Source: a virus. From it: a stretch of DNA of 54,264 nucleotides. The position numbers and the translations under genes are program-made. The DNA lies in IMG/VR virus record IMGVR_UViG_3300025141_000126, positions 1 through 54,264 of that record; one strand, written 5' to 3'. Below are positions 1 to 54,264 of the stretch, one piece after another. Numbering within the stretch: position 1 is the first letter of the stretch; each line of letters opens with the position of its first letter. The notes beneath the pieces are model-generated. The model worked only from the letters and a program-made list of their open reading frames with translations, made no database searches and was not told the origin of the DNA.

Positions 1-1
1 A

Positions 2-988
2 CAAGCGGAGAAGGACCAGTTCTATAAAGATCGAGCATCGCGTATTGCGAGAGGGCAGCAGTTAGCGGCAATGCGGACCCAAGCGATGTACGGTGATCCC
101 AGGACGCAGCGTGAACGCATGAAGCTGTTGTCTGAGGAGCGCCGAATCAAATACCTCGCTGACCAGAAGGCAGAGGAGGGTCGGGAGTCGAGAGAAGAGC
201 GACAAAAAGATCGCACGCTAGAGAAGGAGTTAAGCGACGGGAAGCTGCAATTAGGCCGGGATCAAATGTCACACCAGCAAAAACTAGACGTGGCTAAAAT
301 AACTAGAGACACTACGCTGGAACTTGCCGCCGCGAAGAGACATGAGGAAAATCTGGCTGCCCAGGGCGCGTCTGACGACATTCGCCAAGCCGCCGCTGAT
401 TCTACCCGCGAGTTCCAACAGCAACTACAGTTAATAGAAGCCCGAGGCAGTTTGCTAAAACCCACGATCGCTTTGTATTCGTCTGAAATGGATAAATACA
501 AGTCCGGTCACCGGTCCACCCCACCAACTTTTGGTGAAATACTAAGCCTAGTAAAAGGGGCGTCTTCAAGTGACGGGGCTACTCAGGCAAGCGGTCACGG
601 CGTCACTGAGGTTGGTAGCGGGTTCACACCAATGCCTGCCCTTCTTGCGCAGTTAGGGTCTCTGGGGCCAGAGGAGTTTGCTCGTCGCCGGTCAATTGAG
701 TATAGGAATCTCCCTGACGCCGACTCGAAGCGTAGGCACAAAAAACAGACCACTGAGTTACTCCGGCAGGAGATTGGCGCAACGGCACACGCGAACAAGC
801 CTTCGGGGCGTTCTGTCAAGGAGTACCTAGGGGAACTCGGCGCGGTCTCTGCGGCTACGGGTGGTTTTGGCGCTCTGCCGTTTGTGATTGCTGACCTCCT
901 TTCGCAGATGATGGGGCAAGGTGGGTTAGTGGATGACGTGAGTAGGCGTGGACTCGGACTCAAGAAGTCTCCCTTTGAGGGCTTGTAA
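2..988 (+). CDS. Virion-associated hypothetical protein (5' end outside window)
   Basis: The frame is open from the first base, so the true start probably lies upstream; the first internal ATG is at 71. The visible protein (about 328 aa) begins with a long charged Glu/Lys/Arg/Gln-rich stretch likely to form coiled coil (roughly the first 140 residues). A Ser/Gly-rich linker follows, then a C-terminal part with basic and hydrophobic segments (near SKRRHKKQTTELLRQEIG, then a Gly/Ala/Phe-rich hydrophobic stretch). It ends 5 bases before the giant virion gene, on the same strand. Coiled coil plus hydrophobic tail next to a 1572-aa protein suggests an internal-virion or tail component. That is inference; I do not recognise the family. 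Confidence 0.75.
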   Translation, partial: QAEKDQFYKDRASRIARGQQLAAMRTQAMYGDPRTQRERMKLLSEERRIKYLADQKAEEGRESREERQKDRTLEKELSDGKLQLGRDQMSHQQKLDVAKITRDTTLELAAAKRHEENLAAQGASDDIRQAAADSTREFQQQLQLIEARGSLLKPTIALYSSEMDKYKSGHRSTPPTFGEILSLVKGASSSDGATQASGHGVTEVGSGFTPMPALLAQLGSLGPEEFARRRSIEYRNLPDADSKRRHKKQTTELLRQEIGATAHANKPSGRSVKEYLGELGAVSAATGGFGALPFVIADLLSQMMGQGGLVDDVSRRGLGLKKSPFEGL

Positions 989-993
989 ACCAC

Positions 994-3900
994 ATGGCAT
1001 ATCTTGACGACATTCTCCGAGAGTACGGTGTAGCTTCTGCTCGCCCTGCAGCACGCGCAGCTACGCACATGCCAACTCCCGAGGAAGAGGAAACCTACGA
1101 GGGGCTTGGTAGCAGCGCTCTGTCTGCACTGCAGTACATAGGAGGCTCACTTGACAAGCCCGGTTCTGCGGTGCGGGGATTGCTCGCTGGGCGTCCTGAT
1201 CAACTCCTAAATCTTATCCCATTCTCCGACTTCATGGGACTCACTGAAACAAGGAATCGCACCTCTGGTCGCGACCTCCTGCGGCAGTACGGAGCGATCG
1301 GGGGAAAGGATAATTGGTACAATTTCGCAGGCGGTTTAGCGCTTGAGATTGCGACCGATCCGTTAACATTCCTTGGGCCTTTAACGTCGGCATCTAAGAC
1401 TGCGGCTGGTAAGGCTGCGGCAAGAGCGGGGCAGTTCCAGCATCTCTCAGCAGCGGAGCGTGTTGGTGGTAGTCTTAACAAGGTAATGGACAAGATGGCG
1501 AGGGAGGCGGCGGCGCTCGGAAACGACACGGCGCTCAATGCGTTCAAACAGAACATCTCTCACACGATGAAGAAGATGAACCTGGACGAGGCTGGGCAAG
1601 CTGCGTTCTTGGAACAACCTCTAGCCGGTATGCTCAATGTCGGTATCCCCGGCATGCCAAGCATGCAGCGACAACTCGGTGCCGGTGCTGCACAGGGTAG
1701 CCGTACAATGAGAGCGGCTGAGGGTGTCGATGCGTTAATGGACGGGCTGAAGAGAGGGAAGATTCCAGAGGCTGTTCCTCTTGTCGGTGGTATGTCTCCG
1801 GGCACGATAATGTCTGAGGCGTTCAGCCCAAGTGCGTTGGGTCGCAAGATGTCATCTTCGCAGGCAGCAGTGCGATCTGCTACACCGCTCATTGAAGAGA
1901 CGATGAACATGTGGAAGTCCACACAGCAGGACTTGTACGACACTCTTAGAAGGCACGGGATCAGCCCAGAAGAAGCAACTCCAATGCTTGAGCGTGCTGG
2001 CCCGATTGGTGATGTCACTAAGCTACGCGATCGCATTAAGGACATTGAAGGGAACCATGGGGCACAGGCTGAACTGTTCGCTGACCTTTGGGATCTAACT
2101 CCTGCGGCTAAGGCAGAGGTTGCCCCAGGCCTGGAGAAGGTGTTCAAGCTATACGACGACATGCACAAGATGCAGGTCAATGCTGGTCTAGAACCGACAT
2201 TCTTCCACGGTGAGTACGCAGCGTACAGTCCGTTGAGAAGTAAGATACTCGACGAGACTGAGAACGTAACGCGACACATCGGCCAGAAGGATGAACTGCA
2301 ACGCGCTGTGAATAAGTCCAGGTACAAAGACCTCGACATGCCCGGCGGTGCGGCTGGTGTTGAGAGAGCGTTGCACGACAAGGTATTGCGTGCGATCAAC
2401 GACCGCAACGCTGCGGCGGCACTCAGTGATATCGTCTCCGATGAGGTGATGGATAATTTCTTTAAGCACGCCCAGGCCTCTGGCGTTGACTACACTCCGA
2501 TAGAGTTCCTGGGTCGGTGGGTGGACGATGGTCAGAAGGGTCGCCACTATGAGATGGGGGTCACTGATGAGGCTGGGGTGTTCACTCAGATAGACCACAT
2601 GCCAGCCCCGAACCTCTCTGAGGCACAACTCAAGGCCGCGAAGAAGCAGATTAAAGACGGCGTTGAACTATCTAGGGACACACTGCCTAAGCATCGCAAG
2701 TCAATTGATGCAGTTGATGAGGCTATCAATTACGCGAACGACAAGTACTTATATGAGACACCCGCCGCCGGGGCAGCTGCACGGGCGATGAAGGGTGGAT
2801 TCCTTGAGGAGGCGAAGAAGCTACTCGGCCCATCGGTAGAGGACATTAATAAAGCTGGTGTTGACCTAGCGGACCATGTACATCGCTCTAGTGGGATTGA
2901 TGACCTCCCGACCCCAGCCCAAGTCAAGGAGTCGTTCAATCAGCAGAACCCCGACTTCATTAACCAAAAGACAGACAAAGCAGCAGCTAAGGCTGCACGC
3001 AAAGCGGCACCGAACAAAGAGGCTGGCAAGGAGGCGGCTAGGCAGGTGATGGAAGCAGGTAAGGCTTCACGGGCAGAGCGGAAGGCTGCGATGGATGCAG
3101 CAAGAGATGCGATCAATGAGGCGAAGGCTTCAGCGAAGGTGGTGAAGGATGCGATGGGGCAGCAGGCGAAGAACTCGAAACTCTTATCACAAGTGGAGGG
3201 GTACACCGCAGAGAAGGCAATGGCGGCACTGCGGAAGGCGATGAAAGAAGGCAACTTGTCCCCTTCCACTACATGGGAAGTTGCGAGGGCAGCTAAAGAT
3301 AGACTGAAGGAGTTCGACTCTTGGATAGACAACCCCCGTGGAGATTGGTTAGAGGGGCATATAGAAAGAGCGGTCAAAGCGAAGGCTGAAGATGGAAGCA
3401 TTATCGGATCAACAACTGCAGGGGTCAAGGATGTACCGATGTCTGTTGACGACCTTTTGGGGGTTAAAGGGTTAAACGCAGAGCACACTAGGATGGGCAG
3501 TCCCCTCTCCCAAAAGAAAATCCAAGATCTAGCTGACAGTATCGCAAAGGATGGACTTGAAAATCCTCCGTTGGTTGTTGTTGATGTTGATGGTATCCCC
3601 TGGGTAAGCGAGGGTAATCATCGCATTCGAGCGGCGAAGGCTGCTGGACTAACTGAAATTCCAGTGGAGGTTCGGTGGCACGCTGGAGCAGAAGAGAGTG
3701 TTCAGGGTTGGTCTCTTAACGATATTGCACAGAAGGTGTCTCCCGGCGGCGGGGAACTACCCCCATCTTTAGCGAAGTTCGGTGGTAGCCTCGATGAGAT
3801 TGATGGGGCGATCAGAGCTGCTGATGCAAAGCTAGACCACGCAAAGGGCATCGCTGAGTTCAACGGTTCGGCACCGGCTAAGTTCGCAGATGAAGGGGCA

Positions 3901-5712
3901 CCGTTTTGGAACAACGAATATCGCACCGTCGCGAACGCTAAGATTGCACATGCGGCATACACGACCCGCAACGCTCGGGCTGCGACTATGGCGTTTGCTG
4001 AAGACGCTGCTGATGCCGCAGATCAACTGCCAGGACACGTCTCCCTCCCCGAGGCAATGCGGGAAGCGGGGATCACTGGCATGAACGCGAACCGGCGCAT
4101 TGCCGAGGATCTACTTTCTGCAAACAAGATTAGCCCCGAAGTCTTTGAAAACATCGCCAATGGCATAGCTGAAGATGGTGTTAATGTCCTCGACCAATTC
4201 ACCGTTCCGCATGGTACGATGAAGGATTTCGAGTTCCTGAAGAAGACAGCCGAGACTCCTGGTGCGTTGTTCCCAATCATCAACGCGATCGATGTCGCCA
4301 CGAATGTAACCAAGGCACACTTCACAATCACACGCCCATCGTTCCATGGTCGCAACGCACTCACCCTGATATGGCAGGACTTCCTCTCTGGTGGTCACAA
4401 GAATGTCACGGGGATGTACCGCGCTGTAAAGAATAAGATCACGCTGTTCACTAAGGACGGTGTGATCGAGGGGTCTAGTGACTGGGCTGTGTTCCACGGA
4501 ATGGACCTGACAGACGAGGCTGCGACTAATGTCCTTCGCAACCGACATGTGCTCCATGAAGTATCCGCACCTCACTCAGGTCAGATAACAGAGAAGGTCG
4601 GGCAAGCGTCTCATCGACCACCACCTCTATTCCAAGAGCAAGTGCCTGGGACCAAGCGGCAATCGACACTCAAGGGCGTGTTCAAGAAGATGAAGCCTGA
4701 TATACCGGTCGGCGTAAGCGGTTCGGCAAAGGCGAAGTCATACGCCCATCAGATCACCAACCCCACGGCACTACGAGGTGGAGCTACAGAAGCGGAGCAG
4801 TGGATTCCGATCAAGGTCGGTGAGGCTGCGGCAGACTTTGGTGAGACCACCGGTCGTTCCATGACGTGGCTGCGGAAGCTAGAGGAAGGGCAAAGCTGGG
4901 CTCAGGCATCGATCGAAACCAATGCCGCACATGTGGACTATAAGGCCCTCACACGGGTGGAGCGGGACTACCTCAAAAGAGTGATGCCTTGGTACACTTT
5001 CAACCGTAGGATGATTCCCTGGCAGCTCGGTGAGATCGCCCAGAATCCAGGCGGGATCGTCGCCCAGACCATCCGCGCCGCCGGTACACCAGAAGGGTTT
5101 GTACCTGAGCAGGCGGTTGGCGGTATCCCAGTGGGTGAGGAGAAGGACGGGATGCAGAAGTACGTCACCCTCGACCTGCCCCACGAGACGATCAACTCGC
5201 TGTTCAAGATCGAACCGACGATGCTTGGTACTGTGCAGCAGACAATGATGGGGCACATGGCACAGGGTCATCCACTCCTGAAGGGTCCAGCTGAAGTCGC
5301 GTTCGGTAAGAGTACCCACCGAGGGGGGCAGGAACTATCCAGCATGAGGGGTCCACTCACCCCATTGAATCCAAGCAATGAGGACTGGCGTCCAGGTGGC
5401 ACCGTCGTGAGTTCTATCATTGGCAATAGCCCTGTGATGCCCTACCTAACCCAACTGAAGAGCATCCGCGACGACCGCAAGTCAGTGCTGGAAAGGGGCA
5501 TAAACCTCCTCACAGGTATCTCCTCGCACGATGTGGACGTTGCTGCGTCTGAGGCTAGAGCGAAGGGCAAGCACGCCAGAGAGAAACTAAAGGAACAAGG
5601 GTGGCGTGAATTCAGCCGGTTGTATAACAACAGCGAGGTTCCGCTCACTGAGGAGCAGAAGTTGCTGGTCGCCGCAGAGAAGATGGTTGGCAAGCGACGG
5701 GCAAGCCTCTAA
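994..5712 (+). CDS. Giant virion protein (1572 aa) with ParB/sulfiredoxin-like domain
   Basis: This is the longest gene in the window. The N-terminal third is Ala/Gly/Met-rich and mostly helical in character. Residues about 640-740 are a very Lys/Ala/Glu-rich coiled-coil stretch. Residues about 816-905 resemble the ParB/Srx fold: a DLLGVKGLN-type start, LSQKKIQDLADSI, a PPLVVVDVDG strand and EGNHRIRAAKAAG at about 873-885, where ParB-like nucleases carry G-[EN]-x-R. The C-terminal third contains a Trp/Pro-rich segment (WYTFNRRMIPWQLGE). Such size is typical of phage internal or ejected virion proteins and polyvalent proteins carrying enzymatic modules. Probably packaged and injected with the DNA (inference). 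The ATG at 994 follows the previous stop by 5 bases. Confidence 0.8.
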   Translation: MAYLDDILREYGVASARPAARAATHMPTPEEEETYEGLGSSALSALQYIGGSLDKPGSAVRGLLAGRPDQLLNLIPFSDFMGLTETRNRTSGRDLLRQYGAIGGKDNWYNFAGGLALEIATDPLTFLGPLTSASKTAAGKAAARAGQFQHLSAAERVGGSLNKVMDKMAREAAALGNDTALNAFKQNISHTMKKMNLDEAGQAAFLEQPLAGMLNVGIPGMPSMQRQLGAGAAQGSRTMRAAEGVDALMDGLKRGKIPEAVPLVGGMSPGTIMSEAFSPSALGRKMSSSQAAVRSATPLIEETMNMWKSTQQDLYDTLRRHGISPEEATPMLERAGPIGDVTKLRDRIKDIEGNHGAQAELFADLWDLTPAAKAEVAPGLEKVFKLYDDMHKMQVNAGLEPTFFHGEYAAYSPLRSKILDETENVTRHIGQKDELQRAVNKSRYKDLDMPGGAAGVERALHDKVLRAINDRNAAAALSDIVSDEVMDNFFKHAQASGVDYTPIEFLGRWVDDGQKGRHYEMGVTDEAGVFTQIDHMPAPNLSEAQLKAAKKQIKDGVELSRDTLPKHRKSIDAVDEAINYANDKYLYETPAAGAAARAMKGGFLEEAKKLLGPSVEDINKAGVDLADHVHRSSGIDDLPTPAQVKESFNQQNPDFINQKTDKAAAKAARKAAPNKEAGKEAARQVMEAGKASRAERKAAMDAARDAINEAKASAKVVKDAMGQQAKNSKLLSQVEGYTAEKAMAALRKAMKEGNLSPSTTWEVARAAKDRLKEFDSWIDNPRGDWLEGHIERAVKAKAEDGSIIGSTTAGVKDVPMSVDDLLGVKGLNAEHTRMGSPLSQKKIQDLADSIAKDGLENPPLVVVDVDGIPWVSEGNHRIRAAKAAGLTEIPVEVRWHAGAEESVQGWSLNDIAQKVSPGGGELPPSLAKFGGSLDEIDGAIRAADAKLDHAKGIAEFNGSAPAKFADEGAPFWNNEYRTVANAKIAHAAYTTRNARAATMAFAEDAADAADQLPGHVSLPEAMREAGITGMNANRRIAEDLLSANKISPEVFENIANGIAEDGVNVLDQFTVPHGTMKDFEFLKKTAETPGALFPIINAIDVATNVTKAHFTITRPSFHGRNALTLIWQDFLSGGHKNVTGMYRAVKNKITLFTKDGVIEGSSDWAVFHGMDLTDEAATNVLRNRHVLHEVSAPHSGQITEKVGQASHRPPPLFQEQVPGTKRQSTLKGVFKKMKPDIPVGVSGSAKAKSYAHQITNPTALRGGATEAEQWIPIKVGEAAADFGETTGRSMTWLRKLEEGQSWAQASIETNAAHVDYKALTRVERDYLKRVMPWYTFNRRMIPWQLGEIAQNPGGIVAQTIRAAGTPEGFVPEQAVGGIPVGEEKDGMQKYVTLDLPHETINSLFKIEPTMLGTVQQTMMGHMAQGHPLLKGPAEVAFGKSTHRGGQELSSMRGPLTPLNPSNEDWRPGGTVVSSIIGNSPVMPYLTQLKSIRDDRKSVLERGINLLTGISSHDVDVAASEARAKGKHAREKLKEQGWREFSRLYNNSEVPLTEEQKLLVAAEKMVGKRRASL

Positions 5713-5720
5713 GAATTCTC

Positions 5721-5749
5721 TTGACCTCTCACGGCGAACGTGGTAGGAT
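5721..5749 (+). promoter_or_regulatory. sigma70-type promoter
   Basis: TTGACC at 5721-5726, a spacer of exactly 17 bases, then TAGGAT at 5744-5749, just after the stop of the giant virion gene. It would start transcription of the first small-gene cluster and so separates late virion genes from an early-type block. Confidence 0.7.
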
Positions 5750-5768
5750 AGGAATTCATCACGAAAAT

Positions 5769-5798
5769 GGGTCAGCGACGTGACAAGCGTCCTGACCC
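5769..5798 (+). promoter_or_regulatory. Leader hairpin downstream of the 5721 promoter
   Basis: GGGTCAG (5769-5775) pairs with CTGACCC (5792-5798) and GACG (5777-5780) with CGTC (5788-5791). This gives an 11-bp stem with a one-base bulge and a 7-base loop. No T-run follows, so it is not a standard terminator. It lies about 15 bases past the predicted transcription start and would sit near the 5' end of the RNA, perhaps as a stabiliser or binding site. Confidence 0.5.
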
Positions 5799-5829
5799 GT
5801 GACCAACCCAGGATCGGACTGAGTCAGTA

Positions 5830-6045
5830 ATGAATAATGTAGTCAAAACGACGACGCATGTCAACGCATTCCCTCGCAGTTTCTTCACATACGGGTGTTT
5901 CGCTGTGCATCACGACACGATGGCATGGCATCTCGACAACATCCTAAGTCGCCCCCAGCGTCAAGTGATGGCGAATATGCACCAAGCCAACCCTCTAGCG
6001 GCGGTCTCCGCAGCAGTCTACAGGGGGGTGTATCATGTCCAATAA
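5830..6045 (+). CDS. Hypothetical protein, 71 aa
   Basis: First ORF after the 5721 promoter and its leader hairpin. It overlaps the next gene by 11 bases, as is normal in this genome. No clear ribosome site precedes the ATG. The only resemblance to the small-paralogue family is a weak C-terminal VYRGVYHV. No domain recognised; a 102-aa ORF in another frame (5895-6203) overlaps and is judged less likely because it covers the better-supported gene at 6035. Confidence 0.45.
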   Translation: MNNVVKTTTHVNAFPRSFFTYGCFAVHHDTMAWHLDNILSRPQRQVMANMHQANPLAAVSAAVYRGVYHVQ

Positions 6046-6241
6046 CAAGTTACCAGACGACACTCATGAGAAGGTCTCTGCAATCATGTGGGATGCGTTC
6101 GACGCAGTCACAAACACATGCCCTGTCTATGCTATTATGCCTACGGAGTGGACTGCAGTGGATCAAGCGACCGAGCGAGAGGGGACAGTTGAACAGGCAC
6201 TAGAGGATGCATTTGACTTTGGAGGAGTGTTTGATGGATGA
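6035..6241 (+). CDS. Small paralogue family, cluster A member 1 (68 aa)
   Basis: Starts after an AGGGGGG ribosome site inside the end of the previous ORF. The N-terminus contains PDDTHEKVSAIMWDAF, matching the family signature DDT-x3-[IV] and a nearby W. It ends ...VFDG, and its TGA lies inside the ATGGATGA that starts the next gene, so the two are translationally coupled. Function unknown. Confidence 0.75.
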   Translation: MSNNKLPDDTHEKVSAIMWDAFDAVTNTCPVYAIMPTEWTAVDQATEREGTVEQALEDAFDFGGVFDG

Positions 6242-6410
6242 TACATACGGACTAATCGAGACTTGTACTCTTGCCGTGTACGACCAGTGCAGGAAACTGT
6301 GCCCACTAGATGATATGGTGGACCGCTACTGGAGGCGATGGGAGAGAGCGATCGACTGGAATACTAGCGAGTATACTGGTGAAGAAGCTACGAGGTTAGG
6401 CGATGGATGA
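6234..6410 (+). CDS. Small paralogue family, cluster A member 2 (58 aa)
   Basis: Begins MDDTYGLIE with the nested ATGGATGATAC junction; ORF reading from 6207 adds 9 residues without a better start. An AGGAG ribosome site lies 10 bases upstream. Contains DRYWRRWERAIDW in the position of the family's V-W core. Ends ...RLGDG with its stop inside the next start. Function unknown. Confidence 0.8.
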   Translation: MDDTYGLIETCTLAVYDQCRKLCPLDDMVDRYWRRWERAIDWNTSEYTGEEATRLGDG

Positions 6411-6591
6411 TACATACAAGCGGATAGAGCAGATCTACAGCAAGGCTCGTGGTGAGTGTGCGATCGGATGTCCGGCCCACTACAAGTTCATGTTCCTTGA
6501 CTCACGCGAGGACAGCGAGATGTGGAATCTTAGGATGGCACTGTCTTCTGGCGTTGGCAATGAAGCCTGGAGGTTACGCAGCGATGGATGA
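6403..6591 (+). CDS. Small paralogue family, cluster A member 3 (62 aa)
   Basis: Begins MDDTYKRIEQIY with the same nested junction as its neighbours (8-base overlap at both ends). Mid-protein SEMWNLRMALSSGV fits the W-x-x-[LV] core. Ends ...RLRSDG. The repeated EAxRL near the end of members 2 and 3 supports recent tandem duplication. Function unknown. Confidence 0.8.
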   Translation: MDDTYKRIEQIYSKARGECAIGCPAHYKFMFLDSREDSEMWNLRMALSSGVGNEAWRLRSDG

Positions 6592-6772
6592 TACAGCACA
6601 GAGGATACGCAACGAGACGCAGAAGGTGTTCGTGCAATGCAGCGAGGAGTGTGGCCCAACGACATGGGGATTTGGACTTGATGGGGTGGGCCAGACCAGC
6701 GTGGAGTGGGCACCGCAGGGATTGATAAGTTGGCAGGTGTATCAGTTGACATCGCCTACCCCGGAACAGTAG
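6584..6772 (+). CDS. Small paralogue family, cluster A member 4 (62 aa)
   Basis: Begins MDDTAQRIRNETQKV at the nested ATGGATGA. The first 15 residues match cluster A, but the rest diverges (TSVEWAPQGLISWQVY) and it is the last of this tandem set, ending without an -DG tail. Function unknown. Confidence 0.75.
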   Translation: MDDTAQRIRNETQKVFVQCSEECGPTTWGFGLDGVGQTSVEWAPQGLISWQVYQLTSPTPEQ

Positions 6773-6789
6773 AACAAGAAGAATGTGTT

Positions 6790-7089
6790 ATGTGTAAGTT
6801 ACTCCCCCTTGATTCAACCAATGTAGATCGGAGCGAGATGGTACAACCTACCGTAAGCAGTCGTGTCGTTGGTCCATGTACATGGTGCGGGGTGCGGCGG
6901 CTGAACCCGATATCGTTCAGCGGAGTGGTCGGGGGTGCGATACTCACAGCACCCAGACTGCGTGAAAGACTTCGACTAATTCCAGGCAATGCCGTTAGAT
7001 ATTGTACCCTGGTGGCCCGACAGATACACTTAATTGTGTGGGGTCTACGTGGTTGCTCCATAATTGCTCAATACACACAACAAGCCTAG
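6790..7089 (+). CDS. Doubtful ORF with CxxC motif, possibly frameshifted
   Basis: A 99-aa frame starts at ATG 6790 after a weak AAGAAG. It contains CTWCG, a zinc-knuckle-like pair, at about residues 31-35. Downstream composition is poor for coding. In the +1 frame the segment 6905-6979 reads ...GVRYSQHPDCVKDFD then stop, a plausible end for a zinc-binding protein. The locus may be a degraded or frameshifted gene filling the stretch between clusters A and B. Confidence 0.3.
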   Translation: MCKLLPLDSTNVDRSEMVQPTVSSRVVGPCTWCGVRRLNPISFSGVVGGAILTAPRLRERLRLIPGNAVRYCTLVARQIHLIVWGLRGCSIIAQYTQQA

Positions 7090-7115
7090 AAGCACAAAAG
7101 TGGACGCCGGATCTA

Positions 7116-7131
7116 CCCTATATCTATAGGG
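7116..7131. promoter_or_regulatory. Operator-like palindrome
   Basis: CCCTATA-TC-TATAGGG is a perfect 7-bp inverted repeat with a 2-base centre, 38 bases before cluster B. It could be a repressor site or part of a phage-specific promoter. There is no direct evidence for either. Confidence 0.35.
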
Positions 7132-7169
7132 CCGGTAAAGGGGTGAGGTCTAAATCAAAGGAGAGAATG

Positions 7170-7391
7170 ATGCATATGGATACGGAAATTAGGAAGATGG
7201 TCGGCAAGGATGGATGGTGGCACCTACAGAACCTCATCAAGAGCGAGTTCGGCAGACAGGTTGAGCACCACGTCTGGTGGGAGGTCATGAGTCCTGTCGG
7301 TCAGCAGCTACCAGAGAACGAATGGGCAATCGGGCACGTCGGTCGAAGCGTACTGTTTGATGTGATATCACTAGGAGATAACGATGAATGA
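7170..7391 (+). CDS. Small paralogue family, cluster B member 1 (73 aa)
   Basis: Three in-frame ATGs occur (7167, 7170, 7176). The AAAGGAG at 7157-7163 best suits 7170; family alignment would favour MDTEI at 7176. Core: VGKDGWWHLQNLI ... HHVWWEVMSP, aligning with members at 7580 and 7749. Ends ...GDNDE with the stop overlapped by the next start. Function unknown. Confidence 0.75.
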   Translation: MHMDTEIRKMVGKDGWWHLQNLIKSEFGRQVEHHVWWEVMSPVGQQLPENEWAIGHVGRSVLFDVISLGDNDE

Positions 7392-7587
7392 GATGGAGAT
7401 GTTCGCCAGCGATGTCCACCTCTGGGCACTGCTGGGGTTGATACGAGACCACGCCCCAGCGGCTGTAGAGGAAGCTGTATGGAGCGAGTTAAAGCGTGGG
7501 GTCCAGGTCGAGACTATCACGCACCAGATAGCAGTTAGGTCTGGGGTTGAATTGTACGCACTAACGCGAGGAGATAACGATGGATGA
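7384..7587 (+). CDS. Small paralogue family, cluster B member 2 (67 aa)
   Basis: Preceded by AGGAGATAACG directly abutting the ATG, the same ribosome site as the next member. Core: SDVHLWALLGLI then EEAVWSELKRGV, which aligns with the D-x-x-LW-x-[LI] and VW-x-x-[VL]K pattern of cluster B. Ends ...RGDNDG. Function unknown. Confidence 0.8.
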   Translation: MNEMEMFASDVHLWALLGLIRDHAPAAVEEAVWSELKRGVQVETITHQIAVRSGVELYALTRGDNDG

Positions 7588-7768
7588 AGCAATCGCCCGG
7601 CTAGTGGGCAAAGACTACCTGTGGGGTATAGATGCTGAACTTGGACAGATGAGTTCAGCGTTGAGCAGGCAGGTCTGGTACGGCGTGAAGTCACCGTCGT
7701 CCCACGAGATGACAATAGAAATACCAGTAGAAAACGGGGTACGGGATCATGTCCGACGAATGGATTAA
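7580..7768 (+). CDS. Small paralogue family, cluster B member 3 (62 aa)
   Basis: Begins MDEAIARLVGKDYLWGI and carries RQVWYGVKSP, the clearest cluster B consensus. Ribosome site GAGGAGATAACG is identical to that of the preceding gene, showing that the regulatory part was duplicated with the coding part. Overlaps its neighbours by 8 and 20 bases. Function unknown. Confidence 0.8.
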   Translation: MDEAIARLVGKDYLWGIDAELGQMSSALSRQVWYGVKSPSSHEMTIEIPVENGVRDHVRRMD

Positions 7769-7946
7769 GCGACTCGGCAGCGATAGCCACTTGTGGAACT
7801 TAGAGCGGGAGATCTCCAAGCATTGCGCAGAGGCTGACTACATTGTCTGGCGCAGCGTAAAAGGCAGTGTCGATCAAAAGCTAGGGAGGCTAGAGAACGT
7901 CGTTCATATCGGGGTCTTTCAACAACAACATTCCATTGGTCCTTGA
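7749..7946 (+). CDS. Small paralogue family, cluster B member 4 (65 aa)
   Basis: MSDEWIKRLGSDSHLWNLEREI ... (first 20 residues resemble member 3), then YIVWRSVKGS. Last of the cluster; its stop codon lies at the -35 box of the next promoter. Function unknown. Confidence 0.75.
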   Translation: MSDEWIKRLGSDSHLWNLEREISKHCAEADYIVWRSVKGSVDQKLGRLENVVHIGVFQQQHSIGP

Positions 7947-7971
7947 CTTCTAGCCACCCCGCCCCTACGAT
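7943..7971 (+). promoter_or_regulatory. sigma70-type promoter for the ERF gene
   Basis: TTGACT at 7943-7948, 17-base spacer, TACGAT at 7966-7971. Transcription would start about 25 bases before the ERF ATG at 8005, giving a short leader with the ribosome site CTAGGAG. Confidence 0.75.
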
Positions 7972-8004
7972 ACACACATACACCACATTTCTAGGAGAAC
8001 TACC

Positions 8005-8730
8005 ATGTCAGACTCAGGAACCTACGACGCTGGACCTACCTTCTACAAGGCACTACTCGCCGCATGTAAGGAAGTCACCGCACTCGGTCACGACAGCACC
8101 AGCAACAGGTACAAGTACACATCCGCTGAGGCGATCATCGCGTACTCTCGCGACCTGCTCAACAAGCAAGGCATTATTGTCGAACGGCATGAGTATTCAT
8201 TAGGCGAACCCATTAGCGAGAAGGACACTTTCGGCAACGCCTCGATCACGCGCAGTGTCACGGTCATGTTCCGCGTCGTGCATGAAAAAGGGGAGCGCCA
8301 ATACTACACGGGTGTGTTCCCAGCGTGTCTAACGAAGGCCATGCCGTGGGACAAAGCGGTCGCTGCCGCACTCACCACCAGCCTCGCCTACTTCCTGAGA
8401 GATCTCCTACAGATCCCACGCACCGGAGCCGGGGAAACGATGGACGAGCGCAACGACCACCCCGACGAGACACCTGCACCGAAGGGAGCAAAGCATCCGA
8501 AGAGGACAAAGAAGTCTCCCGCTGAGGTGGCCGACGACAAGGCACAGGTCAACGCAGCGAAGGGGCTATGCCTGGAAATGTCAGGGGCAAAGACCCTCAA
8601 GGCACTGGAAGTCCTCCGTGATAAGTTCCATGATGGGAAGATGAACTTCACCCAAGCCCTGACAGGCAAGGTGCGAACGGCGTACCGGAAGCGATTCCGC
8701 GAACTCGGTGGCGTGGTCGATGCGAAGTGA
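8005..8730 (+). CDS. ERF-family single-strand annealing protein
   Basis: The 241-aa protein starts after CTAGGAGAACTACC. Residues 12-60 (FYKALLAACKEVTALG, then YKYTSAEAIIAYSRDLLNKQG) and about 112-140 (WDKAVAAALTTSLAYFLRD, LLQIPR) match the ERF superfamily of phage single-strand annealing recombinases. These promote annealing of complementary strands during recombination and replication restart. A Lys/Pro-rich linker (about 150-172) joins a small C-terminal domain. It heads an operon from its own promoter, followed by an SF2 helicase, with SSB and a RusA-like resolvase elsewhere in the window: a coherent recombination set. Confidence 0.88.
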   Translation: MSDSGTYDAGPTFYKALLAACKEVTALGHDSTSNRYKYTSAEAIIAYSRDLLNKQGIIVERHEYSLGEPISEKDTFGNASITRSVTVMFRVVHEKGERQYYTGVFPACLTKAMPWDKAVAAALTTSLAYFLRDLLQIPRTGAGETMDERNDHPDETPAPKGAKHPKRTKKSPAEVADDKAQVNAAKGLCLEMSGAKTLKALEVLRDKFHDGKMNFTQALTGKVRTAYRKRFRELGGVVDAK

Positions 8731-8923
8731 TGACACTCACACCACCATAGACGTGGTGACCAACCCCAAACCCGGCGGGTATTGTGCAGCTGTAAGCTAT
8801 GTGGTTATCCAAGGCACGGCTTGCGGCGACCTTCTCCACGCCGCTGTCATAGATGGAGTGGAGCATGGAACAGGATCTATTCGAGTTCGCGATACCCCCA
8901 GTACCAGAGGTGAGGTTACCTAA
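8720..8923 (+). CDS. Small paralogue family, divergent member (67 aa)
   Basis: ATG at 8720 lies inside the end of the ERF gene. The N-terminus MRSDDTHTTIDVV carries the DDT-x3-I signature seen across the window. It lacks the V-W core and overlaps the helicase start by 59 bases, more than usual, so it may be a decaying copy. Function unknown. Confidence 0.5.
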   Translation: MRSDDTHTTIDVVTNPKPGGYCAAVSYVVIQGTACGDLLHAAVIDGVEHGTGSIRVRDTPSTRGEVT

Positions 8924-10553
8924 GCCCGCCTTTGATCCCCGGTTTTACCAGAGCGAGGCAGTAGATAATGCCTTTGAAGCCTGGGATTCTGGTGCTGTGG
9001 GGTGTCTGCTAGTACAAGCAACCGGCACCGGCAAGACTGCGACTGGTTGCTTTATCGTCAAACGCTGGTTAGAGCAGGGGCCGGATTATCGTGTTCTGGT
9101 AGTTCTCCACGAACGGCCCTTGTTCTACCAGTTCTCAGATGACATCGAGAAGATCCTCCGTGTCACCCCCGGTCTAGAGGCAGGAGCAGATCATCGCCTG
9201 CAGCTCCCTATCCCGAAGATCGTAGTGGCGATGCGTCAGTCTCTTGTTGATCGCGTTCGCAACGGGCAGATCGTATCTCGACTTGGCAAGTACGACACCG
9301 ACAAGAAGTACCTCCTGATCCTCGACGAAGCACACAGATACAAGAAGGGCCTGAAGCAGGTCGCTCCGATCCTAGAGCGTTTCACGGATGCTCGCCGGTT
9401 GCTGCTCACCGCCACGCCAGAACGAGGGGACAAGGTTTCGCTCGCTAGTCTCGGGGAAGTGGTGGTCGCTGACTACCCGCACACGTCCCTGGATGGCAGG
9501 CCAAGTGCTTGCGGCGATGGATTTGTCGTTGACTTTGAACAGCATTTTGTCACAATCAATTCAGTCGATTTACAGAAAGTGAAGGGACATAAGTCAAAGG
9601 ACTGGAGTGCAGAGGATCTGTCCGACAAGCTGTCCCAGGTACGTGCCCTGGACGAGATCATCCAGCCGTCACTCGACATCGTACAAGACAAGAGGTCACT
9701 GGTGTTCTGCGTGGATCGCGCGATGAGCAGGGCATTGGTAGATCGGATCAACCACAAGTACATACCGGGTGCAGCGAGATGGATCGACGCCACCCTCCCC
9801 ATGGAAGAGCGGAAGGAAATACTAGCAGCACACAAAGCGAACGAGTTTCAGTTCTTGTGTGTCGTAGGATTATGCAGAGAGGGTTACAACGACCCGTACA
9901 TAGAGGCTGTAGTGTGTGCAAGACCAACGAAGTCAGCGTCACTCGCGGAACAGATGAAGGGTCGCGGGTGCCGTGTATTGCCAGGAGTTATTGATGGACT
10001 GGAGACTCGCGAGGAACGGTTGGATGCGATTAAGAACAGCGATAAGGACCGATGTATCGTCGTTGATCTGGTCGGGGCAACAGGGTTGGCTGGGAATCAA
10101 ACAGTGGCAAGCATCCTCGCCAAGGGACTGCCGGATCATCTCGTCGACCTTGTCACAGAGAGGGCGAATCTCCTTGCCAAAGAAGCCTCAACGGAACTTT
10201 CACTTAAGGAGATCGTCGAGAAGACCGCCGAAGACCTTCTAGAGGAGGACCGCATCGCAGAGGAAATGGTCGAGCGGGAGAGGTTGCGTTACATCGAGAA
10301 TCAAATCGATGCTGCCCGACTTGCTGGTCTTACCCTCGACGTGGACTACACCTCCAAGATAGTAGATCAGGGCGAAGGGACAGTACTAAAATTCAGGCGA
10401 CCTGAGATGAGGGTGAGCAACGGCAAGTACAAAGGCAAACTGTTGTCGCGTGTACCCACTGGCTACATCGAGTTCATGATCACGAAGCTGAAGCCAGGAT
10501 GGTATCGATCGAAATTCCAGGCAGAGTTGAAGTATAGGAGGCCACAGCTATGA
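8865..10553 (+). CDS. SF2 DEAD/DEAH-type helicase
   Basis: ATG at 8865 is favoured by GGAGTGGAG upstream; 8853 is an alternative adding four residues. The 562-aa protein has Walker A ATGTGKT (52-58), DEAH box LDEAH (about D154), motif III LTATPE (about 181) and a motif VI-like QMKGRGCR (about 363-370). It is an ATP-dependent nucleic-acid translocase or unwinding enzyme of the UvsW/type III restriction helicase style. A long charged helical region (about 430-500) follows the core. Placement after ERF suggests a role in branch migration or replication restart. Confidence 0.88.
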   Translation: MEQDLFEFAIPPVPEVRLPKPAFDPRFYQSEAVDNAFEAWDSGAVGCLLVQATGTGKTATGCFIVKRWLEQGPDYRVLVVLHERPLFYQFSDDIEKILRVTPGLEAGADHRLQLPIPKIVVAMRQSLVDRVRNGQIVSRLGKYDTDKKYLLILDEAHRYKKGLKQVAPILERFTDARRLLLTATPERGDKVSLASLGEVVVADYPHTSLDGRPSACGDGFVVDFEQHFVTINSVDLQKVKGHKSKDWSAEDLSDKLSQVRALDEIIQPSLDIVQDKRSLVFCVDRAMSRALVDRINHKYIPGAARWIDATLPMEERKEILAAHKANEFQFLCVVGLCREGYNDPYIEAVVCARPTKSASLAEQMKGRGCRVLPGVIDGLETREERLDAIKNSDKDRCIVVDLVGATGLAGNQTVASILAKGLPDHLVDLVTERANLLAKEASTELSLKEIVEKTAEDLLEEDRIAEEMVERERLRYIENQIDAARLAGLTLDVDYTSKIVDQGEGTVLKFRRPEMRVSNGKYKGKLLSRVPTGYIEFMITKLKPGWYRSKFQAELKYRRPQL

Positions 10554-10738
10554 GTGGTGTCATGTACCAGATACAAAAGGTCGTGCGGTTTGACCTGGAA
10601 AAAGTACTGGAGAGTCACGTTAACCACAATGTCTCACTCGATGCTCGCATGGGCATGAGATGGGAAGTATACAGGCCCATCGACGAACTGGTAGACGGCG
10701 TTGTATTCTCGGCGGTACGGCAGGAGTGTCGGGAATGA
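10550..10738 (+). CDS. Small paralogue family, cluster C member 1 (62 aa)
   Basis: Overlaps the helicase stop by 4 bases (ATGA). Pattern: LEKVLESHVNHNVSLDAR, then MRWEVYRPIDELVDGVV, ending VRQECRE. Aligns end to end with the next two genes. RW replaces the VW of other clusters. Function unknown. Confidence 0.75.
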   Translation: MSGVMYQIQKVVRFDLEKVLESHVNHNVSLDARMGMRWEVYRPIDELVDGVVFSAVRQECRE

Positions 10739-10920
10739 ACACCACGCACTTGATACACAAGGCGGTATGGGGCAACGTGGAGGAGATCCTGAATAAACAC
10801 AGCAACCCGAACCTCACCCTTGGTGTACGACTAGAGGTGAGGTGGGCTGTCCATGCAGTGATCGACTCGCAACTAGACGACCATGTGGTTCGTGGCGTAT
10901 GGGAGACCCGCAAGCTGTGA
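10735..10920 (+). CDS. Small paralogue family, cluster C member 2 (61 aa)
   Basis: ATGA overlap with member 1. MNTTHLIHKAVWGNVEEIL carries both an NTT-x-x-I start and a V-W; then HSNPNLTLGVRLEVRWAVH and IDSQLDDHVV match member 1 position by position. Function unknown. Confidence 0.78.
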   Translation: MNTTHLIHKAVWGNVEEILNKHSNPNLTLGVRLEVRWAVHAVIDSQLDDHVVRGVWETRKL

Positions 10921-11135
10921 ACGCCAGACACCGGATCAACAATGAACTGACCACTCACATGGAGATAGAACTGAACACAGAGATTGCCTCAGCAGTCAGG
11001 TTTTCTGCGAGGCAGGCATTACGGTGGCCTGCGTATGACTTGACAGAGGTAGAGGTAAACCACCATATTGAACGCACGATATTATCCGAAGTTCGTGTTT
11101 TGCGAACTACCGCCCACCCCCGGAGAGACACATGA
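10917..11135 (+). CDS. Small paralogue family, cluster C member 3 (72 aa, GTG start)
   Basis: GTG at 10917 overlaps the TGA of member 2 (GTGA). VNARHRINNELTTHMEIEL and SARQALRWPAYDLTEVEVN align with members 1 and 2. The tail RTTAHPRRDT is extra and its stop overlaps the next ATG. Function unknown. Confidence 0.7.
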   Translation: MNARHRINNELTTHMEIELNTEIASAVRFSARQALRWPAYDLTEVEVNHHIERTILSEVRVLRTTAHPRRDT

Positions 11136-11494
11136 AGATAACGATCCACGAAGCAACTAAGACCCCCATCACAGTGAAGGACGACCGACCGTTCCTCAAG
11201 GAACCATCTAGTGTGTATGTCATCGATGAGACCCGAGGCCTATGGCGTCGAGTCAAACCAAAGGCGTACCAAGACCACAAGATGAGCAGCGACCATACCA
11301 TTCGGGGGGTATACCAAACCCCGGAGAATATCTTCCTGTTCATCCGAGACACCAGCCTAGAGAAGATGTTGCTAGCTGTGTGCGGTCCAGCCCCCTGCTG
11401 CGGTGCAAAAAAAGATCCAGAAAAAGCACTTGACTCTTCGTTCGACGCTTCCTACACTGAATGTAGCGAGGACGAGACGGCAATCGTCGCCTGA
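11132..11494 (+). CDS. Hypothetical protein, 120 aa
   Basis: ATGA overlap with cluster C. The protein starts with a beta-type segment and includes VYVIDETRGLWRRVKPKAY and a Cys pair (PAPCCGAKK) near residue 88. A promoter for the downstream gene lies inside its 3' end. I do not recognise it. Confidence 0.65.
   Translation: MKITIHEATKTPITVKDDRPFLKEPSSVYVIDETRGLWRRVKPKAYQDHKMSSDHTIRGVYQTPENIFLFIRDTSLEKMLLAVCGPAPCCGAKKDPEKALDSSFDASYTECSEDETAIVA
11430..11458 (+). promoter_or_regulatory. sigma70-type promoter inside the 3' end of the 11132 gene
   Basis: TTGACT at 11430-11435, 17-base spacer, TACACT at 11453-11458. Positioned to transcribe the DUF6745-like gene at 11574 through a 100-base leader that contains a strong hairpin. 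Confidence 0.65.
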
Positions 11495-11510
11495 TCGTTA
11501 TGAACATCCC

Positions 11511-11548
11511 GCCTCCCCCTGTGCCATGCCCTTCACGCAGGGGGAGGC
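11511..11548 (+). promoter_or_regulatory. Leader hairpin, possible attenuator
   Basis: GCCTCCCCCTG (11511-11521) pairs perfectly with CAGGGGGAGGC (11538-11548), with a 16-base loop, followed by ACCTTTT. It lies between the promoter and the ribosome site of the next gene, so it could end most transcripts (attenuation) or simply terminate the upstream operon. Confidence 0.55.
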
Positions 11549-11573
11549 ACCTTTTATCAAGGAGCGAGTGAAA

Positions 11574-12815
11574 ATGCCTACGACGATAAATGAACTCACA
11601 GACGAGCAGACAGCCCAGTTCGGAGAGTTCCGCGACAAGTGGATAGCCAACGGTCTGGACACATCCCCAGCTAACTTCTCACTAGCCGGTGACGGTCTGA
11701 ACGGTTGCTACGGTGCAGCGAAACTCGCTAGCCCCGAGATCGTACTGACATTTGCCAGTCCGTTAGCCACGGTCATCGGCGGCTGCATGGGAAACATCGC
11801 CTTCCCAATGACACGGGGTCTGGCTGCAGGCACTGACATGACGACCGCTGCCGAGAAACAGGATACTAATTCTCGGGAGTCACCACCTGAACTTAAGTCG
11901 CCGCCACATGCCCGACGATCCCCCACTGGGTCAGAGGTTCATCCAGGCGATAAAGCCTTGGCAACGTCCCAAGAGTACATGGACATGGACGATCCAGGGG
12001 AATATGAAGTTCGCCACGCAGTTCTCGACTCTTTCAAGTCCGAGTCCGACTTCAACCTCATCACCGACATCTGGAATGAGACCAGCAACCAGCTCCGAGC
12101 ACAAACCGGTGTGGATGCTGCCCACCCAGCGTTTCGTCGCCTATCCGGTGGTATCAACGCAGAAGTCTGGAAGACTACCAAGGACCGCATCTCTGATGAG
12201 TGGCGTCAATACCGTGGTGGTAATCTCTGGAGTAGTTGGTACGCATACGTCACGTACTTTCGCGATGCGTGCAACTGGGAAAATCCCGCCTTGGAATCCT
12301 TCGCACACGACGAGAAGTGTGCAACCAACGCTGGTTGGATCTGGTACAGCCGCAAGGTAGCTGCCATCTCCGACCGCCCCAACATCCTGCTTCGTAACGA
12401 GGATGGGGAATTGCATTGTGAAGACGGTCCTGCAATGGCTTGGCGTGACGGCTGGGCATTGTGGCGAGTCAATGGCGTAGAGGTGGATGAGCAAATCGTC
12501 ATGACACCTGAGACGCAGACCGTGGAGCAGATGCATGCCGACGATAATGCCGACCGCCAATCCATTCGCATCGAGCGATACGGATGGGCACAGTACCTCA
12601 AGGACTCCGGTGCTAAGGAGGTAGACAAAGCTACGGACGACGTGTCAGGTTGTCCCCAGGTTTTGTACCGTACTCACAATGGTGGACAGCGGCTTGTAGT
12701 CGTCTGTCAGACTGGTCGAGTCTTTGCGATGGGCGTCCCTAGCGACGTTGAGACTTGCGAGCAGGCCCAGAAGTGGTTAGCCCCCGAAGGTATCAATATC
12801 ATCGCTGCGACGTAG
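11574..12815 (+). CDS. DUF6745-like protein
   Basis: The 413-aa protein starts at 11574 after AAGGAGCG; longer in-frame starts run through the hairpin and promoter. The N-terminal part is low in recognisable features. The C-terminal half has WYAYVTYFRDA, then LHCEDGPAMAWRDGWALWRVNG at about 279 onward, a PE-x-x-T stretch and IERYG-x-x-x-YL. This order matches my memory of the bacterial DUF6745 family, whose function I do not know. It sits with the 12862 gene between an attenuator-like hairpin and a strong terminator, so the pair forms an independent unit. The family match is from recall and not confirmed by search. Confidence 0.65.
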   Translation: MPTTINELTDEQTAQFGEFRDKWIANGLDTSPANFSLAGDGLNGCYGAAKLASPEIVLTFASPLATVIGGCMGNIAFPMTRGLAAGTDMTTAAEKQDTNSRESPPELKSPPHARRSPTGSEVHPGDKALATSQEYMDMDDPGEYEVRHAVLDSFKSESDFNLITDIWNETSNQLRAQTGVDAAHPAFRRLSGGINAEVWKTTKDRISDEWRQYRGGNLWSSWYAYVTYFRDACNWENPALESFAHDEKCATNAGWIWYSRKVAAISDRPNILLRNEDGELHCEDGPAMAWRDGWALWRVNGVEVDEQIVMTPETQTVEQMHADDNADRQSIRIERYGWAQYLKDSGAKEVDKATDDVSGCPQVLYRTHNGGQRLVVVCQTGRVFAMGVPSDVETCEQAQKWLAPEGINIIAAT

Positions 12816-12861
12816 AGTGCGTTGATTTCCGTGAACTAGTTCTAAAGCAAGGAAGAAAAAG

Positions 12862-13323
12862 ATGAAGACAACAATCGATTCGATTACCGAATGTGCCGCT
12901 CAGATCCACAAGGGCGAGCACACTGAAGTGAAGCCTGGGATGTCTGTTCGTATGTCCGAAGCAGCCGCACCCCAGGACTCTATCCGACAGGGGGATCTCT
13001 ACCTCACTGTCGCGTTGAGCGTTCCCGAGGGCTACACTAAAGCCACGAAGGCGAATGTTCAACTCGTCCCCGGCAACACCAAGGGTGCTCGTCACTGTCT
13101 TGACAGCCTTGAAGGTGTTACCATGTACTACCCGCCGGGTTTCGAGTCGGCTGGTGATTCTTGGGACGCTCTGGAAGGCCCCGTCCTTGAGTTGTCGAAG
13201 GAACGTAAGGTTCTACACCCGACTCACGGACACGTAACGATCCCCGCCGGATTCACCGTTGGTTGCACATACCAGCGGGAATGGGATCAGGAGCAACGTC
13301 GCGAACGTCGCAACGCCGACTGA
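12862..13323 (+). CDS. Partner protein of the DUF6745-like gene
   Basis: 153 aa, with ribosome site AAGGAAG. Pattern: QGDLYLTVAL, QLVPGNTKGARH, then LHPTHGHVTIPAGFTV and a terminal QREWDQEQRRERR. The QGD, PGNT-x-G-x-RH, HP-x-HG and QRE blocks look like a conserved compact beta-rich protein. It lies 46 bases after the DUF6745-like gene and ends at a strong terminator, so the two are probably co-transcribed and act together. No function can be assigned. Confidence 0.65.
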   Translation: MKTTIDSITECAAQIHKGEHTEVKPGMSVRMSEAAAPQDSIRQGDLYLTVALSVPEGYTKATKANVQLVPGNTKGARHCLDSLEGVTMYYPPGFESAGDSWDALEGPVLELSKERKVLHPTHGHVTIPAGFTVGCTYQREWDQEQRRERRNAD

Positions 13324-13336
13324 TGCTCACTCGCTG

Positions 13337-13383
13337 CAGCCGCTGCTATGCTCAAGGATGTTCATGGCAGCGGCTGTTTTTTT
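13337..13383 (+). terminator. Rho-independent terminator
   Basis: CAGCCGCTGC (13337-13346) pairs with GCAGCGGCTG (13367-13376) around a 20-base loop and is followed by seven T residues. It ends the DUF6745-like operon. Confidence 0.9.
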
Positions 13384-13402
13384 ATATGCACGGAGGTGAG
13401 CG

Positions 13403-13786
13403 ATGACACGGCACATTACCAACGACCTACGCCTCTCGCGTGACGAGAAGCCAAAGGTACGCGACGAGTTTCTTATCTTACTGGGTGCCGCTCTGGCCGA
13501 CCCGGCGTACTGCGTCCTCCTCTTAGACGCCATCCCCGACGACATGGACTCCTGGGGTTCAGGCGATCTCGACGCATGGGTACAGGCGCTACGCCTAGAG
13601 AACCCAACTCTCCTCGCTGACTGCTGCGAGCACATCACGCACGAACGCCCCGACTCCGGTGGTACGATACGCGATGCATGCCTGTCGCAGATACGCACGA
13701 GCTTCTCCGACCGCCTCGCCAAGCTGCAACGACTCCGCAGCTTGTACCGGGAATCCCTAGAGGTCAAGCTGGGGTTGAAGAAATGA
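13403..13786 (+). CDS. Hypothetical helical protein, 127 aa
   Basis: Ribosome site GGAGG at 13392-13396. Mostly helical. The part LLGAALADPAYCVLLLDAIP with following helices faintly recalls the N-terminal domain of DnaB-type helicases, but no ATPase part follows, so this is weak. Overlaps the next gene by ATGA. Confidence 0.6.
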   Translation: MTRHITNDLRLSRDEKPKVRDEFLILLGAALADPAYCVLLLDAIPDDMDSWGSGDLDAWVQALRLENPTLLADCCEHITHERPDSGGTIRDACLSQIRTSFSDRLAKLQRLRSLYRESLEVKLGLKK

Positions 13787-14049
13787 ATCTCAAGCTGAAC
13801 GGCAAGCGATATAAACTACGCTACGTCTCAGGCGTGTCGTATTTAGGGGAGTGTGATCCCCCGTCGCTCGCAGGCAAAGAGATTCGGATCAACGCAGATG
13901 TCACGGGTGAGAAATTATTAGACACTTACCTACACGAATTTCTACACGCACTGTACTGGCACATCGACGAGGATCACATCGCTAAACCAGCGGAGGATCT
14001 AGCCCGTGCGCTGTGGCGGCTAGGCTATCGAATGAAGGAGGATGAGTGA
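13783..14049 (+). CDS. Minimal HExxH metalloprotease-like protein
   Basis: 88 aa. HEFLHALYW places the zinc-binding HExxH at residues 51-55, with an aromatic pair after it and Glu/Asp residues downstream as possible third ligand. It resembles the small SprT/ImmA-like phage metalloprotease-fold proteins that cut or bind protein partners. No DNA-binding part is fused. ATGA overlap at the start and shared A at the stop show tight coupling with both neighbours. Confidence 0.65.
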   Translation: MNLKLNGKRYKLRYVSGVSYLGECDPPSLAGKEIRINADVTGEKLLDTYLHEFLHALYWHIDEDHIAKPAEDLARALWRLGYRMKEDE

Positions 14050-14279
14050 TGAACCTCATTAAGGACATCAAGAACCTACCTAAGTCAGTGCGGAAGCGGG
14101 GATGGGTAGAACGTCTGCCCGAGAAGAAACGCAAAGAACTAGAAGCGGTCGTCAAGGCATGGGAGGCTGACGAGTTCCGTGGACTAACGAAGCTGGATGT
14201 TGCACGGAAGTGTGTCGAAGCATTGGATCTGCGGGTCCACGTCACGACCGTGTCACGCATATTCCCTACTCTAGATTAA
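14049..14279 (+). CDS. Small helix-turn-helix protein
   Basis: 76 aa, basic N-terminal half, then TKLDVARKCVEALDLRV and TVSRIFPTL in the spacing of a helix-turn-helix. It sits directly before the metallophosphoesterase. In related phage loci an HTH segment and a calcineurin-like enzyme are sometimes one polypeptide, so this may be its DNA-binding partner (inference). ATG at 14049 shares its A with the previous TGA. Confidence 0.55.
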   Translation: MNLIKDIKNLPKSVRKRGWVERLPEKKRKELEAVVKAWEADEFRGLTKLDVARKCVEALDLRVHVTTVSRIFPTLD

Positions 14280-14287
14280 GGTGACAC

Positions 14288-15364
14288 ATGGGACTCAAGG
14301 ACGACCTCGCCAAAGCAAGCGAGAAGAAGCAGGAAGAGGAATCAGCAGTCATCAAGGAGTTGCGGAGTAGGGATCGTGAACTCGCCAAGGCCAAGGCGGC
14401 TCTCAAGACAGCGAAGATCAAGCTGAAGCAGAGCGAAGAGGAGTTGGAACTAGAGAAGCAGAAGTCGGAGATCGTGGTAGCCACATCCGGGGCACCAAAG
14501 AACCGTCGCTTCGCCCGCAAGAAGGGCAAGTCCACCAGCAACGCCGTGGGTATTGTGTGCCTCACTGACTGGCATGTCGAGGAGACGATCGACCCCGCCA
14601 CAGTCAACGATCTCAATGCATTCACCCTCGACATAGCCGACGCTCGCATTCGCCGCACATTCGACAAGTCCCTTGATATGCTCCAGTTCTCTAGGGGCCA
14701 GAGCAACATCAAAGAACTGTGGGTATGGCTAGGTGGCGACTTCATTACTGGGTACATCCATGAGGAGTTAGAGGAATCCAACTCCCTCTCCCCACCCGAG
14801 GCTGTCGTCTGGCTGCAAGACAGAATGTATACCGGCCTGAAGTTCCTTGCGCAACACGCCGACGTAGATCGTATACGAGTCATCCCATCCTGGGGTAACC
14901 ACGCACGCACTAACAAGAAGACACGCATCTCAACCCGAGCAGAGAATACCTATGAATGGATCTTGTACCACAACCTCGCCCGAGCATTCAACGACGACCC
15001 AACAGTTGAGTTCAAAATCGAGAAGGGTTACCACAACATCAACGACTGGTACGGATACAAAGTACGATTTCATCACGGTGATGGGCTCAGATACAACGGG
15101 GGCGTGGGAGGCATTACCATCCCTGTCAACAAGTCGATCAACCAGTGGAATAAAGCTACACGATGCGACCTAGACGTGTTCGGCCACTACCACCAGTTCA
15201 TCAACTGTCGCACGTTCGTCAGCGTGGGGTGCCTCATTGGGTACAGCCCGTACGCCTTAGAGATCAAGGCAGAGTGGGAGCCGCCAACGCAGTCGTTTAT
15301 TGTGATCGACAAGCACTACGGCAAGGTACTAGCGGAGCAGATCTTCTGCGAGGAAGCCAAGTGA
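14288..15364 (+). CDS. Calcineurin-like metallophosphoesterase
   Basis: 358 aa. The first 65 residues are a Lys/Glu coiled coil. The catalytic domain shows the full motif set in order: DWH (D94, H96), GGDF (D151), GNH (N204, H205), HHGD (H262-H263) and GHYHQ (H300, H302), which together bind two metal ions. Phage proteins of this type are phosphoesterases or nucleases acting on DNA or nucleotides. It follows an HTH gene and precedes HNH and RusA-like genes, suggesting a DNA-processing role. Confidence 0.85.
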   Translation: MGLKDDLAKASEKKQEEESAVIKELRSRDRELAKAKAALKTAKIKLKQSEEELELEKQKSEIVVATSGAPKNRRFARKKGKSTSNAVGIVCLTDWHVEETIDPATVNDLNAFTLDIADARIRRTFDKSLDMLQFSRGQSNIKELWVWLGGDFITGYIHEELEESNSLSPPEAVVWLQDRMYTGLKFLAQHADVDRIRVIPSWGNHARTNKKTRISTRAENTYEWILYHNLARAFNDDPTVEFKIEKGYHNINDWYGYKVRFHHGDGLRYNGGVGGITIPVNKSINQWNKATRCDLDVFGHYHQFINCRTFVSVGCLIGYSPYALEIKAEWEPPTQSFIVIDKHYGKVLAEQIFCEEAK

Positions 15365-15567
15365 AACGAGACACCACGTACCGAGACATAGACGATGGAT
15401 TAGATCGAGGCATCAACGACCGTGGGTTGTACAACCTAGTTGGTGTTGACCTGTCCGTGGTGACCAGAGTCAGGAATGAACTCATGCTTGAGAGATCAGG
15501 CGTGACGAGGATGTGCAGACACATAGAACAAAGCATAGCACGGAGAGTTGATGATGACCCCAGCTGA
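15361..15567 (+). CDS. Small paralogue family, isolated member (68 aa, GTG start)
   Basis: GTG at 15361 overlaps the TGA of the previous gene. VKRDTTYRDIDDGLDRGIN has the DT-TY-x-x-I start typical of the family, followed by a Val/Arg-rich helix. No W in the core. Overlaps the HNH gene by 17 bases. Function unknown. Confidence 0.6.
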   Translation: MKRDTTYRDIDDGLDRGINDRGLYNLVGVDLSVVTRVRNELMLERSGVTRMCRHIEQSIARRVDDDPS

Positions 15568-15925
15568 ACAAGAGATGATCGCTGAGTACAGGCTAGAGCA
15601 CAACAAGTGTGCCCTCTGCCATGTGTCAGATAGAGAAGAACCAATGGACATCGCCCACATCTATGGCGGTGCCCGACGCGCACATGAGCATACCAACATC
15701 CTGCTCCTCTGTCGCAAGTGTCACTCACACCAGCATAACGGAACCGACCCACCCATAACGTCGGTCGAACTGATGCGATGCAAGTGGGAACTGGGCGAGT
15801 TGTGCCCAGCGGAAATGGCAGAGATTGCATGTTACACTGAACGCTGGATCTTCGACGCCGCCAACGAGTGTGTTCTACCGCAGCACTTCCTCGACCTGAG
15901 AGCACAGCATGGACACAAGCCATGA
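15551..15925 (+). CDS. HNH-type nuclease-like protein
   Basis: 124 aa after GGAGAG. Residues 20-23 CALC and 54-58 CRKCH provide zinc ligands, and DIAHIYGG at about 33-40 with N49 gives the beta-beta-alpha metal core, in the order C-x2-C ... H ... N ... C-x2-C-H. This is the small HNH architecture of phage Holliday/homing-type nucleases, or of recombination proteins when next to RusA. It overlaps the RusA-like gene by 17 bases. Confidence 0.75.
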   Translation: MMTPAEQEMIAEYRLEHNKCALCHVSDREEPMDIAHIYGGARRAHEHTNILLLCRKCHSHQHNGTDPPITSVELMRCKWELGELCPAEMAEIACYTERWIFDAANECVLPQHFLDLRAQHGHKP

Positions 15926-16370
15926 GGTGATCCTCGTGATTCCAGGCGTGCCTGTAGGGAAGCCGAGAATGACCAAGCGGGATAAGTGGATGAACCCCCC
16001 TCGCCCACCGGTCCAACGCTATCGAGACTGGTGCGATACAGTGCGTGAGAGTATCAAGGAGCAGGAGGTGGTGATCCCCGAGGCAGCGTCGATACAACAC
16101 ATCAACTGGACAGCGTACTTCCCACCGTGTGAGAGGGTACAGGACGGCAGGACTAAGAGCGGTAAGATCCGATACAGGAAGACCACCTTGGCAGAGAAGG
16201 GAGCGATGCTAGGGGAGATGTACCGGCGCAAACCGGACATCGACAACATCGCGAAATGCTGGGACTGCCTGTTCGATGAGGATGAAGCCATTGCGTTCTG
16301 CACTCTACGCAAGGAGTATAGCCAATCCCCCCGAACTGAGGTGCGAATTACTTACGACGAATCTATTTGA
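15909..16370 (+). CDS. RusA-like Holliday junction resolvase
   Basis: 153 aa. IPGVPVGKPRMTKRDKW at about 11-27 is the typical RusA start. KPDIDNIAKCWDCLFDED (about 109-125) carries the catalytic Asp cluster (D110, D112, D119) used to bind metal and cut four-way junctions. It completes the ERF, helicase, HNH recombination group. A strong promoter begins right at its stop codon. Confidence 0.85.
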   Translation: MDTSHEVILVIPGVPVGKPRMTKRDKWMNPPRPPVQRYRDWCDTVRESIKEQEVVIPEAASIQHINWTAYFPPCERVQDGRTKSGKIRYRKTTLAEKGAMLGEMYRRKPDIDNIAKCWDCLFDEDEAIAFCTLRKEYSQSPRTEVRITYDESI

Positions 16371-16395
16371 CACCCTCCCCCAAACAGCGTATACT
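16367..16395 (+). promoter_or_regulatory. Strong sigma70 promoter
   Basis: TTGACA at 16367-16372, 17-base spacer, TATACT at 16390-16395: only one mismatch from consensus, the best in the window. It reads into the acetyltransferase gene at 16442. Confidence 0.85.
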
Positions 16396-16441
16396 GTACT
16401 CCCCCGCAGGCTAACATTGACAATTAGCCCGGAGCACAGCC

Positions 16442-16930
16442 ATGCGATTTACCACACGCCGCCTCGTTAAGTCTGACATCGACGAGATTCTAGAGATCGA
16501 AGAGTACAGCTTTGATCAACCCTGGAGACGCAAGGACTTCATCTCCCTCCTACGTCACCCCAATGTGGTCAACCGTGTGGCTGTTATCGATGACGCGATT
16601 GTCGCATACGCCTCGATCGAACTCTATGGCAGGCGAGCCGACATCCTCAACCTAGCCGTTAGGTGGGACTACCGCAGGCAGGGGATCGGCACTGATTTCC
16701 TGCGGCATCTACGGCGTCACTCCCTCAACGACCGGTCCTCGATCAGCTTCGCCGTCAGTGAGTACAACTCCTCCGGCCAGATCTTTCTCAGGTCCGCTGG
16801 ATTCCGTGTGACATCGATCATGCGTGAGCACTACGAGAGTTCGGACGAAGACTCCTACTATTTCGAGCGAGTCCCCGGTCAACCCCCCCAAAAATACCTA
16901 CCCTGCAACAGAATATCGGGGTATATTTGA
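16442..16930 (+). CDS. GNAT family N-acetyltransferase, RimI-like
   Basis: 162 aa. A TRRLVKSDIDEILEIE start, LNLAVRWDYRRQGIGTDFL (motif A with the acetyl-CoA loop RRQGIG at about 80-85) and SGQIFLRSAGF near the end match the GNAT fold with RimI-like order. It would transfer acetyl groups from acetyl-CoA to a protein N-terminus or amine. Transcribed alone from a near-consensus promoter, it is probably made early and may modify a host protein (inference). Confidence 0.82.
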   Translation: MRFTTRRLVKSDIDEILEIEEYSFDQPWRRKDFISLLRHPNVVNRVAVIDDAIVAYASIELYGRRADILNLAVRWDYRRQGIGTDFLRHLRRHSLNDRSSISFAVSEYNSSGQIFLRSAGFRVTSIMREHYESSDEDSYYFERVPGQPPQKYLPCNRISGYI

Positions 16931-17001
16931 CGCTTTTTCCTAGAAAACCCCCTACTAACTTGCAACTGGGGGGTGAATTATCGTAAAATGTAATAGAAGA
17001 G

Positions 17002-17030
17002 TTGCGTTCCATTAGCAGGCATGATACAAT
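17002..17030 (+). promoter_or_regulatory. sigma70-type promoter for the membrane/lysis-like operon
   Basis: TTGCGT at 17002-17007, 17-base spacer, TACAAT at 17025-17030. The leader to the gene at 17130 is about 90 bases and holds a hairpin. Confidence 0.65.
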
Positions 17031-17065
17031 AATGAGAACTACTACTTCCTACCCATGCTTAACCC

Positions 17066-17098
17066 CCTCTCTGTCGAGACCGCCCCGCGACAGGGAGG
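17066..17098 (+). promoter_or_regulatory. Leader hairpin
   Basis: CCTCTCTGTCG (17066-17076) pairs with CGACAGGGAGG (17088-17098) with one G-U pair and an 11-base loop. No T-run follows. It may control stability or translation of the 17130 operon. Confidence 0.45.
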
Positions 17099-17129
17099 AG
17101 GGTTGAGTATACCCCATTAGGAGAATCCG

Positions 17130-17417
17130 ATGCCGTCACCCCTCGACTGCCGAGACTATTGCCTATCCCGGTCCTGGCGTTTGCGTCGGTTCCGTGGGAC
17201 TAGTGCCGGTCTGATCGACCAAGCTGTCTCCGTGATAGACACTGCCAACGTGAACTTCGACACTGAGTATGGTCGGGAGTACCTTCGCAACCGCCTTGTT
17301 CGTACAGCAAGGAAGCAGCGGGCAGGCAACCCCATCGCGTTGTTCATCATCACGAACATCCTTATTCCAATCATCATCAAGCTCGTCATAGCGTGGTGGG
17401 AGAAACGACAGAAGTGA
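17130..17417 (+). CDS. Small protein with C-terminal membrane anchor
   Basis: 95 aa after TAGGAG. The N-terminal two thirds is basic and soluble; residues about 68-90 (PIALFIITNILIPIIIKLV) form one transmembrane helix followed by a basic tail, so it is probably tail-anchored. First gene of a cassette that also encodes a secreted protein, a papain-like protease and another TM protein. Could be a holin-like or inner-membrane factor; not certain. Confidence 0.65.
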   Translation: MPSPLDCRDYCLSRSWRLRRFRGTSAGLIDQAVSVIDTANVNFDTEYGREYLRNRLVRTARKQRAGNPIALFIITNILIPIIIKLVIAWWEKRQK

Positions 17418-18007
17418 TTAGACTCACCCTCGCCGCGATCATCTTGGCACTCGCGCCGCTTACCCAAGCCCAGGAAATACAGTTAACTCATCAGGTGATA
17501 GCCGCATCTCCCGTTGAAGCCACCGCCTACTCATGGACTGTCTTGGTTGATGGGGTCCAGCGACCGCAACCATCAAGCGATAAGAAGACAGTCATCGTCA
17601 CCCTCCACGACCAGCAGACGGTCACGCTTGTGCTCTCGGTCGTCGTCGATGGAAAGCTACAAACCTTTGTGACTGACGCCAACGCCCCAGGTCCAGCCCC
17701 CCCTGTACCACCGGTTCCAGTCCCAAACCCATCGGGGGTGGCTTCTCTAGTGATCGTGACAGAGACAGCCAACCGGACCCCGGACCAACAGCGATTGTTC
17801 GTGCAGATCCAGACGAAGTACAAGACGTACCCAGTGTTGATAGTGGATCAGGACGCGACGAAGGGAGATCTCAAGGCAGTAATCAAAGCAGCACAAGATC
17901 TCGGAGTTCCAGCCGTGGTATCTTTAGACGCAGGCGGTAAGGTACTCGCCACTACATCACTGCCTGCTACCACCACCTACGAACAGTTTCAGGAGTTGAT
18001 TAAGTGA
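17414..18007 (+). CDS. Secreted protein with signal peptide
   Basis: The GTG at 17414 overlaps the TGA of the previous gene and gives a classical signal peptide, IRLTLAAIILALAPLTQAQ, with likely cleavage near residue 18-19. A longer start at 17393 would bury this. The mature part has a beta-rich domain (about 20-92), a Pro-rich linker (PAPPVPPVPVPNP) and a C-terminal alpha/beta domain (about 110-195) reminiscent of thioredoxin-fold spacing but without a CxxC. It would act in the periplasm or outside. Confidence 0.7.
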   Translation: MIRLTLAAIILALAPLTQAQEIQLTHQVIAASPVEATAYSWTVLVDGVQRPQPSSDKKTVIVTLHDQQTVTLVLSVVVDGKLQTFVTDANAPGPAPPVPPVPVPNPSGVASLVIVTETANRTPDQQRLFVQIQTKYKTYPVLIVDQDATKGDLKAVIKAAQDLGVPAVVSLDAGGKVLATTSLPATTTYEQFQELIK

Positions 18008-18795
18008 CCGACTACATTGACTTCGCAAACGACGAGGTAGACGACGGGCTGTTCAATGGCTGCGTCCCCCGTGAAGATGCCCCAGGTGATAACTTCGCTG
18101 TGTTCTCGTCCAAGTTCAGGACCATCCCCCGTGACGAATGGATCGTACTGCCGGAAGATGAATCCAACAAGGCGTTGATACAGAAGATTAAGAACCAAGG
18201 TCGAGAAGGGACATGCACTGCCAATGGTTGTGCGTCGGGCATTGAATGTGCCTGGAACATGACGTTCGGCACTGACCGGTGGGTAGAACTCTCCCCCATC
18301 TCACTCTATAAGCAGTGTGCTAGAGGCCCAAACACAGGGTCGTCTGTCTCCTGCATCATGAAGACCGCCCGTGAACTAGGTGCCTTACCAGTAGACACCC
18401 CCGAGAACCGTGCCTGGATGGAGTCGGTCGGTCTCAACCCCGCACACGTCATGGACGCCACAGGATTCTCTCAGCGCTACCCACAGGACTGGGAGCAGAC
18501 AGCGCAGCACTTCAGAGTAGATGAGGTGTTTGACATTGAGAGTTTCGACGAGTTTATCACGGCATTGCAAAAAGGCTTTGTCGTTTCTTACGGTCGCAAG
18601 GGTCACAGTATCCTTGGAGTCAGAGCCGTACGCAAGTCAGGTCAGTGGTGCATCGAGTACGCCAATTCATGGGGCGACTGGGGTGCAGACGGCTACGGCT
18701 ACGATACAGAACAGTTTGTCACCGGGTCCATTCGCCAGTACGGTGCAATAGCGATTCGGAATTGTCACGTCCCCACATTTATGAGGCAGATTTAA
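18004..18795 (+). CDS. Papain-like (C1-type) cysteine protease
   Basis: 263 aa from a GTG that overlaps the previous stop. KNQGREGTCTANGCASGIE (63-81) matches the papain QGxxGTCxA box, with Q65 for the oxyanion hole and C71 as nucleophile. GHSILG gives H201, and YANSWGDWGADGYG gives N221, completing the triad. No signal peptide is seen. It sits between a secreted protein and membrane proteins, so its target may be host envelope, peptidoglycan crosslinks or a phage precursor protein. Papain-fold enzymes are uncommon in phage lysis cassettes. Confidence 0.85.
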   Translation: MTDYIDFANDEVDDGLFNGCVPREDAPGDNFAVFSSKFRTIPRDEWIVLPEDESNKALIQKIKNQGREGTCTANGCASGIECAWNMTFGTDRWVELSPISLYKQCARGPNTGSSVSCIMKTARELGALPVDTPENRAWMESVGLNPAHVMDATGFSQRYPQDWEQTAQHFRVDEVFDIESFDEFITALQKGFVVSYGRKGHSILGVRAVRKSGQWCIEYANSWGDWGADGYGYDTEQFVTGSIRQYGAIAIRNCHVPTFMRQI

Positions 18796-19103
18796 TGAAC
18801 GAACAAGCACTAAAGGCAAAGCTAGATGAGGCCGCTAAGGCAGTACAAGGTGACGGCACGGGGTTCTCATTTGAATCTCTTTGGACCGTGATCGAGTCCG
18901 TTCTACAGGACGGGCAGGTAACAGCCGACGACTTCCAACCCATCCTGTTGTACGCAGAGGAGTTGTTTGACGAGTACGTTGTACCGTTCAATATCCCCAA
19001 GGTTCCTGCTTTCCTTGAGAGCATTATTGAGAAGCGTGTCTTGCGACCAATGATCCGAGTCGGCCTGGAGTTGCTATTCGACACCTACTTCAAAGAAGAA
19101 TAG
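18795..19103 (+). CDS. Hypothetical acidic helical protein, 102 aa
   Basis: The ATG shares its A with the TAA of the protease gene. Acidic and helical; contains FNIPKVPAFLESIIEK and a hydrophobic C-terminal helix (MIRVGLELLFDTYF). Tight coupling to the protease suggests a partner or inhibitor (inference). No domain recognised. Confidence 0.7.
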   Translation: MNEQALKAKLDEAAKAVQGDGTGFSFESLWTVIESVLQDGQVTADDFQPILLYAEELFDEYVVPFNIPKVPAFLESIIEKRVLRPMIRVGLELLFDTYFKEE

Positions 19104-19163
19104 ACCAAGTAACACCTCAGCCCCCCAGCTACTAACCAACATCAACGAACGAGGGCGAAGAGA

Positions 19164-19481
19164 ATGTATATTTTGGCACAGGCAGGCGACGTAGGGATCA
19201 CTGAGTTAGCCAGTAAGCTAACCCCATTGGCAGCGATCATAGTCATAGTCATCTACTTGCTAGCGGTACACCTACCACGGAAGGAATCAGCGGAGTCAAG
19301 TGAGCGAAAGGAAAGGATTGCAGCGTCCGCAGCAAAGGATGTGATACACGCAGCTACGCTAGAGGAGCAGCGCAAGGATTTCCGAGAAGAACTCAAGGTC
19401 AATCGCACCCACAACAATGAGCAGCACAAAGAGATCGTCATAAAGGTAGACAATCTGTCAACGCAAATCGGAGAACTGTGA
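19164..19481 (+). CDS. Membrane protein with coiled coil, holin/spanin-like
   Basis: 105 aa. One transmembrane helix at about 23-40 (PLAAIIVIVIYLLAVHL), preceded by a short N-terminal segment and followed by a Glu/Lys-rich coiled coil to the end. This N-out/C-in or spanin-like arrangement is typical of phage lysis accessory proteins. Its location in the cassette supports that, but other membrane roles are possible. Confidence 0.65.
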   Translation: MYILAQAGDVGITELASKLTPLAAIIVIVIYLLAVHLPRKESAESSERKERIAASAAKDVIHAATLEEQRKDFREELKVNRTHNNEQHKEIVIKVDNLSTQIGEL

Positions 19482-19861
19482 TGCTCGCCCTACTCCTGCT
19501 GTCATCGATCACGTTTGACATGACGCAAGAGGTAGACCTACTAGAACTCAACTCGCTGTACGACAACAACGACCAACGTGTTTTCGAGCAGATGATCTAC
19601 TATGAGTGGGACCGTGTTGACAACAGATACCATGTGGTTGACTGGCGACTACTGAAGCACAGAGGCATGATACCGATCAAGCAAGGCAGATACTACGAGA
19701 CGATCTGGATGGACGGCGACCAATTGAGGAGAGTGCGAGCAAAGTACTACCGGAAGACGTGGAGTAGAACTGACCCCGAGATAGGAGAGCGTGAGAGACT
19801 TCCAAAAGATCAAAGAAGAGGACTAATAAAATGGCCTACGAAGAAGAAAACAACCGAATGA
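19481..19861 (+). CDS. Exported basic protein, 126 aa
   Basis: ATG at 19481 overlaps the previous stop (TGATG). MLALLLLSSITFDM resembles a short signal or anchor sequence. The rest is Tyr/Trp/Arg-rich (YYEWDRVDNRYHVVDWRLL). A compact extracytoplasmic protein of the lysis-like cassette; no family recognised. Confidence 0.6.
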   Translation: MLALLLLSSITFDMTQEVDLLELNSLYDNNDQRVFEQMIYYEWDRVDNRYHVVDWRLLKHRGMIPIKQGRYYETIWMDGDQLRRVRAKYYRKTWSRTDPEIGERERLPKDQRRGLIKWPTKKKTTE

Positions 19862-20067
19862 GTGGACACCCCGGCGAGCGCAACCACAAAGCGAAGGTCA
19901 CGGCGAGTACCGTAAGGGAGATGAGGCACCTTCGTAGCAAGGGTGAGCGGGTGAGTAAGATAGCCCGGAAGTTTGGCGTAACACACGACCTAGCCTATAT
20001 GGCAATTACGGGCAGGACATGGGGTCACTTAGAGATTGCCGAAAGACCGGCGAAGGGGCTTACTTAA
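19858..20067 (+). CDS. Small helix-turn-helix DNA-binding protein
   Basis: 69 aa, ATGA overlap with the previous gene. VTASTVREMRHLRSKGERV then KIARKFGVTHDLAYMAI and a closing GRTWGHL correspond to the resolvase-type HTH that often forms the C-terminus of phage HNH homing endonucleases. Here it stands alone without the nuclease part, so it may act as a regulator. Confidence 0.65.
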   Translation: MSGHPGERNHKAKVTASTVREMRHLRSKGERVSKIARKFGVTHDLAYMAITGRTWGHLEIAERPAKGLT

Positions 20068-20087
20068 GATGCTGAAACCTACACCAA

Positions 20088-20612
20088 ATGAGATTAACGA
20101 ATGACCAGCGCGACTTGTGTGCGGAACATGTACCTCTAGCACGAGTCTGGGCTGCACACTTTATATCAAGACACCCTTGGGCCGAACGAGTAATTGACTG
20201 TGAATCCACCGCGCTTGAGTCGCTATGCAGTGCAGCTACGACGTACGACCCAACGCTAGGTGAGTTCCCCCCATTCGCTCAGCGGGTGGTACGCAATGCG
20301 ATGATCGATGCATGTCGTCACGCCATGCGTCCAAAGAGGCACCTCCCTGATACGCTCCAGCTGACGAGATCCCATCTTCGCCAACTGCTCGACCCAAGTC
20401 CAGGCCCACAAGAGCAGGTTGAGACAGCAGAGTTCTTAGACAAAGCGATGGAGAACATGGACCCCTCCCACCAGCATGCGCTGTACATGCGTCACGGCCT
20501 GGGGATGACTCTGATCGAGGTCGCCCGAGAGTTGGACGTGTGCATAGAGACTGCACGAACGTATGCTAACGCCGCCCTCGCGAAGATACAGAGCGAAGTA
20601 GATCGGTCTTAA
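20088..20612 (+). CDS. RNA polymerase sigma factor-like protein
   Basis: 174 aa. TYDPTLGEFPPFAQRVVRNAMIDACR (about 53-80; read as TYDP ... FAQRV ... NAMID) matches sigma70 region 2. MTLIEVARELDVCIETARTY (about 143-162) is a region 4 HTH. Region 3 is absent and region 1 is reduced, as in ECF-type or phage late sigma factors. It is the last plus-strand gene before the convergent minus operon and could redirect host RNA polymerase to late genes (inference). Confidence 0.75.
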   Translation: MRLTNDQRDLCAEHVPLARVWAAHFISRHPWAERVIDCESTALESLCSAATTYDPTLGEFPPFAQRVVRNAMIDACRHAMRPKRHLPDTLQLTRSHLRQLLDPSPGPQEQVETAEFLDKAMENMDPSHQHALYMRHGLGMTLIEVARELDVCIETARTYANAALAKIQSEVDRS

Positions 20613-20754
20613 CTTGCCAAACAGATCGAGATAGATCAATCTCCGTAGACTTGACAGCCCTGTATAGGCCTTCCCACGCAGCATCTATGTTAGGTGGCTT
20701 CATCTTAGCCCATGTGATCAGATTGCCGATCAACTCGTAGGTGTTATCGATCAT
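20566..20754 (-). CDS. Small paralogue family, cluster D member 4 (62 aa)
   Basis: MIDNTYELIGNLI start and RSVWQVKTDLLRSV near the end fit the family (DNT-x3-I and VW-x-x-x). It is the last gene of the minus operon and overlaps the 3' end of the sigma-like gene by 47 bases head-on, so the two transcripts could form antisense RNA. Function unknown. Confidence 0.7.
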   Translation of the reverse strand: MIDNTYELIGNLITWAKMKPPNIDAAWEGLYRAVKSTEIDLSRSVWQVKTDLLRSVSSRGRR

Positions 20755-20929
20755 CTTCAACCACCCATGCCACATCTCTAGCGATCGACTCGTGGGGAAT
20801 GGCGAGCACGACGCCTCTGTGAATACCCACCATAGCATCCCTCCGTACCATGTACTCTAGGCTACCCATCAAGGCATCCCAGGGCACCTTAAACGATTCC
20901 AGTTCTATGCACTCTCGCGTTCTATCCAC
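20744..20929 (-). CDS. Small paralogue family, cluster D member 3 (61 aa, GTG start)
   Basis: GTGGATAG gives both the start of this gene and the TAG of the previous one. VDRTRECIELESFKVPWDAL aligns with member 2 (D-TR-x-x-IE ... F-x-VPW-x-AL). A VAW lies near the C-terminus. Function unknown. Confidence 0.7.
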   Translation of the reverse strand: MDRTRECIELESFKVPWDALMGSLEYMVRRDAMVGIHRGVVLAIPHESIARDVAWVVEDDR

Positions 20930-21110
20930 GGTCCAGCATCTCCACAGTGATAGCCTCAGCGACTCGATCTTCCGGTAGTGCATCTCGCACGGCGCAGTGG
21001 ACTTGCAGCCACACATCAGGGTGTAAGTCCCTATTCCCGCCACGACACCACCGCAATGCCCCCCACGGTACGTCAAACACAGCACTCTCTATTGCGTTAC
21101 GTGTGTCCAT
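20922..21110 (-). CDS. Small paralogue family, cluster D member 2 (62 aa)
   Basis: MDTRNAIESAVFDVPWGAL, then HPDVWLQVHCAVRDAL with the VW-x-x-V core. Ends ...MLDRG, its stop nested in the next start. Closest relative is the following gene. Function unknown. Confidence 0.75.
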   Translation of the reverse strand: MDTRNAIESAVFDVPWGALRWCRGGNRDLHPDVWLQVHCAVRDALPEDRVAEAITVEMLDRG

Positions 21111-21301
21111 CGACTGTCACTCCCTAGTTCATCCATTGCATCGTGGACCGCCCACAGGACCGCATTGGAACCAAGTTCGTCCTCTACTCCCAAGCATACA
21201 CCACCCCAAATAGCACCCCAGACGCTCCTTGCATGCACCATTAGTGCCCGGTCAATGTCTTGACGAAACAGCTTGCCCATTTGTTCGTAGGTGTCATCCA
21301 T
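21089..21301 (-). CDS. Small paralogue family, cluster D member 1 (70 aa)
   Basis: ATGGATGACAC start just after the helicase stop (GTG at 21307 is a possible alternative). MDDTYEQMGKLF and ARSVWGAIWGGV are textbook family motifs. Overlaps member 2 by 22 bases. Function unknown. Confidence 0.78.
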   Translation of the reverse strand: MDDTYEQMGKLFRQDIDRALMVHARSVWGAIWGGVCLGVEDELGSNAVLWAVHDAMDELGSDSRWTHVTQ

Positions 21302-21303
21302 TG

Positions 21304-23181
21304 TCACTCCCAGTCACGTTGAGTTGCGGTATTGTCCAACTGCTTATCCACCGACCTAGCGAGAGATAACTCAATCGTCTCGCTCTCACCAGCAAGAGCT
21401 ACTAAACCATCGCTGGAGAACTTACCCTCTAGTGCGGTGGCAGCGGCTAACTTGCGTGACATGAGGTGGATCATATCCTCCTGCATGGTGTCATTATACC
21501 GCAGGTAGTAGGTACGGCAAGGCAAAGGCTGAGCAATACGCCAGTGCCTACGACTAGCTTGGCGAAGCGTAAAGAGAGAAACCGGCGTCTCGTAGAAGAT
21601 AAGGGTGGGGAAGTTGTATGCTCCCCCTTTGTCGAACAGGTCTAGCCCAGTCTCGACCAGTTTCGGGTGCGAAATACAGACATCGCAGTCGGGTGCATGC
21701 TCTCTGATCCAGGCCTCGCGCTGATTCAGCTTGACCTTCGATCGTAGTACCGCCACCTTCAATCCAGCGTCGGTTAGTATCCTCTCTAGCCTCGCAACAA
21801 CGTCGCGTTTGGTCGTATTTAGCACATATACCCATGCTTTTCTGCCCTCAGACCCCTCCCTGAGACACAAATCTAGCAACTTTTGCTCTTTGGGGTAGAT
21901 CCGATCAGGAGAAAACGTCGCTAAATTGCAGACCGGCACGAATACACCGTCGTCATCGAGGTATCCTTGGGTGTCCCAGCCGAAGGGATGGTCGATGTAG
22001 TTCAGTAGTACGTTGTTCATCGTCCCACACATGCGTAGGTCACGCCTCGCCGCGAGTTGCATCGCCTTCTTGTACAGATGTGCCCCCGCCCTCAGGTACT
22101 CTTGATGGATATCGGGATCGAGGTTCACTCCAACAACGCTCTCCATGAGTGGCGGCAGATCATCGCTGACCTCATCGAGGGACAAGAACACCGAGCACCC
22201 GAGCAGGTGTCGCCCAAAGAGAGTCGGCATGATCCCCGGTCGCAGCGACATCGACTTCGACGACCGCTTCTTACCCTTCGCCTCACTCACGCTATGCTTA
22301 GACTCGATCCTCCCATACAGAGCGGAGAATGCGACCGAGTCCTCATATCGATGCCCCTCACCGAGCAGAGTCTGGGGGTTCACCTTCCAGAGCAGCGGCC
22401 TTAAGTGTTCTGCATACCCACCGATCAACGTGCCAGTGAGTAGGATCGTCTTATCAACCGACGCCATCAGCGATCCCACGGCTCGTGCCTGCAGGGTAGT
22501 GGCCGACTTCTCCTCGTGGGCCTCATCGACCACCAGGAAGTCAAAGAACCCCCGTAGCTTGCGGTGGATGTACTTCGCGGGTGACCAGCGGTCTTGAATA
22601 CGCTTGGTTCGGGTGTAGGTCCAGAGTTGCTCCCCGCACTCACACTGCCGCCGCTTCGACGCCATCTGTTTCGGGGTGTAGTCAATGTGACTTCCGCAGC
22701 CAGGGCACTTGGTCGCCTCGATCGGACGATGATCCGCACCCAGCTTGGCGGTATCCCGAGCGATGATAAACCACCCATGACCTGACAGCTTAGTCACATC
22801 CTGCCACGATCGGATCTGCGTGACCGGAATGTCGTCGCCTATCGTCTCGCGTATCTCCCGCTCCCACTTCTCGGTCACATGCCCTGGAGCGAAGACCAAT
22901 GCACGATACGGCTGATCGCGGTGAAACGTGGCAATGGCACAGGTGGTCTTACCAACCCCCATCTCGCCGCCTAGGAACAAACCCGAGTGTTGAGTCAAAG
23001 CGGCCTGGGAAGCGGCTACAACGTGTGCCTGGGCTGGTTTTAGGGTACGCAGCAGATGGAACTCCGGCAGATCGTCCATCCCCGGCGTATGCATAGGGGA
23101 GATGGCGTTGCGAGCGTTGGATTGTAGGTCCGTACCGTACTCAGCGACGTACTCATCGAGGTTAGAGATGGATGATAGCAC
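21304..23181 (-). CDS. SNF2/DEAH-type helicase with zinc-ribbon insert
   Basis: 625 aa from GTG at 23181, which shares its G with the previous TAG and follows GGGAGGGGGG. Walker A GEMGVGKT (72-79), DEAH box VVDEAH (217-222), LLTGT motif III and RQASRRHWRIAQ as motif VI (540-551). A zinc-ribbon-like insert between Walker A and DEAH carries CPGC (159-162) and CEC (180-182). This order fits SNF2-like translocases encoded by phages and plasmids. It is the second SF2 enzyme here; the family clusters on both sides suggest the small genes inserted around it. Confidence 0.87.
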   Translation of the reverse strand: MLSSISNLDEYVAEYGTDLQSNARNAISPMHTPGMDDLPEFHLLRTLKPAQAHVVAASQAALTQHSGLFLGGEMGVGKTTCAIATFHRDQPYRALVFAPGHVTEKWEREIRETIGDDIPVTQIRSWQDVTKLSGHGWFIIARDTAKLGADHRPIEATKCPGCGSHIDYTPKQMASKRRQCECGEQLWTYTRTKRIQDRWSPAKYIHRKLRGFFDFLVVDEAHEEKSATTLQARAVGSLMASVDKTILLTGTLIGGYAEHLRPLLWKVNPQTLLGEGHRYEDSVAFSALYGRIESKHSVSEAKGKKRSSKSMSLRPGIMPTLFGRHLLGCSVFLSLDEVSDDLPPLMESVVGVNLDPDIHQEYLRAGAHLYKKAMQLAARRDLRMCGTMNNVLLNYIDHPFGWDTQGYLDDDGVFVPVCNLATFSPDRIYPKEQKLLDLCLREGSEGRKAWVYVLNTTKRDVVARLERILTDAGLKVAVLRSKVKLNQREAWIREHAPDCDVCISHPKLVETGLDLFDKGGAYNFPTLIFYETPVSLFTLRQASRRHWRIAQPLPCRTYYLRYNDTMQEDMIHLMSRKLAAATALEGKFSSDGLVALAGESETIELSLARSVDKQLDNTATQRDWE

Positions 23182-23393
23182 TATTTCCCCCCTCCCTTCC
23201 CCAGGCTGGCGAGGACATCAGCCACTATAAACCACAGTCTATCGTCGATAGGGTCCGAGACAACGTCTTCCACCATGTTCTCAATCTCGGCATGCACCTG
23301 AAGTCGCAACTCAGGGTCAACGGCGATTTTAATTTCATCGTAGACGTAGTGATCTACTACCGATTCAATTTCTGTTGATGTCACGTCGTCCAT
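23181..23393 (-). CDS. Small paralogue family, cluster E member 3 (70 aa)
   Basis: MDDVTSTEIESVVDHYVYDEI, ELRLQVHAEI, then RLWFIVADVL. Resembles cluster C in its R-x-x-x-[RV]-x-x-x-I rhythm. Ends in a Gly/Lys tail whose stop overlaps the helicase GTG. Ribosome site and start overlap with the upstream member. Function unknown. Confidence 0.72.
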   Translation of the reverse strand: MDDVTSTEIESVVDHYVYDEIKIAVDPELRLQVHAEIENMVEDVVSDPIDDRLWFIVADVLASLGKGGGK

Positions 23394-23584
23394 TACTTAT
23401 CTCCCCGTAAAGCGATAATGATGTCGTCTACCCTAGTCTCAATAGGCCACTCAAGCTGCTGGTCTGGGATACGCCCCTCGACTTCACGCATGACCTCACG
23501 TCGCACGAACATCGCGATATGTGTGACCATTTCGTCCCAAACCTCGTTGTCGATCGAAACGTCTAGCTTACGCACTGTATCCAT
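23393..23584 (-). CDS. Small paralogue family, cluster E member 2 (63 aa)
   Basis: ATGGATAC start at 23584 (TTG at 23590 is an alternative two codons upstream). MDTVRKLDVSIDNEVWDEMV carries the VW core unusually close to the N-terminus. Overlaps both neighbours. Function unknown. Confidence 0.72.
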   Translation of the reverse strand: MDTVRKLDVSIDNEVWDEMVTHIAMFVRREVMREVEGRIPDQQLEWPIETRVDDIIIALRGDK

Positions 23585-23756
23585 CGTCAAGCACTCCTAG
23601 AATAACAGGTTCCACTGCAAACGCTATGAGGTAGTTTGGCATCGATGCAATCACTTTATCCCGCACCTCCAGCCAGACCTGCATTGAAGCGCCGTTCATC
23701 TGCACGGTCGATTCCCCCATCACAGCACGATCAATTATGCGTTTAGTATCGTCCAT
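23568..23756 (-). CDS. Small paralogue family, cluster E member 1 (62 aa)
   Basis: ATGGACGATAC start at 23756 shares its A with the TGA of the previous gene. MDDTKRIIDRAV and ASMQVWLEVRDKV give a full family signature. Function unknown. Confidence 0.78.
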   Translation of the reverse strand: MDDTKRIIDRAVMGESTVQMNGASMQVWLEVRDKVIASMPNYLIAFAVEPVILGVLDDGYSA

Positions 23757-24355
23757 CACTTGTCTCCTATCTTGATTGTACCAGTCTGCAGACCTCGCGT
23801 CACGGCATCGTCGATTTCCTTTGTGTCAGCATAGAGCATAGCACTGCTGCAACCCACGCATGTCAATGCCGACAGCAACCCCCGTCGCTCTAGATCCTCC
23901 CGCAGATACGGTATCCACGAGCGGAGCAAAGGGGTAGTGTACCGCTCTGACATGAGGGTCTGCCACAACGCCTCGTCACTATTAGACGGCAAGAATCTAG
24001 TATTGAGACTCATCACCACAAGGTGCCAGTGATCCCGGTCGAGACGTAGCTTCTTAATCGACAGATCCCCGGTCCTGAAGTGGGTCGCCCTCCAGGTGCC
24101 GTCGGCGTTGAACAGACTCAGTTGATGCCTGCATGGACCCAAGCGAATCATTCGCACCGCAGCGATCACGTCCTGCCTCGATCCAAGGGCAGACAGGATG
24201 TACACCCCACGAGACCCGATGGCGCATGCGTGCATGTCCAGGTTGACAAAGTGGTTACGCTCGCCGTCGAACGTGGCTAGCTGAACTTCTCCCCATGCAT
24301 AGGGAAACCTGCCTTGTATGCTTTTATCCACCTCGCTATGGTAGTCGCAGCCCAT
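23756..24355 (-). CDS. Hypothetical protein, about 199 aa (start uncertain)
   Basis: The ATG at 24355 has an AAAGGA upstream but overlaps the recombinase gene by 79 bases, which is unusually long. An internal ATG at 24232 would shorten it to 158 aa. Contains FRTGDLSIKKLRLDRDHWHLV and CVGCSS. Mixed alpha/beta character; no recognised domain. Confidence 0.6.
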   Translation of the reverse strand: MGCDYHSEVDKSIQGRFPYAWGEVQLATFDGERNHFVNLDMHACAIGSRGVYILSALGSRQDVIAAVRMIRLGPCRHQLSLFNADGTWRATHFRTGDLSIKKLRLDRDHWHLVVMSLNTRFLPSNSDEALWQTLMSERYTTPLLRSWIPYLREDLERRGLLSALTCVGCSSAMLYADTKEIDDAVTRGLQTGTIKIGDK

Positions 24356-25014
24356 GCTTTGCCATCCTTTCGCCGTCGCTTTTTCGTCTTGTACAACTTC
24401 GCAATTGTTTTCGGACCCATCCCTTCCTTGTTCAGCCGAGCAAACTCCGTGGCGTTGGCCCGCGCATCCCAGTCCTCGATCCAGGGAGCTGCCCGAGTCT
24501 TCCCTGGTGCCATCTTCCAGCCGATTGTCGGTGCCCCACCACTCGCAGCGGGTAACCCCTTCGATCTCCGGTTGGCGTTGACCGCGATCATCCGCTCGCT
24601 GATTTGTCGCCGCTCGAATGCTGCGATCAATGCAAGCACGCCGAAGATCATCTCACCGATAGCAGACGATGTGTCTAACTGTAGGTCGAGCAGATGTAGC
24701 GACACTTTCATCTCACCGAACTTCTCAAGGCAAGCGAGTGCGTCCTTGGTATTGCGGAACGCTCGGTCCAGCTTCGTGATGACGATGTGATCACCGGGTC
24801 GCAGCCCCAGCAGTTGCCTGCCGTTGGGCCGCTCGAATAGAGGTGTCCCGCCAGACACATTCCGGTCCACCAGGGTCGGTTCATGCAGTGGCACAGACAT
24901 TAGTTCAGGCCGACGCCCTGCCCAGTGCCGTTTGATGTAGTCCACTTGAGCCTCAACCGAGTTCTCTTGCTCGTCGGTACTCACACGCACGTACCCATAT
25001 GCTTTATTCTTCAT
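24277..25014 (-). CDS. Serine recombinase (resolvase/invertase family)
   Basis: 245 aa, ATG at 25014 after GGAGACCC (a longer ORF from 25059 lacks a ribosome site). AYGYVRVSTDEQ places the catalytic Ser at residue 12. DHIVITKLDRAFRNTKDAL is the second catalytic block with conserved Arg, and the C-terminal part (GMGPKTIAKLYKTKKRRRK, then WAATTIARWI) is a helix-turn-helix. It is too short for a large serine integrase, so resolution or inversion of DNA is more likely than prophage integration. Confidence 0.85.
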   Translation of the reverse strand: MKNKAYGYVRVSTDEQENSVEAQVDYIKRHWAGRRPELMSVPLHEPTLVDRNVSGGTPLFERPNGRQLLGLRPGDHIVITKLDRAFRNTKDALACLEKFGEMKVSLHLLDLQLDTSSAIGEMIFGVLALIAAFERRQISERMIAVNANRRSKGLPAASGGAPTIGWKMAPGKTRAAPWIEDWDARANATEFARLNKEGMGPKTIAKLYKTKKRRRKDGKAWAATTIARWIKAYKAGFPMHGEKFS

Positions 25015-25327
25015 GGGTCTCCTCCTCATCTGCCATTGAGTTGATGATCCAATTGGCATACTGTGGCCCAGTTACACGCTGGTGTCGTCGCTCTTTCCTG
25101 GTTCCACGACCACATTTCTGACACATCCCACCATGCAGGCCATTGCGGGGGTTCACCACGCCGCACTTACTACATCCCTTTGCAGTGTTCTTTATGTAGT
25201 TGATTACCTCGTACTTATGTTTGAAGTACGGTACTCCATCGACCTGGACGTTCGTTTCGTTAACGACGGTCCATCCCTCGTCTAGCTTTGCGTAACATAC
25301 GCCAAGGTGTCTACCGGCTTTCATCAT
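25004..25327 (-). CDS. Zinc-finger protein, 107 aa
   Basis: CSKCGVVNP and MCQKCGRG (two CxxC pairs at about 52-55 and 69-72) form a likely zinc ribbon between a small N-terminal domain and a basic tail. Overlaps the recombinase start by 11 bases and the next gene by 17 bases. Possible DNA- or RNA-binding role; not recognised. Confidence 0.65.
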   Translation of the reverse strand: MMKAGRHLGVCYAKLDEGWTVVNETNVQVDGVPYFKHKYEVINYIKNTAKGCSKCGVVNPRNGLHGGMCQKCGRGTRKERRHQRVTGPQYANWIINSMADEEETHEE

Positions 25328-25517
25328 CCATCTCCTCTAATGGTTCACTTGGTTCTTCGGAAAAGTCCCAACATCCAGCCTCTTGCGATCTCGTGCTCCA
25401 CATCTCAGCTTCGTCGCTGCGTTGGTTATGTAGCCCGGCGCCAGCAACACATCGATGGCAGATGCGAGACTTGTTTGGGGTGTCTCGACCGCACATGTCA
25501 CAGTTAACCTTCATCAT
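25311..25517 (-). CDS. Small zinc-finger protein, 68 aa
   Basis: CDMCG and CHRC within the first 23 residues make a compact zinc knuckle; the rest is acidic. The ribosome site and start GGAGATGAATGATG are the same as for the next upstream gene, a repeated translation-start cassette. Confidence 0.68.
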   Translation of the reverse strand: MMKVNCDMCGRDTPNKSRICHRCVAGAGLHNQRSDEAEMWSTRSQEAGCWDFSEEPSEPLEEMDDESR

Positions 25518-25881
25518 TCATCTCCTTTAGGCTAGTGCATAGTTCGTAATCGCTGCAGTCGTTGGATGTCATCCAGTCCACGGCGCAGTTGAGTCCAGCT
25601 TGTTTAGCTTCCACCTCAGTATCATAGGGTCCATCGTTCTCGCTCAGTGAATCAACAAACGACGCCGTGTCGCAGTCGATGATAGCCGACATATACCACT
25701 TGCCGTCACACTCACCGACATCAAAGTACACTACGTCAACCACCTCGTCCCCAGTGGCAACAGAATACGCTTCGTCCACGTCCACGACCACATCCGGCTC
25801 CTCACTTGAGTCATCATAGGGTTCTTCGTCCGGTAAATTCCCACATCCAGGTGGTAAACTCCATCCAAAATTTCCCATCAT
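25504..25881 (-). CDS. Acidic hypothetical protein, 125 aa
   Basis: Begins MMGNFGWSLPPGCGNLPD, a short motif I recall as common at the start of phage hypothetical proteins. It is strongly acidic (many Asp/Glu) with a central beta-rich part (VVYFDVGECDGKWY). Start cassette GGAGATGAATGATG. No function known. Confidence 0.65.
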   Translation of the reverse strand: MMGNFGWSLPPGCGNLPDEEPYDDSSEEPDVVVDVDEAYSVATGDEVVDVVYFDVGECDGKWYMSAIIDCDTASFVDSLSENDGPYDTEVEAKQAGLNCAVDWMTSNDCSDYELCTSLKEMNDEG

Positions 25882-26204
25882 TCATCTCCCTGTGTAAAGG
25901 TATGTATCACTCCATCAGCACCGACCGCGCGCACGGTCAGTTGTACAATCTCAGCGTGGGTAGAACGGGTAACAGTGACGCCCCCATCCTTTTCGATGTA
26001 TTCTGTATTGACCAGTCGCTTCGACTTGCTAACCACCCCTCGCACCACATGGTCTCGCACGACGCCATTAAGATGCCCCGACGCTAGGAGCAGAGCGGTA
26101 TGCCCTGTCCCCAGCGGTAGAGGCGGCGACGGTAAAGGTCGAGGTGCAGGTGGTAGCAGGATCGAGAGGAGCGAACTGCCACGGATCAGGTCGTCCTTGC
26201 ACAC
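25878..26204 (-). CDS. Hypothetical protein, 108 aa
   Basis: GTG start overlaps the TAG of the previous gene. A Pro/Leu-rich segment (residues about 17-32) precedes a beta-type C-terminal domain. No recognised motif. Confidence 0.6.
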   Translation of the reverse strand: MCKDDLIRGSSLLSILLPPAPRPLPSPPLPLGTGHTALLLASGHLNGVVRDHVVRGVVSKSKRLVNTEYIEKDGGVTVTRSTHAEIVQLTVRAVGADGVIHTFTQGDE

Positions 26205-26413
26205 TAGTACTCGTCCTCCTGAATGTTAAGGCGACCCATCATGCCGTCAGCCCATGATTTGCGGTTGCCGTTGCGTTGTTTGACCTTTGCGTCGGCACCA
26301 TCAGCCAGTGCCTTGAAACACGCACGGCATTTGGTATCGAGTTGCTTGAACGCCCGAGACTCTTGAAAGTGATCGTCGGGGAGTAACTCCTCGCAGCAGG
26401 GGCATTTTCTCAT
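26204..26413 (-). CDS. Small zinc-ribbon protein, 69 aa
   Basis: CPCCEELLPDDHFQ ... KCRAC at the N-terminus is a CxxC-x(n)-CxxC zinc ribbon of a type widespread in phages; the tail is basic. A related ribbon occurs at the start of the 48367 protein next to the terminase. Overlaps both neighbours. Confidence 0.7.
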   Translation of the reverse strand: MRKCPCCEELLPDDHFQESRAFKQLDTKCRACFKALADGADAKVKQRNGNRKSWADGMMGRLNIQEDEY

Positions 26414-26811
26414 ACGACTGGAACCTCATACGCCCGCTCAACGATAGCGAGTGCTCGGGCGAACGCCGCATGAACTTCCAAGAAAGAGTGCATGTCGTTC
26501 CAGTACGTGATGGGAATCTCCCCACATGCGAGGGTGAGGAGGGTCATTGCCGGGTTGGGCAACTCCCCCTTGGTCGCAGCAGCGCGATAGACCGCACCTG
26601 CCATCGAACGGCTGACGGTTGCGGATGTGCCATCGTCGTTGCACGACTCCCCATTGGCGTCCTTTGCTCGACACCCCTGGTGCCACGTTGACTCCTCTTC
26701 AATTAGGCTCTTGGCGAGCGTTAACACCGCATGTAGCTGCGAATGCTGGTGAGGTGACTGCTCGGCAACCACTTCTGCAGCGGCCTCAGTCGTTTCGTTG
26801 TCAGGATTCAT
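26410..26811 (-). CDS. Helical hypothetical protein, 133 aa
   Basis: Gln/Glu/Ala-rich N-terminus followed by helices with CRAKDANGESC in the middle. ATGA overlap with the next gene. No family recognised. Confidence 0.6.
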   Translation of the reverse strand: MNPDNETTEAAAEVVAEQSPHQHSQLHAVLTLAKSLIEEESTWHQGCRAKDANGESCNDDGTSATVSRSMAGAVYRAAATKGELPNPAMTLLTLACGEIPITYWNDMHSFLEVHAAFARALAIVERAYEVPVV

Positions 26812-26835
26812 AGATATCTCTCCATAGATGTGGAC

Positions 26836-27111
26836 CTACAAAGGCCCGTTAAGACAGCGGGGGCCGAGCCGTTCCCAGCACCCGCGTAAGATTGTTTCGT
26901 CTGCCTCGGTCGTTCCCTTCCAAGGTGTTCTCAGCTTGGTGGTACAACCCTCGGTGAGTCGCTTCGCCCATCCATAACGCCCCTTCTCGATCCATCGCAC
27001 AAAGGCATCGCGTTCGTCGTCGGTGACGCAGCCGGGGCGACCACAACCATGGTTCTCCCCATTACGACCGCACCACCGGCACTTCCTTGGCGTGACTTGT
27101 ACGTGGATCAT
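26836..27111 (-). CDS. Zinc-binding hypothetical protein, 91 aa
   Basis: CRWCGRNGENHGCGRPGC carries five Cys and a His near the N-terminus, probably one zinc site. The rest is basic with several Trp. ATGA overlap with the small TM gene upstream. Confidence 0.62.
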   Translation of the reverse strand: MIHVQVTPRKCRWCGRNGENHGCGRPGCVTDDERDAFVRWIEKGRYGWAKRLTEGCTTKLRTPWKGTTEADETILRGCWERLGPRCLNGPL

Positions 27112-27269
27112 TCGTCGCCCCTCGATAAGAGTCGCAGGTCCAACTTGGCGTCGTACATGTCGCCTTCCAGGTCATCGACAGCACACGCAACGCGAGCGTT
27201 AAACCGCCATTGACGTATGATGTCGATCGCCATGATGAGGGCGAGGGTGCAGATAGCGAGATCGCTCAT
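27108..27269 (-). CDS. Small membrane protein, 53 aa
   Basis: Read directly from the minus strand: ATG at 27269 after GGAGGACACC, TGA overlapping the next ATG (ATGA). Residues 3-18 (DLAICTLALIMAIDII) form one likely membrane helix; the rest is polar. No known family. Confidence 0.65.
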   Translation of the reverse strand: MSDLAICTLALIMAIDIIRQWRFNARVACAVDDLEGDMYDAKLDLRLLSRGDE

Positions 27270-27336
27270 GGTGTCCTCCATAAGAACAGGGATAAACTAG
27301 CCAAGGGCACGCACCAAGAGCGGTGCGTGATCCAGG

Positions 27337-27543
27337 TCAGTTCGACGCCTGCCTCACGCGGAACACTTCCCACGCAAACTGGTACAGATCGCACCAAGTA
27401 CCATCGGCCTCAACGGGAGGGATACGGTCGATGACCACCCCTGCGCTGAGTAGCCACGCCTGGACTTCACCGGCGTTAGACCGATGGAGGTCGATGTCCC
27501 ACATCACGGTTCGACCGCTCTTACCTATGCTCCACTTCATCAT
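27337..27543 (-). CDS. Hypothetical protein, 68 aa
   Basis: Preceded by GGAGGATGAATAG directly before the ATG, the same cassette as the next upstream gene. Trp-rich (MKWSI, VMWDIDL, QAWLL, GTWC). No family recognised. Confidence 0.62.
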   Translation of the reverse strand: MMKWSIGKSGRTVMWDIDLHRSNAGEVQAWLLSAGVVIDRIPPVEADGTWCDLYQFAWEVFRVRQASN

Positions 27544-27568
27544 CTATTCATCCTCCAATAGCTACGAG

Positions 27569-27811
27569 TTAGCAGGTCCGACTAGACAGTGCAACCCCAT
27601 ACTCGCTGGGATCAGTGCAGTCAGGATAAGTCTCATCCCAGTGGTCGAGGTCGCCTGGGAGTAGGTAGTTAGCGAACACTTGGTCATGCGGGGCGACATC
27701 GCCCGCAGTCATCCACTCGCCAATAACGGTGCCGTCCTCGACCAGTAGGATGGTGTCGTGGGCATCGTTCGACCTGTGTTCTAGGTGTCGCATAGCAGTA
27801 GCATGTGTCAT
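27569..27811 (-). CDS. Hypothetical acidic protein, 80 aa
   Basis: Start cassette GGAGGATGAATAGATG is identical to that of the preceding entry. Contains VEDGTVIGEWMTAGDV and HWDETYPDCTDPSEYGV. No recognised domain. Confidence 0.62.
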   Translation of the reverse strand: MTHATAMRHLEHRSNDAHDTILLVEDGTVIGEWMTAGDVAPHDQVFANYLLPGDLDHWDETYPDCTDPSEYGVALSSRTC

Positions 27812-27828
27812 CTATTCATCCTCCAATG

Positions 27829-28044
27829 TTAGCTAATTGTGTTATCGACAGAAAACGCATCGACCACCCATTGCGTCGGGTGAACAATCTTGGTCTCCAG
27901 GGCGTAACCGGGCAGCGGCTGACGATCACGACGGTACTGCCGTGCCTCGCTCATAGTGCGGAAGATCCGCTCATGGCACCAACCCTCGAAACCTTCGCCA
28001 CGTACTTTGACCGAGAACAGGTCGGTTCTGATTTTCGATTCCAT
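27829..28044 (-). CDS. Hypothetical protein, 71 aa
   Basis: ATG lies immediately after the TAA of the upstream gene, with GGAGGGTG as ribosome site within that gene's end. Mixed basic protein containing KVRGEGFEGWCHERIF. Not recognised. Confidence 0.6.
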   Translation of the reverse strand: MESKIRTDLFSVKVRGEGFEGWCHERIFRTMSEARQYRRDRQPLPGYALETKIVHPTQWVVDAFSVDNTIS

Positions 28045-28377
28045 TTATTCACCCTCCAGGTTACGGGGAACAAGCGTAGAGTTAGCAACGTCAGCCTCAG
28101 ACGGCTCCCAGCTATCGAGGCGACCGAATCCAGTCGATCCCTTCGTTGCGTTGACCAAGGTGACGATCACCCTCGCCCTACGCTTACGCGGGAGTTTGAA
28201 CACGACGGCACCAGTAGCGACGGCGCGATAGCCATAGCTGTTAGCAACGTGCCCCCCGTGCAAGAACACATGCTCGCCGGGTCGAAGGTCAGCGGTTGCA
28301 GCGACGATCGTCCCAGCGCCTAGTGTACGCTCGCGACGACGCCCATTAACGGACTTCAGAACAGTGGTTAAACACAT
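28045..28377 (-). CDS. Hypothetical protein, 110 aa
   Basis: ATG at 28377 after GGAGGATGAGTG. Beta-rich with GAGTIVAATADLRPGEHVFL, suggesting a small barrel-like domain. No recognised family. Confidence 0.6.
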   Translation of the reverse strand: MCLTTVLKSVNGRRRERTLGAGTIVAATADLRPGEHVFLHGGHVANSYGYRAVATGAVVFKLPRKRRARVIVTLVNATKGSTGFGRLDSWEPSEADVANSTLVPRNLEGE

Positions 28378-28562
28378 CACTCATCCTCCAGTGTTAGGGA
28401 AACTAAACACGCTAGCACCTCCCCCTTGTTAGCACACAGTTTCCGTAGGAGCAGAGAACAGTGCAGGGGAAGGTGCCGACGAGATTAGTAATCCATATTC
28501 GATCCTCCAAGGGGGTTAAGGGTTATCGTCCAAGTTAGCACTCCCCCACCGGGAATGCAAGC

Positions 28563-28760
28563 CTAGTCTGTGATGGGTCGATCAAGTATCGCTCTCATCG
28601 CTTCGTTAATAGCAAAGTCGCACAACGCCGCGTTGAACGGTACGCCCCTTGCGATTTCACGGTCCACGATCACGTCAGCCGCAGCAGACAACTCCTGCTG
28701 ATAGGTGACCCACTCCTCATCGCGTCTGTTTTGGTCGCGTTGTGATTTAGTAAGTTTCAT
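28563..28760 (-). CDS. Small charged helical protein, 65 aa
   Basis: ATG at 28760 (KLTKSQRDQNRRDEEW) is preferred over 28844, which would overlap the neighbouring gene without a ribosome site. Arg/Asp/Glu-rich helices. The 180 bases after it toward 28381 hold no gene that I can support. Confidence 0.55.
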   Translation of the reverse strand: MKLTKSQRDQNRRDEEWVTYQQELSAAADVIVDREIARGVPFNAALCDFAINEAMRAILDRPITD

Positions 28761-28840
28761 CGCATTAGCCTCGCTCGCTAGTTTTAAGGGGGGAAGGAGA
28801 AACGCCCAGTTCCCACCTGGCTGGGGGGTAAAGGGGCACC

Positions 28841-29329
28841 TCATCCGCTCACGTCGTATCCGCAGCAGTAGAACGCATCGATCGCATCCTGAATCGTCCA
28901 GCCGCGGAAGTCGTCAAGCTGCGTGATCACGTCCCCCGGCACGAGGCCTGGGAGTTGCCGCGAGATCCGCGCGTTGTCGGTACTGAAGGTCAGATAGATT
29001 AGCTGGACGCAGAGAATGTACGCCCGAAGTTCCTGCAGGTAGGAGCTCGATCTTATCTCCTCATCAGACATCCGTTGCCGGTCCAGGGATGAAAGAGCAT
29101 CGCCGTAACCGATGGCGACATGCTCGACAGCGTCGGTCATAGTGGTCGCTACGGTGTTGAGGCGGTAAGGATAGACCAACGGCGCGTTGATTGTGTTGTA
29201 GAGCAACTGCAGTGGCGGCAGGCCGAACAGATCGCAGCCCGCGCACCTCTCAGATTCGCGTTCGTTGTCGATGGTGCCAGAAATGGCAGATAACAACATA
29301 TCATGCTGTGTGGCGTTGCGAATATACAT
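28841..29329 (-). CDS. Helical hypothetical protein, 162 aa
   Basis: ATG at 29329 shares its A with the TGA of the upstream gene (TGATG). Contains CAGCDLFGLPPLQLLYN and a Leu/Tyr-rich helix (ELRAYILCVQLIYLTF). No recognised domain. Confidence 0.62.
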   Translation of the reverse strand: MYIRNATQHDMLLSAISGTIDNERESERCAGCDLFGLPPLQLLYNTINAPLVYPYRLNTVATTMTDAVEHVAIGYGDALSSLDRQRMSDEEIRSSSYLQELRAYILCVQLIYLTFSTDNARISRQLPGLVPGDVITQLDDFRGWTIQDAIDAFYCCGYDVSG

Positions 29330-29592
29330 CAGGCGCCCTCCTCGTTGCGAGTCCACTCAGCGTACAACTCGTTGTGGGAGTCAGAGCAGATCCCACCAGC
29401 GGTATCGTCCACGTCATGCCGCCATAAGAGTGCAACAAGTTCGACCTCTAGCTGTCCGTTGTTACCCTCGATCGAGGCGTGAGGTTCGTACTCGCCTGAC
29501 TCCTCATGACCGTCGTGGGAGCGAAGCCGATACGCCCACCCTTCGTTGTCGCAATCCTGCGAGTCCCAATAGATACGTGCTTCAGTAATCAT
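29329..29592 (-). CDS. Hypothetical protein, 87 aa
   Basis: ATG at 29592 after GGAGGATGTCAAG. Acidic, Trp-containing (RIYWDSQDCDNEGWAYRL). Lies downstream of a copy of the repeated intergenic cassette. Not recognised. Confidence 0.62.
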   Translation of the reverse strand: MITEARIYWDSQDCDNEGWAYRLRSHDGHEESGEYEPHASIEGNNGQLEVELVALLWRHDVDDTAGGICSDSHNELYAEWTRNEEGA

Positions 29593-29664
29593 CTTGACAT
29601 CCTCCAAAAAATAGGGAAACGGTAAACGATGAGTGCAGGCGCTACCCTGCACCGACGTTGATCG
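29593..29664 (-). repeat. Intergenic cassette copy A with hairpin
   Basis: GTGCAGG pairs with CCTGCAC around CGCTAC (stem bases 29633-29653), adjoining GGGAAACGGTAAACG on the plus strand and a T6 run in the transcript just before GGAGG. Related units occur before other genes of this operon. Confidence 0.6.
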
Positions 29665-30012
29665 TTAAATGTCCCAACCACCGTGTTGCGTGAGTACAAT
29701 CCAGCGGCGATTCGATCTCCACTTGTGGGTGGCCGTCGCGAAGCGGCGACCGGGGCCACCGTCGTACTGATAGCCGACGAATTGGTGCGGGATCAGATCC
29801 CACCAGCAGCGATTGATATGCGCGCATCCGTTCGCCTTATTCGCGATCACTTCAGCCAGAAGGTTCTCACGAGGGATGATGATGTAACGCCACCAGGATT
29901 CCCCGTTGCCGTACTCTTTACATACGGTGCGAGTGCCGTCGCGGTACGTCTTGACGGTGATCGAGGTGTCCTCCGTGAGCATGCGCGTGCTTTCAGTGAT
30001 TGGTTTCATCAT
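29665..30012 (-). CDS. Hypothetical protein, 115 aa
   Basis: Start after GGAGAACTATC. Contains ITVKTYRDGTRTV (beta), then a Trp-rich part (GNGESWWRYIII, CWWDLIPHQF, HKWRSNRRW). No recognised family. Confidence 0.62.
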   Translation of the reverse strand: MMKPITESTRMLTEDTSITVKTYRDGTRTVCKEYGNGESWWRYIIIPRENLLAEVIANKANGCAHINRCWWDLIPHQFVGYQYDGGPGRRFATATHKWRSNRRWIVLTQHGGWDI

Positions 30013-30083
30013 GATAGTTCTCCAGGGTAAGGGAAGGGGAAACGATTAGCGCCGCCCAGCGAACGACGCCCATCGGTTGCCCT
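30013..30083 (-). repeat. Intergenic cassette copy B
   Basis: Shares GTAAGGGAAGGGGAAACGAT and a GGTTGCCCT tail with copies A and C. Its inverted repeat is imperfect. Confidence 0.5.
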
Positions 30084-30278
30084 CTAGTACTGCATGCCGC
30101 GTTCGATTTTCTCGCAGCAGGAGTTGCACCTGCAGTAATCAGGTCGCAGCATCACAGTTTGCCCACAATCGACGCACACTTTGGACACCGATTCCCGTTG
30201 GACCTGATGGTAGAAGTCCCGAACATCAGGGTCATCCATCTCATCCCATTCACCAAAATTGTCGTCATACATAATCAC
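30084..30278 (-). CDS. Small zinc-ribbon protein, 64 aa
   Basis: CVDCGQTV and YCRCNSCCEK in the C-terminal half form a zinc ribbon; the N-terminus is acidic. Overlaps the TM gene upstream by 4 bases. Followed on its 3' side by intergenic cassette copy B (about 30013-30083). Confidence 0.62.
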   Translation of the reverse strand: MIMYDDNFGEWDEMDDPDVRDFYHQVQRESVSKVCVDCGQTVMLRPDYCRCNSCCEKIERGMQY

Positions 30279-30376
30279 AATTCCCTCCGGTCAGACCACA
30301 TGATGCCGAGAATGAACCCGGCGAGTAAACTTACGACAGCAATCAAAACATAGCAGGTCGAGTGCAGGTTGTCCAT
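30275..30376 (-). CDS. Small membrane protein, 33 aa
   Basis: ATG at 30376; a longer reading from 30469 overlaps the next gene. MDNLHSTCYVLIAVVSLLAG then FILGIMW gives one transmembrane helix (about 9-27) with a charged end WSDRREL. Unknown function. Confidence 0.55.
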   Translation of the reverse strand: MDNLHSTCYVLIAVVSLLAGFILGIMWSDRREL

Positions 30377-30380
30377 AGCA

Positions 30381-30563
30381 TCAGCCTTTCGCGTGTTGTG
30401 GGGGGTGGTGGGTGACCAATTCGACGACATCGGCGGGGTCGTGTTGCCGGGAGATCTCCCAGCGTTCACGAGCTGCAGAAACTATGTCATTCGCCTCCGA
30501 TGCAATCACTAATTCGACGGTGATCGACCCACGGCGAAGGGTTAACAAGTGGTAATAACTCAT
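30381..30563 (-). CDS. Tandem paralogue pair, second copy (60 aa)
   Basis: MSYYHLLTLRRG ... ASEANDIVSAARERWEIS aligns with the next gene (M-x-Y-[FY]-H-x-LTLR, then AS-x-A-x-x-I-x-x-A, R-x-x-I-x-x-Q). A local duplication distinct from the MDDT family. Function unknown. Confidence 0.68.
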   Translation of the reverse strand: MSYYHLLTLRRGSITVELVIASEANDIVSAARERWEISRQHDPADVVELVTHHPPQHAKG

Positions 30564-30745
30564 GCGTCAGCCTCCGGCGTTTGATGGGTAGATAGTGCAA
30601 CAATTTGGTTAATGTGGTATTGCTTGGCGATCTTACACCGCTCCCCCCAGGCCTCGTCGATGGTCGTCGCGTTCGATGCGATGATTCGGTCGATTAGCCT
30701 GGGGGAGTCGTCAGAGCGGAGCGTGAGGCGGTGGAAGTAGGTCAT
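30560..30745 (-). CDS. Tandem paralogue pair, first copy (61 aa)
   Basis: MTYFHRLTLRSDD ... ASNATTIDEAWGERCKIAKQ. Overlaps its copy by ATGA. Beta-hairpin start followed by one helix. Function unknown. Confidence 0.68.
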   Translation of the reverse strand: MTYFHRLTLRSDDSPRLIDRIIASNATTIDEAWGERCKIAKQYHINQIVALSTHQTPEADA

Positions 30746-30927
30746 TTTGCCACCCCCAACAAATGCGAGATCTTAGCACGGGTCTGTTCCAGGCAACTCA
30801 TTAATTCCCCCTCAGTCGAGAACCTCCCCGACTCTTTAGCCCAACGTAGCCGCCGCCTTAGTCGCTTCAATTCCAGCCGCCGCAGTCGTTGCCTTAATCG
30901 CTTAGTTTCATGCTCGATAGTTTTCAT
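30742..30927 (-). CDS. Small basic coiled-coil protein, 61 aa
   Basis: RLRQRLRRLELKRLRRRLRW is an Arg/Leu heptad-like helix, probably dimeric and nucleic-acid binding. The C-terminal half is a second helix. ATGA overlap with the tandem pair. Confidence 0.6.
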   Translation of the reverse strand: MKTIEHETKRLRQRLRRLELKRLRRRLRWAKESGRFSTEGELMSCLEQTRAKISHLLGVAK

Positions 30928-30998
30928 CGGATCACCTCATAAAAATAGGGGAAGGGTAAACGGTTGGCGCAGTCGCTACACTGCGCGGGCCGGTTGCC
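30928..30998 (-). repeat. Intergenic cassette copy C with hairpin
   Basis: GCGCAG (30967-30972) pairs with CTGCGC (30981-30986) across TCGCTACA. Flanked by AATAGGGGAAGGGTAAACGG and GGTTGCCCTA, as in copies A and B. Confidence 0.6.
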
Positions 30999-31229
30999 CT
31001 ACTCGCCCACTACGGACTCGTGCCCGCAGTTGTCGCAGCGCACTCGACCCATGCGAACCATTGACCTCGACCAGTTCCCCATCTTGACCTCGACCAGTTC
31101 CCCAGGCGTCGAGGTGGTGCCCAGTACATACTGCGCACCCCCGCACCTCTCGCACGCGGTGGTTGTCTTAACCGCGGCCGCCAAGCCCCGGATTACCTTC
31201 AGTCGGTGCAGTGAATACTTTGTGTGCAT
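30999..31229 (-). CDS. Zinc-ribbon protein, 76 aa
   Basis: CERCGGAQYVLGT and VRCDNCGHES give a classic CxxC...CxxC zinc ribbon in a basic protein. The plus strand holds a 21-base near-exact repeat (TTGACCTCGACCAGTTCCCC-like) inside it, encoding the repeated part GELVEVKMGNWSRSMV. Possible nucleic-acid binding. Confidence 0.65.
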   Translation of the reverse strand: MHTKYSLHRLKVIRGLAAAVKTTTACERCGGAQYVLGTTSTPGELVEVKMGNWSRSMVRMGRVRCDNCGHESVVGE

Positions 31230-31253
31230 GTCATATCCTCCAATAGGTTAAAA

Positions 31254-31736
31254 TCAGCCAAGGAATAAAACGAGGCATTGATCAATGATCGCCTCGAGAT
31301 CGCAATCAGCATCGGCCGCCCTCTTGCAAGCTAAGCCGCAAGGGGAGTTGAGGGGCAGGTCGCGGAGCTCACCGACCCTAGGGTGGCATGATTCCAGATT
31401 CACCCCAGGATATAGCGAACCAATGTAATCAAAAGCGGTGCCCTCGATCGCCACCAGGTTGATCTCGACCTCGAGACCATCCCAACCCAAGGGGAGCCCA
31501 TCAACGAGCAGCTCCCCCCCGGACAGCTTAGCCACGATCGACTCACCGTGCCGTATTAAGTCCCCGTAAGCGTAGCTCCCCGGCAGGAGCGTTTTGAACC
31601 GAACACATCGCGGCCAGGGGCGACGATCACCGACAGCCTCAATTGTAGTCTGTATTTCGAGATCTCCAGCATGGGGAGCAGTGGGGCCGATTCTGCGGCC
31701 GTTTACGTCTTCCTCAATTGGTTTATTATTCTGCAT
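31254..31736 (-). CDS. Hypothetical protein, 160 aa
   Basis: Start after GAGCGAG about 8 bases upstream. Beta-rich middle (LSGGELLVDGLPLGWDGLEV) and C-terminal CGLACKRAADADCDLE. First gene inside the palindrome-rich island. Not recognised. Confidence 0.6.
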   Translation of the reverse strand: MQNNKPIEEDVNGRRIGPTAPHAGDLEIQTTIEAVGDRRPWPRCVRFKTLLPGSYAYGDLIRHGESIVAKLSGGELLVDGLPLGWDGLEVEINLVAIEGTAFDYIGSLYPGVNLESCHPRVGELRDLPLNSPCGLACKRAADADCDLEAIIDQCLVLFLG

Positions 31737-31785
31737 TAGCCTTGCTCGCTCAATTTAAAGGTATATATCAACCCATTGCCTGCCC

Positions 31786-32022
31786 CTAACAGCGGCAGAA
31801 TCGCATATTTGGGCCGACGATCGCCAAATTACTCTCCAGTATTTTAGGTGGTATCTCGTCATCTCCCCATTTAACAGTGATCAACGCGTTACGATCACTG
31901 ATGGGCTCACGCGATACAACCACCCCCCTGGCATGCGCCAAATTGTCGTGTTCACTGAATATAGCCCGCAGAAAATCAACAGAGTGGGCCACTTGATCGC
32001 CCGGTTTAACGTGGAAACTCAT
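31786..32022 (-). CDS. Hypothetical protein, 78 aa
   Basis: Start after GGGAGATGACGAG. MSFHVKPGDQVAH and VKWGDDEIPPKILESNL suggest a small beta-barrel (SH3-like) fold. Not recognised. Confidence 0.6.
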   Translation of the reverse strand: MSFHVKPGDQVAHSVDFLRAIFSEHDNLAHARGVVVSREPISDRNALITVKWGDDEIPPKILESNLAIVGPNMRFCRC

Positions 32023-32030
32023 CTCGTCAT

Positions 32031-32085
32031 CTCCCTTGTTTGTGGTGTCGGCTCCCTTGTTTGTGGTGTCGGCTCCCTTGTTTGT
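32031..32085. repeat. 21-bp tandem repeat, 2.6 copies
   Basis: CTCCCTTGTTTGTGGTGTCGG starts at 32031, 32052 and 32073 (third copy cut short). It lies in the leader between the 32188 and 31786 genes on the minus strand. Confidence 0.8.
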
Positions 32086-32187
32086 TCCACCTGGTGGGCC
32101 GATCGATCAGGTGGCTCTGCCGGCAGCTCTTCAACTGCTCGAGATCTCGATCAGCTCCAAACTGCTCGAGATCTCCAGCGGCCGCCG

Positions 32188-33174
32188 CTATTCTCCCCGG
32201 CCCCCGTTGCCATGTATGCCTATCCCGATGATGACATTTTGAAACAAGCTCGAGCCGCAAGCATGCTTACCCGACGCGCACGAGCCACATTGGCCAGTAC
32301 AGCTCCAGCCCCTTACCCCATACTGCTCGAGAATAGCGGCTCGCACGCGTTTGTGATAAAGGGGATTAGAATATCGTGTTTTACTGTTGATCCCTGTCAT
32401 ATCAATGGCCACGGCCGCAAACAGTCCGCGCACCAACAGTGAGCCGTCCGCGCGCGTTAAGGTCTCGAGCTGTTTGGACAATTCGAGCCCATACTTCGAG
32501 CCGCTGCTTACGTTGAGCATATAATTAGCAGGGAAGGGACGATCGTGCGCTAAAAACAATGGCCAGCTCTTACTGTACCCATAAACAAGCAAATCGGGGC
32601 GCAGCTCGCATAGCTCGAGCCAGAATTGTAAGGTCGCGAGGTCTCGAAAATCGCCGTCCACGTATAACCGGACGATCGCCCCACGCGGTAGCTCGAGCCA
32701 GTGATCGCGAATAAGATCTTTCCTATACTTCATCGCGATTGTGTTGAAGAGCTGACGTAAGTATGGGCCCGGATTACGCCAACTGGTGGTGGTGTAACAA
32801 TATTCAGCGCATGGCCCCTTACCAGGACAAGTAAAGAATGGGAGCTCCGACCAGCAGATAAATGGGAGCTTACTGTTTCCCTTCCTAATGAAGAGCGATC
32901 GATCTGTTTCACTGGCTCGCATCAATGCGTTAAGATCTCGAATTAACGCGCGAAAACCATGGTGCCAAGAGCCCGGGCCGCCGCAAGGGATCCCAGGGAG
33001 AATATTGTACCGAATATAACGGGCCAGCTCATCAGGGGCCATTGTCGCGGCCAACTGGCCTAAGTGCATACCCAACGATCTCGAGACCTTAACAGCGGCG
33101 GCCGCTTTCCTATTCTTATTCAGGGAAGGGAAGCGGCTCTTAAGATTGCGAACAAGCTGTTTTTTAGTTCTCAT
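32188..33174 (-). CDS. GP88-like phage protein
   Basis: 328 aa from ATG 33174, preceded by GGGAGATCTCGAG; the longer frame to 33300 runs through the previous gene. CPGKGPCAEYCY (C116, C122, C126), an SWRNP after it, VRLYVDGDF (169-176) and a late Cys cluster (CTGQCGSCASGKHAC) follow the order I remember for the phage gene-product-88 family, whose biochemical role is unknown to me. The Cys set could bind a metal or cluster. The gene lies wholly in the palindrome-rich island and uses many CTCGAG and CGATCG words in its coding sequence. Confidence 0.7.
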   Translation of the reverse strand: MRTKKQLVRNLKSRFPSLNKNRKAAAAVKVSRSLGMHLGQLAATMAPDELARYIRYNILPGIPCGGPGSWHHGFRALIRDLNALMRASETDRSLFIRKGNSKLPFICWSELPFFTCPGKGPCAEYCYTTTSWRNPGPYLRQLFNTIAMKYRKDLIRDHWLELPRGAIVRLYVDGDFRDLATLQFWLELCELRPDLLVYGYSKSWPLFLAHDRPFPANYMLNVSSGSKYGLELSKQLETLTRADGSLLVRGLFAAVAIDMTGINSKTRYSNPLYHKRVRAAILEQYGVRGWSCTGQCGSCASGKHACGSSLFQNVIIGIGIHGNGGRGE

Positions 33175-33388
33175 CTCGAGATCTCCCTTTACAGGGGCAA
33201 TTGGCCAGCGGACACGAGAGCCCAAGCCGATCACCAGTTGATCGCATAAAATCAATGTGATTCCAGTTGACGCATTTTGAACAATAACAATCGGGGCCAA
33301 ACAGTTGATAGTCGGCTCGATCGATCTCGTGCGATCGTTGACACCTAGGGCACACGGCCGTATGCGTTGATGGGCTATTAATTCTCAT
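33164..33388 (-). CDS. Small zinc-ribbon protein, 74 aa
   Basis: CPRCQRSHEID ... CYCSKC is a CxxC...CxxC-type ribbon; a third Cys group (CPLANCPCKG) follows. Overlaps the GP88-like gene by 11 bases, so the two are translationally coupled. Confidence 0.65.
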   Translation of the reverse strand: MRINSPSTHTAVCPRCQRSHEIDRADYQLFGPDCYCSKCVNWNHIDFMRSTGDRLGLSCPLANCPCKGRSRDEN

Positions 33389-33485
33389 CTCGTCATGGCT
33401 CCAAACAGGGAAGGGAAGTAAAGGTTAACAATCGGGAGATCTCGAGCAGCTCCAACTGCTCGAGATCGACCGGAATTAATCTTCA
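33389..33485 (-). repeat. Intergenic cassette copy D with perfect 12-bp hairpin
   Basis: GATCTCGAGCAG (33438-33449) pairs perfectly with CTGCTCGAGATC (33456-33467) around CTCCAA, flanked by GGGAAGGGAAG and ATCGACCGGAATTAA. Nearly identical to copy E. Confidence 0.8.
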
Positions 33486-33701
33486 TCAGTGAATACCGAT
33501 CTCAACTGTTGGAGCTGGTTGTTTTGGTGGTGGCCCGTCCCATACGAGATCACCACCCACTTCAAAGCCTAAGAATCTTACCTCCTGATGGCGGCCGTAT
33601 AAATGGATAGCGATCGCTTCCTCGATCGTTGGCGCATCAATGCGGATGGGGGAATCACCATAATTGGCTGAATACGTCCAAAACAGAATAAAGGTCTTCA
33701 T
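33486..33701 (-). CDS. Hypothetical protein, 71 aa
   Basis: Start after GGAGATGATGAG. MKTFILFWTYSANYGDSPI, then IRIDAPTIEEAIAIHLYG: a small alpha/beta protein. Followed by hairpin cassette D. Not recognised. Confidence 0.6.
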   Translation of the reverse strand: MKTFILFWTYSANYGDSPIRIDAPTIEEAIAIHLYGRHQEVRFLGFEVGGDLVWDGPPPKQPAPTVEIGIH

Positions 33702-33782
33702 CTCATCATCTCCAAAACAAGGAAGGGAAGGTAAACAATCGGGTGATCTCGAGCAGCGGCCGCCGCTCGAGATCGACCGGAA
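33702..33782 (-). repeat. Intergenic cassette copy E with palindromic hairpin
   Basis: GATCTCGAGC (33745-33754) pairs with GCTCGAGATC (33765-33774), enclosing the palindrome GCGGCCGC. Same flanks as copy D (GGAAGGGAAGGTAAACAATC and CGACCGGAATTAA). Confidence 0.8.
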
Positions 33783-34004
33783 TTAACCTTCAACGCAATC
33801 AACGCGAAACACTTGGCAATGGGTAACCGCTGTTGGCCGCTGTTGGTTGGCCATAACGGCTATCTTGGCTCGATCACAATCAACAGCCCAGACAAGGGAA
33901 GTAAAATCGCGTTGAGAGATCACCCCATTGTGGCTCTTAACGCATATGATTCCCTTTACTTGCCATTTCAACTGCTGACGACAATTGTAGTTTTTAGTTC
34001 TCAT
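33783..34004 (-). CDS. Hypothetical basic protein, 73 aa
   Basis: Start after GGAGATGAAGAG. Contains KWQVKGIICVKSHNGVI and SLVWAVDCDRAKIAVM; four Cys. Ends at cassette E. Not recognised. Confidence 0.6.
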   Translation of the reverse strand: MRTKNYNCRQQLKWQVKGIICVKSHNGVISQRDFTSLVWAVDCDRAKIAVMANQQRPTAVTHCQVFRVDCVEG

Positions 34005-34027
34005 CTCTTCATCTCCAGTAAAGGGAA

Positions 34028-34192
34028 TTAATTAGACGACGATCGCATCATGAGCTCGAGCCAACCAACAGCGGCTCGTGCCGAATCAAACTGTTTCCCT
34101 GTTTCACGTTGAGACGAAACAGCGCGGAAACCAGAGCCGAAAGGCTTGATGTAACCAGCATAACGGCCGTTAAAATTAATTAGTGTTCTCAT
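34028..34192 (-). CDS. Hypothetical protein, 54 aa; first gene of the minus operon
   Basis: ATG at 34192 after GGAGATGATGAG is preferred; the reading to 34267 adds a hydrophobic leader without a ribosome site. MRTLINFNGRYAGYIKPFG is beta-type. The operon promoter should lie between here and 34.4 kb, but I see no consensus site. Confidence 0.6.
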   Translation of the reverse strand: MRTLINFNGRYAGYIKPFGSGFRAVSSQRETGKQFDSARAAVGWLELMMRSSSN

Positions 34193-34323
34193 CTCATCAT
34201 CTCCAAACAGGGAAGGGAAACAAACAAACAACACAAGTAACAATAGCGGTGATCGGTTCGAGATCAATGGGGAGATGAGAATAAAATAGCGGAATTGTAC
34301 AGATACGCTAGTATGCTAGGCCG

Positions 34324-34337
34324 AAATAAATTTATTT
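34324..34337. promoter_or_regulatory. AT-rich 14-bp perfect palindrome
   Basis: AAATAAATTTATTT. Position upstream of the minus operon and AT-rich content fit an operator or a melting element. Confidence 0.5.
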
Positions 34338-34487
34338 TGTCATGAGATCAACCGATAAATGGGGTGATCCCGAGGTAGACAATGGGGAGATCTCGATAAA
34401 TTGAGCCACCTGGTTCCAGGTCAGCTCTAGGCCAAAAATGAGATCTCCAGCGATCAACTGGAGGGAAGGGAGCAGCGATCAACTGGA

Positions 34488-34620
34488 GATGAGACGAGGA
34501 AGGGAGATCAACAGCGGCTCACTGCTGGAGATGATGAGACGAGGAAGGAAGGGAAGGGAGATCACTGCTCGAGATGAGACGAGGGAAGGGAGATCTCCCC
34601 ATTGATGAGATGAGACGAGG
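34488..34620. repeat. Four direct copies of a 12-mer (iteron-like)
   Basis: GATGAGACGAGG occurs at 34488, 34533, 34573 and 34609, each followed by a variable AAGGGAGATC-like purine run. Spacing is 36-45 bases. Confidence 0.7.
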
Positions 34621-34648
34621 AAGGAAGGGAAGAAGTTGAGCAAGGTGC

Positions 34649-34664
34649 ATTGATCGCGATCAAT
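34649..34664. promoter_or_regulatory. 16-bp perfect palindrome
   Basis: ATTGATCGCGATCAAT. A likely protein-binding site in the noncoding switch region. Confidence 0.55.
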
Positions 34665-34748
34665 AGAATAGCGTTGAACCGGGTTGGTTGTAGGACGGCA
34701 TCGGTTTGAAGCTAGAATAGCAGAGGGAAACGACGAAACAACACGATC

Positions 34749-34765
34749 GGGGGGGGTCGTCCCCC
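34749..34765. other. G-tract/C-tract hairpin
   Basis: G8 followed by TCGT and C5 forms a GC-only stem of at least 5 bp. There is no T-run, so it is not a clear terminator. Confidence 0.45.
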
Positions 34766-35060
34766 TCCGGCACCCCGCACTATATCAACCTTCGCCCCAG
34801 AGTATTTTCGCTCCAACATTACTTTCCCTCCCTACCCCCCATCCTACCTACCCACTCCTCTCCCCACACACTCCTTTATGCTCATTATGCCTCTCTCCCG
34901 TCTCGTACGTCCCTCCCTACCCCGCTTCCTCCCACACTCCTCCATTCTGTCTGCCTACGTCCCTGCACTCCTTGACGCTCCATATGCCCCCATACGGCTC
35001 ATTAGACGGCATTTGTGTCGATTCACGCATATTCATCTAGCCTGTTTCCCTGAACCGGCG

Positions 35061-35088
35061 TTGACTCTGCTTCGATCGAGCGTATAAT
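35061..35088 (+). promoter_or_regulatory. Strong sigma70 promoter, head of the 35-44 kb block
   Basis: TTGACT at 35061-35066, 16-base spacer, perfect TATAAT at 35083-35088. The leader to the first supported gene (35255) is about 160 bases; it holds only tiny frames such as a 21-aa Cys-rich one at 35127, not called. Confidence 0.82.
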
Positions 35089-35254
35089 GTGGCTGTCTTT
35101 GTTGGACACGTTGCTATGGGGCAGCATGGAGCAGAAACCGATCCATGTGTTGCGTGTTCCAGTATGCTGTCACCCTCCCTGCTGTGGTTAGCCGGTGGAT
35201 GTGGTGGAAGTCACTGCTGGTACGTGCCCGTTTCTTTACCCTCTGGAGTGAACC

Positions 35255-35674
35255 ATGTACACCTACATCTCTCGTGACTGTACCCCCCTTCAGCGTAGGT
35301 GGTATCGCCTCTTGCGTTGGCTTGGGTTCTACCGTATTCGCCACATCAAGGGGGTAATGCGTGGTCATCAGCATGACATTGGCGACCCTCGTGAGCCGTC
35401 AGTTAAGTATCTGATTGGCTTGGCTGTGACGCAGGAGGTCGAGGATGCTATCTACTACGGGCGTACTCGCTGGTCCTGGCGTCATCTCTCGTTTCAGCGG
35501 GAGGTGCTTATCGACCGTCACGTCATCTGGGACGTTGAGCGCAACATCCTTACCCCGATCCTCGACGATCAGGCTGGCGACTCTTGGCGTGGACTCATAG
35601 ACCGGCACTCACCAAGCCTCAATAACCGTGGGCCTGTGCCGATAGGGGTGGACAATGAGGTGTTCTGGTTATGA
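35255..35674 (+). CDS. Hypothetical protein, 139 aa, distantly like the small paralogues
   Basis: Start after CTGGAGTGAACC, a ribosome-site cassette also used at 35942 and 38935. Basic N-terminus (RRWYRLLRWLGFYRIRH), then QEVEDAIYYGRTRW and DRHVIWDVERN, the second resembling the family V-W core. Could be an enlarged or fused member. Function unknown. Confidence 0.65.
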   Translation: MYTYISRDCTPLQRRWYRLLRWLGFYRIRHIKGVMRGHQHDIGDPREPSVKYLIGLAVTQEVEDAIYYGRTRWSWRHLSFQREVLIDRHVIWDVERNILTPILDDQAGDSWRGLIDRHSPSLNNRGPVPIGVDNEVFWL

Positions 35675-35874
35675 TCACTAGCATTAAGACCCAGATCGAA
35701 GACGCTGTTACCGTTCCTCTTGAGGAGGATATCCGTGACCACTGCCGCCTCGTTGCTACAGTCGTTAGCGTCAGGGTGCTCAGACCAGTAAGGCGCGCCC
35801 ACTTTCCGCTCCATCGCGGCATCACATCCGGCAATCACCAACGCATCTACAACCTAGTTTCGTATCACAGCTGA
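35671..35874 (+). CDS. Small paralogue-like protein, 67 aa
   Basis: ATGA overlap. MITSIKTQIEDAVTVPLEEDI has a T-x3-I-ED start; no W core and an Arg-rich C-terminal half. Possibly a degraded member, as the C-terminus looks unlike other copies. Confidence 0.5.
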   Translation: MITSIKTQIEDAVTVPLEEDIRDHCRLVATVVSVRVLRPVRRAHFPLHRGITSGNHQRIYNLVSYHS

Positions 35875-35881
35875 CACGAAC

Positions 35882-35910
35882 TTGCCTCTGCGGCCCTGTT
35901 CTGGTACAAT
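35882..35910 (+). promoter_or_regulatory. sigma70-type promoter
   Basis: TTGCCT at 35882-35887, 17-base spacer, TACAAT at 35905-35910, 30 bases before the gene at 35942. Confidence 0.65.
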
Positions 35911-35941
35911 AACGTGCCTCTTTTTATTACTGGAGTGAACT

Positions 35942-36136
35942 ATGGATATCGACGACACCTATCTAAAGATCCTGCGTGCCACCCGCAACGTCGTAGATGA
36001 TCAACTCGACAAGAACCTCGTGGCTGGTGTCGTTGTGCGGCATGTGCTCAACCGGGTGTCGGATGCTGTTTGGCCCTTGCAATGGATGCTGTACACGGGA
36101 CTCTCCAAGATCTGTAACTCGGAGGTGTACTCATGA
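35942..36136 (+). CDS. Small paralogue family member (64 aa)
   Basis: CTGGAGTGAACT precedes the ATG. MDIDDTYLKILRATRNVVDD contains DDTY-x3-[IL]; SDAVWPLQWML is the V-W core. ATGA overlap with the next gene. Function unknown. Confidence 0.75.
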   Translation: MDIDDTYLKILRATRNVVDDQLDKNLVAGVVVRHVLNRVSDAVWPLQWMLYTGLSKICNSEVYS

Positions 36137-36507
36137 GCGGTGAACTATATCGCAGTGAACGCCATAACCCGCACAAAACTGCAGTGTGTAAAAACTGTGG
36201 CAATATGAACGCCCTTATAATATGGGGGAATATCAATTGCGACACCTGCCCTGGCCCGCATGAACATCGCTCTGGACTACAGGGTATCGCTAAGGTGATC
36301 GACGATGCTGTCTGGAAGAGGGCGAACATTGCTTTGTACCGTACTACTGCCCATCAGAGGAATCTTGATGATGAAAACCACTTCTCACTGGAGGATCGGG
36401 GTCCGTTCTGGGATGCTGTACGGGGGATTTGGGATCAGCAAGAGCAGAACCGTGCGGAGTTCACGGCATTTCAAGTTCGCGATACAGCAAGGAGGGCGAC
36501 TTTATGA
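36133..36507 (+). CDS. Zinc-ribbon protein fused to a small-family-like domain (124 aa)
   Basis: N-terminal CKNCGNMNAL ... CDTCPGPHEH zinc ribbon (about 19-41), then GIAKVIDDAVWKRANIAL with a V-W core and PFWDAVRGIW later. Looks like a nucleic-acid-binding ribbon fused to one or two copies of the family core. ATGA overlap upstream, and overlaps the next zinc gene by 4 bases. Confidence 0.65.
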   Translation: MSGELYRSERHNPHKTAVCKNCGNMNALIIWGNINCDTCPGPHEHRSGLQGIAKVIDDAVWKRANIALYRTTAHQRNLDDENHFSLEDRGPFWDAVRGIWDQQEQNRAEFTAFQVRDTARRATL

Positions 36508-36719
36508 GACGCATCATCAAACGTGGCACCGAGCAGAAGCTAGTGCATTTCGTCTACCGTGCGGAGTGCCCTGTCTGCGGCTGTATATTCGAGTTCGACG
36601 ACACTGGTGCTTGGCCCACTACATCGGTGCTCGCTTCTAAGTCACGAGAGACTTGGTGCCCTACCACGAACTGCGCATCGCAGCGGCTGACGGGTTATCG
36701 CACGGACGAGGGGCAATGA
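36504..36719 (+). CDS. Zinc-ribbon protein, 71 aa
   Basis: Ribosome site AAGGAGGG within the previous gene. CPVCGCIFEFDDTG and WCPTTNC form the zinc site; the rest is basic. Overlaps the next gene by ATGA. Confidence 0.7.
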   Translation: MRRIIKRGTEQKLVHFVYRAECPVCGCIFEFDDTGAWPTTSVLASKSRETWCPTTNCASQRLTGYRTDEGQ

Positions 36720-36967
36720 TCACCTTCCTCCTAGCTTTCACCCAGGGACTGTCCTTCTGTCTCGTGTCTCGCTCACGCAACAGGGATAATCTCACGTACC
36801 ACCTGTTCTCTAGCTTGTTTTCTAATGCTATATTATTTGCCACCTTCCGACATCTCGTGCTATCAGGCATGTCCTTCTGGCTGTTCTTCCCCTACACGAT
36901 TGGGATGACGCTGGGATCTCTGCTTGGTATGCGCTGCTCACTCTGGATCGAACGTAGGATAGCCTAA
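36716..36967 (+). CDS. Phage small membrane protein, 83 aa
   Basis: Three hydrophobic segments (FLLAFTQGLSFCLV, ATFRHLVLSGMSFWLFF, TIGMTLGSLLGM) around the polar SRSRNRDNLTYHLFSSLFSN. That SRxRNR...YH...SN pattern occurs in small membrane proteins of many unrelated phages, from recall. Function unknown. One base separates it from QueC. Confidence 0.68.
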   Translation: MITFLLAFTQGLSFCLVSRSRNRDNLTYHLFSSLFSNAILFATFRHLVLSGMSFWLFFPYTIGMTLGSLLGMRCSLWIERRIA

Positions 36968-36968
36968 T

Positions 36969-37574
36969 ATGAAGACAATCGTGATACTATCGGGGGGTGT
37001 GGACTCTACTGTGATCCTCTGGCGGTGCTTAGCTGCGGAGGATGAGGTGAAGGCACTCTCATTCGACTACGGTCAACGACATCGCCGGGAACTCGACGCT
37101 GCCACGAAGATCGCTGCCAAGGCAGGGGTCGAGCATAAGATCGTGGATGTGACAGCATGGGGCGACCTGATGCAGCCTATCCTAAGAGCTCCTGTCCCCC
37201 ACGGCCATTATGAGAGCGAACAGCAGAAGTCTACCGTCGTGCCTAACCGGAATATGGTCTTCATCGCGATCGCTGCCTCCTGGGCTATGTCTGTCGGATA
37301 CGATCAAGTCGCTATCGGTGCCCATGCCGGGGATCATCACATCTACCGGGACTGCCGGGAATCGTTCTTTGCTCCCCTGGAACTAGCACTCTATGCCTCT
37401 GATGAGCGTCAAATACAGATCTGGCGACCGTATGTTCGGCAAACAAAGGCTGAGGTGATCGCTGACGGCAGGGATCTAGCTGCTCCGCTTGATATGACCT
37501 GGACTTGCTATGAGGGCGGGGACGTGCCGTGTGGTAAATGCGGTGCCTGTGTCGAGAGAGAGGAAGCGGAATGA
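36969..37574 (+). CDS. queC: 7-cyano-7-deazaguanine (preQ0) synthase
   Basis: 201 aa. PP-loop SGGVDST at 8-14 for ATP binding, and a C-terminal zinc site C180, C188, C191, C194. QueC converts 7-carboxy-7-deazaguanine to preQ0 using ATP and ammonia. In phages this product is used to modify DNA rather than tRNA. It overlaps QueE by 4 bases, and QueE overlaps the DpdA-like gene by 1, so the three form a pathway operon. QueD and FolE are absent here and would have to come from the host or the missing part of the genome. Confidence 0.92.
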   Translation: MKTIVILSGGVDSTVILWRCLAAEDEVKALSFDYGQRHRRELDAATKIAAKAGVEHKIVDVTAWGDLMQPILRAPVPHGHYESEQQKSTVVPNRNMVFIAIAASWAMSVGYDQVAIGAHAGDHHIYRDCRESFFAPLELALYASDERQIQIWRPYVRQTKAEVIADGRDLAAPLDMTWTCYEGGDVPCGKCGACVEREEAE

Positions 37575-38164
37575 AGATCAACGAGAGGTTTGTTTCGTAC
37601 CAGGGATCGGGGCTAATGACCGGTCAGCAGCAGTATTTCGTTCGGCTACACGGTTGCTCTGTACCTTGTCCTATCAAGGCAATGTGCGATGAGTCTGATG
37701 CACTATCGGGCGAACCCAACGAGGAGTTGACCGTGGAGGACGTGGCTATCGCAGCCGCTGAGTCTGGCACCGGTTGGCTGCATCTAACCGGTGGTGAACC
37801 GATGGATCAGCGTAGCGAGGTTGCGTATGCCATCGCTCATGCCCGAGACCGAGACGTGAAGACTCACATTCAAACCAGCGGTGCTGTCTGGTGCCCATCA
37901 GTAGACTACCTCACGGTGAGCCCAAAAGCAGAGAAGGTTGCTCAGAACTACGGCGACGAGATGATCCTTGTCTACGATCCGGCCTGGGTTACGGTTGATG
38001 TTGCGAATGAACTACGGCGATCGACCTCGTTCGGCCTGTACTACATGCAGCCGCTATGGGAGTTTGGCACATGCAACTCAGACAAGACCTTGAAGTTCAT
38101 GGCCGCGCTGAAGGGTTCATGGAGAATTAGCGGTCAACTGCACAAGTACTTGGGGATTCGGTAA
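37571..38164 (+). CDS. queE: 7-carboxy-7-deazaguanine synthase-like radical SAM enzyme
   Basis: 197 aa. RLHGCSVPCPIKAMCDES provides the cluster-binding Cys at C29, C33 and C39. LHLTGGEPMDQ (GGEP SAM motif), HIQTSG and YLTVSPKAE match QueE, which contracts carboxy-tetrahydropterin to CDG. The Cys spacing CX3CX5C is not the usual CX3CX2C of radical SAM enzymes. Its place between queC and the DpdA-like gene secures the assignment. Confidence 0.85.
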   Translation: MKINERFVSYQGSGLMTGQQQYFVRLHGCSVPCPIKAMCDESDALSGEPNEELTVEDVAIAAAESGTGWLHLTGGEPMDQRSEVAYAIAHARDRDVKTHIQTSGAVWCPSVDYLTVSPKAEKVAQNYGDEMILVYDPAWVTVDVANELRRSTSFGLYYMQPLWEFGTCNSDKTLKFMAALKGSWRISGQLHKYLGIR

Positions 38165-38931
38165 TGCGGCACTACCACGGCACGCCACTTGGAGGTACAC
38201 GGGAATCGGTGGCGCGATTTGTGATCACAGGGAATCGACACTTCCTTGTACCCTTCCCGAACCCCGACGACCTCTCCGTGATCGCTGAGTCGAGTTGTGG
38301 CTTCTGTGTGGACAATGGTGCTTTCAGTGCCTGGAGATCCGGCAAGCCTGTCACCGACTGGGGACCGTATTACGACTGGTGTACACTGTGGTGCCGTCAT
38401 CCCCGCTGGGATTTTGCGGTCGTCCCAGACGTGATTGGGGGGTGCGAAGAAGAGAATGATTTGCTTGTAGAGGAATGGTTTGCCCGCACCCGACTCGACG
38501 ACGGCACTTGTGCTGAGGGAGCACCGGTCTGGCATCTACATGAATCATTCGATCGACTCAACCGGTTAATGGCCGACAGCCGAATCATCTGCTTGGGTAG
38601 CAGCGGTGAGTATCAGAACCCTGGCACCACCGCTTGGCACGACCGAATGGCAAAGGCTATGGATGTGCTGTGTGATAGCACTGGTAGTCCCAGGCGTAAG
38701 ATACATGGCCTGCGTATGCTGGACCCGGCGATCGTCGCGAGATACCCGCTGTTCAGTGCGGACTCAACGAACGTCGCACAGAACTCTCAACTACTCGGTC
38801 GGTACGGCATGTACAAACCACCTACTCAGGCCCAGCGAAGGGAAGTACTGGCAGCTCGTATTGAGACGACTAGGTCTCCTGGGATCTGGGTGCCTGCCGC
38901 TAAGCAAGAAGAACTATTCTCTCTGGAGTGA
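38164..38931 (+). CDS. dpdA: DpdA-like DNA 7-deazaguanine transglycosylase
   Basis: 255 aa. MRHYHGTPLGGTRESVARF start; DNGAFSAW with D50 in the position of the TGT substrate-binding Asp; PDVIGG (D89); PVWHLHES (122-128); SADSTNVAQN with D200 in the position of the TGT nucleophile region. I recall this family as phage DpdA-type tRNA-guanine-transglycosylase homologues that exchange guanine in DNA for preQ0 or a related base. With queC and queE just upstream, the phage DNA is predicted to carry dPreQ0 or a derivative, protecting it from host restriction. Confidence 0.75.
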   Translation: MRHYHGTPLGGTRESVARFVITGNRHFLVPFPNPDDLSVIAESSCGFCVDNGAFSAWRSGKPVTDWGPYYDWCTLWCRHPRWDFAVVPDVIGGCEEENDLLVEEWFARTRLDDGTCAEGAPVWHLHESFDRLNRLMADSRIICLGSSGEYQNPGTTAWHDRMAKAMDVLCDSTGSPRRKIHGLRMLDPAIVARYPLFSADSTNVAQNSQLLGRYGMYKPPTQAQRREVLAARIETTRSPGIWVPAAKQEELFSLE

Positions 38932-38934
38932 CCA

Positions 38935-39120
38935 ATGGACGACACACGCGACAGTATAAACAACATCGCCTGGGAGGCATGGCATCGCCTGCGAGAGGAC
39001 ACCGGCAACTTGATACATACGGTGCCGATGATAAACGCCGTAGCGATGTCAACAGTGCACGGTCCAAGCCAACTCATCGGAGACGAGGTATGGCTTTTCG
39101 CCGGGGGTTACCATGGATGA
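38935..39120 (+). CDS. Small paralogue family, cluster G member 1 (61 aa)
   Basis: CTGGAGTGACCA then ATGGACGACAC. MDDTRDSINNIAWEAWHRL has the full signature. Ends ...GGYHG with its stop in the next ATGGATGA. Function unknown. Confidence 0.8.
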   Translation: MDDTRDSINNIAWEAWHRLREDTGNLIHTVPMINAVAMSTVHGPSQLIGDEVWLFAGGYHG

Positions 39121-39289
39121 TACCAGCCACAAGATCACCGCCGCCACCAATATATGCTTCCATGGCATCGACTTCACCCCACTCATGCTCGCTAGCATTG
39201 GTATCGTGCGAGGCAGTTGGTTCCGGCGTGACGAAGGTTCTGTTTGGAATGACGAGGTCATGGAGGATATATCATGGATAACACAGTGA
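39113..39289 (+). CDS. Small paralogue family, cluster G member 2 (58 aa)
   Basis: Read directly from the sequence: ATGGATGATACC at 39113. MDDTSHKITAATNI start, EGSVWNDEVMEDI core near the C-terminus. Overlaps both neighbours. Function unknown. Confidence 0.78.
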   Translation: MDDTSHKITAATNICFHGIDFTPLMLASIGIVRGSWFRRDEGSVWNDEVMEDISWITQ

Positions 39290-39459
39290 CGTTGATTGAG
39301 GTCGCGGTGGACGTGCCCTGCGTCGGAGGAAATACGCTAGCTGCTTCTTATGTTCGACAGCACGTTGCCAGTGAACTGCATTCCCCTGCATTCTTCGCTA
39401 TTGATGGAATGCTAGACCCCGAACTCACAGTAGACTGGGAGATAACACGGTGTCTGTAA
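39274..39459 (+). CDS. Small paralogue family, cluster G member 3 (61 aa)
   Basis: Ribosome site GGAGG, then ATGGATAACAC. MDNTVTLIEVAVDVPCVGG fits M-D-N-T-x3-IE; the W is near the end (VDWEI). Overlaps both neighbours. Function unknown. Confidence 0.75.
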   Translation: MDNTVTLIEVAVDVPCVGGNTLAASYVRQHVASELHSPAFFAIDGMLDPELTVDWEITRCL

Positions 39460-39656
39460 TTCACGAAATAGAGCGTACCTGCGGCGTATTCCTGCTGTAC
39501 AATCGCTGTCCACGGATCAAAGAAGCATTTGTTGAAGTCTGGGGAGCAGTGGATAACGACATGGACTTCCAAGTGATCGTCGGGGATCGGTTCATGGGGG
39601 GCATTTGCGCAAAGGTTGGTGAAACAGTAGAACACATAGGAGAAGACAATGGATAG
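39450..39656 (+). CDS. Small paralogue family, cluster G member 4 (68 aa, GTG start)
   Basis: GTG after GGGAGATAACAC. MSVIHEIERTCGVFLL, then FVEVWGAVDND core. Ends ...GEDNG, with the stop nested in ATGGATAG. Function unknown. Confidence 0.75.
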   Translation: MSVIHEIERTCGVFLLYNRCPRIKEAFVEVWGAVDNDMDFQVIVGDRFMGGICAKVGETVEHIGEDNG

Positions 39657-39870
39657 AGGAATCAGCCTTGATATCGAACGGGCGACCCTAGACAGAACTC
39701 GACTGGCACTCTTGGACGACCTGTCCGCTGCCATCGCTGTGGATGTGCATTTTCAGATCCCTCCCAACTTCTCCACTACATCGGATGTGATCGACTTGCG
39801 AGAGACTGTTGACGACGCGATATATTTCACGCTTGACAGTAACGACGGCAGCGGTACAATAAAGCTGTGA
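39649..39870 (+). CDS. Small paralogue family, cluster G member 5 (73 aa)
   Basis: AGGAGAAGACA then ATGGATAGAGG. MDRGISLDIERATLDRTRL and a second VDDAIYFTL motif; it lacks a W. A promoter overlaps its 3' end. Function unknown. Confidence 0.68.
   Translation: MDRGISLDIERATLDRTRLALLDDLSAAIAVDVHFQIPPNFSTTSDVIDLRETVDDAIYFTLDSNDGSGTIKL
39833..39860 (+). promoter_or_regulatory. sigma70-type promoter
   Basis: TTGACA at 39833-39838, 16-base spacer, TACAAT at 39855-39860, inside the end of cluster G and 140 bases before the gene at 40000. Confidence 0.7.
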
Positions 39871-39999
39871 CTGTCACGGTCACACGATGGGTAGGCGGAG
39901 GTGGAGGACTTGTTGTCCTATGTGCTGTACCGCGAATTAGTTCCTCATGGCTGCACACCACCTTTGCCGTTTTTATACACCAAACCACCAAGGGTCACT

Positions 40000-40326
40000 A
40001 TGAACCACACCGACAAAGCAATCGAACTTCTCACCATCGCACAAAGCAGTGCCCAAGCATCCAACGCCGCTCTGGTCACAGCCACTGCTGCACAGACACA
40101 TGCACTGCTCGCTATCGCGGAAGCTGTCACCAAGTCAGGTGCTTGCCAGTTCCCCGAGATTAAGCTAGGGTCTGTCACGGAGGCCGCTGCGTTTACATCC
40201 CCACCGCTTCCACCACCCTCAACCACAGAAGGCCTAGGTGAAGCTGCGAAGGACTTCACTCAAGCACGCAAGCCTCGACTCAAGAGAAAGAAGAAAGATG
40301 ATCGAAACGGTAATGGACTTCAGTGA
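40000..40326 (+). CDS. Hypothetical Ala-rich protein, 108 aa
   Basis: ATG at 40000 after AAGGG. An Ala/Gln/Thr-rich helix (LLTIAQSSAQASNAALVT) resembles a coiled coil; it then has a Pro-rich linker and a strongly basic tail (KPRLKRKKKDDRNG). Could bind nucleic acid through the tail. Not recognised. Confidence 0.65.
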   Translation: MNHTDKAIELLTIAQSSAQASNAALVTATAAQTHALLAIAEAVTKSGACQFPEIKLGSVTEAAAFTSPPLPPPSTTEGLGEAAKDFTQARKPRLKRKKKDDRNGNGLQ

Positions 40327-40399
40327 CTACTATCGTGATTCGTTTTTACCCCTAGGAGTGTTATTTATCGTGTTGTTCATGCTGTTCGACACATGCTAA
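40298..40399 (+). CDS. Small membrane protein, 33 aa
   Basis: ATG at 40298 overlaps the end of the previous gene. Residues about 17-31 (LPLGVLFIVLFMLFD) form a single membrane helix after an acidic, aromatic N-terminus. A weak purine-rich site precedes the start. Real but minor if expressed. Confidence 0.45.
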   Translation: MIETVMDFSDYYRDSFLPLGVLFIVLFMLFDTC

Positions 40400-40540
40400 A
40401 TCATCTCCTGCGTGGTCTTCCTCCAGGGCCACGCACCCCCGGCGCTGTGCCTCACTCCCATGGCGTCGGGTTTATTTCATCCTCCCGGTGCGGCTTGGCG
40501 ATGATAGGGCGTCAGGTCGTGCCGGTTTTCATATATTTAC

Positions 40541-40569
40541 TTGACCTTTGACTGACCGGGGTATACGAT
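40541..40569 (+). promoter_or_regulatory. sigma70-type promoter whose -10 overlaps a start codon
   Basis: TTGACC at 40541-40546, 17-base spacer, TACGAT at 40564-40569. The AT of the -10 box is also the start of the ATG at 40568, so a transcript from here would begin inside that gene. It may serve genes from 40738 onward. Confidence 0.5.
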
Positions 40570-40750
40570 GGATGAAGCAGCAGAGAGGATTGTTGGCATC
40601 GGCGGGTTCCTTGGCGGCATATGCTCAGACATGAGCGCGGCACTCGGCAAGATTCAGGTTAACTCGCCTCACGACCTTCTCTACACAGACGTTGACGACA
40701 TACACATGGCAGTATACACGGACGTTTGGAAAGACATATGGATATTCTAG
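40568..40750 (+). CDS. Small paralogue family member (60 aa)
   Basis: ATGGATGAAGC start as in cluster B member 3. MDEAAERIVGIGGFLGGI; DVWKDIWIF at the end carries the V-W core. No ribosome site other than GGGG is visible. Function unknown. Confidence 0.65.
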   Translation: MDEAAERIVGIGGFLGGICSDMSAALGKIQVNSPHDLLYTDVDDIHMAVYTDVWKDIWIF

Positions 40751-41010
40751 ACCGCCTTCGCGACTTAACCGGCACGCCACTGCTCAACGACTGTTTCAAA
40801 GAAATACAGGACTTGCGGCATCGGTTGGCTGAGGCGAGATCAGTTGCCACGAGAAGGCGAAACAAGAACGCATTGCTGACCAACGAGATCGCAGTGCTCA
40901 AGAGTAGGTTGGGCGAAGACAAGCCAACTGTCGTGTGCAGGGAAGTGCGTGGAACCATCCGCTATCATCAAGGACAAGACGATGACAACAGACCTCAGAG
41001 TGACAATTGA
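40738..41010 (+). CDS. Coiled-coil protein, 90 aa
   Basis: ATG at 40738 overlaps the previous stop. LRDLTGTPLLNDCFKEIQDL then a long Arg/Glu/Leu helix. It shares heptad character with the next gene, so the pair may assemble together. Confidence 0.65.
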   Translation: MDILDRLRDLTGTPLLNDCFKEIQDLRHRLAEARSVATRRRNKNALLTNEIAVLKSRLGEDKPTVVCREVRGTIRYHQGQDDDNRPQSDN

Positions 41011-41170
41011 GAACCTCCGTGTTGAGAGAGACGACTGCTCGGAGATGATCAAGATACAAGAACACAAGATTGCGGAACTGGAAGAGTACCGGGCGAGGGA
41101 CACCGCCTACATCAGCTTCCTTGTGGACAAGCTGGCGCGGATGCGTAATATCCTGAACGAAACTAGCTGA
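40982..41170 (+). CDS. Coiled-coil protein, 62 aa
   Basis: AAGGACAAGACG before the ATG. LRVTIENLRVERDDCSEMI and KIAELEEYRARD are continuous heptads. Probably a dimer or a partner of the preceding protein. Unknown role. Confidence 0.68.
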   Translation: MTTDLRVTIENLRVERDDCSEMIKIQEHKIAELEEYRARDTAYISFLVDKLARMRNILNETS

Positions 41171-41234
41171 TCGGGGTGCATGGGGGCTCGGTGGCCCTCG
41201 CAGTTCTCGTGCATCCTGGTTTTAGGAGTGACCT

Positions 41235-41399
41235 ATGAATAAATGGCGACTCAATCCGCTTGACATGGCAGAGTACGATGAGACCTGCCGTCTAGAAGAA
41301 CTGGCTGCAGCTGAAGAAGATCGCGTTGCTCGATTTAGCGTAGCGACCGATGCTGAGAACAAAGCTCTAGAGGAGGGGCTGAGTGATGACAGCGACTAA
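41235..41399 (+). CDS. Small acidic protein, 54 aa
   Basis: TAGGAGTGACCT ribosome-site cassette, then MNKWRLNPLDMAEYDETCRL and an acidic helix ending GLSDDSD. Read from the sequence; too short for a confident family assignment. Overlaps the next gene by 14 bases. Confidence 0.65.
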   Translation: MNKWRLNPLDMAEYDETCRLEELAAAEEDRVARFSVATDAENKALEEGLSDDSD

Positions 41400-41613
41400 G
41401 ATCACAGCACCGTCGAATCTCCCGTGGTTCGGCATAGCCCGCGACACACACAAAGCGATGAGTGCGTGTATAGACCACAATGTCCGTGACAGGGTTTGGA
41501 GTGGTGTGCTACGACGTGTCGATCGGCAAAACCTCGGGATGTCTTGGATTACGCACCCACAAGTAATAAGGGAGGTGGTCAGTGAATTTTCTACAAAGCA
41601 TGTGTCTGAATAG
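41386..41613 (+). CDS. Small paralogue family member (75 aa)
   Basis: ATG at 41386 after GAGGAGGGG. DTHKAMSACIDHNVRDRVW then SGVLRRV shows the DT-x4 and VW-x-x-V pattern, displaced by an N-terminal extension. Overlaps the methyltransferase start by 32 bases. Function unknown. Confidence 0.68.
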   Translation: MTATKITAPSNLPWFGIARDTHKAMSACIDHNVRDRVWSGVLRRVDRQNLGMSWITHPQVIREVVSEFSTKHVSE

Positions 41614-42382
41614 GCACAGCACCGACGTGAAGGCGATGGTGATGTCCGTTGGGGTTGTTCGTCGCGCAGTGAACAACGTCAACTACGACATCAAAACCAA
41701 CGGCGAGGCGTTGGTTATCGACGTTGCCCTGGACCATCTGTCTGGTCCCTTCTTTGATGTCGGTGCGTTCCATGGTGACTGGGGCAGTATCCCCACTGCC
41801 AAAGGTCGCCTGACGTACATGTTTGAGGCTTCCCCAGAGAACTACGATACCTTGGTACATAGCGTACTCCATGAGAACTGCGTGACACACAACGTCGTAG
41901 TCGGAGAGCGTACTCACTCCAAGGTGAACTTCTATCACGTCGAGGATAAGCCGCATACCAGTTCACGCTACGGGATGTTCCTTGACAAGCACATCCCTGG
42001 TTCCAAGAAGTCGCATCACATCCTACCGATGATTACCGGCGACGTGTTCTGCGAGGGTGAGCAGATCCCAGAGATCGGACTGTTGAAGATCGACGTTGAG
42101 GGTGGAGAGATGCCAGTCATCCGTGGATTCAACACGATGCTCTCGACCGGCAATATTGGTGCCATCCAGTTCGAGTACGGCTTGGTCAATATCGAGGCAC
42201 GGACATTCCTGAAGGACTTTTATGACTATCTCACTCCAAGGGGTTTTCTAATCGGCAAGGTCTTTCCAGACGGGGTGGAATTCAAGGCATATGCGTACGA
42301 GGATGAGGACTTCCTTGGCCCTAACTACCTCGCCGTACACAACTCACAGACCGCATTCCTTAACGCTGTGAGGGTAGGATGA
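41582..42382 (+). CDS. FkbM-family methyltransferase
   Basis: 266 aa from GTG after GGAGGTGG. FFDVGAFHGDWG (57-68) is the SAM-binding motif I, and LLKIDVEGGEMPVIRGF (about 165-181) is the FkbM hallmark. FkbM enzymes put methyl groups on hydroxyls of sugars or small molecules. With a glycosyltransferase in the structural module, one possible target is a capsid or surface glycan, but this is only inference. Confidence 0.85.
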   Translation: MNFLQSMCLNRHSTDVKAMVMSVGVVRRAVNNVNYDIKTNGEALVIDVALDHLSGPFFDVGAFHGDWGSIPTAKGRLTYMFEASPENYDTLVHSVLHENCVTHNVVVGERTHSKVNFYHVEDKPHTSSRYGMFLDKHIPGSKKSHHILPMITGDVFCEGEQIPEIGLLKIDVEGGEMPVIRGFNTMLSTGNIGAIQFEYGLVNIEARTFLKDFYDYLTPRGFLIGKVFPDGVEFKAYAYEDEDFLGPNYLAVHNSQTAFLNAVRVG

Positions 42383-42579
42383 AAGACAATGAGGTATACA
42401 TGGCGTTAGCAAAGCCGTACATCAACTGCATCGATGGAATTCAAGAGGCGTACTCAGGTGAGGTTGTGAATCTCGCCACACGCGAACTCTGGGACACCGC
42501 TGACTTCAGGTGCCGCGCTGCAGTCGAACAGGGTATATTCATTGACACTAGAGTAGGATATCCTTACGACCGATGGTAG
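42379..42579 (+). CDS. Small paralogue family, cluster H member 1 (66 aa)
   Basis: ATGA overlap with FkbM. MKDNEVYMALAKPYIN, then RELWDTADF as core. Its TGG-TAG end is overlapped by the next ATGGTAG. Function unknown. Confidence 0.68.
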   Translation: MKDNEVYMALAKPYINCIDGIQEAYSGEVVNLATRELWDTADFRCRAAVEQGIFIDTRVGYPYDRW

Positions 42580-42749
42580 CTGACACAACCACCACTGATA
42601 TAGCAAAAGCGATAGAGTCATTCGGCAACGCACCCTGGAATAGCCCGGAACTCTGGGCGAAGTGCGAGCCGCTGTACTTCGACGACGCCGGTAGGTTAGA
42701 CACCGCAACAGCTGTCATGCAACAAGCGTGGGACCATCGTGATACATAA
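42573..42749 (+). CDS. Small paralogue family, cluster H member 2 (58 aa)
   Basis: Read directly from the sequence: ATG at 42573. MVADTTTTDIAKAIESFG, then NSPELWAKCEPLY. A second W lies near the C-terminus (QQAWDHRDT). Overlaps both neighbours. Function unknown. Confidence 0.7.
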   Translation: MVADTTTTDIAKAIESFGNAPWNSPELWAKCEPLYFDDAGRLDTATAVMQQAWDHRDT

Positions 42750-42939
42750 CGAGATCGAAAACGCCACAAAGGACTTGGCTGTCAAGGAACTGCAGCGCTG
42801 TTGCAGCGGCGGTCTGGATTCGCTACCCATGAAGTACTGGATACAAAACGACCACAGCGCAGGGAGTAGGCTGAGAATATTTTGGGCTGTAGTACACACA
42901 ATTAACCGGGAGATGAGTGAACATGACTACACGACGTAA
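42739..42939 (+). CDS. Small paralogue family, cluster H member 3 (66 aa, GTG start)
   Basis: GTG overlaps the previous gene. VIHNEIENATKDLAVKEL, MKYWIQNDH and a C-terminal FWAVVHTI. Overlaps the Tat-signal gene by 17 bases. Function unknown. Confidence 0.7.
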   Translation: MIHNEIENATKDLAVKELQRCCSGGLDSLPMKYWIQNDHSAGSRLRIFWAVVHTINREMSEHDYTT

Positions 42940-43342
42940 CTTCTTGAAGGTCATCACGGCGGCTGCAATCGCCCCGACAATGCCATTGGCTGTTATCCCT
43001 GCGAAGGAGTACTCCACCATATATGGGGTGAGTCTCTTCCAATCAACGGGGGTTTCACACTTCACGGCAAAGGGTATACTGAAGCACCTAGATGGCACGA
43101 TCACATTGAAGAACGAAACAGATCAAGAGATCAAGAGAGGAAGCCTCGTCTACCTCACAAAGATCCAGGCCGGAAAGGAGAAGGCGTGGCTTGACACCGC
43201 ATCGTACATGCGAGGTGGCGATGAATCGGAGTGGGATATGCCCGACGACGAAGCAACATCATCAGAGCAGTCGCTGGTGCAGAAGACACGCAAGATACAC
43301 GAAGAACTGGCACACAACAAAGCAATGGGCTATCGTTCATGA
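42923..43342 (+). CDS. Tat-exported protein, 139 aa
   Basis: MTTRRNFLKVITAAAIAPTM matches the twin-arginine consensus (S/T)RRxFLK followed by a moderate hydrophobic stretch, so the protein is probably exported folded. GGGAGATGAGTG is the ribosome site. The mature part is beta-type (GILKHLDGTITLKNETDQE) with an acidic C-terminus. Phage-encoded Tat substrates are unusual. No domain recognised. Confidence 0.72.
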   Translation: MTTRRNFLKVITAAAIAPTMPLAVIPAKEYSTIYGVSLFQSTGVSHFTAKGILKHLDGTITLKNETDQEIKRGSLVYLTKIQAGKEKAWLDTASYMRGGDESEWDMPDDEATSSEQSLVQKTRKIHEELAHNKAMGYRS

Positions 43343-43539
43343 GAAGCGACAACACTACGGCACTGGTATCGTGTCAATGCGACATTGTCATCGACACACT
43401 ATCATGCGACGACATTGTGTCCAACGAGGTCTGGGCAGTGGTCAACAACCGTTTATTCAACCCTGTTGCTGCTACATTAGCACAATTTTACCCCCCTGTT
43501 ATCACGGAGATCGACGAATGTCTAGTTTCAATCGAGTAG
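43339..43539 (+). CDS. Small paralogue family, cluster H member 4 (66 aa)
   Basis: ATGA overlap. MRSDNTTALVSCQCDIVID, then SNEVWAVVNNRL, a full core. Ends 22 bases inside the SSB gene. Function unknown. Confidence 0.75.
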   Translation: MRSDNTTALVSCQCDIVIDTLSCDDIVSNEVWAVVNNRLFNPVAATLAQFYPPVITEIDECLVSIE

Positions 43540-43886
43540 TTATTGTAGGTCATGTCACGCGAGACATCGACCTGAAGCACACGCAAAGCGGCACTGCCGT
43601 ATGTGATCTTGGCGTAGCTGTCAACGATCGCGTCAAGAAGAATGAGGTTTGGGTCGATGAGACCACGTTTGTGGATTGCACGGTCTGGGGTCGCAACGCT
43701 GAGACCTCTGCACAGTTCCTGCGGAAGGGTTCACAGGTCTTGGTCGAAGGTCGGCTGAAGATGGACGAATGGGAAACGGACGGTCAGAAGCGATCGAAAA
43801 TGCGCGTATCCGCTGATCGGGTTGTTTTTCTCGGAAGTAAGTCTGATGCCCCAGCAGAGGATGCTCCCGCTGATCTTGCTTGGTAA
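43518..43886 (+). CDS. ssb: Single-stranded DNA-binding protein
   Basis: 122 aa after CGGAG. MSSFNRVVIVGHVTRDIDL start, CDLGVAVND, TFVDCTVWGRNAETSAQFL, KGSQVLVEGRL and a DADRVVFLG-type end: a complete bacterial-type OB fold. The C-terminus is short (PAEDAPADLAW) and lacks the acidic DDDIPF-type peptide. It protects single strands in replication and recombination with ERF. Confidence 0.93.
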   Translation: MSSFNRVVIVGHVTRDIDLKHTQSGTAVCDLGVAVNDRVKKNEVWVDETTFVDCTVWGRNAETSAQFLRKGSQVLVEGRLKMDEWETDGQKRSKMRVSADRVVFLGSKSDAPAEDAPADLAW

Positions 43887-43893
43887 CCTCGTC

Positions 43894-43931
43894 TACCCCT
43901 GCCGAGCATGAGGCTTAGTGGGGGTATTTTT
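43894..43931 (+). terminator. Rho-independent terminator after ssb
   Basis: TACCCC (43894-43899) pairs with GGGGTA (43921-43926), with internal GCC/GGC support, followed by a T5 run. Confidence 0.65.
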
Positions 43932-43944
43932 ATGGAGATACGAC

Positions 43945-44115
43945 ATGGATAACACGAAAGAACTGATTCACGCCCCCTTCGTGCAGTTGCTGTTTGGGAT
44001 GCCGCTTGGGGTTCACCCAGATCATATCGAACGCCGCCCCCACGACGCTGTTGACCATGAGTTATTCACTATGCTCGAAGGGGGTCCGATATGGATGACA
44101 CAAGAGACCTCATAG
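43945..44115 (+). CDS. Small paralogue family, cluster I member 1 (56 aa)
   Basis: ATGGAGATACGAC before ATGGATAACAC. MDNTKELIHAPFVQLL start with M-D-N-T-x3-I; a DHELF and an IWMTQ end replace the core. Overlaps the next gene by 25 bases. Function unknown. Confidence 0.72.
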   Translation: MDNTKELIHAPFVQLLFGMPLGVHPDHIERRPHDAVDHELFTMLEGGPIWMTQETS

Positions 44116-44321
44116 AGAAGCTAATGCACTCCGACATTGATGACGCCACTGAGCAACTCCCGATGCGCGTCTGGTGTCCGGTCTGGGGGCATATGTGCGG
44201 GTTTCGGTCGATGCAGGATGGCGGTACACCTACCCTAGGAATAAGGTCCGACATGGATGTTGCGGCCCAGGCACACGTACGCAGCAAGACTTTCTCCCTC
44301 CGGTATGGGGGTATCGACTAG
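44091..44321 (+). CDS. Small paralogue family, cluster I member 2 (76 aa)
   Basis: ATGGATGACAC start. MDDTRDLIEKLMHSDIDDAT and PMRVWCPVWGHM give a full signature. The N-terminus resembles 38935 (MDDTRD). Last small gene before the structural module. Function unknown. Confidence 0.78.
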   Translation: MDDTRDLIEKLMHSDIDDATEQLPMRVWCPVWGHMCGFRSMQDGGTPTLGIRSDMDVAAQAHVRSKTFSLRYGGID

Positions 44322-44371
44322 TATATATGGGGAAAACATAGGCGTAAATAGAATCTAAGTCCTTAAGAAGC

Positions 44372-44411
44372 GTAATTCCTTGTGAGCACTCCCCCGTTCA
44401 CAAGGAATTAC
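44372..44411 (+). promoter_or_regulatory. Perfect 14-bp hairpin that buries the scaffold ribosome site
   Basis: GTAATTCCTTGTGA (44372-44385) pairs perfectly with TCACAAGGAATTAC (44398-44411) over a 12-base loop. The ribosome site AAGGA (44402-44406) is inside the 3' arm, and the ATG starts two bases after the stem (44413). Folding would block translation of the scaffold gene. Confidence 0.8.
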
Positions 44412-44412
44412 A

Positions 44413-45585
44413 ATGACAGAAGAACAACCCCAAGACACCCCACTCGTCGATGAGGTCGAGGACAGGCCCCTAGAGTCGCTATCTGATGACGACTTCCCTG
44501 ATCCCGAACCTCCAGCCGCAGACCCACCCTCCGGCGAATCTGAACCGGAAGATCCTTCTGATATTCCCCCTGATGCCGATCCGGCAGTTGACGATACCCC
44601 TGCATTTGAGTTTCACGACCAAGTGGCAGCGATGGGTATCCAGGGCGTTAACGCTGACAATGCTGGGCAAATGCTCCTAGAGCAGTACCAGTACAACCTT
44701 CAGAATCAGCAGCAGCAGAACGCTCAAATGGCCTCGACTTATGATCAGGCCAATCAATACAACCAACTCCGGTCTGACCCCGAGTATCAGAAGTGGGTTG
44801 AATCGCGGAACCAACCGCAGAACGCTGAACCAGAAGCACCAGCTCATGAGTCGTGGTTCAATGCACCCCCTAAGCCAGACTACAAGAAGCTAGGGCAATA
44901 CGCTGAACTAGACGACGCAGGCAATACTGTCTGGAAGGTCGATCCGGTTACTAACCAGTATCTCGCCCCGCAAGACTTTCGTGACCAAGCAATTAACTAC
45001 GCGAACTACCGCGATGCGTGGGCGCAGCGATGGAATGAGGCACCTCATGAAGTCATGCAAGAGGTCATCAAGAATCAGGTCGTGCCAGAGATACAGGCAC
45101 AGATGCAGACGCAACAGGCGAACATCTCACAAAGGTATGAAGCAGAGCAGATCCTGCAAGAGAACTCATCTTGGCTGTTCGGCGTCAACCCCGCCACCGG
45201 GTATGAAGAACTGACCCCTGCCGGGCAAGCGTATCGAGAGATAACGACCAGCCTCCGCAGTCGAGACGTTCCCATCCGAGAGGCACATGGACTTGCACTC
45301 GCGCAGGTACAGCAGCAGTTCGCTCAACAGCAACAGCCCCAGGCTGCACCTCCTCAAGCTGCACCCCCTCAGACCCCTGCTGATCTAGCAGAAGCAAAGA
45401 AGAAACAACACCTCGCGGCTGGTGGTAATTACATCGCCAACCGTGATGGCACCGTCCCGCAGAACGGAACCGTAAATCCGGCACACCCGGACGTACTAGC
45501 TGAACCGACACTAGATATCACGCAATTCCTCGATAGTCAAGTTGACGGGGATGATTTTGTTAATCGCATGATGTCGTCACAATAA
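44413..45585 (+). CDS. Capsid scaffolding protein
   Basis: 390 aa. Acidic Asp/Glu/Pro-rich N-terminus (about 1-65), a Gln/Asn-rich middle and a Gln/Pro/Ala-rich region (about 300-335, FAQQQQPQAAPPQAAPPQ). Low-complexity, mostly helical and charged composition directly before the major capsid gene is typical of scaffold proteins that shape the procapsid and then leave. Translation is probably gated by the hairpin at 44372. Identity rests on composition and position. Confidence 0.72.
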   Translation: MTEEQPQDTPLVDEVEDRPLESLSDDDFPDPEPPAADPPSGESEPEDPSDIPPDADPAVDDTPAFEFHDQVAAMGIQGVNADNAGQMLLEQYQYNLQNQQQQNAQMASTYDQANQYNQLRSDPEYQKWVESRNQPQNAEPEAPAHESWFNAPPKPDYKKLGQYAELDDAGNTVWKVDPVTNQYLAPQDFRDQAINYANYRDAWAQRWNEAPHEVMQEVIKNQVVPEIQAQMQTQQANISQRYEAEQILQENSSWLFGVNPATGYEELTPAGQAYREITTSLRSRDVPIREAHGLALAQVQQQFAQQQQPQAAPPQAAPPQTPADLAEAKKKQHLAAGGNYIANRDGTVPQNGTVNPAHPDVLAEPTLDITQFLDSQVDGDDFVNRMMSSQ

Positions 45586-45597
45586 GGATCTCCTGTA

Positions 45598-46728
45598 ATG
45601 GGCCAATATCAAAGTTATACCCCTTCAGCGTGGGATCGGAGTCTACAGACGACTCTCGCCAACCACACTAAAGAGGTCGAAGATGCGACGTGGCGTAACT
45701 ACATCCTTCCGGGGATGATCAAGGAACGCGGCAATGTTGTATTGAATGTGAGCGGATCTGGTATGACCAGACCGATCCAGTTCGATATCCACGATGTCAG
45801 AGACACTTTAGGAGAAGACCCCCTCAGTCCTACTAGAAAAAACCTCTGGCAACGGGCTGAATTTGAGATGCGCGGTTACGACGTAACCGATGCAATCAAG
45901 AAGAAAGAGATGCTTGAGAATCGCAGTAAGCACGCGATCATCAACGTCTACAAGCAGTTCGTGAAGCAGCTTGGCGACTCGATGGACAAGCACCTCGCCA
46001 CTCGCTACGTCGTGGACGGTTCGACCGCCGCAAATAGCAAGGGATGGGAAGGACTCGGCACGCTATTCCAGGCTTCTGGCGACACGCTCAATGTGAGCAC
46101 CGGTGCCGCACGAACCGCCAATGCCGCCGATCCGATCGCTGAAGCATCGGGTACTTACGCCAATCTCACTATGGACCTTGGTTCATATGGGGGGGCACAG
46201 GACTCCTCAGCGGTGTGGCCTTGGGGTCAAGCAGATGTCAAGTATGACTTCTGGACCCCCCTTTTGGTGAATGCGACCTCCACCTACTTTACGGGGTCCA
46301 CTTGGGCAGCTAACGGCGTTGAGGCCTTGCGACTTGCATTGGCACACTCGCAACGCAACGATGCTCGCTCATCGGCTGGTATCGATCTGTTCCTGATGTC
46401 TCGCGACTGGTTGTATGCGTTTAAGAACCAGCTTGACACCAAAGAGCGGGTTATCGTCAGTGAAAACCTTCCAGCGCGTGCTCTTGGCTTCAAGACCATC
46501 TCGTTCGACGGTGTTGAGATTGCACAGGACACATCTATGCCTGCTGCATCTGCATATGGCGTCTCGGTTGCTAATGTCAGCCTAGAGTGTCAATTCGACC
46601 AACTGCTTCATAGCGAAGGTCCACACTACCAGTGGTTGGATAAGTCGTACGCCGCGAGCGTGGAAACTAACAGTAACCTCATTTACAAATCGCCAGCCAA
46701 CTTCTGCAAGTTGTCGGCTGTTGCATAG
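45598..46728 (+). CDS. Major capsid protein
   Basis: 376 aa after AGGATCTCCTGTA. SYTPSAWDRSLQTTLANHT start, RYVVDGSTA, a long beta/alpha body with DLFLMSRDWLYAFKNQL and LECQFDQLLHSEG. Size, position between scaffold and decoration genes and overall character fit an HK97-fold capsid subunit. It would be the most abundant virion protein. Confidence 0.8.
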   Translation: MGQYQSYTPSAWDRSLQTTLANHTKEVEDATWRNYILPGMIKERGNVVLNVSGSGMTRPIQFDIHDVRDTLGEDPLSPTRKNLWQRAEFEMRGYDVTDAIKKKEMLENRSKHAIINVYKQFVKQLGDSMDKHLATRYVVDGSTAANSKGWEGLGTLFQASGDTLNVSTGAARTANAADPIAEASGTYANLTMDLGSYGGAQDSSAVWPWGQADVKYDFWTPLLVNATSTYFTGSTWAANGVEALRLALAHSQRNDARSSAGIDLFLMSRDWLYAFKNQLDTKERVIVSENLPARALGFKTISFDGVEIAQDTSMPAASAYGVSVANVSLECQFDQLLHSEGPHYQWLDKSYAASVETNSNLIYKSPANFCKLSAVA

Positions 46729-46739
46729 GGAGAATTTTG

Positions 46740-47360
46740 ATGACGCAACCTAACTGCTCAGCACCATTTGACCTTGGGACGTATCAGACTGATGATTCGG
46801 CCAAGGGCAAACATGGTGCCTATGTAGGGCAAACCTTCTGGGTTGAAGACAAAGATCCTTCTGCCGCTATTGGTCAGAAGTCTCGGCGTACCAACCGAAT
46901 GAAGCAAGTGCTCTGTGTTCGTAACAACTGTGCGATCAACCTGAAGCCTGGACAGCTCGTGCTCTTTGAAGCATCTGGCGGTGCAGTGTATTTCAGTGAG
47001 GTCGATGGTTACGCTGCTGTCACTGCTGGTTTGCATTGTGCTCCAGTTGATGATTGCATTGTCGCCGCTGGTGTGCCTCAGTATGGCGTGTTCTATGTCG
47101 TGGTAAACGGCCCGAACAACGTCATTACCCAACAGGCCAACATGGCGGCTGACATCGCTGTCGGTGACCAGTTGATCAGTTCTGGTGCCGGTACGACTCT
47201 TGAGTCTGCTGGTACGACCGCTGGTCGCGTGATTCCACTTGACACGGCTGACACCGACTCGGTGATTCGGTCGAGCAATGTCATTGGTCGGGCACTGACC
47301 GGTGCGATCACCACAGCAACGGAAACCACAATCCTTGCGTCCGTAAACGTGAGGCTATAA
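46740..47360 (+). CDS. Capsid decoration or head-fibre-like protein
   Basis: 206 aa; ATG at 46740 follows GGGAG (TTG at 46737 is less likely). Gly/Thr/Ala/Val-rich beta protein (GQLVLFEASGGAVYF, VGDQLISSGAGTTL), common in proteins that follow the major capsid gene and decorate the head. Ends before a terminator. Could alternatively be a head-tail component. Confidence 0.65.
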   Translation: MTQPNCSAPFDLGTYQTDDSAKGKHGAYVGQTFWVEDKDPSAAIGQKSRRTNRMKQVLCVRNNCAINLKPGQLVLFEASGGAVYFSEVDGYAAVTAGLHCAPVDDCIVAAGVPQYGVFYVVVNGPNNVITQQANMAADIAVGDQLISSGAGTTLESAGTTAGRVIPLDTADTDSVIRSSNVIGRALTGAITTATETTILASVNVRL

Positions 47361-47374
47361 ATCTGCGGGGGCTG

Positions 47375-47414
47375 GACCTGGGGTGGGGGTAAAACCTCGC
47401 CCCAGGTCATTTTC
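47375..47414 (+). terminator. Terminator after the capsid/decoration genes
   Basis: GACCTGGGG (47375-47383) pairs with CCCCAGGTC (47400-47408), followed by ATTTTCC. An outer CTGCGGG (47363-47369) can pair with CCCGCAG (47427-47433). It likely lowers transcription into the glycosyltransferase and terminase genes. Confidence 0.7.
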
Positions 47415-47479
47415 CCCGTTCTTATTCCCGCAGGAGTAACGGCCACCGCACCTGCTAACACTTGAGTTAGGAGACTTTA

Positions 47480-48367
47480 ATGGCTACACCCCGCAAATTA
47501 AACGTCCTCGTCTGCTTCCCTTCCTATGGGGGGAATGGTGGAATTGCCGCCGAACACCCCGATGTGAGGGGTTGGGCGATGACCACTTTTCAGTCCATTC
47601 TTCAGGACGACCGTATTGAGTCTTATTCTGACGTTACGGAAAACGACACCCCCATAACGATGGTGCGTAACCGCTTCGTTGAGATTGGTAGGGAACAGAA
47701 GGCTGATGTCCTGGTCATGGTCGATTCCGACATGCGCCCGGATTACTACCCCGACGCCCCTAAGTTCTGGGATACGTCATTCTCGTTTCTGCACGAACAT
47801 TGGGAAAAAGGGCCTGTAGTTATCGGTGCCCCTTATTGTGGACCACCACCTCGCCCCCCGCACGACATCTGGGGAGAGAATCCCTATGTGTTCAAATGGC
47901 AATCCACTAGTAATAGCGATCTCGTGAGTGCCAACCTGGAGCAGTATTCCAGGGATGAGGCCGCGAACGCCACAGGCATTACCAACGTGGCGGCGTTGCC
48001 AACTGGTCTGATCATGTACGACATGCGGGTCTTCGATATCATCGAGAAGCCGTACTTCTACTACGAGTATCCCGACGACGGCGAGAATGGCAAGATGTCA
48101 ACTGAGGACGTTACGAACACCCGTGACATCTCTATGGCTGGCGAAGAAATCCTTGGCTACAACCCGCTGTATTGCAACTGGGATGCGTGGGCAGGTCACT
48201 GGAAACCATGGTGCGTAGGCAAGCCTACCGTCTGGAATTCTAGCAACGTCTGCAAGAAGAACCACGACGCCGTCCTGCGTGGTCCTGCACACAAGACGAT
48301 CGAGATGTCTGGTGCAATCCCATTCGACTCTGAGCAAGGCCGACGCCTGATGGGAGTTGAAGGGTGA
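47480..48367 (+). CDS. Glycosyltransferase, GT-A fold
   Basis: 295 aa. NVLVCFPSYGG at the N-terminus, then TENDTPITMVRNRFVEIG and ADVLVMVDSDMRPDYYP, where DSD is the DxD motif for metal-bound nucleotide sugar. A Trp/Tyr-rich acceptor half follows. It transfers a sugar from a nucleotide donor, perhaps onto capsid proteins or DNA bases. It is placed between capsid and terminase genes, an unusual site. Confidence 0.78.
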   Translation: MATPRKLNVLVCFPSYGGNGGIAAEHPDVRGWAMTTFQSILQDDRIESYSDVTENDTPITMVRNRFVEIGREQKADVLVMVDSDMRPDYYPDAPKFWDTSFSFLHEHWEKGPVVIGAPYCGPPPRPPHDIWGENPYVFKWQSTSNSDLVSANLEQYSRDEAANATGITNVAALPTGLIMYDMRVFDIIEKPYFYYEYPDDGENGKMSTEDVTNTRDISMAGEEILGYNPLYCNWDAWAGHWKPWCVGKPTVWNSSNVCKKNHDAVLRGPAHKTIEMSGAIPFDSEQGRRLMGVEG

Positions 48368-48915
48368 TGTATGTAGCCGCAGATTCCGGTGGGGATAACG
48401 AACGAGCGTGTAAAGATTGCTTGCAAATCTGCCCGGAGTCTGCGTTTGGAGGTGCTCGCAACCTCCTATGTACGGCCTGCGTCGAGAAGCAAATCGCGCT
48501 CAGAACCCAACTGAAGGCAGAGATAGCCGACCAGAACCAAGAGATCGTTGAGAACGCGATGCTCAAGCGGGATACGCAAGTCGTACGCCTGATTGAGCAG
48601 ATCGTTAACGCTCCGGTCAACAACGGTGTACCCACACTGGAAGAGGTCTGGGAATCGCTGTCATCTGCTTTCGGCGGTGCGAGAGGCATTGGTGCCGAGG
48701 CGGCTATTTGCTACCGAGGTGCCAAGCCTACCGTGCAACAAAAGATCCTGCAGTTGGTCCTGGGTGTCGGAACCAGGGTTGATGAGCGGGGAACATTGAA
48801 TCGCAACGTCGAGGACATGGAAACGACCGAACTAGAAGCCGCTGCACTTGAACTCCTAGAGCGGGAAAAGAGACGCCAGAAGGAAATCGACGACAAGACC
48901 GAGAAGGAAGAATGA
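48367..48915 (+). CDS. Zinc-finger protein next to the terminase, possible small subunit
   Basis: 182 aa. CKDCLQICPESAFGG ... LCTACVEK (about 15-40) is a zinc ribbon resembling the 26204 protein. A helical middle and a charged coiled-coil tail follow. The stop overlaps the terminase large-subunit ATG. TerS proteins are usually DNA-binding and precede TerL, so this is the best candidate, though the fold is not proven. Confidence 0.6.
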   Translation: MYVAADSGGDNERACKDCLQICPESAFGGARNLLCTACVEKQIALRTQLKAEIADQNQEIVENAMLKRDTQVVRLIEQIVNAPVNNGVPTLEEVWESLSSAFGGARGIGAEAAICYRGAKPTVQQKILQLVLGVGTRVDERGTLNRNVEDMETTELEAAALELLEREKRRQKEIDDKTEKEE

Positions 48916-50630
48916 CCGAACAGAACATCCTCCTAGACCGAATCACTGAACACTCCACGTACGAGGAACGCCGTACAGAGGAAGTGCTTAGGGAATTAGC
49001 GGATCGACGTGCCGAGGCTCTGAACATCTACGAACCTCAGCCGTTCCAAGCACCGTTCCATGCGTGCAAGATCCGTGAAGTGGCGTTGATCGCAGGCAAC
49101 CAAACCGGCAAGTCTCTAGCTGGATTCGTCGAAGTCGCTCGCTGTGTCACCAACCGTGACCCGTTCAATAAATATCCAGACCGTGGGCTTGTTGTGTGTC
49201 TGGGCTATGACGAGAAACACATCACACGTATGCACGATTACTTGCTGCGGGCGGGTGAATTTCAGATGATCTGGGACCACGAGAAGAAGGGCTACCGAAC
49301 CTACAATCCAAAGTTCGATTCAGCCAGAGCGAGTGAGGCACGACCGGCTCCTCCGTTGATTCCACGACGCTACATTAAGCAGATATCGTGGATCAGCAAG
49401 AAGGACCGCATCTTCGCTAAGATCACGCTCCATAACGGCTGGGAGATCTGGGGATTCAGTTCTCGCGGTGAACCTGCACAAGGCTTCAAAGCTGACTTGG
49501 TGCATATCGACGAAGATATTCAGATTCAGTCATGGTACTCCGAGATGCTTGCTCGACTGTCGATGCAGGAGAAGGGGCGACTGATCTGGACGGCTATGCC
49601 ACAGAGCAAAAACGATGCGATGGTTAACCTCGTGAATCGTGCTCGGCAAGAGGAGGAGGATGAAGATCCCAGACCCTCTGCTAAGGTGTTCAAGGCGACG
49701 ATATTCGACAATATCTACCTTCCAGAAAGTGTTATCGAACAGAACGTCAAGGCCTGGAAAGCTGAGGGCGAAGAGGTATACCTGCGACGTGCAAAAGGGG
49801 AGATGATCCTCGATCACCGGCAGATGTACCCGACCTTCGCTCGCATCGTCCACTGCCTACCAAAGACCGGTCCACAGAAAGTGCTCAAGGTAATGGCTGA
49901 ACGTGGAAATCAGCCGCCTGAAGATTGGTGCAAATACACGATCACTGACCCTGGTCACTCGCGATGTGCCGTTGCGTTTATTGCCGTCCCTCCACCCGAG
50001 ATATACGGTCGATATGTAATCCAGTACGACGAGTTGTACCTCGCGCAATGCGATGCGGCTATGTACGGCAAGGCGATGGGTCGCAAAGTAGCCCGAACAG
50101 GAATTCAGGCACACATCATCGACGAGCATGGATCGCGACCTACCGAGGCTGGTTCCGGCAAGACAATCAAGCGGCAGTATAGTGACGCATTAAGGGCAAA
50201 CAACGTCAAGTCGTACCACACTAAATTCGGATACCTCGCCGGTAGCGACGACGTGAAAGCACGCTGCAACGCGGTGCGTGAATTGCTCACCATTCGGGGC
50301 GATATCGGACAGCCTACTTACTTGGTAGTTGCAGCTAATTGTCCTAACACGTTACGCGAGTTCGACAGGTACAACAAAAAGACACAAAACGTCGGTGGTA
50401 CACAGATAATCCTCGACACACCGATGCCACGCCACAACCACCTAATGAATTGTCTGGAGTATGCGGCAGCTCACGGAGTTCCGTACGTTAAAGCACCTCC
50501 AGCGAAGAAAGCAAAGACCACCTACGAACTCTGGAGAGAACGTAAGGACTTTGAAAAGAAAATGCGCAATTACGACCCCATGTCGGCGCTGAACACTAAC
50601 CACATCACACTCGGCCCTCGTGGTGCCTAA
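48912..50630 (+). CDS. Terminase large subunit
   Basis: 572 aa. Walker A AGNQTGKS (61-68), Walker B LVHIDED (196-202), and a C-terminal nuclease with ITDPGH (D346) and IIDEHG (about D404). It pumps DNA into the procapsid with ATP and cuts the concatemer. ATGA overlap with the putative small subunit; a 180-aa gene separates it from the portal. Confidence 0.92.
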   Translation: MTEQNILLDRITEHSTYEERRTEEVLRELADRRAEALNIYEPQPFQAPFHACKIREVALIAGNQTGKSLAGFVEVARCVTNRDPFNKYPDRGLVVCLGYDEKHITRMHDYLLRAGEFQMIWDHEKKGYRTYNPKFDSARASEARPAPPLIPRRYIKQISWISKKDRIFAKITLHNGWEIWGFSSRGEPAQGFKADLVHIDEDIQIQSWYSEMLARLSMQEKGRLIWTAMPQSKNDAMVNLVNRARQEEEDEDPRPSAKVFKATIFDNIYLPESVIEQNVKAWKAEGEEVYLRRAKGEMILDHRQMYPTFARIVHCLPKTGPQKVLKVMAERGNQPPEDWCKYTITDPGHSRCAVAFIAVPPPEIYGRYVIQYDELYLAQCDAAMYGKAMGRKVARTGIQAHIIDEHGSRPTEAGSGKTIKRQYSDALRANNVKSYHTKFGYLAGSDDVKARCNAVRELLTIRGDIGQPTYLVVAANCPNTLREFDRYNKKTQNVGGTQIILDTPMPRHNHLMNCLEYAAAHGVPYVKAPPAKKAKTTYELWRERKDFEKKMRNYDPMSALNTNHITLGPRGA

Positions 50631-50644
50631 CAAAGGAAGAGATC

Positions 50645-51187
50645 ATGCAATCACTAGCAGACGAACAGAGAGACCAACAGGACGTTATACGAGAGGAGAG
50701 GAAGCGTCGGCGTGCAATCGAAGATGCCTTCATCATGCCTCAAGACGTGTACCCCGGTCAGCCAGTTATCATCCGTGAAAGCGGTCGCACAGAATACGCC
50801 CTTGGTCTAGTTGAGACAGTCCGTGATCGAATGATCATTGTCATCATGCCCGGCGGTAAGCGAGTGGACGACATCTTGCACGTCGAAGATCCTCGACACC
50901 AAAACAACAACCGGCGAGGAAGTATCAAAGGGAAGTGGGAACACGCCCCGGCAACGCTCAAGGCACAAGCGGAAGCGATCGCCCTGGACGCACGACTGAC
51001 CCGTATCGAAGGTCTATTGAATCAAGTCAAAGGCCCGAAACCACAGAAGGTTAAGGCGAAGGACGATGTTGATCCTGAACTTGAGACACTTCGCAAGCGT
51101 GGCATCGAGGCTGGTATTCCTTACGCTCACGTGATGGGCATTCCAAAACTAACCGCTCGACTCAGGGAACTGGACGATGGTAGATAA
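50645..51187 (+). CDS. Hypothetical virion-module protein, 180 aa
   Basis: After AGGAAGAG. The N-terminal helix (QRDQQDVIREERKRRRAIED) is followed by a small barrel-like part (YPGQPVIIRESGRTEYALG, then IVIMPGGKRVDDI) and a C-terminal coiled coil. Located between TerL and portal. Its stop overlaps the portal start by 11 bases. Role in packaging or neck assembly is possible. Confidence 0.65.
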   Translation: MQSLADEQRDQQDVIREERKRRRAIEDAFIMPQDVYPGQPVIIRESGRTEYALGLVETVRDRMIIVIMPGGKRVDDILHVEDPRHQNNNRRGSIKGKWEHAPATLKAQAEAIALDARLTRIEGLLNQVKGPKPQKVKAKDDVDPELETLRKRGIEAGIPYAHVMGIPKLTARLRELDDGR

Positions 51188-53081
51188 CGAAGGCACTTCT
51201 CACCCGCTGAGTGTGGTTGTCAAGGCATGGACCTCTCTTATCCACGCTGCTGAGAGGCAGAAGGATAAGACGTTCGGGCGGTACGCGCGCGAGGCCATGC
51301 AGTTTTTTGACGGCGACCACAATTGGATGTGGGAATCGGAGTATCAAACGGGCAAGGGGGGATACCTTTCAAAGGGTTCCCCTGACTCCGTGAAGCCGCT
51401 GTTCCTCTCTAGCACCAACAAGGTGTCTGAGATCGTGCAGCTGTTTTCTCCAAGGCTGATCGCTCGTGACCCGCACGTACAAGTGTCGATCCCACCAAAG
51501 GACGAGATACATCCTGCTGCCCTGGGGGATATGAATGACCCACAGTTTCAGCAGAAGTTTCAGATGCTTCAACAGCGAGAGGCATACAACCGTGCTCGAC
51601 TGGAGACGCATGCTGATATTCGACAACGCTACCTCAACTGGCTTCAGCTTGAAGGCCGGAAGAAAGAGGAGGTACGCGAATGCGTCACAGAAGCGTTGAT
51701 AAAAGGAGAGGCACCCCTCTGGACGGAGATGTACAATCCCCCCGGAAGTACCCTCCGTTACCCCAAAACATTCCACGACAGCGTGGATAATCTCATCAAA
51801 GATCCCGACGCACGTAAGCGATCGGAGATGAAGTGGGTCGCCCGTAAATGCACCCAGCCTATTTGGCAAGTCGCCAAGGAATACGGGATCGATCCCAAGC
51901 TGTTGAAAGGCAACGGCGAGAGTGCTCGTGGGGCTGCGACTAGTGGCACACGACCAGGGATCGCAAGCGACCGAAACAACGGCAAAACGAATGATTTGCT
52001 TACCTACTACAAGATTTATTCCAAGACTGGTTTCGGTGCTCGACTAGAGGACTTCGCTCACGGTGGCGATGAACTGAAGGAAGCACTAGAACAGTTTGGT
52101 GATAACTGCTTCTTGGTCGTCGCTGATGGTGTTGAATTCCCACTCAACCTGCCGCCTGGAACAGAACCAGAACAAGTGCAAGAGCGAGTCCAATGGCCTA
52201 TCCCATTTTGGACCGATGGTGGGTGGCCTTTCCAGTCCCTAGGCTTCACGAACAAACCGAACGATGTTTGGTATATTTCGATTGTCAAGCCTGGAATTGG
52301 GGAGCTACGCTTCATAAATTGGGCCATGTCACACTTGGCAACTAAGGTCGCCCAGGCCGGTACAATCATCGCCATCAAAGAGGGTGCCGGTGAGGATTAT
52401 TACAACAACTTCATGGAGCGTGCCGGTGCATATACCGTCATGAAAACCAAGGAGATTGACGGTAATATTCGGGACAACGTCGAGGTGTTTAACCTCCAGG
52501 CATTTAACTCTGAACTGTACCAAGTTGTGCTTGAGGTGATGAACCAATTCGATAAGCGAACCGGCTTGATCGAGATCCTCTACGGCGTCAATTCTGGTAC
52601 TCAGATCCGTTCAGCCAGTGAGAGCAACTCCCGCGAGCAGAACGCTACGATCCGCGTAGACGACATGAACGATCGGACAGAAGACTTCTTGTCCAATGTG
52701 TTCCGCAACGAGATGGTAGCCGCGTCATGGACCCTTACTGGTGAAGACATCCGACGTGCTGTTGGTGATCTATCCGCACACGTCTGGGACACACAAATGC
52801 GCACGCAGGACTTTGAGTCTGTGGTGCGCGACTACAACTACCGAATCGAGGCAGGGTCCGCAGCCAAGCCTAACAAGCAATCGCAGCAGGACAAGATTAA
52901 CAACCTCGCCCAAGTGATGATGCCAACGCTCTCGCAGATGGTAGGTATGGGTCAAGTCGGCCCGTACAACGCCATGATTCGAGACATCGGCAAGGCACAT
53001 GACATCGACCCCACTGACTATCTTGTGCCACCGCCACAGCCTATAGCCCCACCCCCACAGCAAGGAAACAGTAAGCAATGA
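51177..53081 (+). CDS. Portal protein
   Basis: 634 aa. MVDNEGTSHPLSVVVKAW start, QFFDGDHNWMWESEY, SSTNKVSEIVQLFSPRLIAR, then the helical crown-side region MNQFDKRTGLIEILYGVNSG and SNSREQNATIRVDDMND, with a Gln/Pro-rich C-terminus. Size and order next to terminase fit the dodecameric ring through which DNA is packaged. The ATGA overlap at its end couples it to the next gene. Confidence 0.85.
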   Translation: MVDNEGTSHPLSVVVKAWTSLIHAAERQKDKTFGRYAREAMQFFDGDHNWMWESEYQTGKGGYLSKGSPDSVKPLFLSSTNKVSEIVQLFSPRLIARDPHVQVSIPPKDEIHPAALGDMNDPQFQQKFQMLQQREAYNRARLETHADIRQRYLNWLQLEGRKKEEVRECVTEALIKGEAPLWTEMYNPPGSTLRYPKTFHDSVDNLIKDPDARKRSEMKWVARKCTQPIWQVAKEYGIDPKLLKGNGESARGAATSGTRPGIASDRNNGKTNDLLTYYKIYSKTGFGARLEDFAHGGDELKEALEQFGDNCFLVVADGVEFPLNLPPGTEPEQVQERVQWPIPFWTDGGWPFQSLGFTNKPNDVWYISIVKPGIGELRFINWAMSHLATKVAQAGTIIAIKEGAGEDYYNNFMERAGAYTVMKTKEIDGNIRDNVEVFNLQAFNSELYQVVLEVMNQFDKRTGLIEILYGVNSGTQIRSASESNSREQNATIRVDDMNDRTEDFLSNVFRNEMVAASWTLTGEDIRRAVGDLSAHVWDTQMRTQDFESVVRDYNYRIEAGSAAKPNKQSQQDKINNLAQVMMPTLSQMVGMGQVGPYNAMIRDIGKAHDIDPTDYLVPPPQPIAPPPQQGNSKQ

Positions 53082-53620
53082 ATTGGGAAGAACACTACAG
53101 AGAGGAATGCGAGCGTCTTGGCTGCGTGAAAATGTACGACAAGATCCTCGCTAAAGAGAAGTGCAATCCTTCGTTCGCAGCGATGTTGGCACAGAAGAAT
53201 CCACCGGCTCTCGATACCGACACGTCTTGGTTAGCAGCACATCCCCGATCGTCCGACAACATGGAAGGCATGACAGCACGTTCTGCAAAGCAAGTCCTCC
53301 GGCGAGCGAAGAAGGCTGGCATTAGTACCGCTGGGATGGTTCACATCTCTGGTCTAGGCCCACCATCTGACCCTTGTTCATGGGTGGAGGGTAAGTCGGA
53401 CATGATACGAAAAGCGAAGATCAAGAACGCCGAACTCGTCTCTAGCGGGAAGGTGATAAACGCGATCGTGGAGATGGAACCAAAAGAGAAGAAGCCGAAA
53501 CTGTCCAAGGATATAACCCAAGCGTTGTCCCGCAAGCACAAAGCAGAGAACCTCGACTGTAAACTCGAAGGACAGGAACTCAAAGAAATGATCATCGATA
53601 AACACGCATACAAAGGCTAG
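53078..53620 (+). CDS. Basic hypothetical virion-module protein, 180 aa
   Basis: ATGA overlap with the portal. N-terminal MNWEEHYREECERLGC, TARSAKQVLRRAKKAGIST, and a very Lys-rich C-terminal third. Probably a head-completion or packaged DNA-binding protein by position. Not recognised. Confidence 0.65.
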   Translation: MNWEEHYREECERLGCVKMYDKILAKEKCNPSFAAMLAQKNPPALDTDTSWLAAHPRSSDNMEGMTARSAKQVLRRAKKAGISTAGMVHISGLGPPSDPCSWVEGKSDMIRKAKIKNAELVSSGKVINAIVEMEPKEKKPKLSKDITQALSRKHKAENLDCKLEGQELKEMIIDKHAYKG

Positions 53621-53623
53621 CAA

Positions 53624-53701
53624 ATGAAATCGACAATGGCAAAAGGCTGGTATCACAACCGTACTCGCTGGAACTGGCGCTTTGTTAATCACTGTTTATA
53701 A
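53624..53701 (+). CDS. Tiny basic ORF, 25 aa
   Basis: MKSTMAKGWYHNRTRWNWRF then five more residues. Starts 3 bases after the previous stop and has no clear ribosome site other than the AAAGGC context. Aromatic and basic. Coding is uncertain. Confidence 0.3.
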   Translation: MKSTMAKGWYHNRTRWNWRFVNHCL

Positions 53702-53726
53702 GATTTGGAAAGGGGGTCAAGGTTAA

Positions 53727-54264
53727 ATGGCATCAACCGCCTACAATTACCTCGACATCTACGACGGCACGCCATCGGGTGCGGCTGGTGTAATCCTGAA
53801 TGATAACTTCAGCGACATCAGCGACTTGACGCTCGACTCGATCCAGGGTTTGCATACCAGCAACGGTACGGACTCGGACCATGACATTGACATCACCACA
53901 GGTGCGGCGACGGACTCGACCAATGCATCTGTGCTTGTGCTTTCATCTGCCATCACCAAGCAGATAGACGCCTCATGGAGCGTAGGCACGGCGGCGGGAG
54001 GGCTTGATACGGGATCAGTTTCAACGTCAACTTGGTATGCCATATTCTTGATTAAACGGTCGGATACGGGCGTGGTTGATGCTTTATTTAGTACGTCGTT
54101 TAGTTCGCCCACAATGCCAACGAACTATGACTCCAAACGATACATCGGGGCTGTTCTCACTGACGCATCTGCCAACATCTTGGCATACAGCCAAAAGGGC
54201 GACACATTTAGGTTTGAGATTTTTTTTAATGACCTATTAGACGCCACACCGGCAACATCATTCA
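53727..54264 (+). CDS. Tail or fibre-associated protein (3' end outside window)
   Basis: The frame from ATG 53727 (after GGGGGTCAAGG) stays open to the last base, giving at least 179 codons. Gly/Ala/Ser/Thr-rich beta protein with LDTGSVSTSTWYAIFLIKRS and SPTMPTNYDSKRYIGAV, a pattern I recall in phage tail-region hypothetical proteins. The missing end continues past the window. Confidence 0.75.
   Translation, partial: MASTAYNYLDIYDGTPSGAAGVILNDNFSDISDLTLDSIQGLHTSNGTDSDHDIDITTGAATDSTNASVLVLSSAITKQIDASWSVGTAAGGLDTGSVSTSTWYAIFLIKRSDTGVVDALFSTSFSSPTMPTNYDSKRYIGAVLTDASANILAYSQKGDTFRFEIFFNDLLDATPATSF

Follow-up and report, generated by a model that had tools for sequence, protein, structure and literature searches.

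A lineage-specific family of small paralogous genes that behave as start-to-start cassettes in an uncultivated virus, very probably a tailed phage

Introduction

The hyperplastic regions of T4-type phages, said to have been described by Arbiol et al. in 2010 and by Comeau et al. in 2014, reportedly contain cassettes bounded by promoter/stem-loop elements (PeSL). In the nin region of lambdoid phages the modules are unrelated or allelic genes, while anti-CRISPR and other anti-defence loci encode small, fast-evolving proteins in tandem operons and without database relatives, usually as collections of unrelated proteins. Gene-by-gene mosaicism at short shared gene boundaries is an established model (PMC3233612). 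In Cluster K mycobacteriophages, Start Associated Sequences (SAS, the 13-bp GGGATAGGAGCCC) are found upstream of genes from different families, sometimes include the upstream stop codon and have been proposed as possible targets of homologous recombination (PMC3203893). Finally, the 'ORFanage' of cyanophage S-PM2 consists of 33 ORFans in a single block, which are lost together in culture (PMC4503421).

The genes considered here encode proteins of approximately 60 residues and are located at 6.0-11.1, 15.4, 20.6-23.8 and 35.7-44.3 kb of the window, as the whole 54,264-bp stretch of DNA that was analysed is called in what follows. They recall the T4-type regions, where small lineage-specific ORFs likewise come and go as units marked by short repeats. 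There, however, an intergenic promoter/stem-loop serves as the repeat and most of the ORFs are unrelated, whereas in the present phage the cassettes all belong to one paralogous family and are joined at the start codon, which often overlaps the stop codon of the gene upstream. Between 34.3 and 45.7 kb, 7 promoter-like sites were counted, against 8.4 expected by chance, and the tandem family junctions are gene overlaps that leave no intergenic space. As in Cluster K, short conserved repeats are present at many translation starts, but here they start with the ATG itself, form part of the coding sequence (MD[DN]T, varying synonymously) and characterise a single family; the SAS itself was sought in the sequences upstream of the family genes and is absent from them. 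With conserved boundary sequences the locus shares recombination aimed at short shared gene boundaries, with the difference from the lambdoid modules that the cassettes are homologous paralogues, so that one exchange also alters the number of family members, by duplication or deletion. Small tandem genes, rapid evolution and the lack of database relatives are likewise features of anti-defence loci, whereas here there is one shared ancestry with at least 25 copies, and the defence-related matches are isolated single-member PADLOC hits. Like the S-PM2 ORFanage, which is not presented as one paralogous family (PMC4503421), these are novel marine phage genes that can be lost. What sets the locus apart from known mosaicism is that its cassettes are all members of a single paralogous family, with the repeat formed by the coding start.

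The virus and its gene setting

The window is an IMG/VR record from an uncultivated virus, most likely a bacteriophage. It encodes a terminase, a major head protein, two helicases, an ERF annealing protein, a single-strand binding protein (SSB), an exonuclease and a sigma-like protein (at 20088), a gene set that makes its identity as a tailed phage very probable. Two close IMG/VR contigs are available: 3300025122_000127, which is 99.96% identical and extends beyond the right end of the window, and 3300025072_001070 (18,428 bp), the sister strain, referred to below as the strain. Searches with the terminase, the major capsid protein, the helicases and a 1572-aa ORF returned these two contigs only or no match. 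In INPHARED neither DNA similar to the 44-54 kb portion of the window nor a relative of its terminase was found, and an Rfam search gave no match. The features are collected in table 1, with genes designated by coordinate.

Table 1. Family genes, putative recombination genes and exchange sites in the window.
Feature	Coordinates	Strand	Evidence and remarks
Four family genes in tandem (starts 6035, 6234, 6403, 6584)	6035..6772	+	BLAST, profile; three consecutive 8-nt ATGGATGA stop/start overlaps
Four family genes in tandem (7176, 7384, 7580, 7749)	7176..7946	+	BLAST E 1e-3 to 1e-5, profile; overlaps of 8, 8 and 20 nt
ERF-superfamily single-strand annealing protein	8005..8730	+	Pfam ERF, E 3e-8
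Lone weak candidate	8720..8923	+	profile p 0.04
Three family genes in tandem (10550, 10735, 10917)	10550..11135	+	BLAST E 2e-8 and 5e-5, profile; 4-nt overlaps
Exonuclease-like protein	14288..15364	+	PHROG 284, E 1e-36
Lone family gene, GTG start	15361..15567	+	profile p 0.005
Four family genes in tandem (5' ends 21301, 21110, 20929, 20754)	20566..21301	-	BLAST, profile
Three family genes in tandem	23181..23756	-	profile p 0.005 each
Two family genes (35671, 35942)	35671..36136	+	profile, strain alignment
Event B stretch: queC, QueE-like gene, 38164 ORF, family gene 38935	36967..39113	+	strain comparison
Five genes in tandem (38935, 39113, 39274, 39450, 39649)	38935..39870	+	profile; 38935 missing in strain
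Hypervariable small gene, MDEA start	40568..40750	+	69% strain identity; membership unsupported by profile (p 0.24)
Family gene	41386..41613	+	BLAST, strain comparison
Probable family gene, overlaps with SSB	43339..43539	+	profile; dS 0.09, dN 0.13
Single-strand binding protein	43518..43886	+	Pfam SSB, E 6e-31
Two family genes (43945, 44091), 25-nt overlap	43945..44321	+	profile; 43945 missing in strain
Start motif ATGGATAACAC, event A junction (partner copy ATGGATGACAC at 44091-44101)	43945..43955	+	base-level alignment

Family membership

A first-pass annotation of the window had proposed about 36 small paralogous genes in tandem sets over both strands. An ORF and translation check confirmed the small ORFs in their places, and the sets do lie on both strands, those at 20-24 kb being on the minus strand (table 1). 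The 36 candidates and 11 strain counterparts were translated for the family tests. The motif VW..[VLI] is present in 13 of the 36 candidates and in 2 of the 198 other window ORFs of 50-80 aa (shuffled versions of the candidates: mean 1.5, maximum 6), and the N-terminal D[DN]T in 15 of 36 as compared with 0 of 198. These counts are biased by the use of these very motifs in the choice of candidates by eye. The profile tests are less exposed to this bias. When whole clusters were held out, most members outscored all 60 of their own shuffles. With a profile trained without close relatives, 25 of 36 candidates were recovered at p<=0.01 and none of 18 controls (other small phage genes); on fixing the first nine residues in this close-relative hold-out, 25 of 36 still passed at p<=0.05 (controls, 0/18), so that the likeness reaches past the MDDT start. 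When 1136 stop-to-stop peptides were scanned, the 21089 gene being the best-scoring member, all non-seed matches of at least 7.7 bits were candidates, strain counterparts or the strain homologue of 35671; at 7.3 bits and below, further candidates are mixed with wrong-frame ORFs, and reversed sequences score up to 7.8. BLAST links inside clusters have a best E value of 2e-8 (10550-10735), and different clusters are connected by one link (21089-44091, E 4e-7), the database being very small in both cases; 10917 and 7749 join the family through such links.

The claim of one paralogous family is upheld by these results: profile cross-matches among clusters, the absence of which had been named in advance as evidence against it, are present in the hold-out tests, and at the level of sequence the common ancestry of about 25-27 members is established. 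The proposed number was too high. Firm membership extends to about 27 genes (25 by profile, 10917 and 7749 by BLAST), and a count of approximately 33 is plausible, not 36. The excess lies in part at 42.4-42.9 kb, where 42379 and 42573 fail the close-relative hold-out and, together with 42739, are 98.5-100% conserved between strains, contrary to the family pattern. Support is also lacking for 40568 (profile p 0.24), yet this gene is hypervariable. Divergence among members is extreme, and a single global alignment of all of them is too gappy for reading.

The further claim that no described relative exists held in all collections searched. In Pfam, PHROGs and PADLOC no significant profile match was common to several members, the matches being isolated and confined to single members (best E 8e-4); the best PADLOC match, to BrxC at this E value, concerned 1 of 45 members and is probably due to chance. 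Foldseek and HMM searches of PDB and BFVD gave no match at E <= 0.001, the structure searches yielding nothing usable, and tblastn searches of INPHARED with two members found none. Tandem start-motif scans of IMG/VR (with two spacings) and of GTDB genomes returned the virus itself, the strain and unrelated matches only, and in the loci that were checked with the family profile no credible member came to light. A match in a marine Rhodospirillaceae (L041) was rejected as a relative, as the motif sits within a longer unrelated ORF. No family member was detectable in the stretches examined around relatives of the exonuclease (L018-L022), and the open-licence papers searched describe no equivalent.

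Translation signals and exchange at start codons

Shine-Dalgarno-like sequences precede nearly all family genes, and every tandem junction in the family is an overlap of 1-25 nt. The overlap is exactly 8 nt at eight junctions, five of which are ATGGATGA, where it also contains the stop codon of the upstream gene, and the remaining three its variants ATGAATGA, GTGGATAG and ATGGATAG. The shared start sequence, at and after the ATG, is often ATGGATGAYAC. Judged by the Shine-Dalgarno-like sequences, the overlapping tandem starts and a dN/dS value of 0.44 (see below), the family ORFs are real genes.

Three changes in gene content (A, B and C) were aligned base by base with the one informative strain. 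Since the whole-region strain alignment misplaces the gap across about 36969-39999, BLAST and direct junction alignment were used for that stretch. In event A, the strain follows the window upstream of 43945 up to and including ATGGATAACAC and passes from there to the body of 44091, 43945 being absent. In event B, it follows the sequence upstream of queC and, beginning with the ATG, that of the body of 39113, so that queC, the QueE-like gene, 38164 and 38935 are absent; outside the start region there is little common sequence. In event C, it is the window that has the shorter arrangement: it matches what lies upstream of s5111 in the strain, as far as ATGACAGC, and continues with the body of s5305, so that of the two tandem paralogues one is absent. 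The start codon is the join point in all three changes examined, and in A and C the join falls inside 8-11 shared bases. The array behaves as a set of exchangeable start-to-start cassettes that are swapped, gained or lost whole, while other genes hardly differ. Further differences between window and strain, outside the set aligned at base level, are two extra genes of the strain before 40000 and the 36133 gene. At the position of 41386 the strain has two diverged tandem paralogues (L013, 8932-9126 and 8711-8932, minus strand).

As for the agent of exchange, the short shared start sequences would anneal and so drive it, and the ERF protein is a candidate for promoting such short-homology events, perhaps with the SSB and the exonuclease of the phage. 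Breakpoints at start codons can also be produced by illegitimate recombination when selection afterwards favours intact genes, a model discussed in PMC3233612.

Divergence and selection

Between window and strain the structural region is 97-99.9% identical, and the family genes diverge far more than other genes. The median dS is 0.59 for family genes and 0.04 for other genes (Mann-Whitney p 2e-4), and the median dN 0.245 and 0.0055, respectively (p 5e-5); p values of 1e-3 (dS) and 3e-4 (dN) are obtained when the comparison is made with neighbouring non-structural genes alone. Low-identity islands amid better conserved stretches are formed by 40568 (flanks, 97% and 86%), 43339 and 44091 (67% identity; flanks, 97% at 43887-43944 and 88% at 44322-44412). 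At DNA level 35942 and its strain allele share 56% identity, the stretch 36508-36966 being 96% identical. Along nine orthologous pairs, identity by quarter from the N-terminus is 79%, 63%, 50% and 53%.

The pooled values for eight orthologous pairs (dS 0.59, dN 0.26, omega 0.44 with a bootstrap 95% CI of 0.34-0.58) demonstrate, from codon substitutions, purifying selection on the coding frame; dN exceeds dS in 43339 only. Because dS is raised as well as dN, the simplest reading is that alleles are replaced from a diverged pool rather than changed by point mutation alone. It is the high dS, and not a dN/dS ratio above 1, that points to allele replacement rather than to positive selection as such. 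Hypervariability together with start-to-start exchange between strains is the strongest feature of the locus, and one that lay outside the view of the first-pass annotation, which had a single sequence at its disposal.

Proposed role and alternatives

Two members were modelled with AlphaFold, and both models are all-helical, with 3-4 helices (4-20/25-38/41-57 and 3-9/11-25/27-44/47-67) predicted at low confidence (pLDDT 70 and 69; pTM 0.38 and 0.46). Members are mostly acidic, with a mean charge of -4.3. The reading that we prefer, at about even chances, is that of a lineage-specific family of approximately 25-33 small, mostly acidic and probably all-helical proteins, encoded in overlapping tandem cassettes that are exchanged at their starts and having an accessory role directed at the host. 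The products would be soluble binders of host components in the infected cell, acting in host takeover or anti-defence, and an arms race would drive copy number and turnover. Soluble accessory proteins against host targets are our best guess because small genes that are multi-copy, of a single family, quickly replaced and outside the structural core best fit an arms race.

A bolder proposal, which we consider rather unlikely, is that of a phage-encoded diversification system, in which one helical scaffold is present in at least 25 copies, the overlapping stop/start codons serve as recombination joints, and the annealing recombinase of the phage would keep duplicating, deleting and exchanging whole binder genes in frame, producing a combinatorial anti-defence repertoire. 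It is quite unlikely that the proteins are instead subunits of a heteromeric assembly (of the virion, the nucleoid or a replication complex) that requires many slightly different paralogues. The predicted helical nature of both modelled members, the common core with a variable remainder and the vicinity of members to replication genes and the structural module would be consistent with such a role, but single members come and go between strains that are 97-99.9% identical in the structural region, which ill suits a fixed stoichiometry. Also improbable are small regulators binding DNA or RNA polymerase, each controlling one transcription unit, a role that would accord with small helical proteins across units on both strands and with the sigma-like protein that the phage encodes at 20088. 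Regulators of this type are, however, hard to reconcile with the mostly acidic character of the members and with the fact that none of them matched an HTH or other regulator family, and control of one unit each does not require tandem sets of 3-5. That the genes are largely dispensable filler, duplicates that recombination and limits on genome length keep in place and that have little selected function, is decidedly improbable: gain and loss between strains and the extreme divergence among members would be expected of filler, but the upper confidence limit of dN/dS (0.58), the intact frames, the start signals and the conserved core speak against it. An artefact, namely unrelated short ORFs grouped by eye through motifs, is scarcely credible even though members were chosen by motif and 42379, 42573 and 40568 indeed fail, as it is refuted for the family core by the hold-out of close relatives, in which the N-terminus was fixed and negative controls were included, and opposed by the pairwise BLAST links and the codon-level constraint.

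Concluding remarks

The swapping, gain and loss of these genes as whole units in an otherwise little-changed genome suggests that the family is a fast-evolving toolkit directed at the host. Small ORFans abound in phage genomes, and the question whether they are relics or weapons that evolve fast is open. In the present phage the variable genes form one recognisable family, in which selection, turnover and exchange junctions are measurable, and the question therefore becomes testable. Were the exchange of cassettes at overlapping start codons a general process, phages would have in it a concrete route by which accessory genes may be reshuffled unbroken.

Gene-content differences and further features

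Beyond the block that the strain lacks (table), the strain, a sister contig (IMG/VR 3300025072_001070; 18,428 bp; L013 in coordinates), has two genes (L013 10494-11047) that the window is without, located between the counterparts of the family gene 39649 and of gene 40000 downstream of it, with a right-hand junction apparently immediately before the start codon of 40000. The element preceding the family gene 35942 is reminiscent of the PeSL elements, the promoter/stem-loop cassette boundaries of T4-type phages.

Features of the window and of the strain
Feature	Position	Strand	Remark
1572-aa ORF, ParB-N-like stretch	994-5712	+	
Serine resolvase-type recombinase	24277-25059	-	
Second tandem small-gene set	30381-30927	-	leftward unit
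Promoter-like TTGCCT/TACAAT, overlapping small stem-loop with T-run	35882-35918	+	directly before 35942
queC, QueE-like radical-SAM gene, one unassigned ORF	36969-38931	+	single block; strain without it
Membrane-like gene	L013 10494-10868	-	strain
Small gene with TDDT start	L013 10835-11047	-	strain

The first two genes of the second tandem set resemble each other (MSYYHLLTLRR.. and MTYFHRLTLRS.., the comparison being of these two; the third ORF is at 30742), and the set has no kinship with the ~60-residue paralogous family. Close relatives of the 1572-aa ORF were sought in IMG/VR by peptide patterns, and none was found. Finally, CTCGAGATC palindromes and GAGATGAGACGAGGAAGG repeats are densely arrayed at 33160-34650, an arrangement that possibly marks an origin or a regulatory region.

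Follow-up and report, generated by a model that had tools for sequence, protein, structure and literature searches.

A 3.4-kb block saturated with CTCGAG in a viral genome that avoids six-base palindromes

The locus raises a simple question: why is one 3.4-kb block of a viral genome packed with CTCGAG and other six-base palindromes, when such words are depleted elsewhere in it? The window analysed is the whole stretch of 54,264 bp (IMG/VR record IMGVR_UViG_3300025141_000126), and the island is positions 31254-34620. The first-pass annotation had offered three options for the island: recent transfer, a function of the words themselves, and protection by modified guanine.

Results and Discussion

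Extent and nature of the palindrome excess

An exhaustive count placed all 17 CTCGAG sites of the window inside the island and none outside, with about 0.8 expected by chance per 3.4 kb (at 1/4096). This agrees with the first-pass annotation, which had counted at least 17 sites over the span 31293-34573, with less than one expected, and had noticed none elsewhere. The other palindromes that it listed are also concentrated there: 10 of 23 AGATCT, 12 of 47 CGATCG, 3 of 4 GCGGCCGC, 3 of 5 GAGCTC, all five TGGCCA, and the single CCCGGG, GGGCCC and GGATCC. When all 64 six-base palindromes were pooled, the density was 30.6/kb in the island and 7.76/kb outside. The windowed count suggested as a check revealed the enrichment as well, with 20-39 palindromes per 1-kb bin in four island bins and 3-14 in the 50 others. 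The original edges were nearly right, as seen from the maximum-scoring segment (Table 1). The right edge is sharp; the left one is gradual, with a weaker mixed signature at 31.25-31.75 kb.

Table 1. Positions of the block, its genes and associated features in the window
Feature	Position	Strand	Remarks
Span of all 17 CTCGAG sites	31293..34573	.	first base 31293, last base 34573
Compositionally distinct block	31442..34661	.	maximum-scoring log-odds segment; vocabulary and AC/GT profile
Island gene 7, 160 aa	31254..31736	-	function not assigned; sub-cutoff NCBIfam match only
Island gene 6, 78 aa	31786..32022	-	no family; exact start leader GGAGATGACGAGATGA
Third hairpin region	32131..32182	-	two CTCGAGATCT words; weaker, z -2.93 for 32100-32192
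Island gene 5, 328 aa	32188..33174	-	GP88 family (PF17338); profile match above Pfam cut-off
Island gene 4, 74 aa	33164..33388	-	cysteine-rich; no family above cut-off
Intercistronic hairpin	33433..33472	-	13-bp stem with two CTCGAG sites; folding z -5.86
Island gene 3, 71 aa	33486..33701	-	no family
Second intercistronic hairpin	33740..33779	-	same family (72-nt repeat, 86% identical); z -6.93
Island gene 2, 73 aa	33783..34004	-	no family
Island gene 1, ~54 aa	34028..34192	-	no family (scan lacked start Met)
Promoter- or operator-like motif CGCTAGTATGCTAGGCCGAAA	34306..34326	+	also in sibling L006, just right of island position
Non-coding leader	34373..34632	.	repeated GGGAGATC / GAGATGAGACGAGGAAGG units; upstream of first leftward gene
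QueC, QueE, DpdA-like genes (7-deazaguanine cassette)	36969..38931	+	outside island; profile matches; missing from sibling L006

Built on the island sequence, a third-order Markov model predicts 6.0 CTCGAG sites in the island, and 16.5 in the rest of the window, where none is seen. The island contains 103 palindromes, compared with a mean of 78 and a largest value of 102 in 100 Markov-3 simulations. With protein and codon usage fixed, the island genes contain 76 palindromes against 47.8 expected (z +4.9). Hexamers with mirror or purine/pyrimidine symmetry are also raised, which rules out palindromes as the only driver. The excess is one of a repetitive vocabulary that includes palindromes, and is not purely palindromic.

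As claimed, the sites lie both within genes and between them. Ten of the 17 CTCGAG sites are coding, six of them reading Leu-Glu in frame, and four of the seven non-coding sites are in the two strong intercistronic hairpins. These non-coding sites fit the option of a word-specific function, in which CTCGAG/GATCTCGAG would be an iterated signal (an operator, modification or processing site), similar to HIP1 and held by selection across the block. So do the hairpin arms built on CTCGAG, the six sites in the gp88-like gene (1.1 expected at fixed codon usage; none of 500 shuffles reached six), and the base following the word, which is A or C in 32 of 34 oriented flanks. However, the ten coding sites, the several reading frames and contexts in which sites fall, and the rise of many unrelated words and of other symmetric classes do not suit a single signal. 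Moreover, no CTCGAG-cognate methyltransferase was recognised among the window proteins scanned (a subset of the ORFs), the only methyltransferase there being of the FkbM type (41582-42382). Selection for the word across the block seems quite improbable.

Composition and repeated vocabulary

Dinucleotides and tetranucleotides of the block differ from those of the rest of the window. The comparison of codon usage, which had been proposed earlier, also set the island apart: its 830 codons gave a chi-square of 162, while 71.8 was obtained with the 939 codons of ten small leftward neighbours and at most 79 with large-gene segments. GCA accounts for 2 of 61 Ala codons in the seven island genes and for 178 of 640 in the large genes. 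Palindrome preferences of the island show no rank correlation with those of the rest (rho 0.15), whereas nine 3.4-kb windows taken from the rest gave 0.48-0.67. The island has 38 occurrences, in total, of sixteen hexamers that the rest lacks. A test of whether the words enriched inside are those avoided outside gave no anticorrelation.

The island repeats its own words of 8-10 bases on both strands, among them GATCTCGAG, AGATCTC, GGCCGC and GGAGATGA, in coding and non-coding DNA. Its 8-mers form 911 direct and 715 inverted pairs, where the maxima of 100 Markov-3 simulations were 396 and 412. This repetition is far above what the tetranucleotide signature predicts, so that simple transfer from an ordinary genome fails to explain the vocabulary. 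Comparison with other viral loci for 8-mer repeats and Markov-3 palindromes used loci of at least 3.4 kb other than L001-L006; most comparison loci had been fetched with CTCGAG-containing patterns and form a biased, conservative control.

Such repetition might have arisen in place: in a native block, GATCTCGAGC, GGAGATGA and GGCCGC could have multiplied through slippage or local copying, or through gene conversion among repeats of the two strands. The direct and inverted repeats exceed every signature model tried, the gp88-like gene and the island non-coding DNA have 49 ten-mers in common (control mean 2.3, maximum 14), and the leaders are partly common to the rest of the phage, all of which agree with this explanation. 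The codon shift across seven genes, on the other hand, is not readily made by local copying, and the right edge is sharp. We consider evolution in place unlikely.

Genes, leaders and hairpins

The island consists of seven small leftward genes and opens a leftward gene block next to a divergent region; the leftward gene order is coherent across the left edge. One gene belongs to the GP88 family; it passes the PF17338 gathering score (E 1.5e-14, 54.9 bits vs 24.4; scanned as 32188-33300).

The start leader GGAGATGANGAGATGA has seven matches in the window, all in the island and five at gene starts, with 0.17 expected. When the island leaders were compared with those of non-island genes (at 29595, 30012 and 30927), three of seven scored 22-26, the 99th percentile of random places being 20. 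A 19-bp island motif was found in one viral contig of the scan, the sibling L006. Part of the leader, as well as this motif, recurs outside the island, either in this phage or in its sibling, and this speaks against an unrelated chimera. Another organism's DNA joined to the phage contig during assembly would give the foreign composition, and sibling contigs do end near the right edge (L006 at window position ~34643, L005's contig at ~35519). The promoter-like motif common to L006, the start leaders common to flanking genes and the coherent gene order over the left edge nevertheless make an assembly chimera very unlikely. A vector artefact, also raised earlier, found no support, as the island matched no plasmid or phage DNA.

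By folding energy, the island has just three exceptional local hairpin regions. These hairpins might serve in messenger processing or in translation coupling between the small genes. Selection for RNA structure across the whole block was ruled out, the 60-nt folding energies in the island resembling those of the rest. None of tandem repeats, tRNAs and Rfam families accounts for the block. A target-site duplication at the edges is unconvincing: only GCATTGATC is common to 31275 and 34647.

Palindrome avoidance and the 7-deazaguanine cassette

In genes outside the island, with protein and codon usage fixed, 126 palindromes were seen where 249 were expected (z -8.1), and a second set of non-island genes gave 36 against 66 (-4.0 sd). 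Mirror words showed no significant depletion in this control (300 vs 287 and 57 vs 65). Outside the island the depletion affects true palindromes only, and a frequency below that predicted from protein and codon usage is the pattern of restriction-site avoidance.

The cassette in Table 1 lies 2.3 kb from the island, and the ~98% sibling L006 reads through without it. It combines QueC, QueE and a DpdA-type transglycosylase (PF06508, 9.1e-57; phrog_2076, 4.3e-20; phrog_887, 4.3e-59); the QueE models reach 1.1e-19 at best, below the NCBIfam cut-offs. QueD and FolE were not seen among the window proteins scanned. The modified-guanine option has a candidate system on this molecule, but modification alone cannot explain why the words fill one block and are avoided elsewhere. 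The gain of the cassette might have relaxed avoidance, so that new site-rich DNA was tolerated while old DNA keeps its former avoidance. In keeping with this, L006, without the cassette, also avoids palindromes (139 seen, 241 expected). However, the cassette genes themselves lean toward avoidance (18 vs 27.4, z -2.0), which means that the cassette need not be new; the difference from L006 could be either gain or loss, and the phage DNA may or may not be modified. Relaxed avoidance is improbable, slightly more so than selection for the word. It is compatible with exchange of a module and is not an exclusive alternative to it.

Search for relatives and a donor

The search for the nearest genomes, which had also been suggested, yielded no donor by DNA or protein in the viral contigs, phage records, plasmids and species genomes searched. 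The relatives found for the gp88-like protein are all distant, for example in Synechococcus and Roseobacter phages and Streptomyces plasmids, at ~22-36% identity over parts. No relatives were found via the left-flank protein (28841-29356).

Several candidates were rejected. The CTGCTCGAGATCTC loci in viral contigs (12 inspected among the matches listed) mostly looked like Leu-Glu-rich genes of GC-rich genomes. Three similar contigs of ~52% GC among the matches listed (L026, L043 and L093) carry CTCGAG throughout and have dinucleotides unlike the island. A hairpin-pattern search gave eight contigs, none resembling the island, and ACAATSGGGWGATCTCGA gave one, also unlike it; the start leader GGAGATGANGAGATGAGAA gave one dissimilar AT-rich contig. 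The pattern AACAGCGGC..CTGCTCGAGATC had 57 scattered matches in species genomes, none similar. Among 117 genomes sampled from the phylum to which a Cyanobium genome (G003) belongs, GATCTCGAGC is iterated in none, with a maximum of 181 per 3.8 Mb.

Origin of the block

The block is sharp and combines a palindrome bias reversed at fixed codon usage and foreign codon usage with shared leader and promoter-like motifs. Among the three options of the first-pass annotation, transfer fits best (codon, dinucleotide and tetranucleotide shifts; rho 0.15), although the donor itself did not appear. With moderate confidence, we suggest that the block is an early-gene module acquired by recent exchange; its source would be an unsampled phage or mobile element, probably a relative, that lacks this avoidance. 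In such a tailed phage the island would be the module of early genes nearest the promoter, with its small leftward genes, start leaders and intercistronic hairpins. The recipient lineage would long have been purged of six-base palindromes, presumably because its hosts practise type II restriction. The DNA of the donor would not have gone through such a purge, and its oligonucleotide vocabulary, in coding and non-coding DNA alike, would have been distinctive and highly repetitive. An unpurged donor with such a vocabulary would make the block stand out as site-saturated. CTCGAG would be raised for two reasons, namely the vocabulary in genes, and the duplicated intercistronic hairpins plus leaders.

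It should be mentioned that the leader elements common to the rest of the phage may instead point to a native block. The gradual left edge, the donor search and the word repetition beyond the tetranucleotide signature also speak against exchange.

With genome-wide avoidance and a site-rich block on one molecule, one can test directly how quickly restriction clears sites from newly gained phage DNA, and whether base modification lifts that pressure. The word repetition in genes beyond codon usage points to a donor or process with an extreme vocabulary. A bolder reading, which we regard as rather unlikely, is that of a natural restriction-escape experiment: a lineage that has been cleared of every CTCGAG and of about half its six-base palindromes, and that holds a cassette absent from its sibling, would carry a site-packed 3.4-kb early module. 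A word-spreading process in the donor, HIP-like but viral, would have iterated the module's vocabulary within genes and on either strand.

Comparison with known systems

Mosaicism of phage genomes with foreign gene modules is a known phenomenon. The sharp-edged block, its small, mostly family-less genes and its foreign codon usage resemble it. What departs from it is the nature of the foreign mark, in which restriction-site bias is reversed and a vocabulary is repeated to an extreme degree, with no donor found. The gp88-like gene is a GP88 family (PF17338) member above the Pfam cut-off, but the relatives found for it are all distant.

In phages, 7-deazaguanine DNA modification occurs (PMC6884629). 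The adjacent QueC, QueE and DpdA-like genes, a candidate modification system, are similar in this respect; QueD and FolE, not seen among the window proteins scanned, set the present genes apart.

For cyanobacteria, HIP1 and its variants are described as palindromes over-represented genome-wide and tied to methyltransferases (PMC4390886). The island likewise has palindromic words over-represented in coding and non-coding DNA, but in one block only, with the opposite bias elsewhere in the window; CTCGAG occurs 17 times in the block and nowhere else in the window, which is not a genome-wide excess.

In Cluster K mycobacteriophages, some of the non-structural genes share a repeated Start-Associated Sequence (SAS/ESAS) where translation begins, in certain cases directly preceded by inverted repeats (PMC3203893). 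The 13-bp SAS of those gene starts, GGGATAGGAGCCC, had one match with two mismatches here, with 1.08 expected by chance. By analogy, a conserved sequence abutting several start codons is present in GGAGATGANGAGATGA. The island thus resembles Cluster K in its repeated sequence at gene starts, and differs in that its leader is unrelated in sequence and limited to one 3.4-kb block, and that its words also occur within genes.

Palindromes inside and outside the island

The first-pass annotation had noticed no CTCGAG outside the island, the palindrome-rich block of the phage. This was borne out by a count over the whole window, in which all 17 sites lie within 31293-34573. The palindrome enrichment claimed for 31254-34620 also held: with all six-base palindromes pooled, the density was 30.6 per kb in this interval versus 7.76 per kb elsewhere, and both the earlier counts and the island edges were correct. 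The palindrome island is a solid observation. Sixteen hexamers with no copy in the rest of the genome occur 38 times inside it. One of the four window copies of GCGGCCGC falls just outside the island. In the rest of the genome, six-base palindromes are strongly depleted (390 observed, whereas a third-order Markov model predicts 676-681).

These deviations remained when synonymous codons were shuffled with the proteins and codon usage held constant. The island genes contain 76 palindromes versus 47.8 expected (z +4.9). In gp88 alone, the palindromes, the CTCGAG count, and the repeated words observed were each matched by 0 of 500 shuffles. Palindromes are fewer than expected in 12 rightward genes (126 versus 249; z -8.1), in five leftward genes (36 versus 66; z -4.0), and in the QueC, QueE, and DpdA-like genes (18 versus 27.4; z -2.0). 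Mirror words, used as the control in the same shuffling, show no significant depletion in the rest (300 versus 287 and 57 versus 65 expected) and are slightly raised in the island (59 versus 44.8 expected). This means that avoidance in the rest targets true palindromes; the vocabulary of the island, in turn, is repetitive overall, with many palindromes.

Counting pairs of identical 8-mers in the island gave 911 in direct and 715 in inverted orientation. The maxima were 396 and 412, respectively, in third-order Markov simulations, and 392 and 310 in 128 viral windows with a GC content below 58%; numbers comparable to those of the island were seen only in some GC-rich viral windows. In addition, repeated 10-mers cover 75% of the non-coding and 32% of the coding bases of the island, compared with 3-13% in 14 control windows.

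Palindrome avoidance and the 7-deazaguanine cassette

The sibling viral contig L006 is approximately 98% identical to the window over 44.1-54.2 kb. Its sequence passes directly from the counterpart of 36971 to the counterpart of 39109 and has no QueC-QueE-DpdA-like cassette. Palindromes are avoided there too (139 observed versus 241 expected). L006 thus lacks the cassette yet avoids palindromes; in other words, the avoidance is independent of the cassette. It should be added that the cassette is cleanly missing at L006 2316-2322, so that two close phages differ in the presence of a DNA-modification cassette.

Positions of the features in the window
Feature	Position	Direction	Remark
MDDT... small ORF	6207-6410
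MDDT... small ORF	21089-21307
MDDT... small ORF	23568-23759
MDDT... small ORF	35942-36136
MDDT... small ORF	44091-44321
Serine recombinase	24277-25059	leftward block	Resolvase N-terminal domain, PF00239
Non-island genes with pyrimidine-rich leader	29595, 30012, 30927
Perfect short tandem repeat	31061-31104		just left of the island
GCGGCCGC, copy outside the island	31174
Perfect short tandem repeat	32031-32085		in the left part of the island
gp88	32188-33174	-	GP88 family, PF17338
CGCTAGTATGCTAGGCCGAAA	34306
C-run-rich non-coding stretch	34740-35000		right of the island
QueC, QueE, DpdA-like protein	36969-38931	+	DpdA-like: phrog_887, 4.3e-59
Segment missing from L006	36972-39108

Genes, leaders, and composition of the island

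The island consists of seven small leftward genes, which head a leftward gene block beside a divergent region. One of the seven, gp88, was assigned to a family; profile searches gave no family match above the cut-off for the other six. GGAGATGANGAGATGA has seven copies in the window (0.17 expected), all in the island and five of them at gene starts. Hairpins occur in two intercistronic spacers (z -5.9 and -6.9), and their 13-bp stems are based on GATCTCGAGC. The folding energy is ordinary elsewhere across the island.

Other small elements are also found in the window. The two perfect tandem repeats have periods of 23 and 21. Five small ORFs have similar start residues (MDDT...) and look like members of a small-protein family repeated across the phage. 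A serine recombinase is encoded in the leftward block.

The vocabulary, the AC/GT dinucleotide ratio, and the tetranucleotides change abruptly at approximately 34661, the right edge; at the left edge the change is slower, being spread over 31250-31750. The AC/GT ratio at the island is 0.73 versus 1.04. The first-pass annotation had proposed a comparison of codon usage with the rest, and a difference was found: against the large genes, the seven island genes gave a chi-square of 162, and ten small leftward genes from the neighbourhood gave 71.8. Among alanine codons, GCA accounts for 2 of 61 in the island versus 178 of 640 in the large genes. The island is a real compositional block.

Origin of the island

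The earlier proposal to find the nearest genomes for the island genes was answered in part: protein relatives were obtained, all of them distant, and no donor. The gp88 protein led to no donor in viral contigs or species-genome contigs. In phage and plasmid records, protein searches gave distant relatives only and DNA searches zero matches, and sequence-pattern scans gave no donor among the matches listed. The phage as a whole is distant from the phage records searched. The island is best read as the product of a recent module exchange, to which we give about an even chance.

Both sibling contigs, L006 and L005, stop near the right edge of the island. The stretch to the right of this edge is partly conserved in L006 (approximately 92%) and probably belongs to the divergent regulatory region.

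An unrelated chimera would be an alternative source of such a block. Three of the seven island leaders match the pyrimidine-rich pattern common to the leaders of three non-island genes (29595, 30012, and 30927), with scores of 22-26 (99th percentile at random places, 20). A motif closely resembling CGCTAGTATGCTAGGCCGAAA is present in L006, immediately to the right of the position of the island, and L006 was the sole contig found in a scan for this motif. These leaders and CGCTAGTATGCTAGGCCGAAA, common to the island and to the phage or its sibling, make it more likely that the module came from a related element than that the block is an unrelated chimera.
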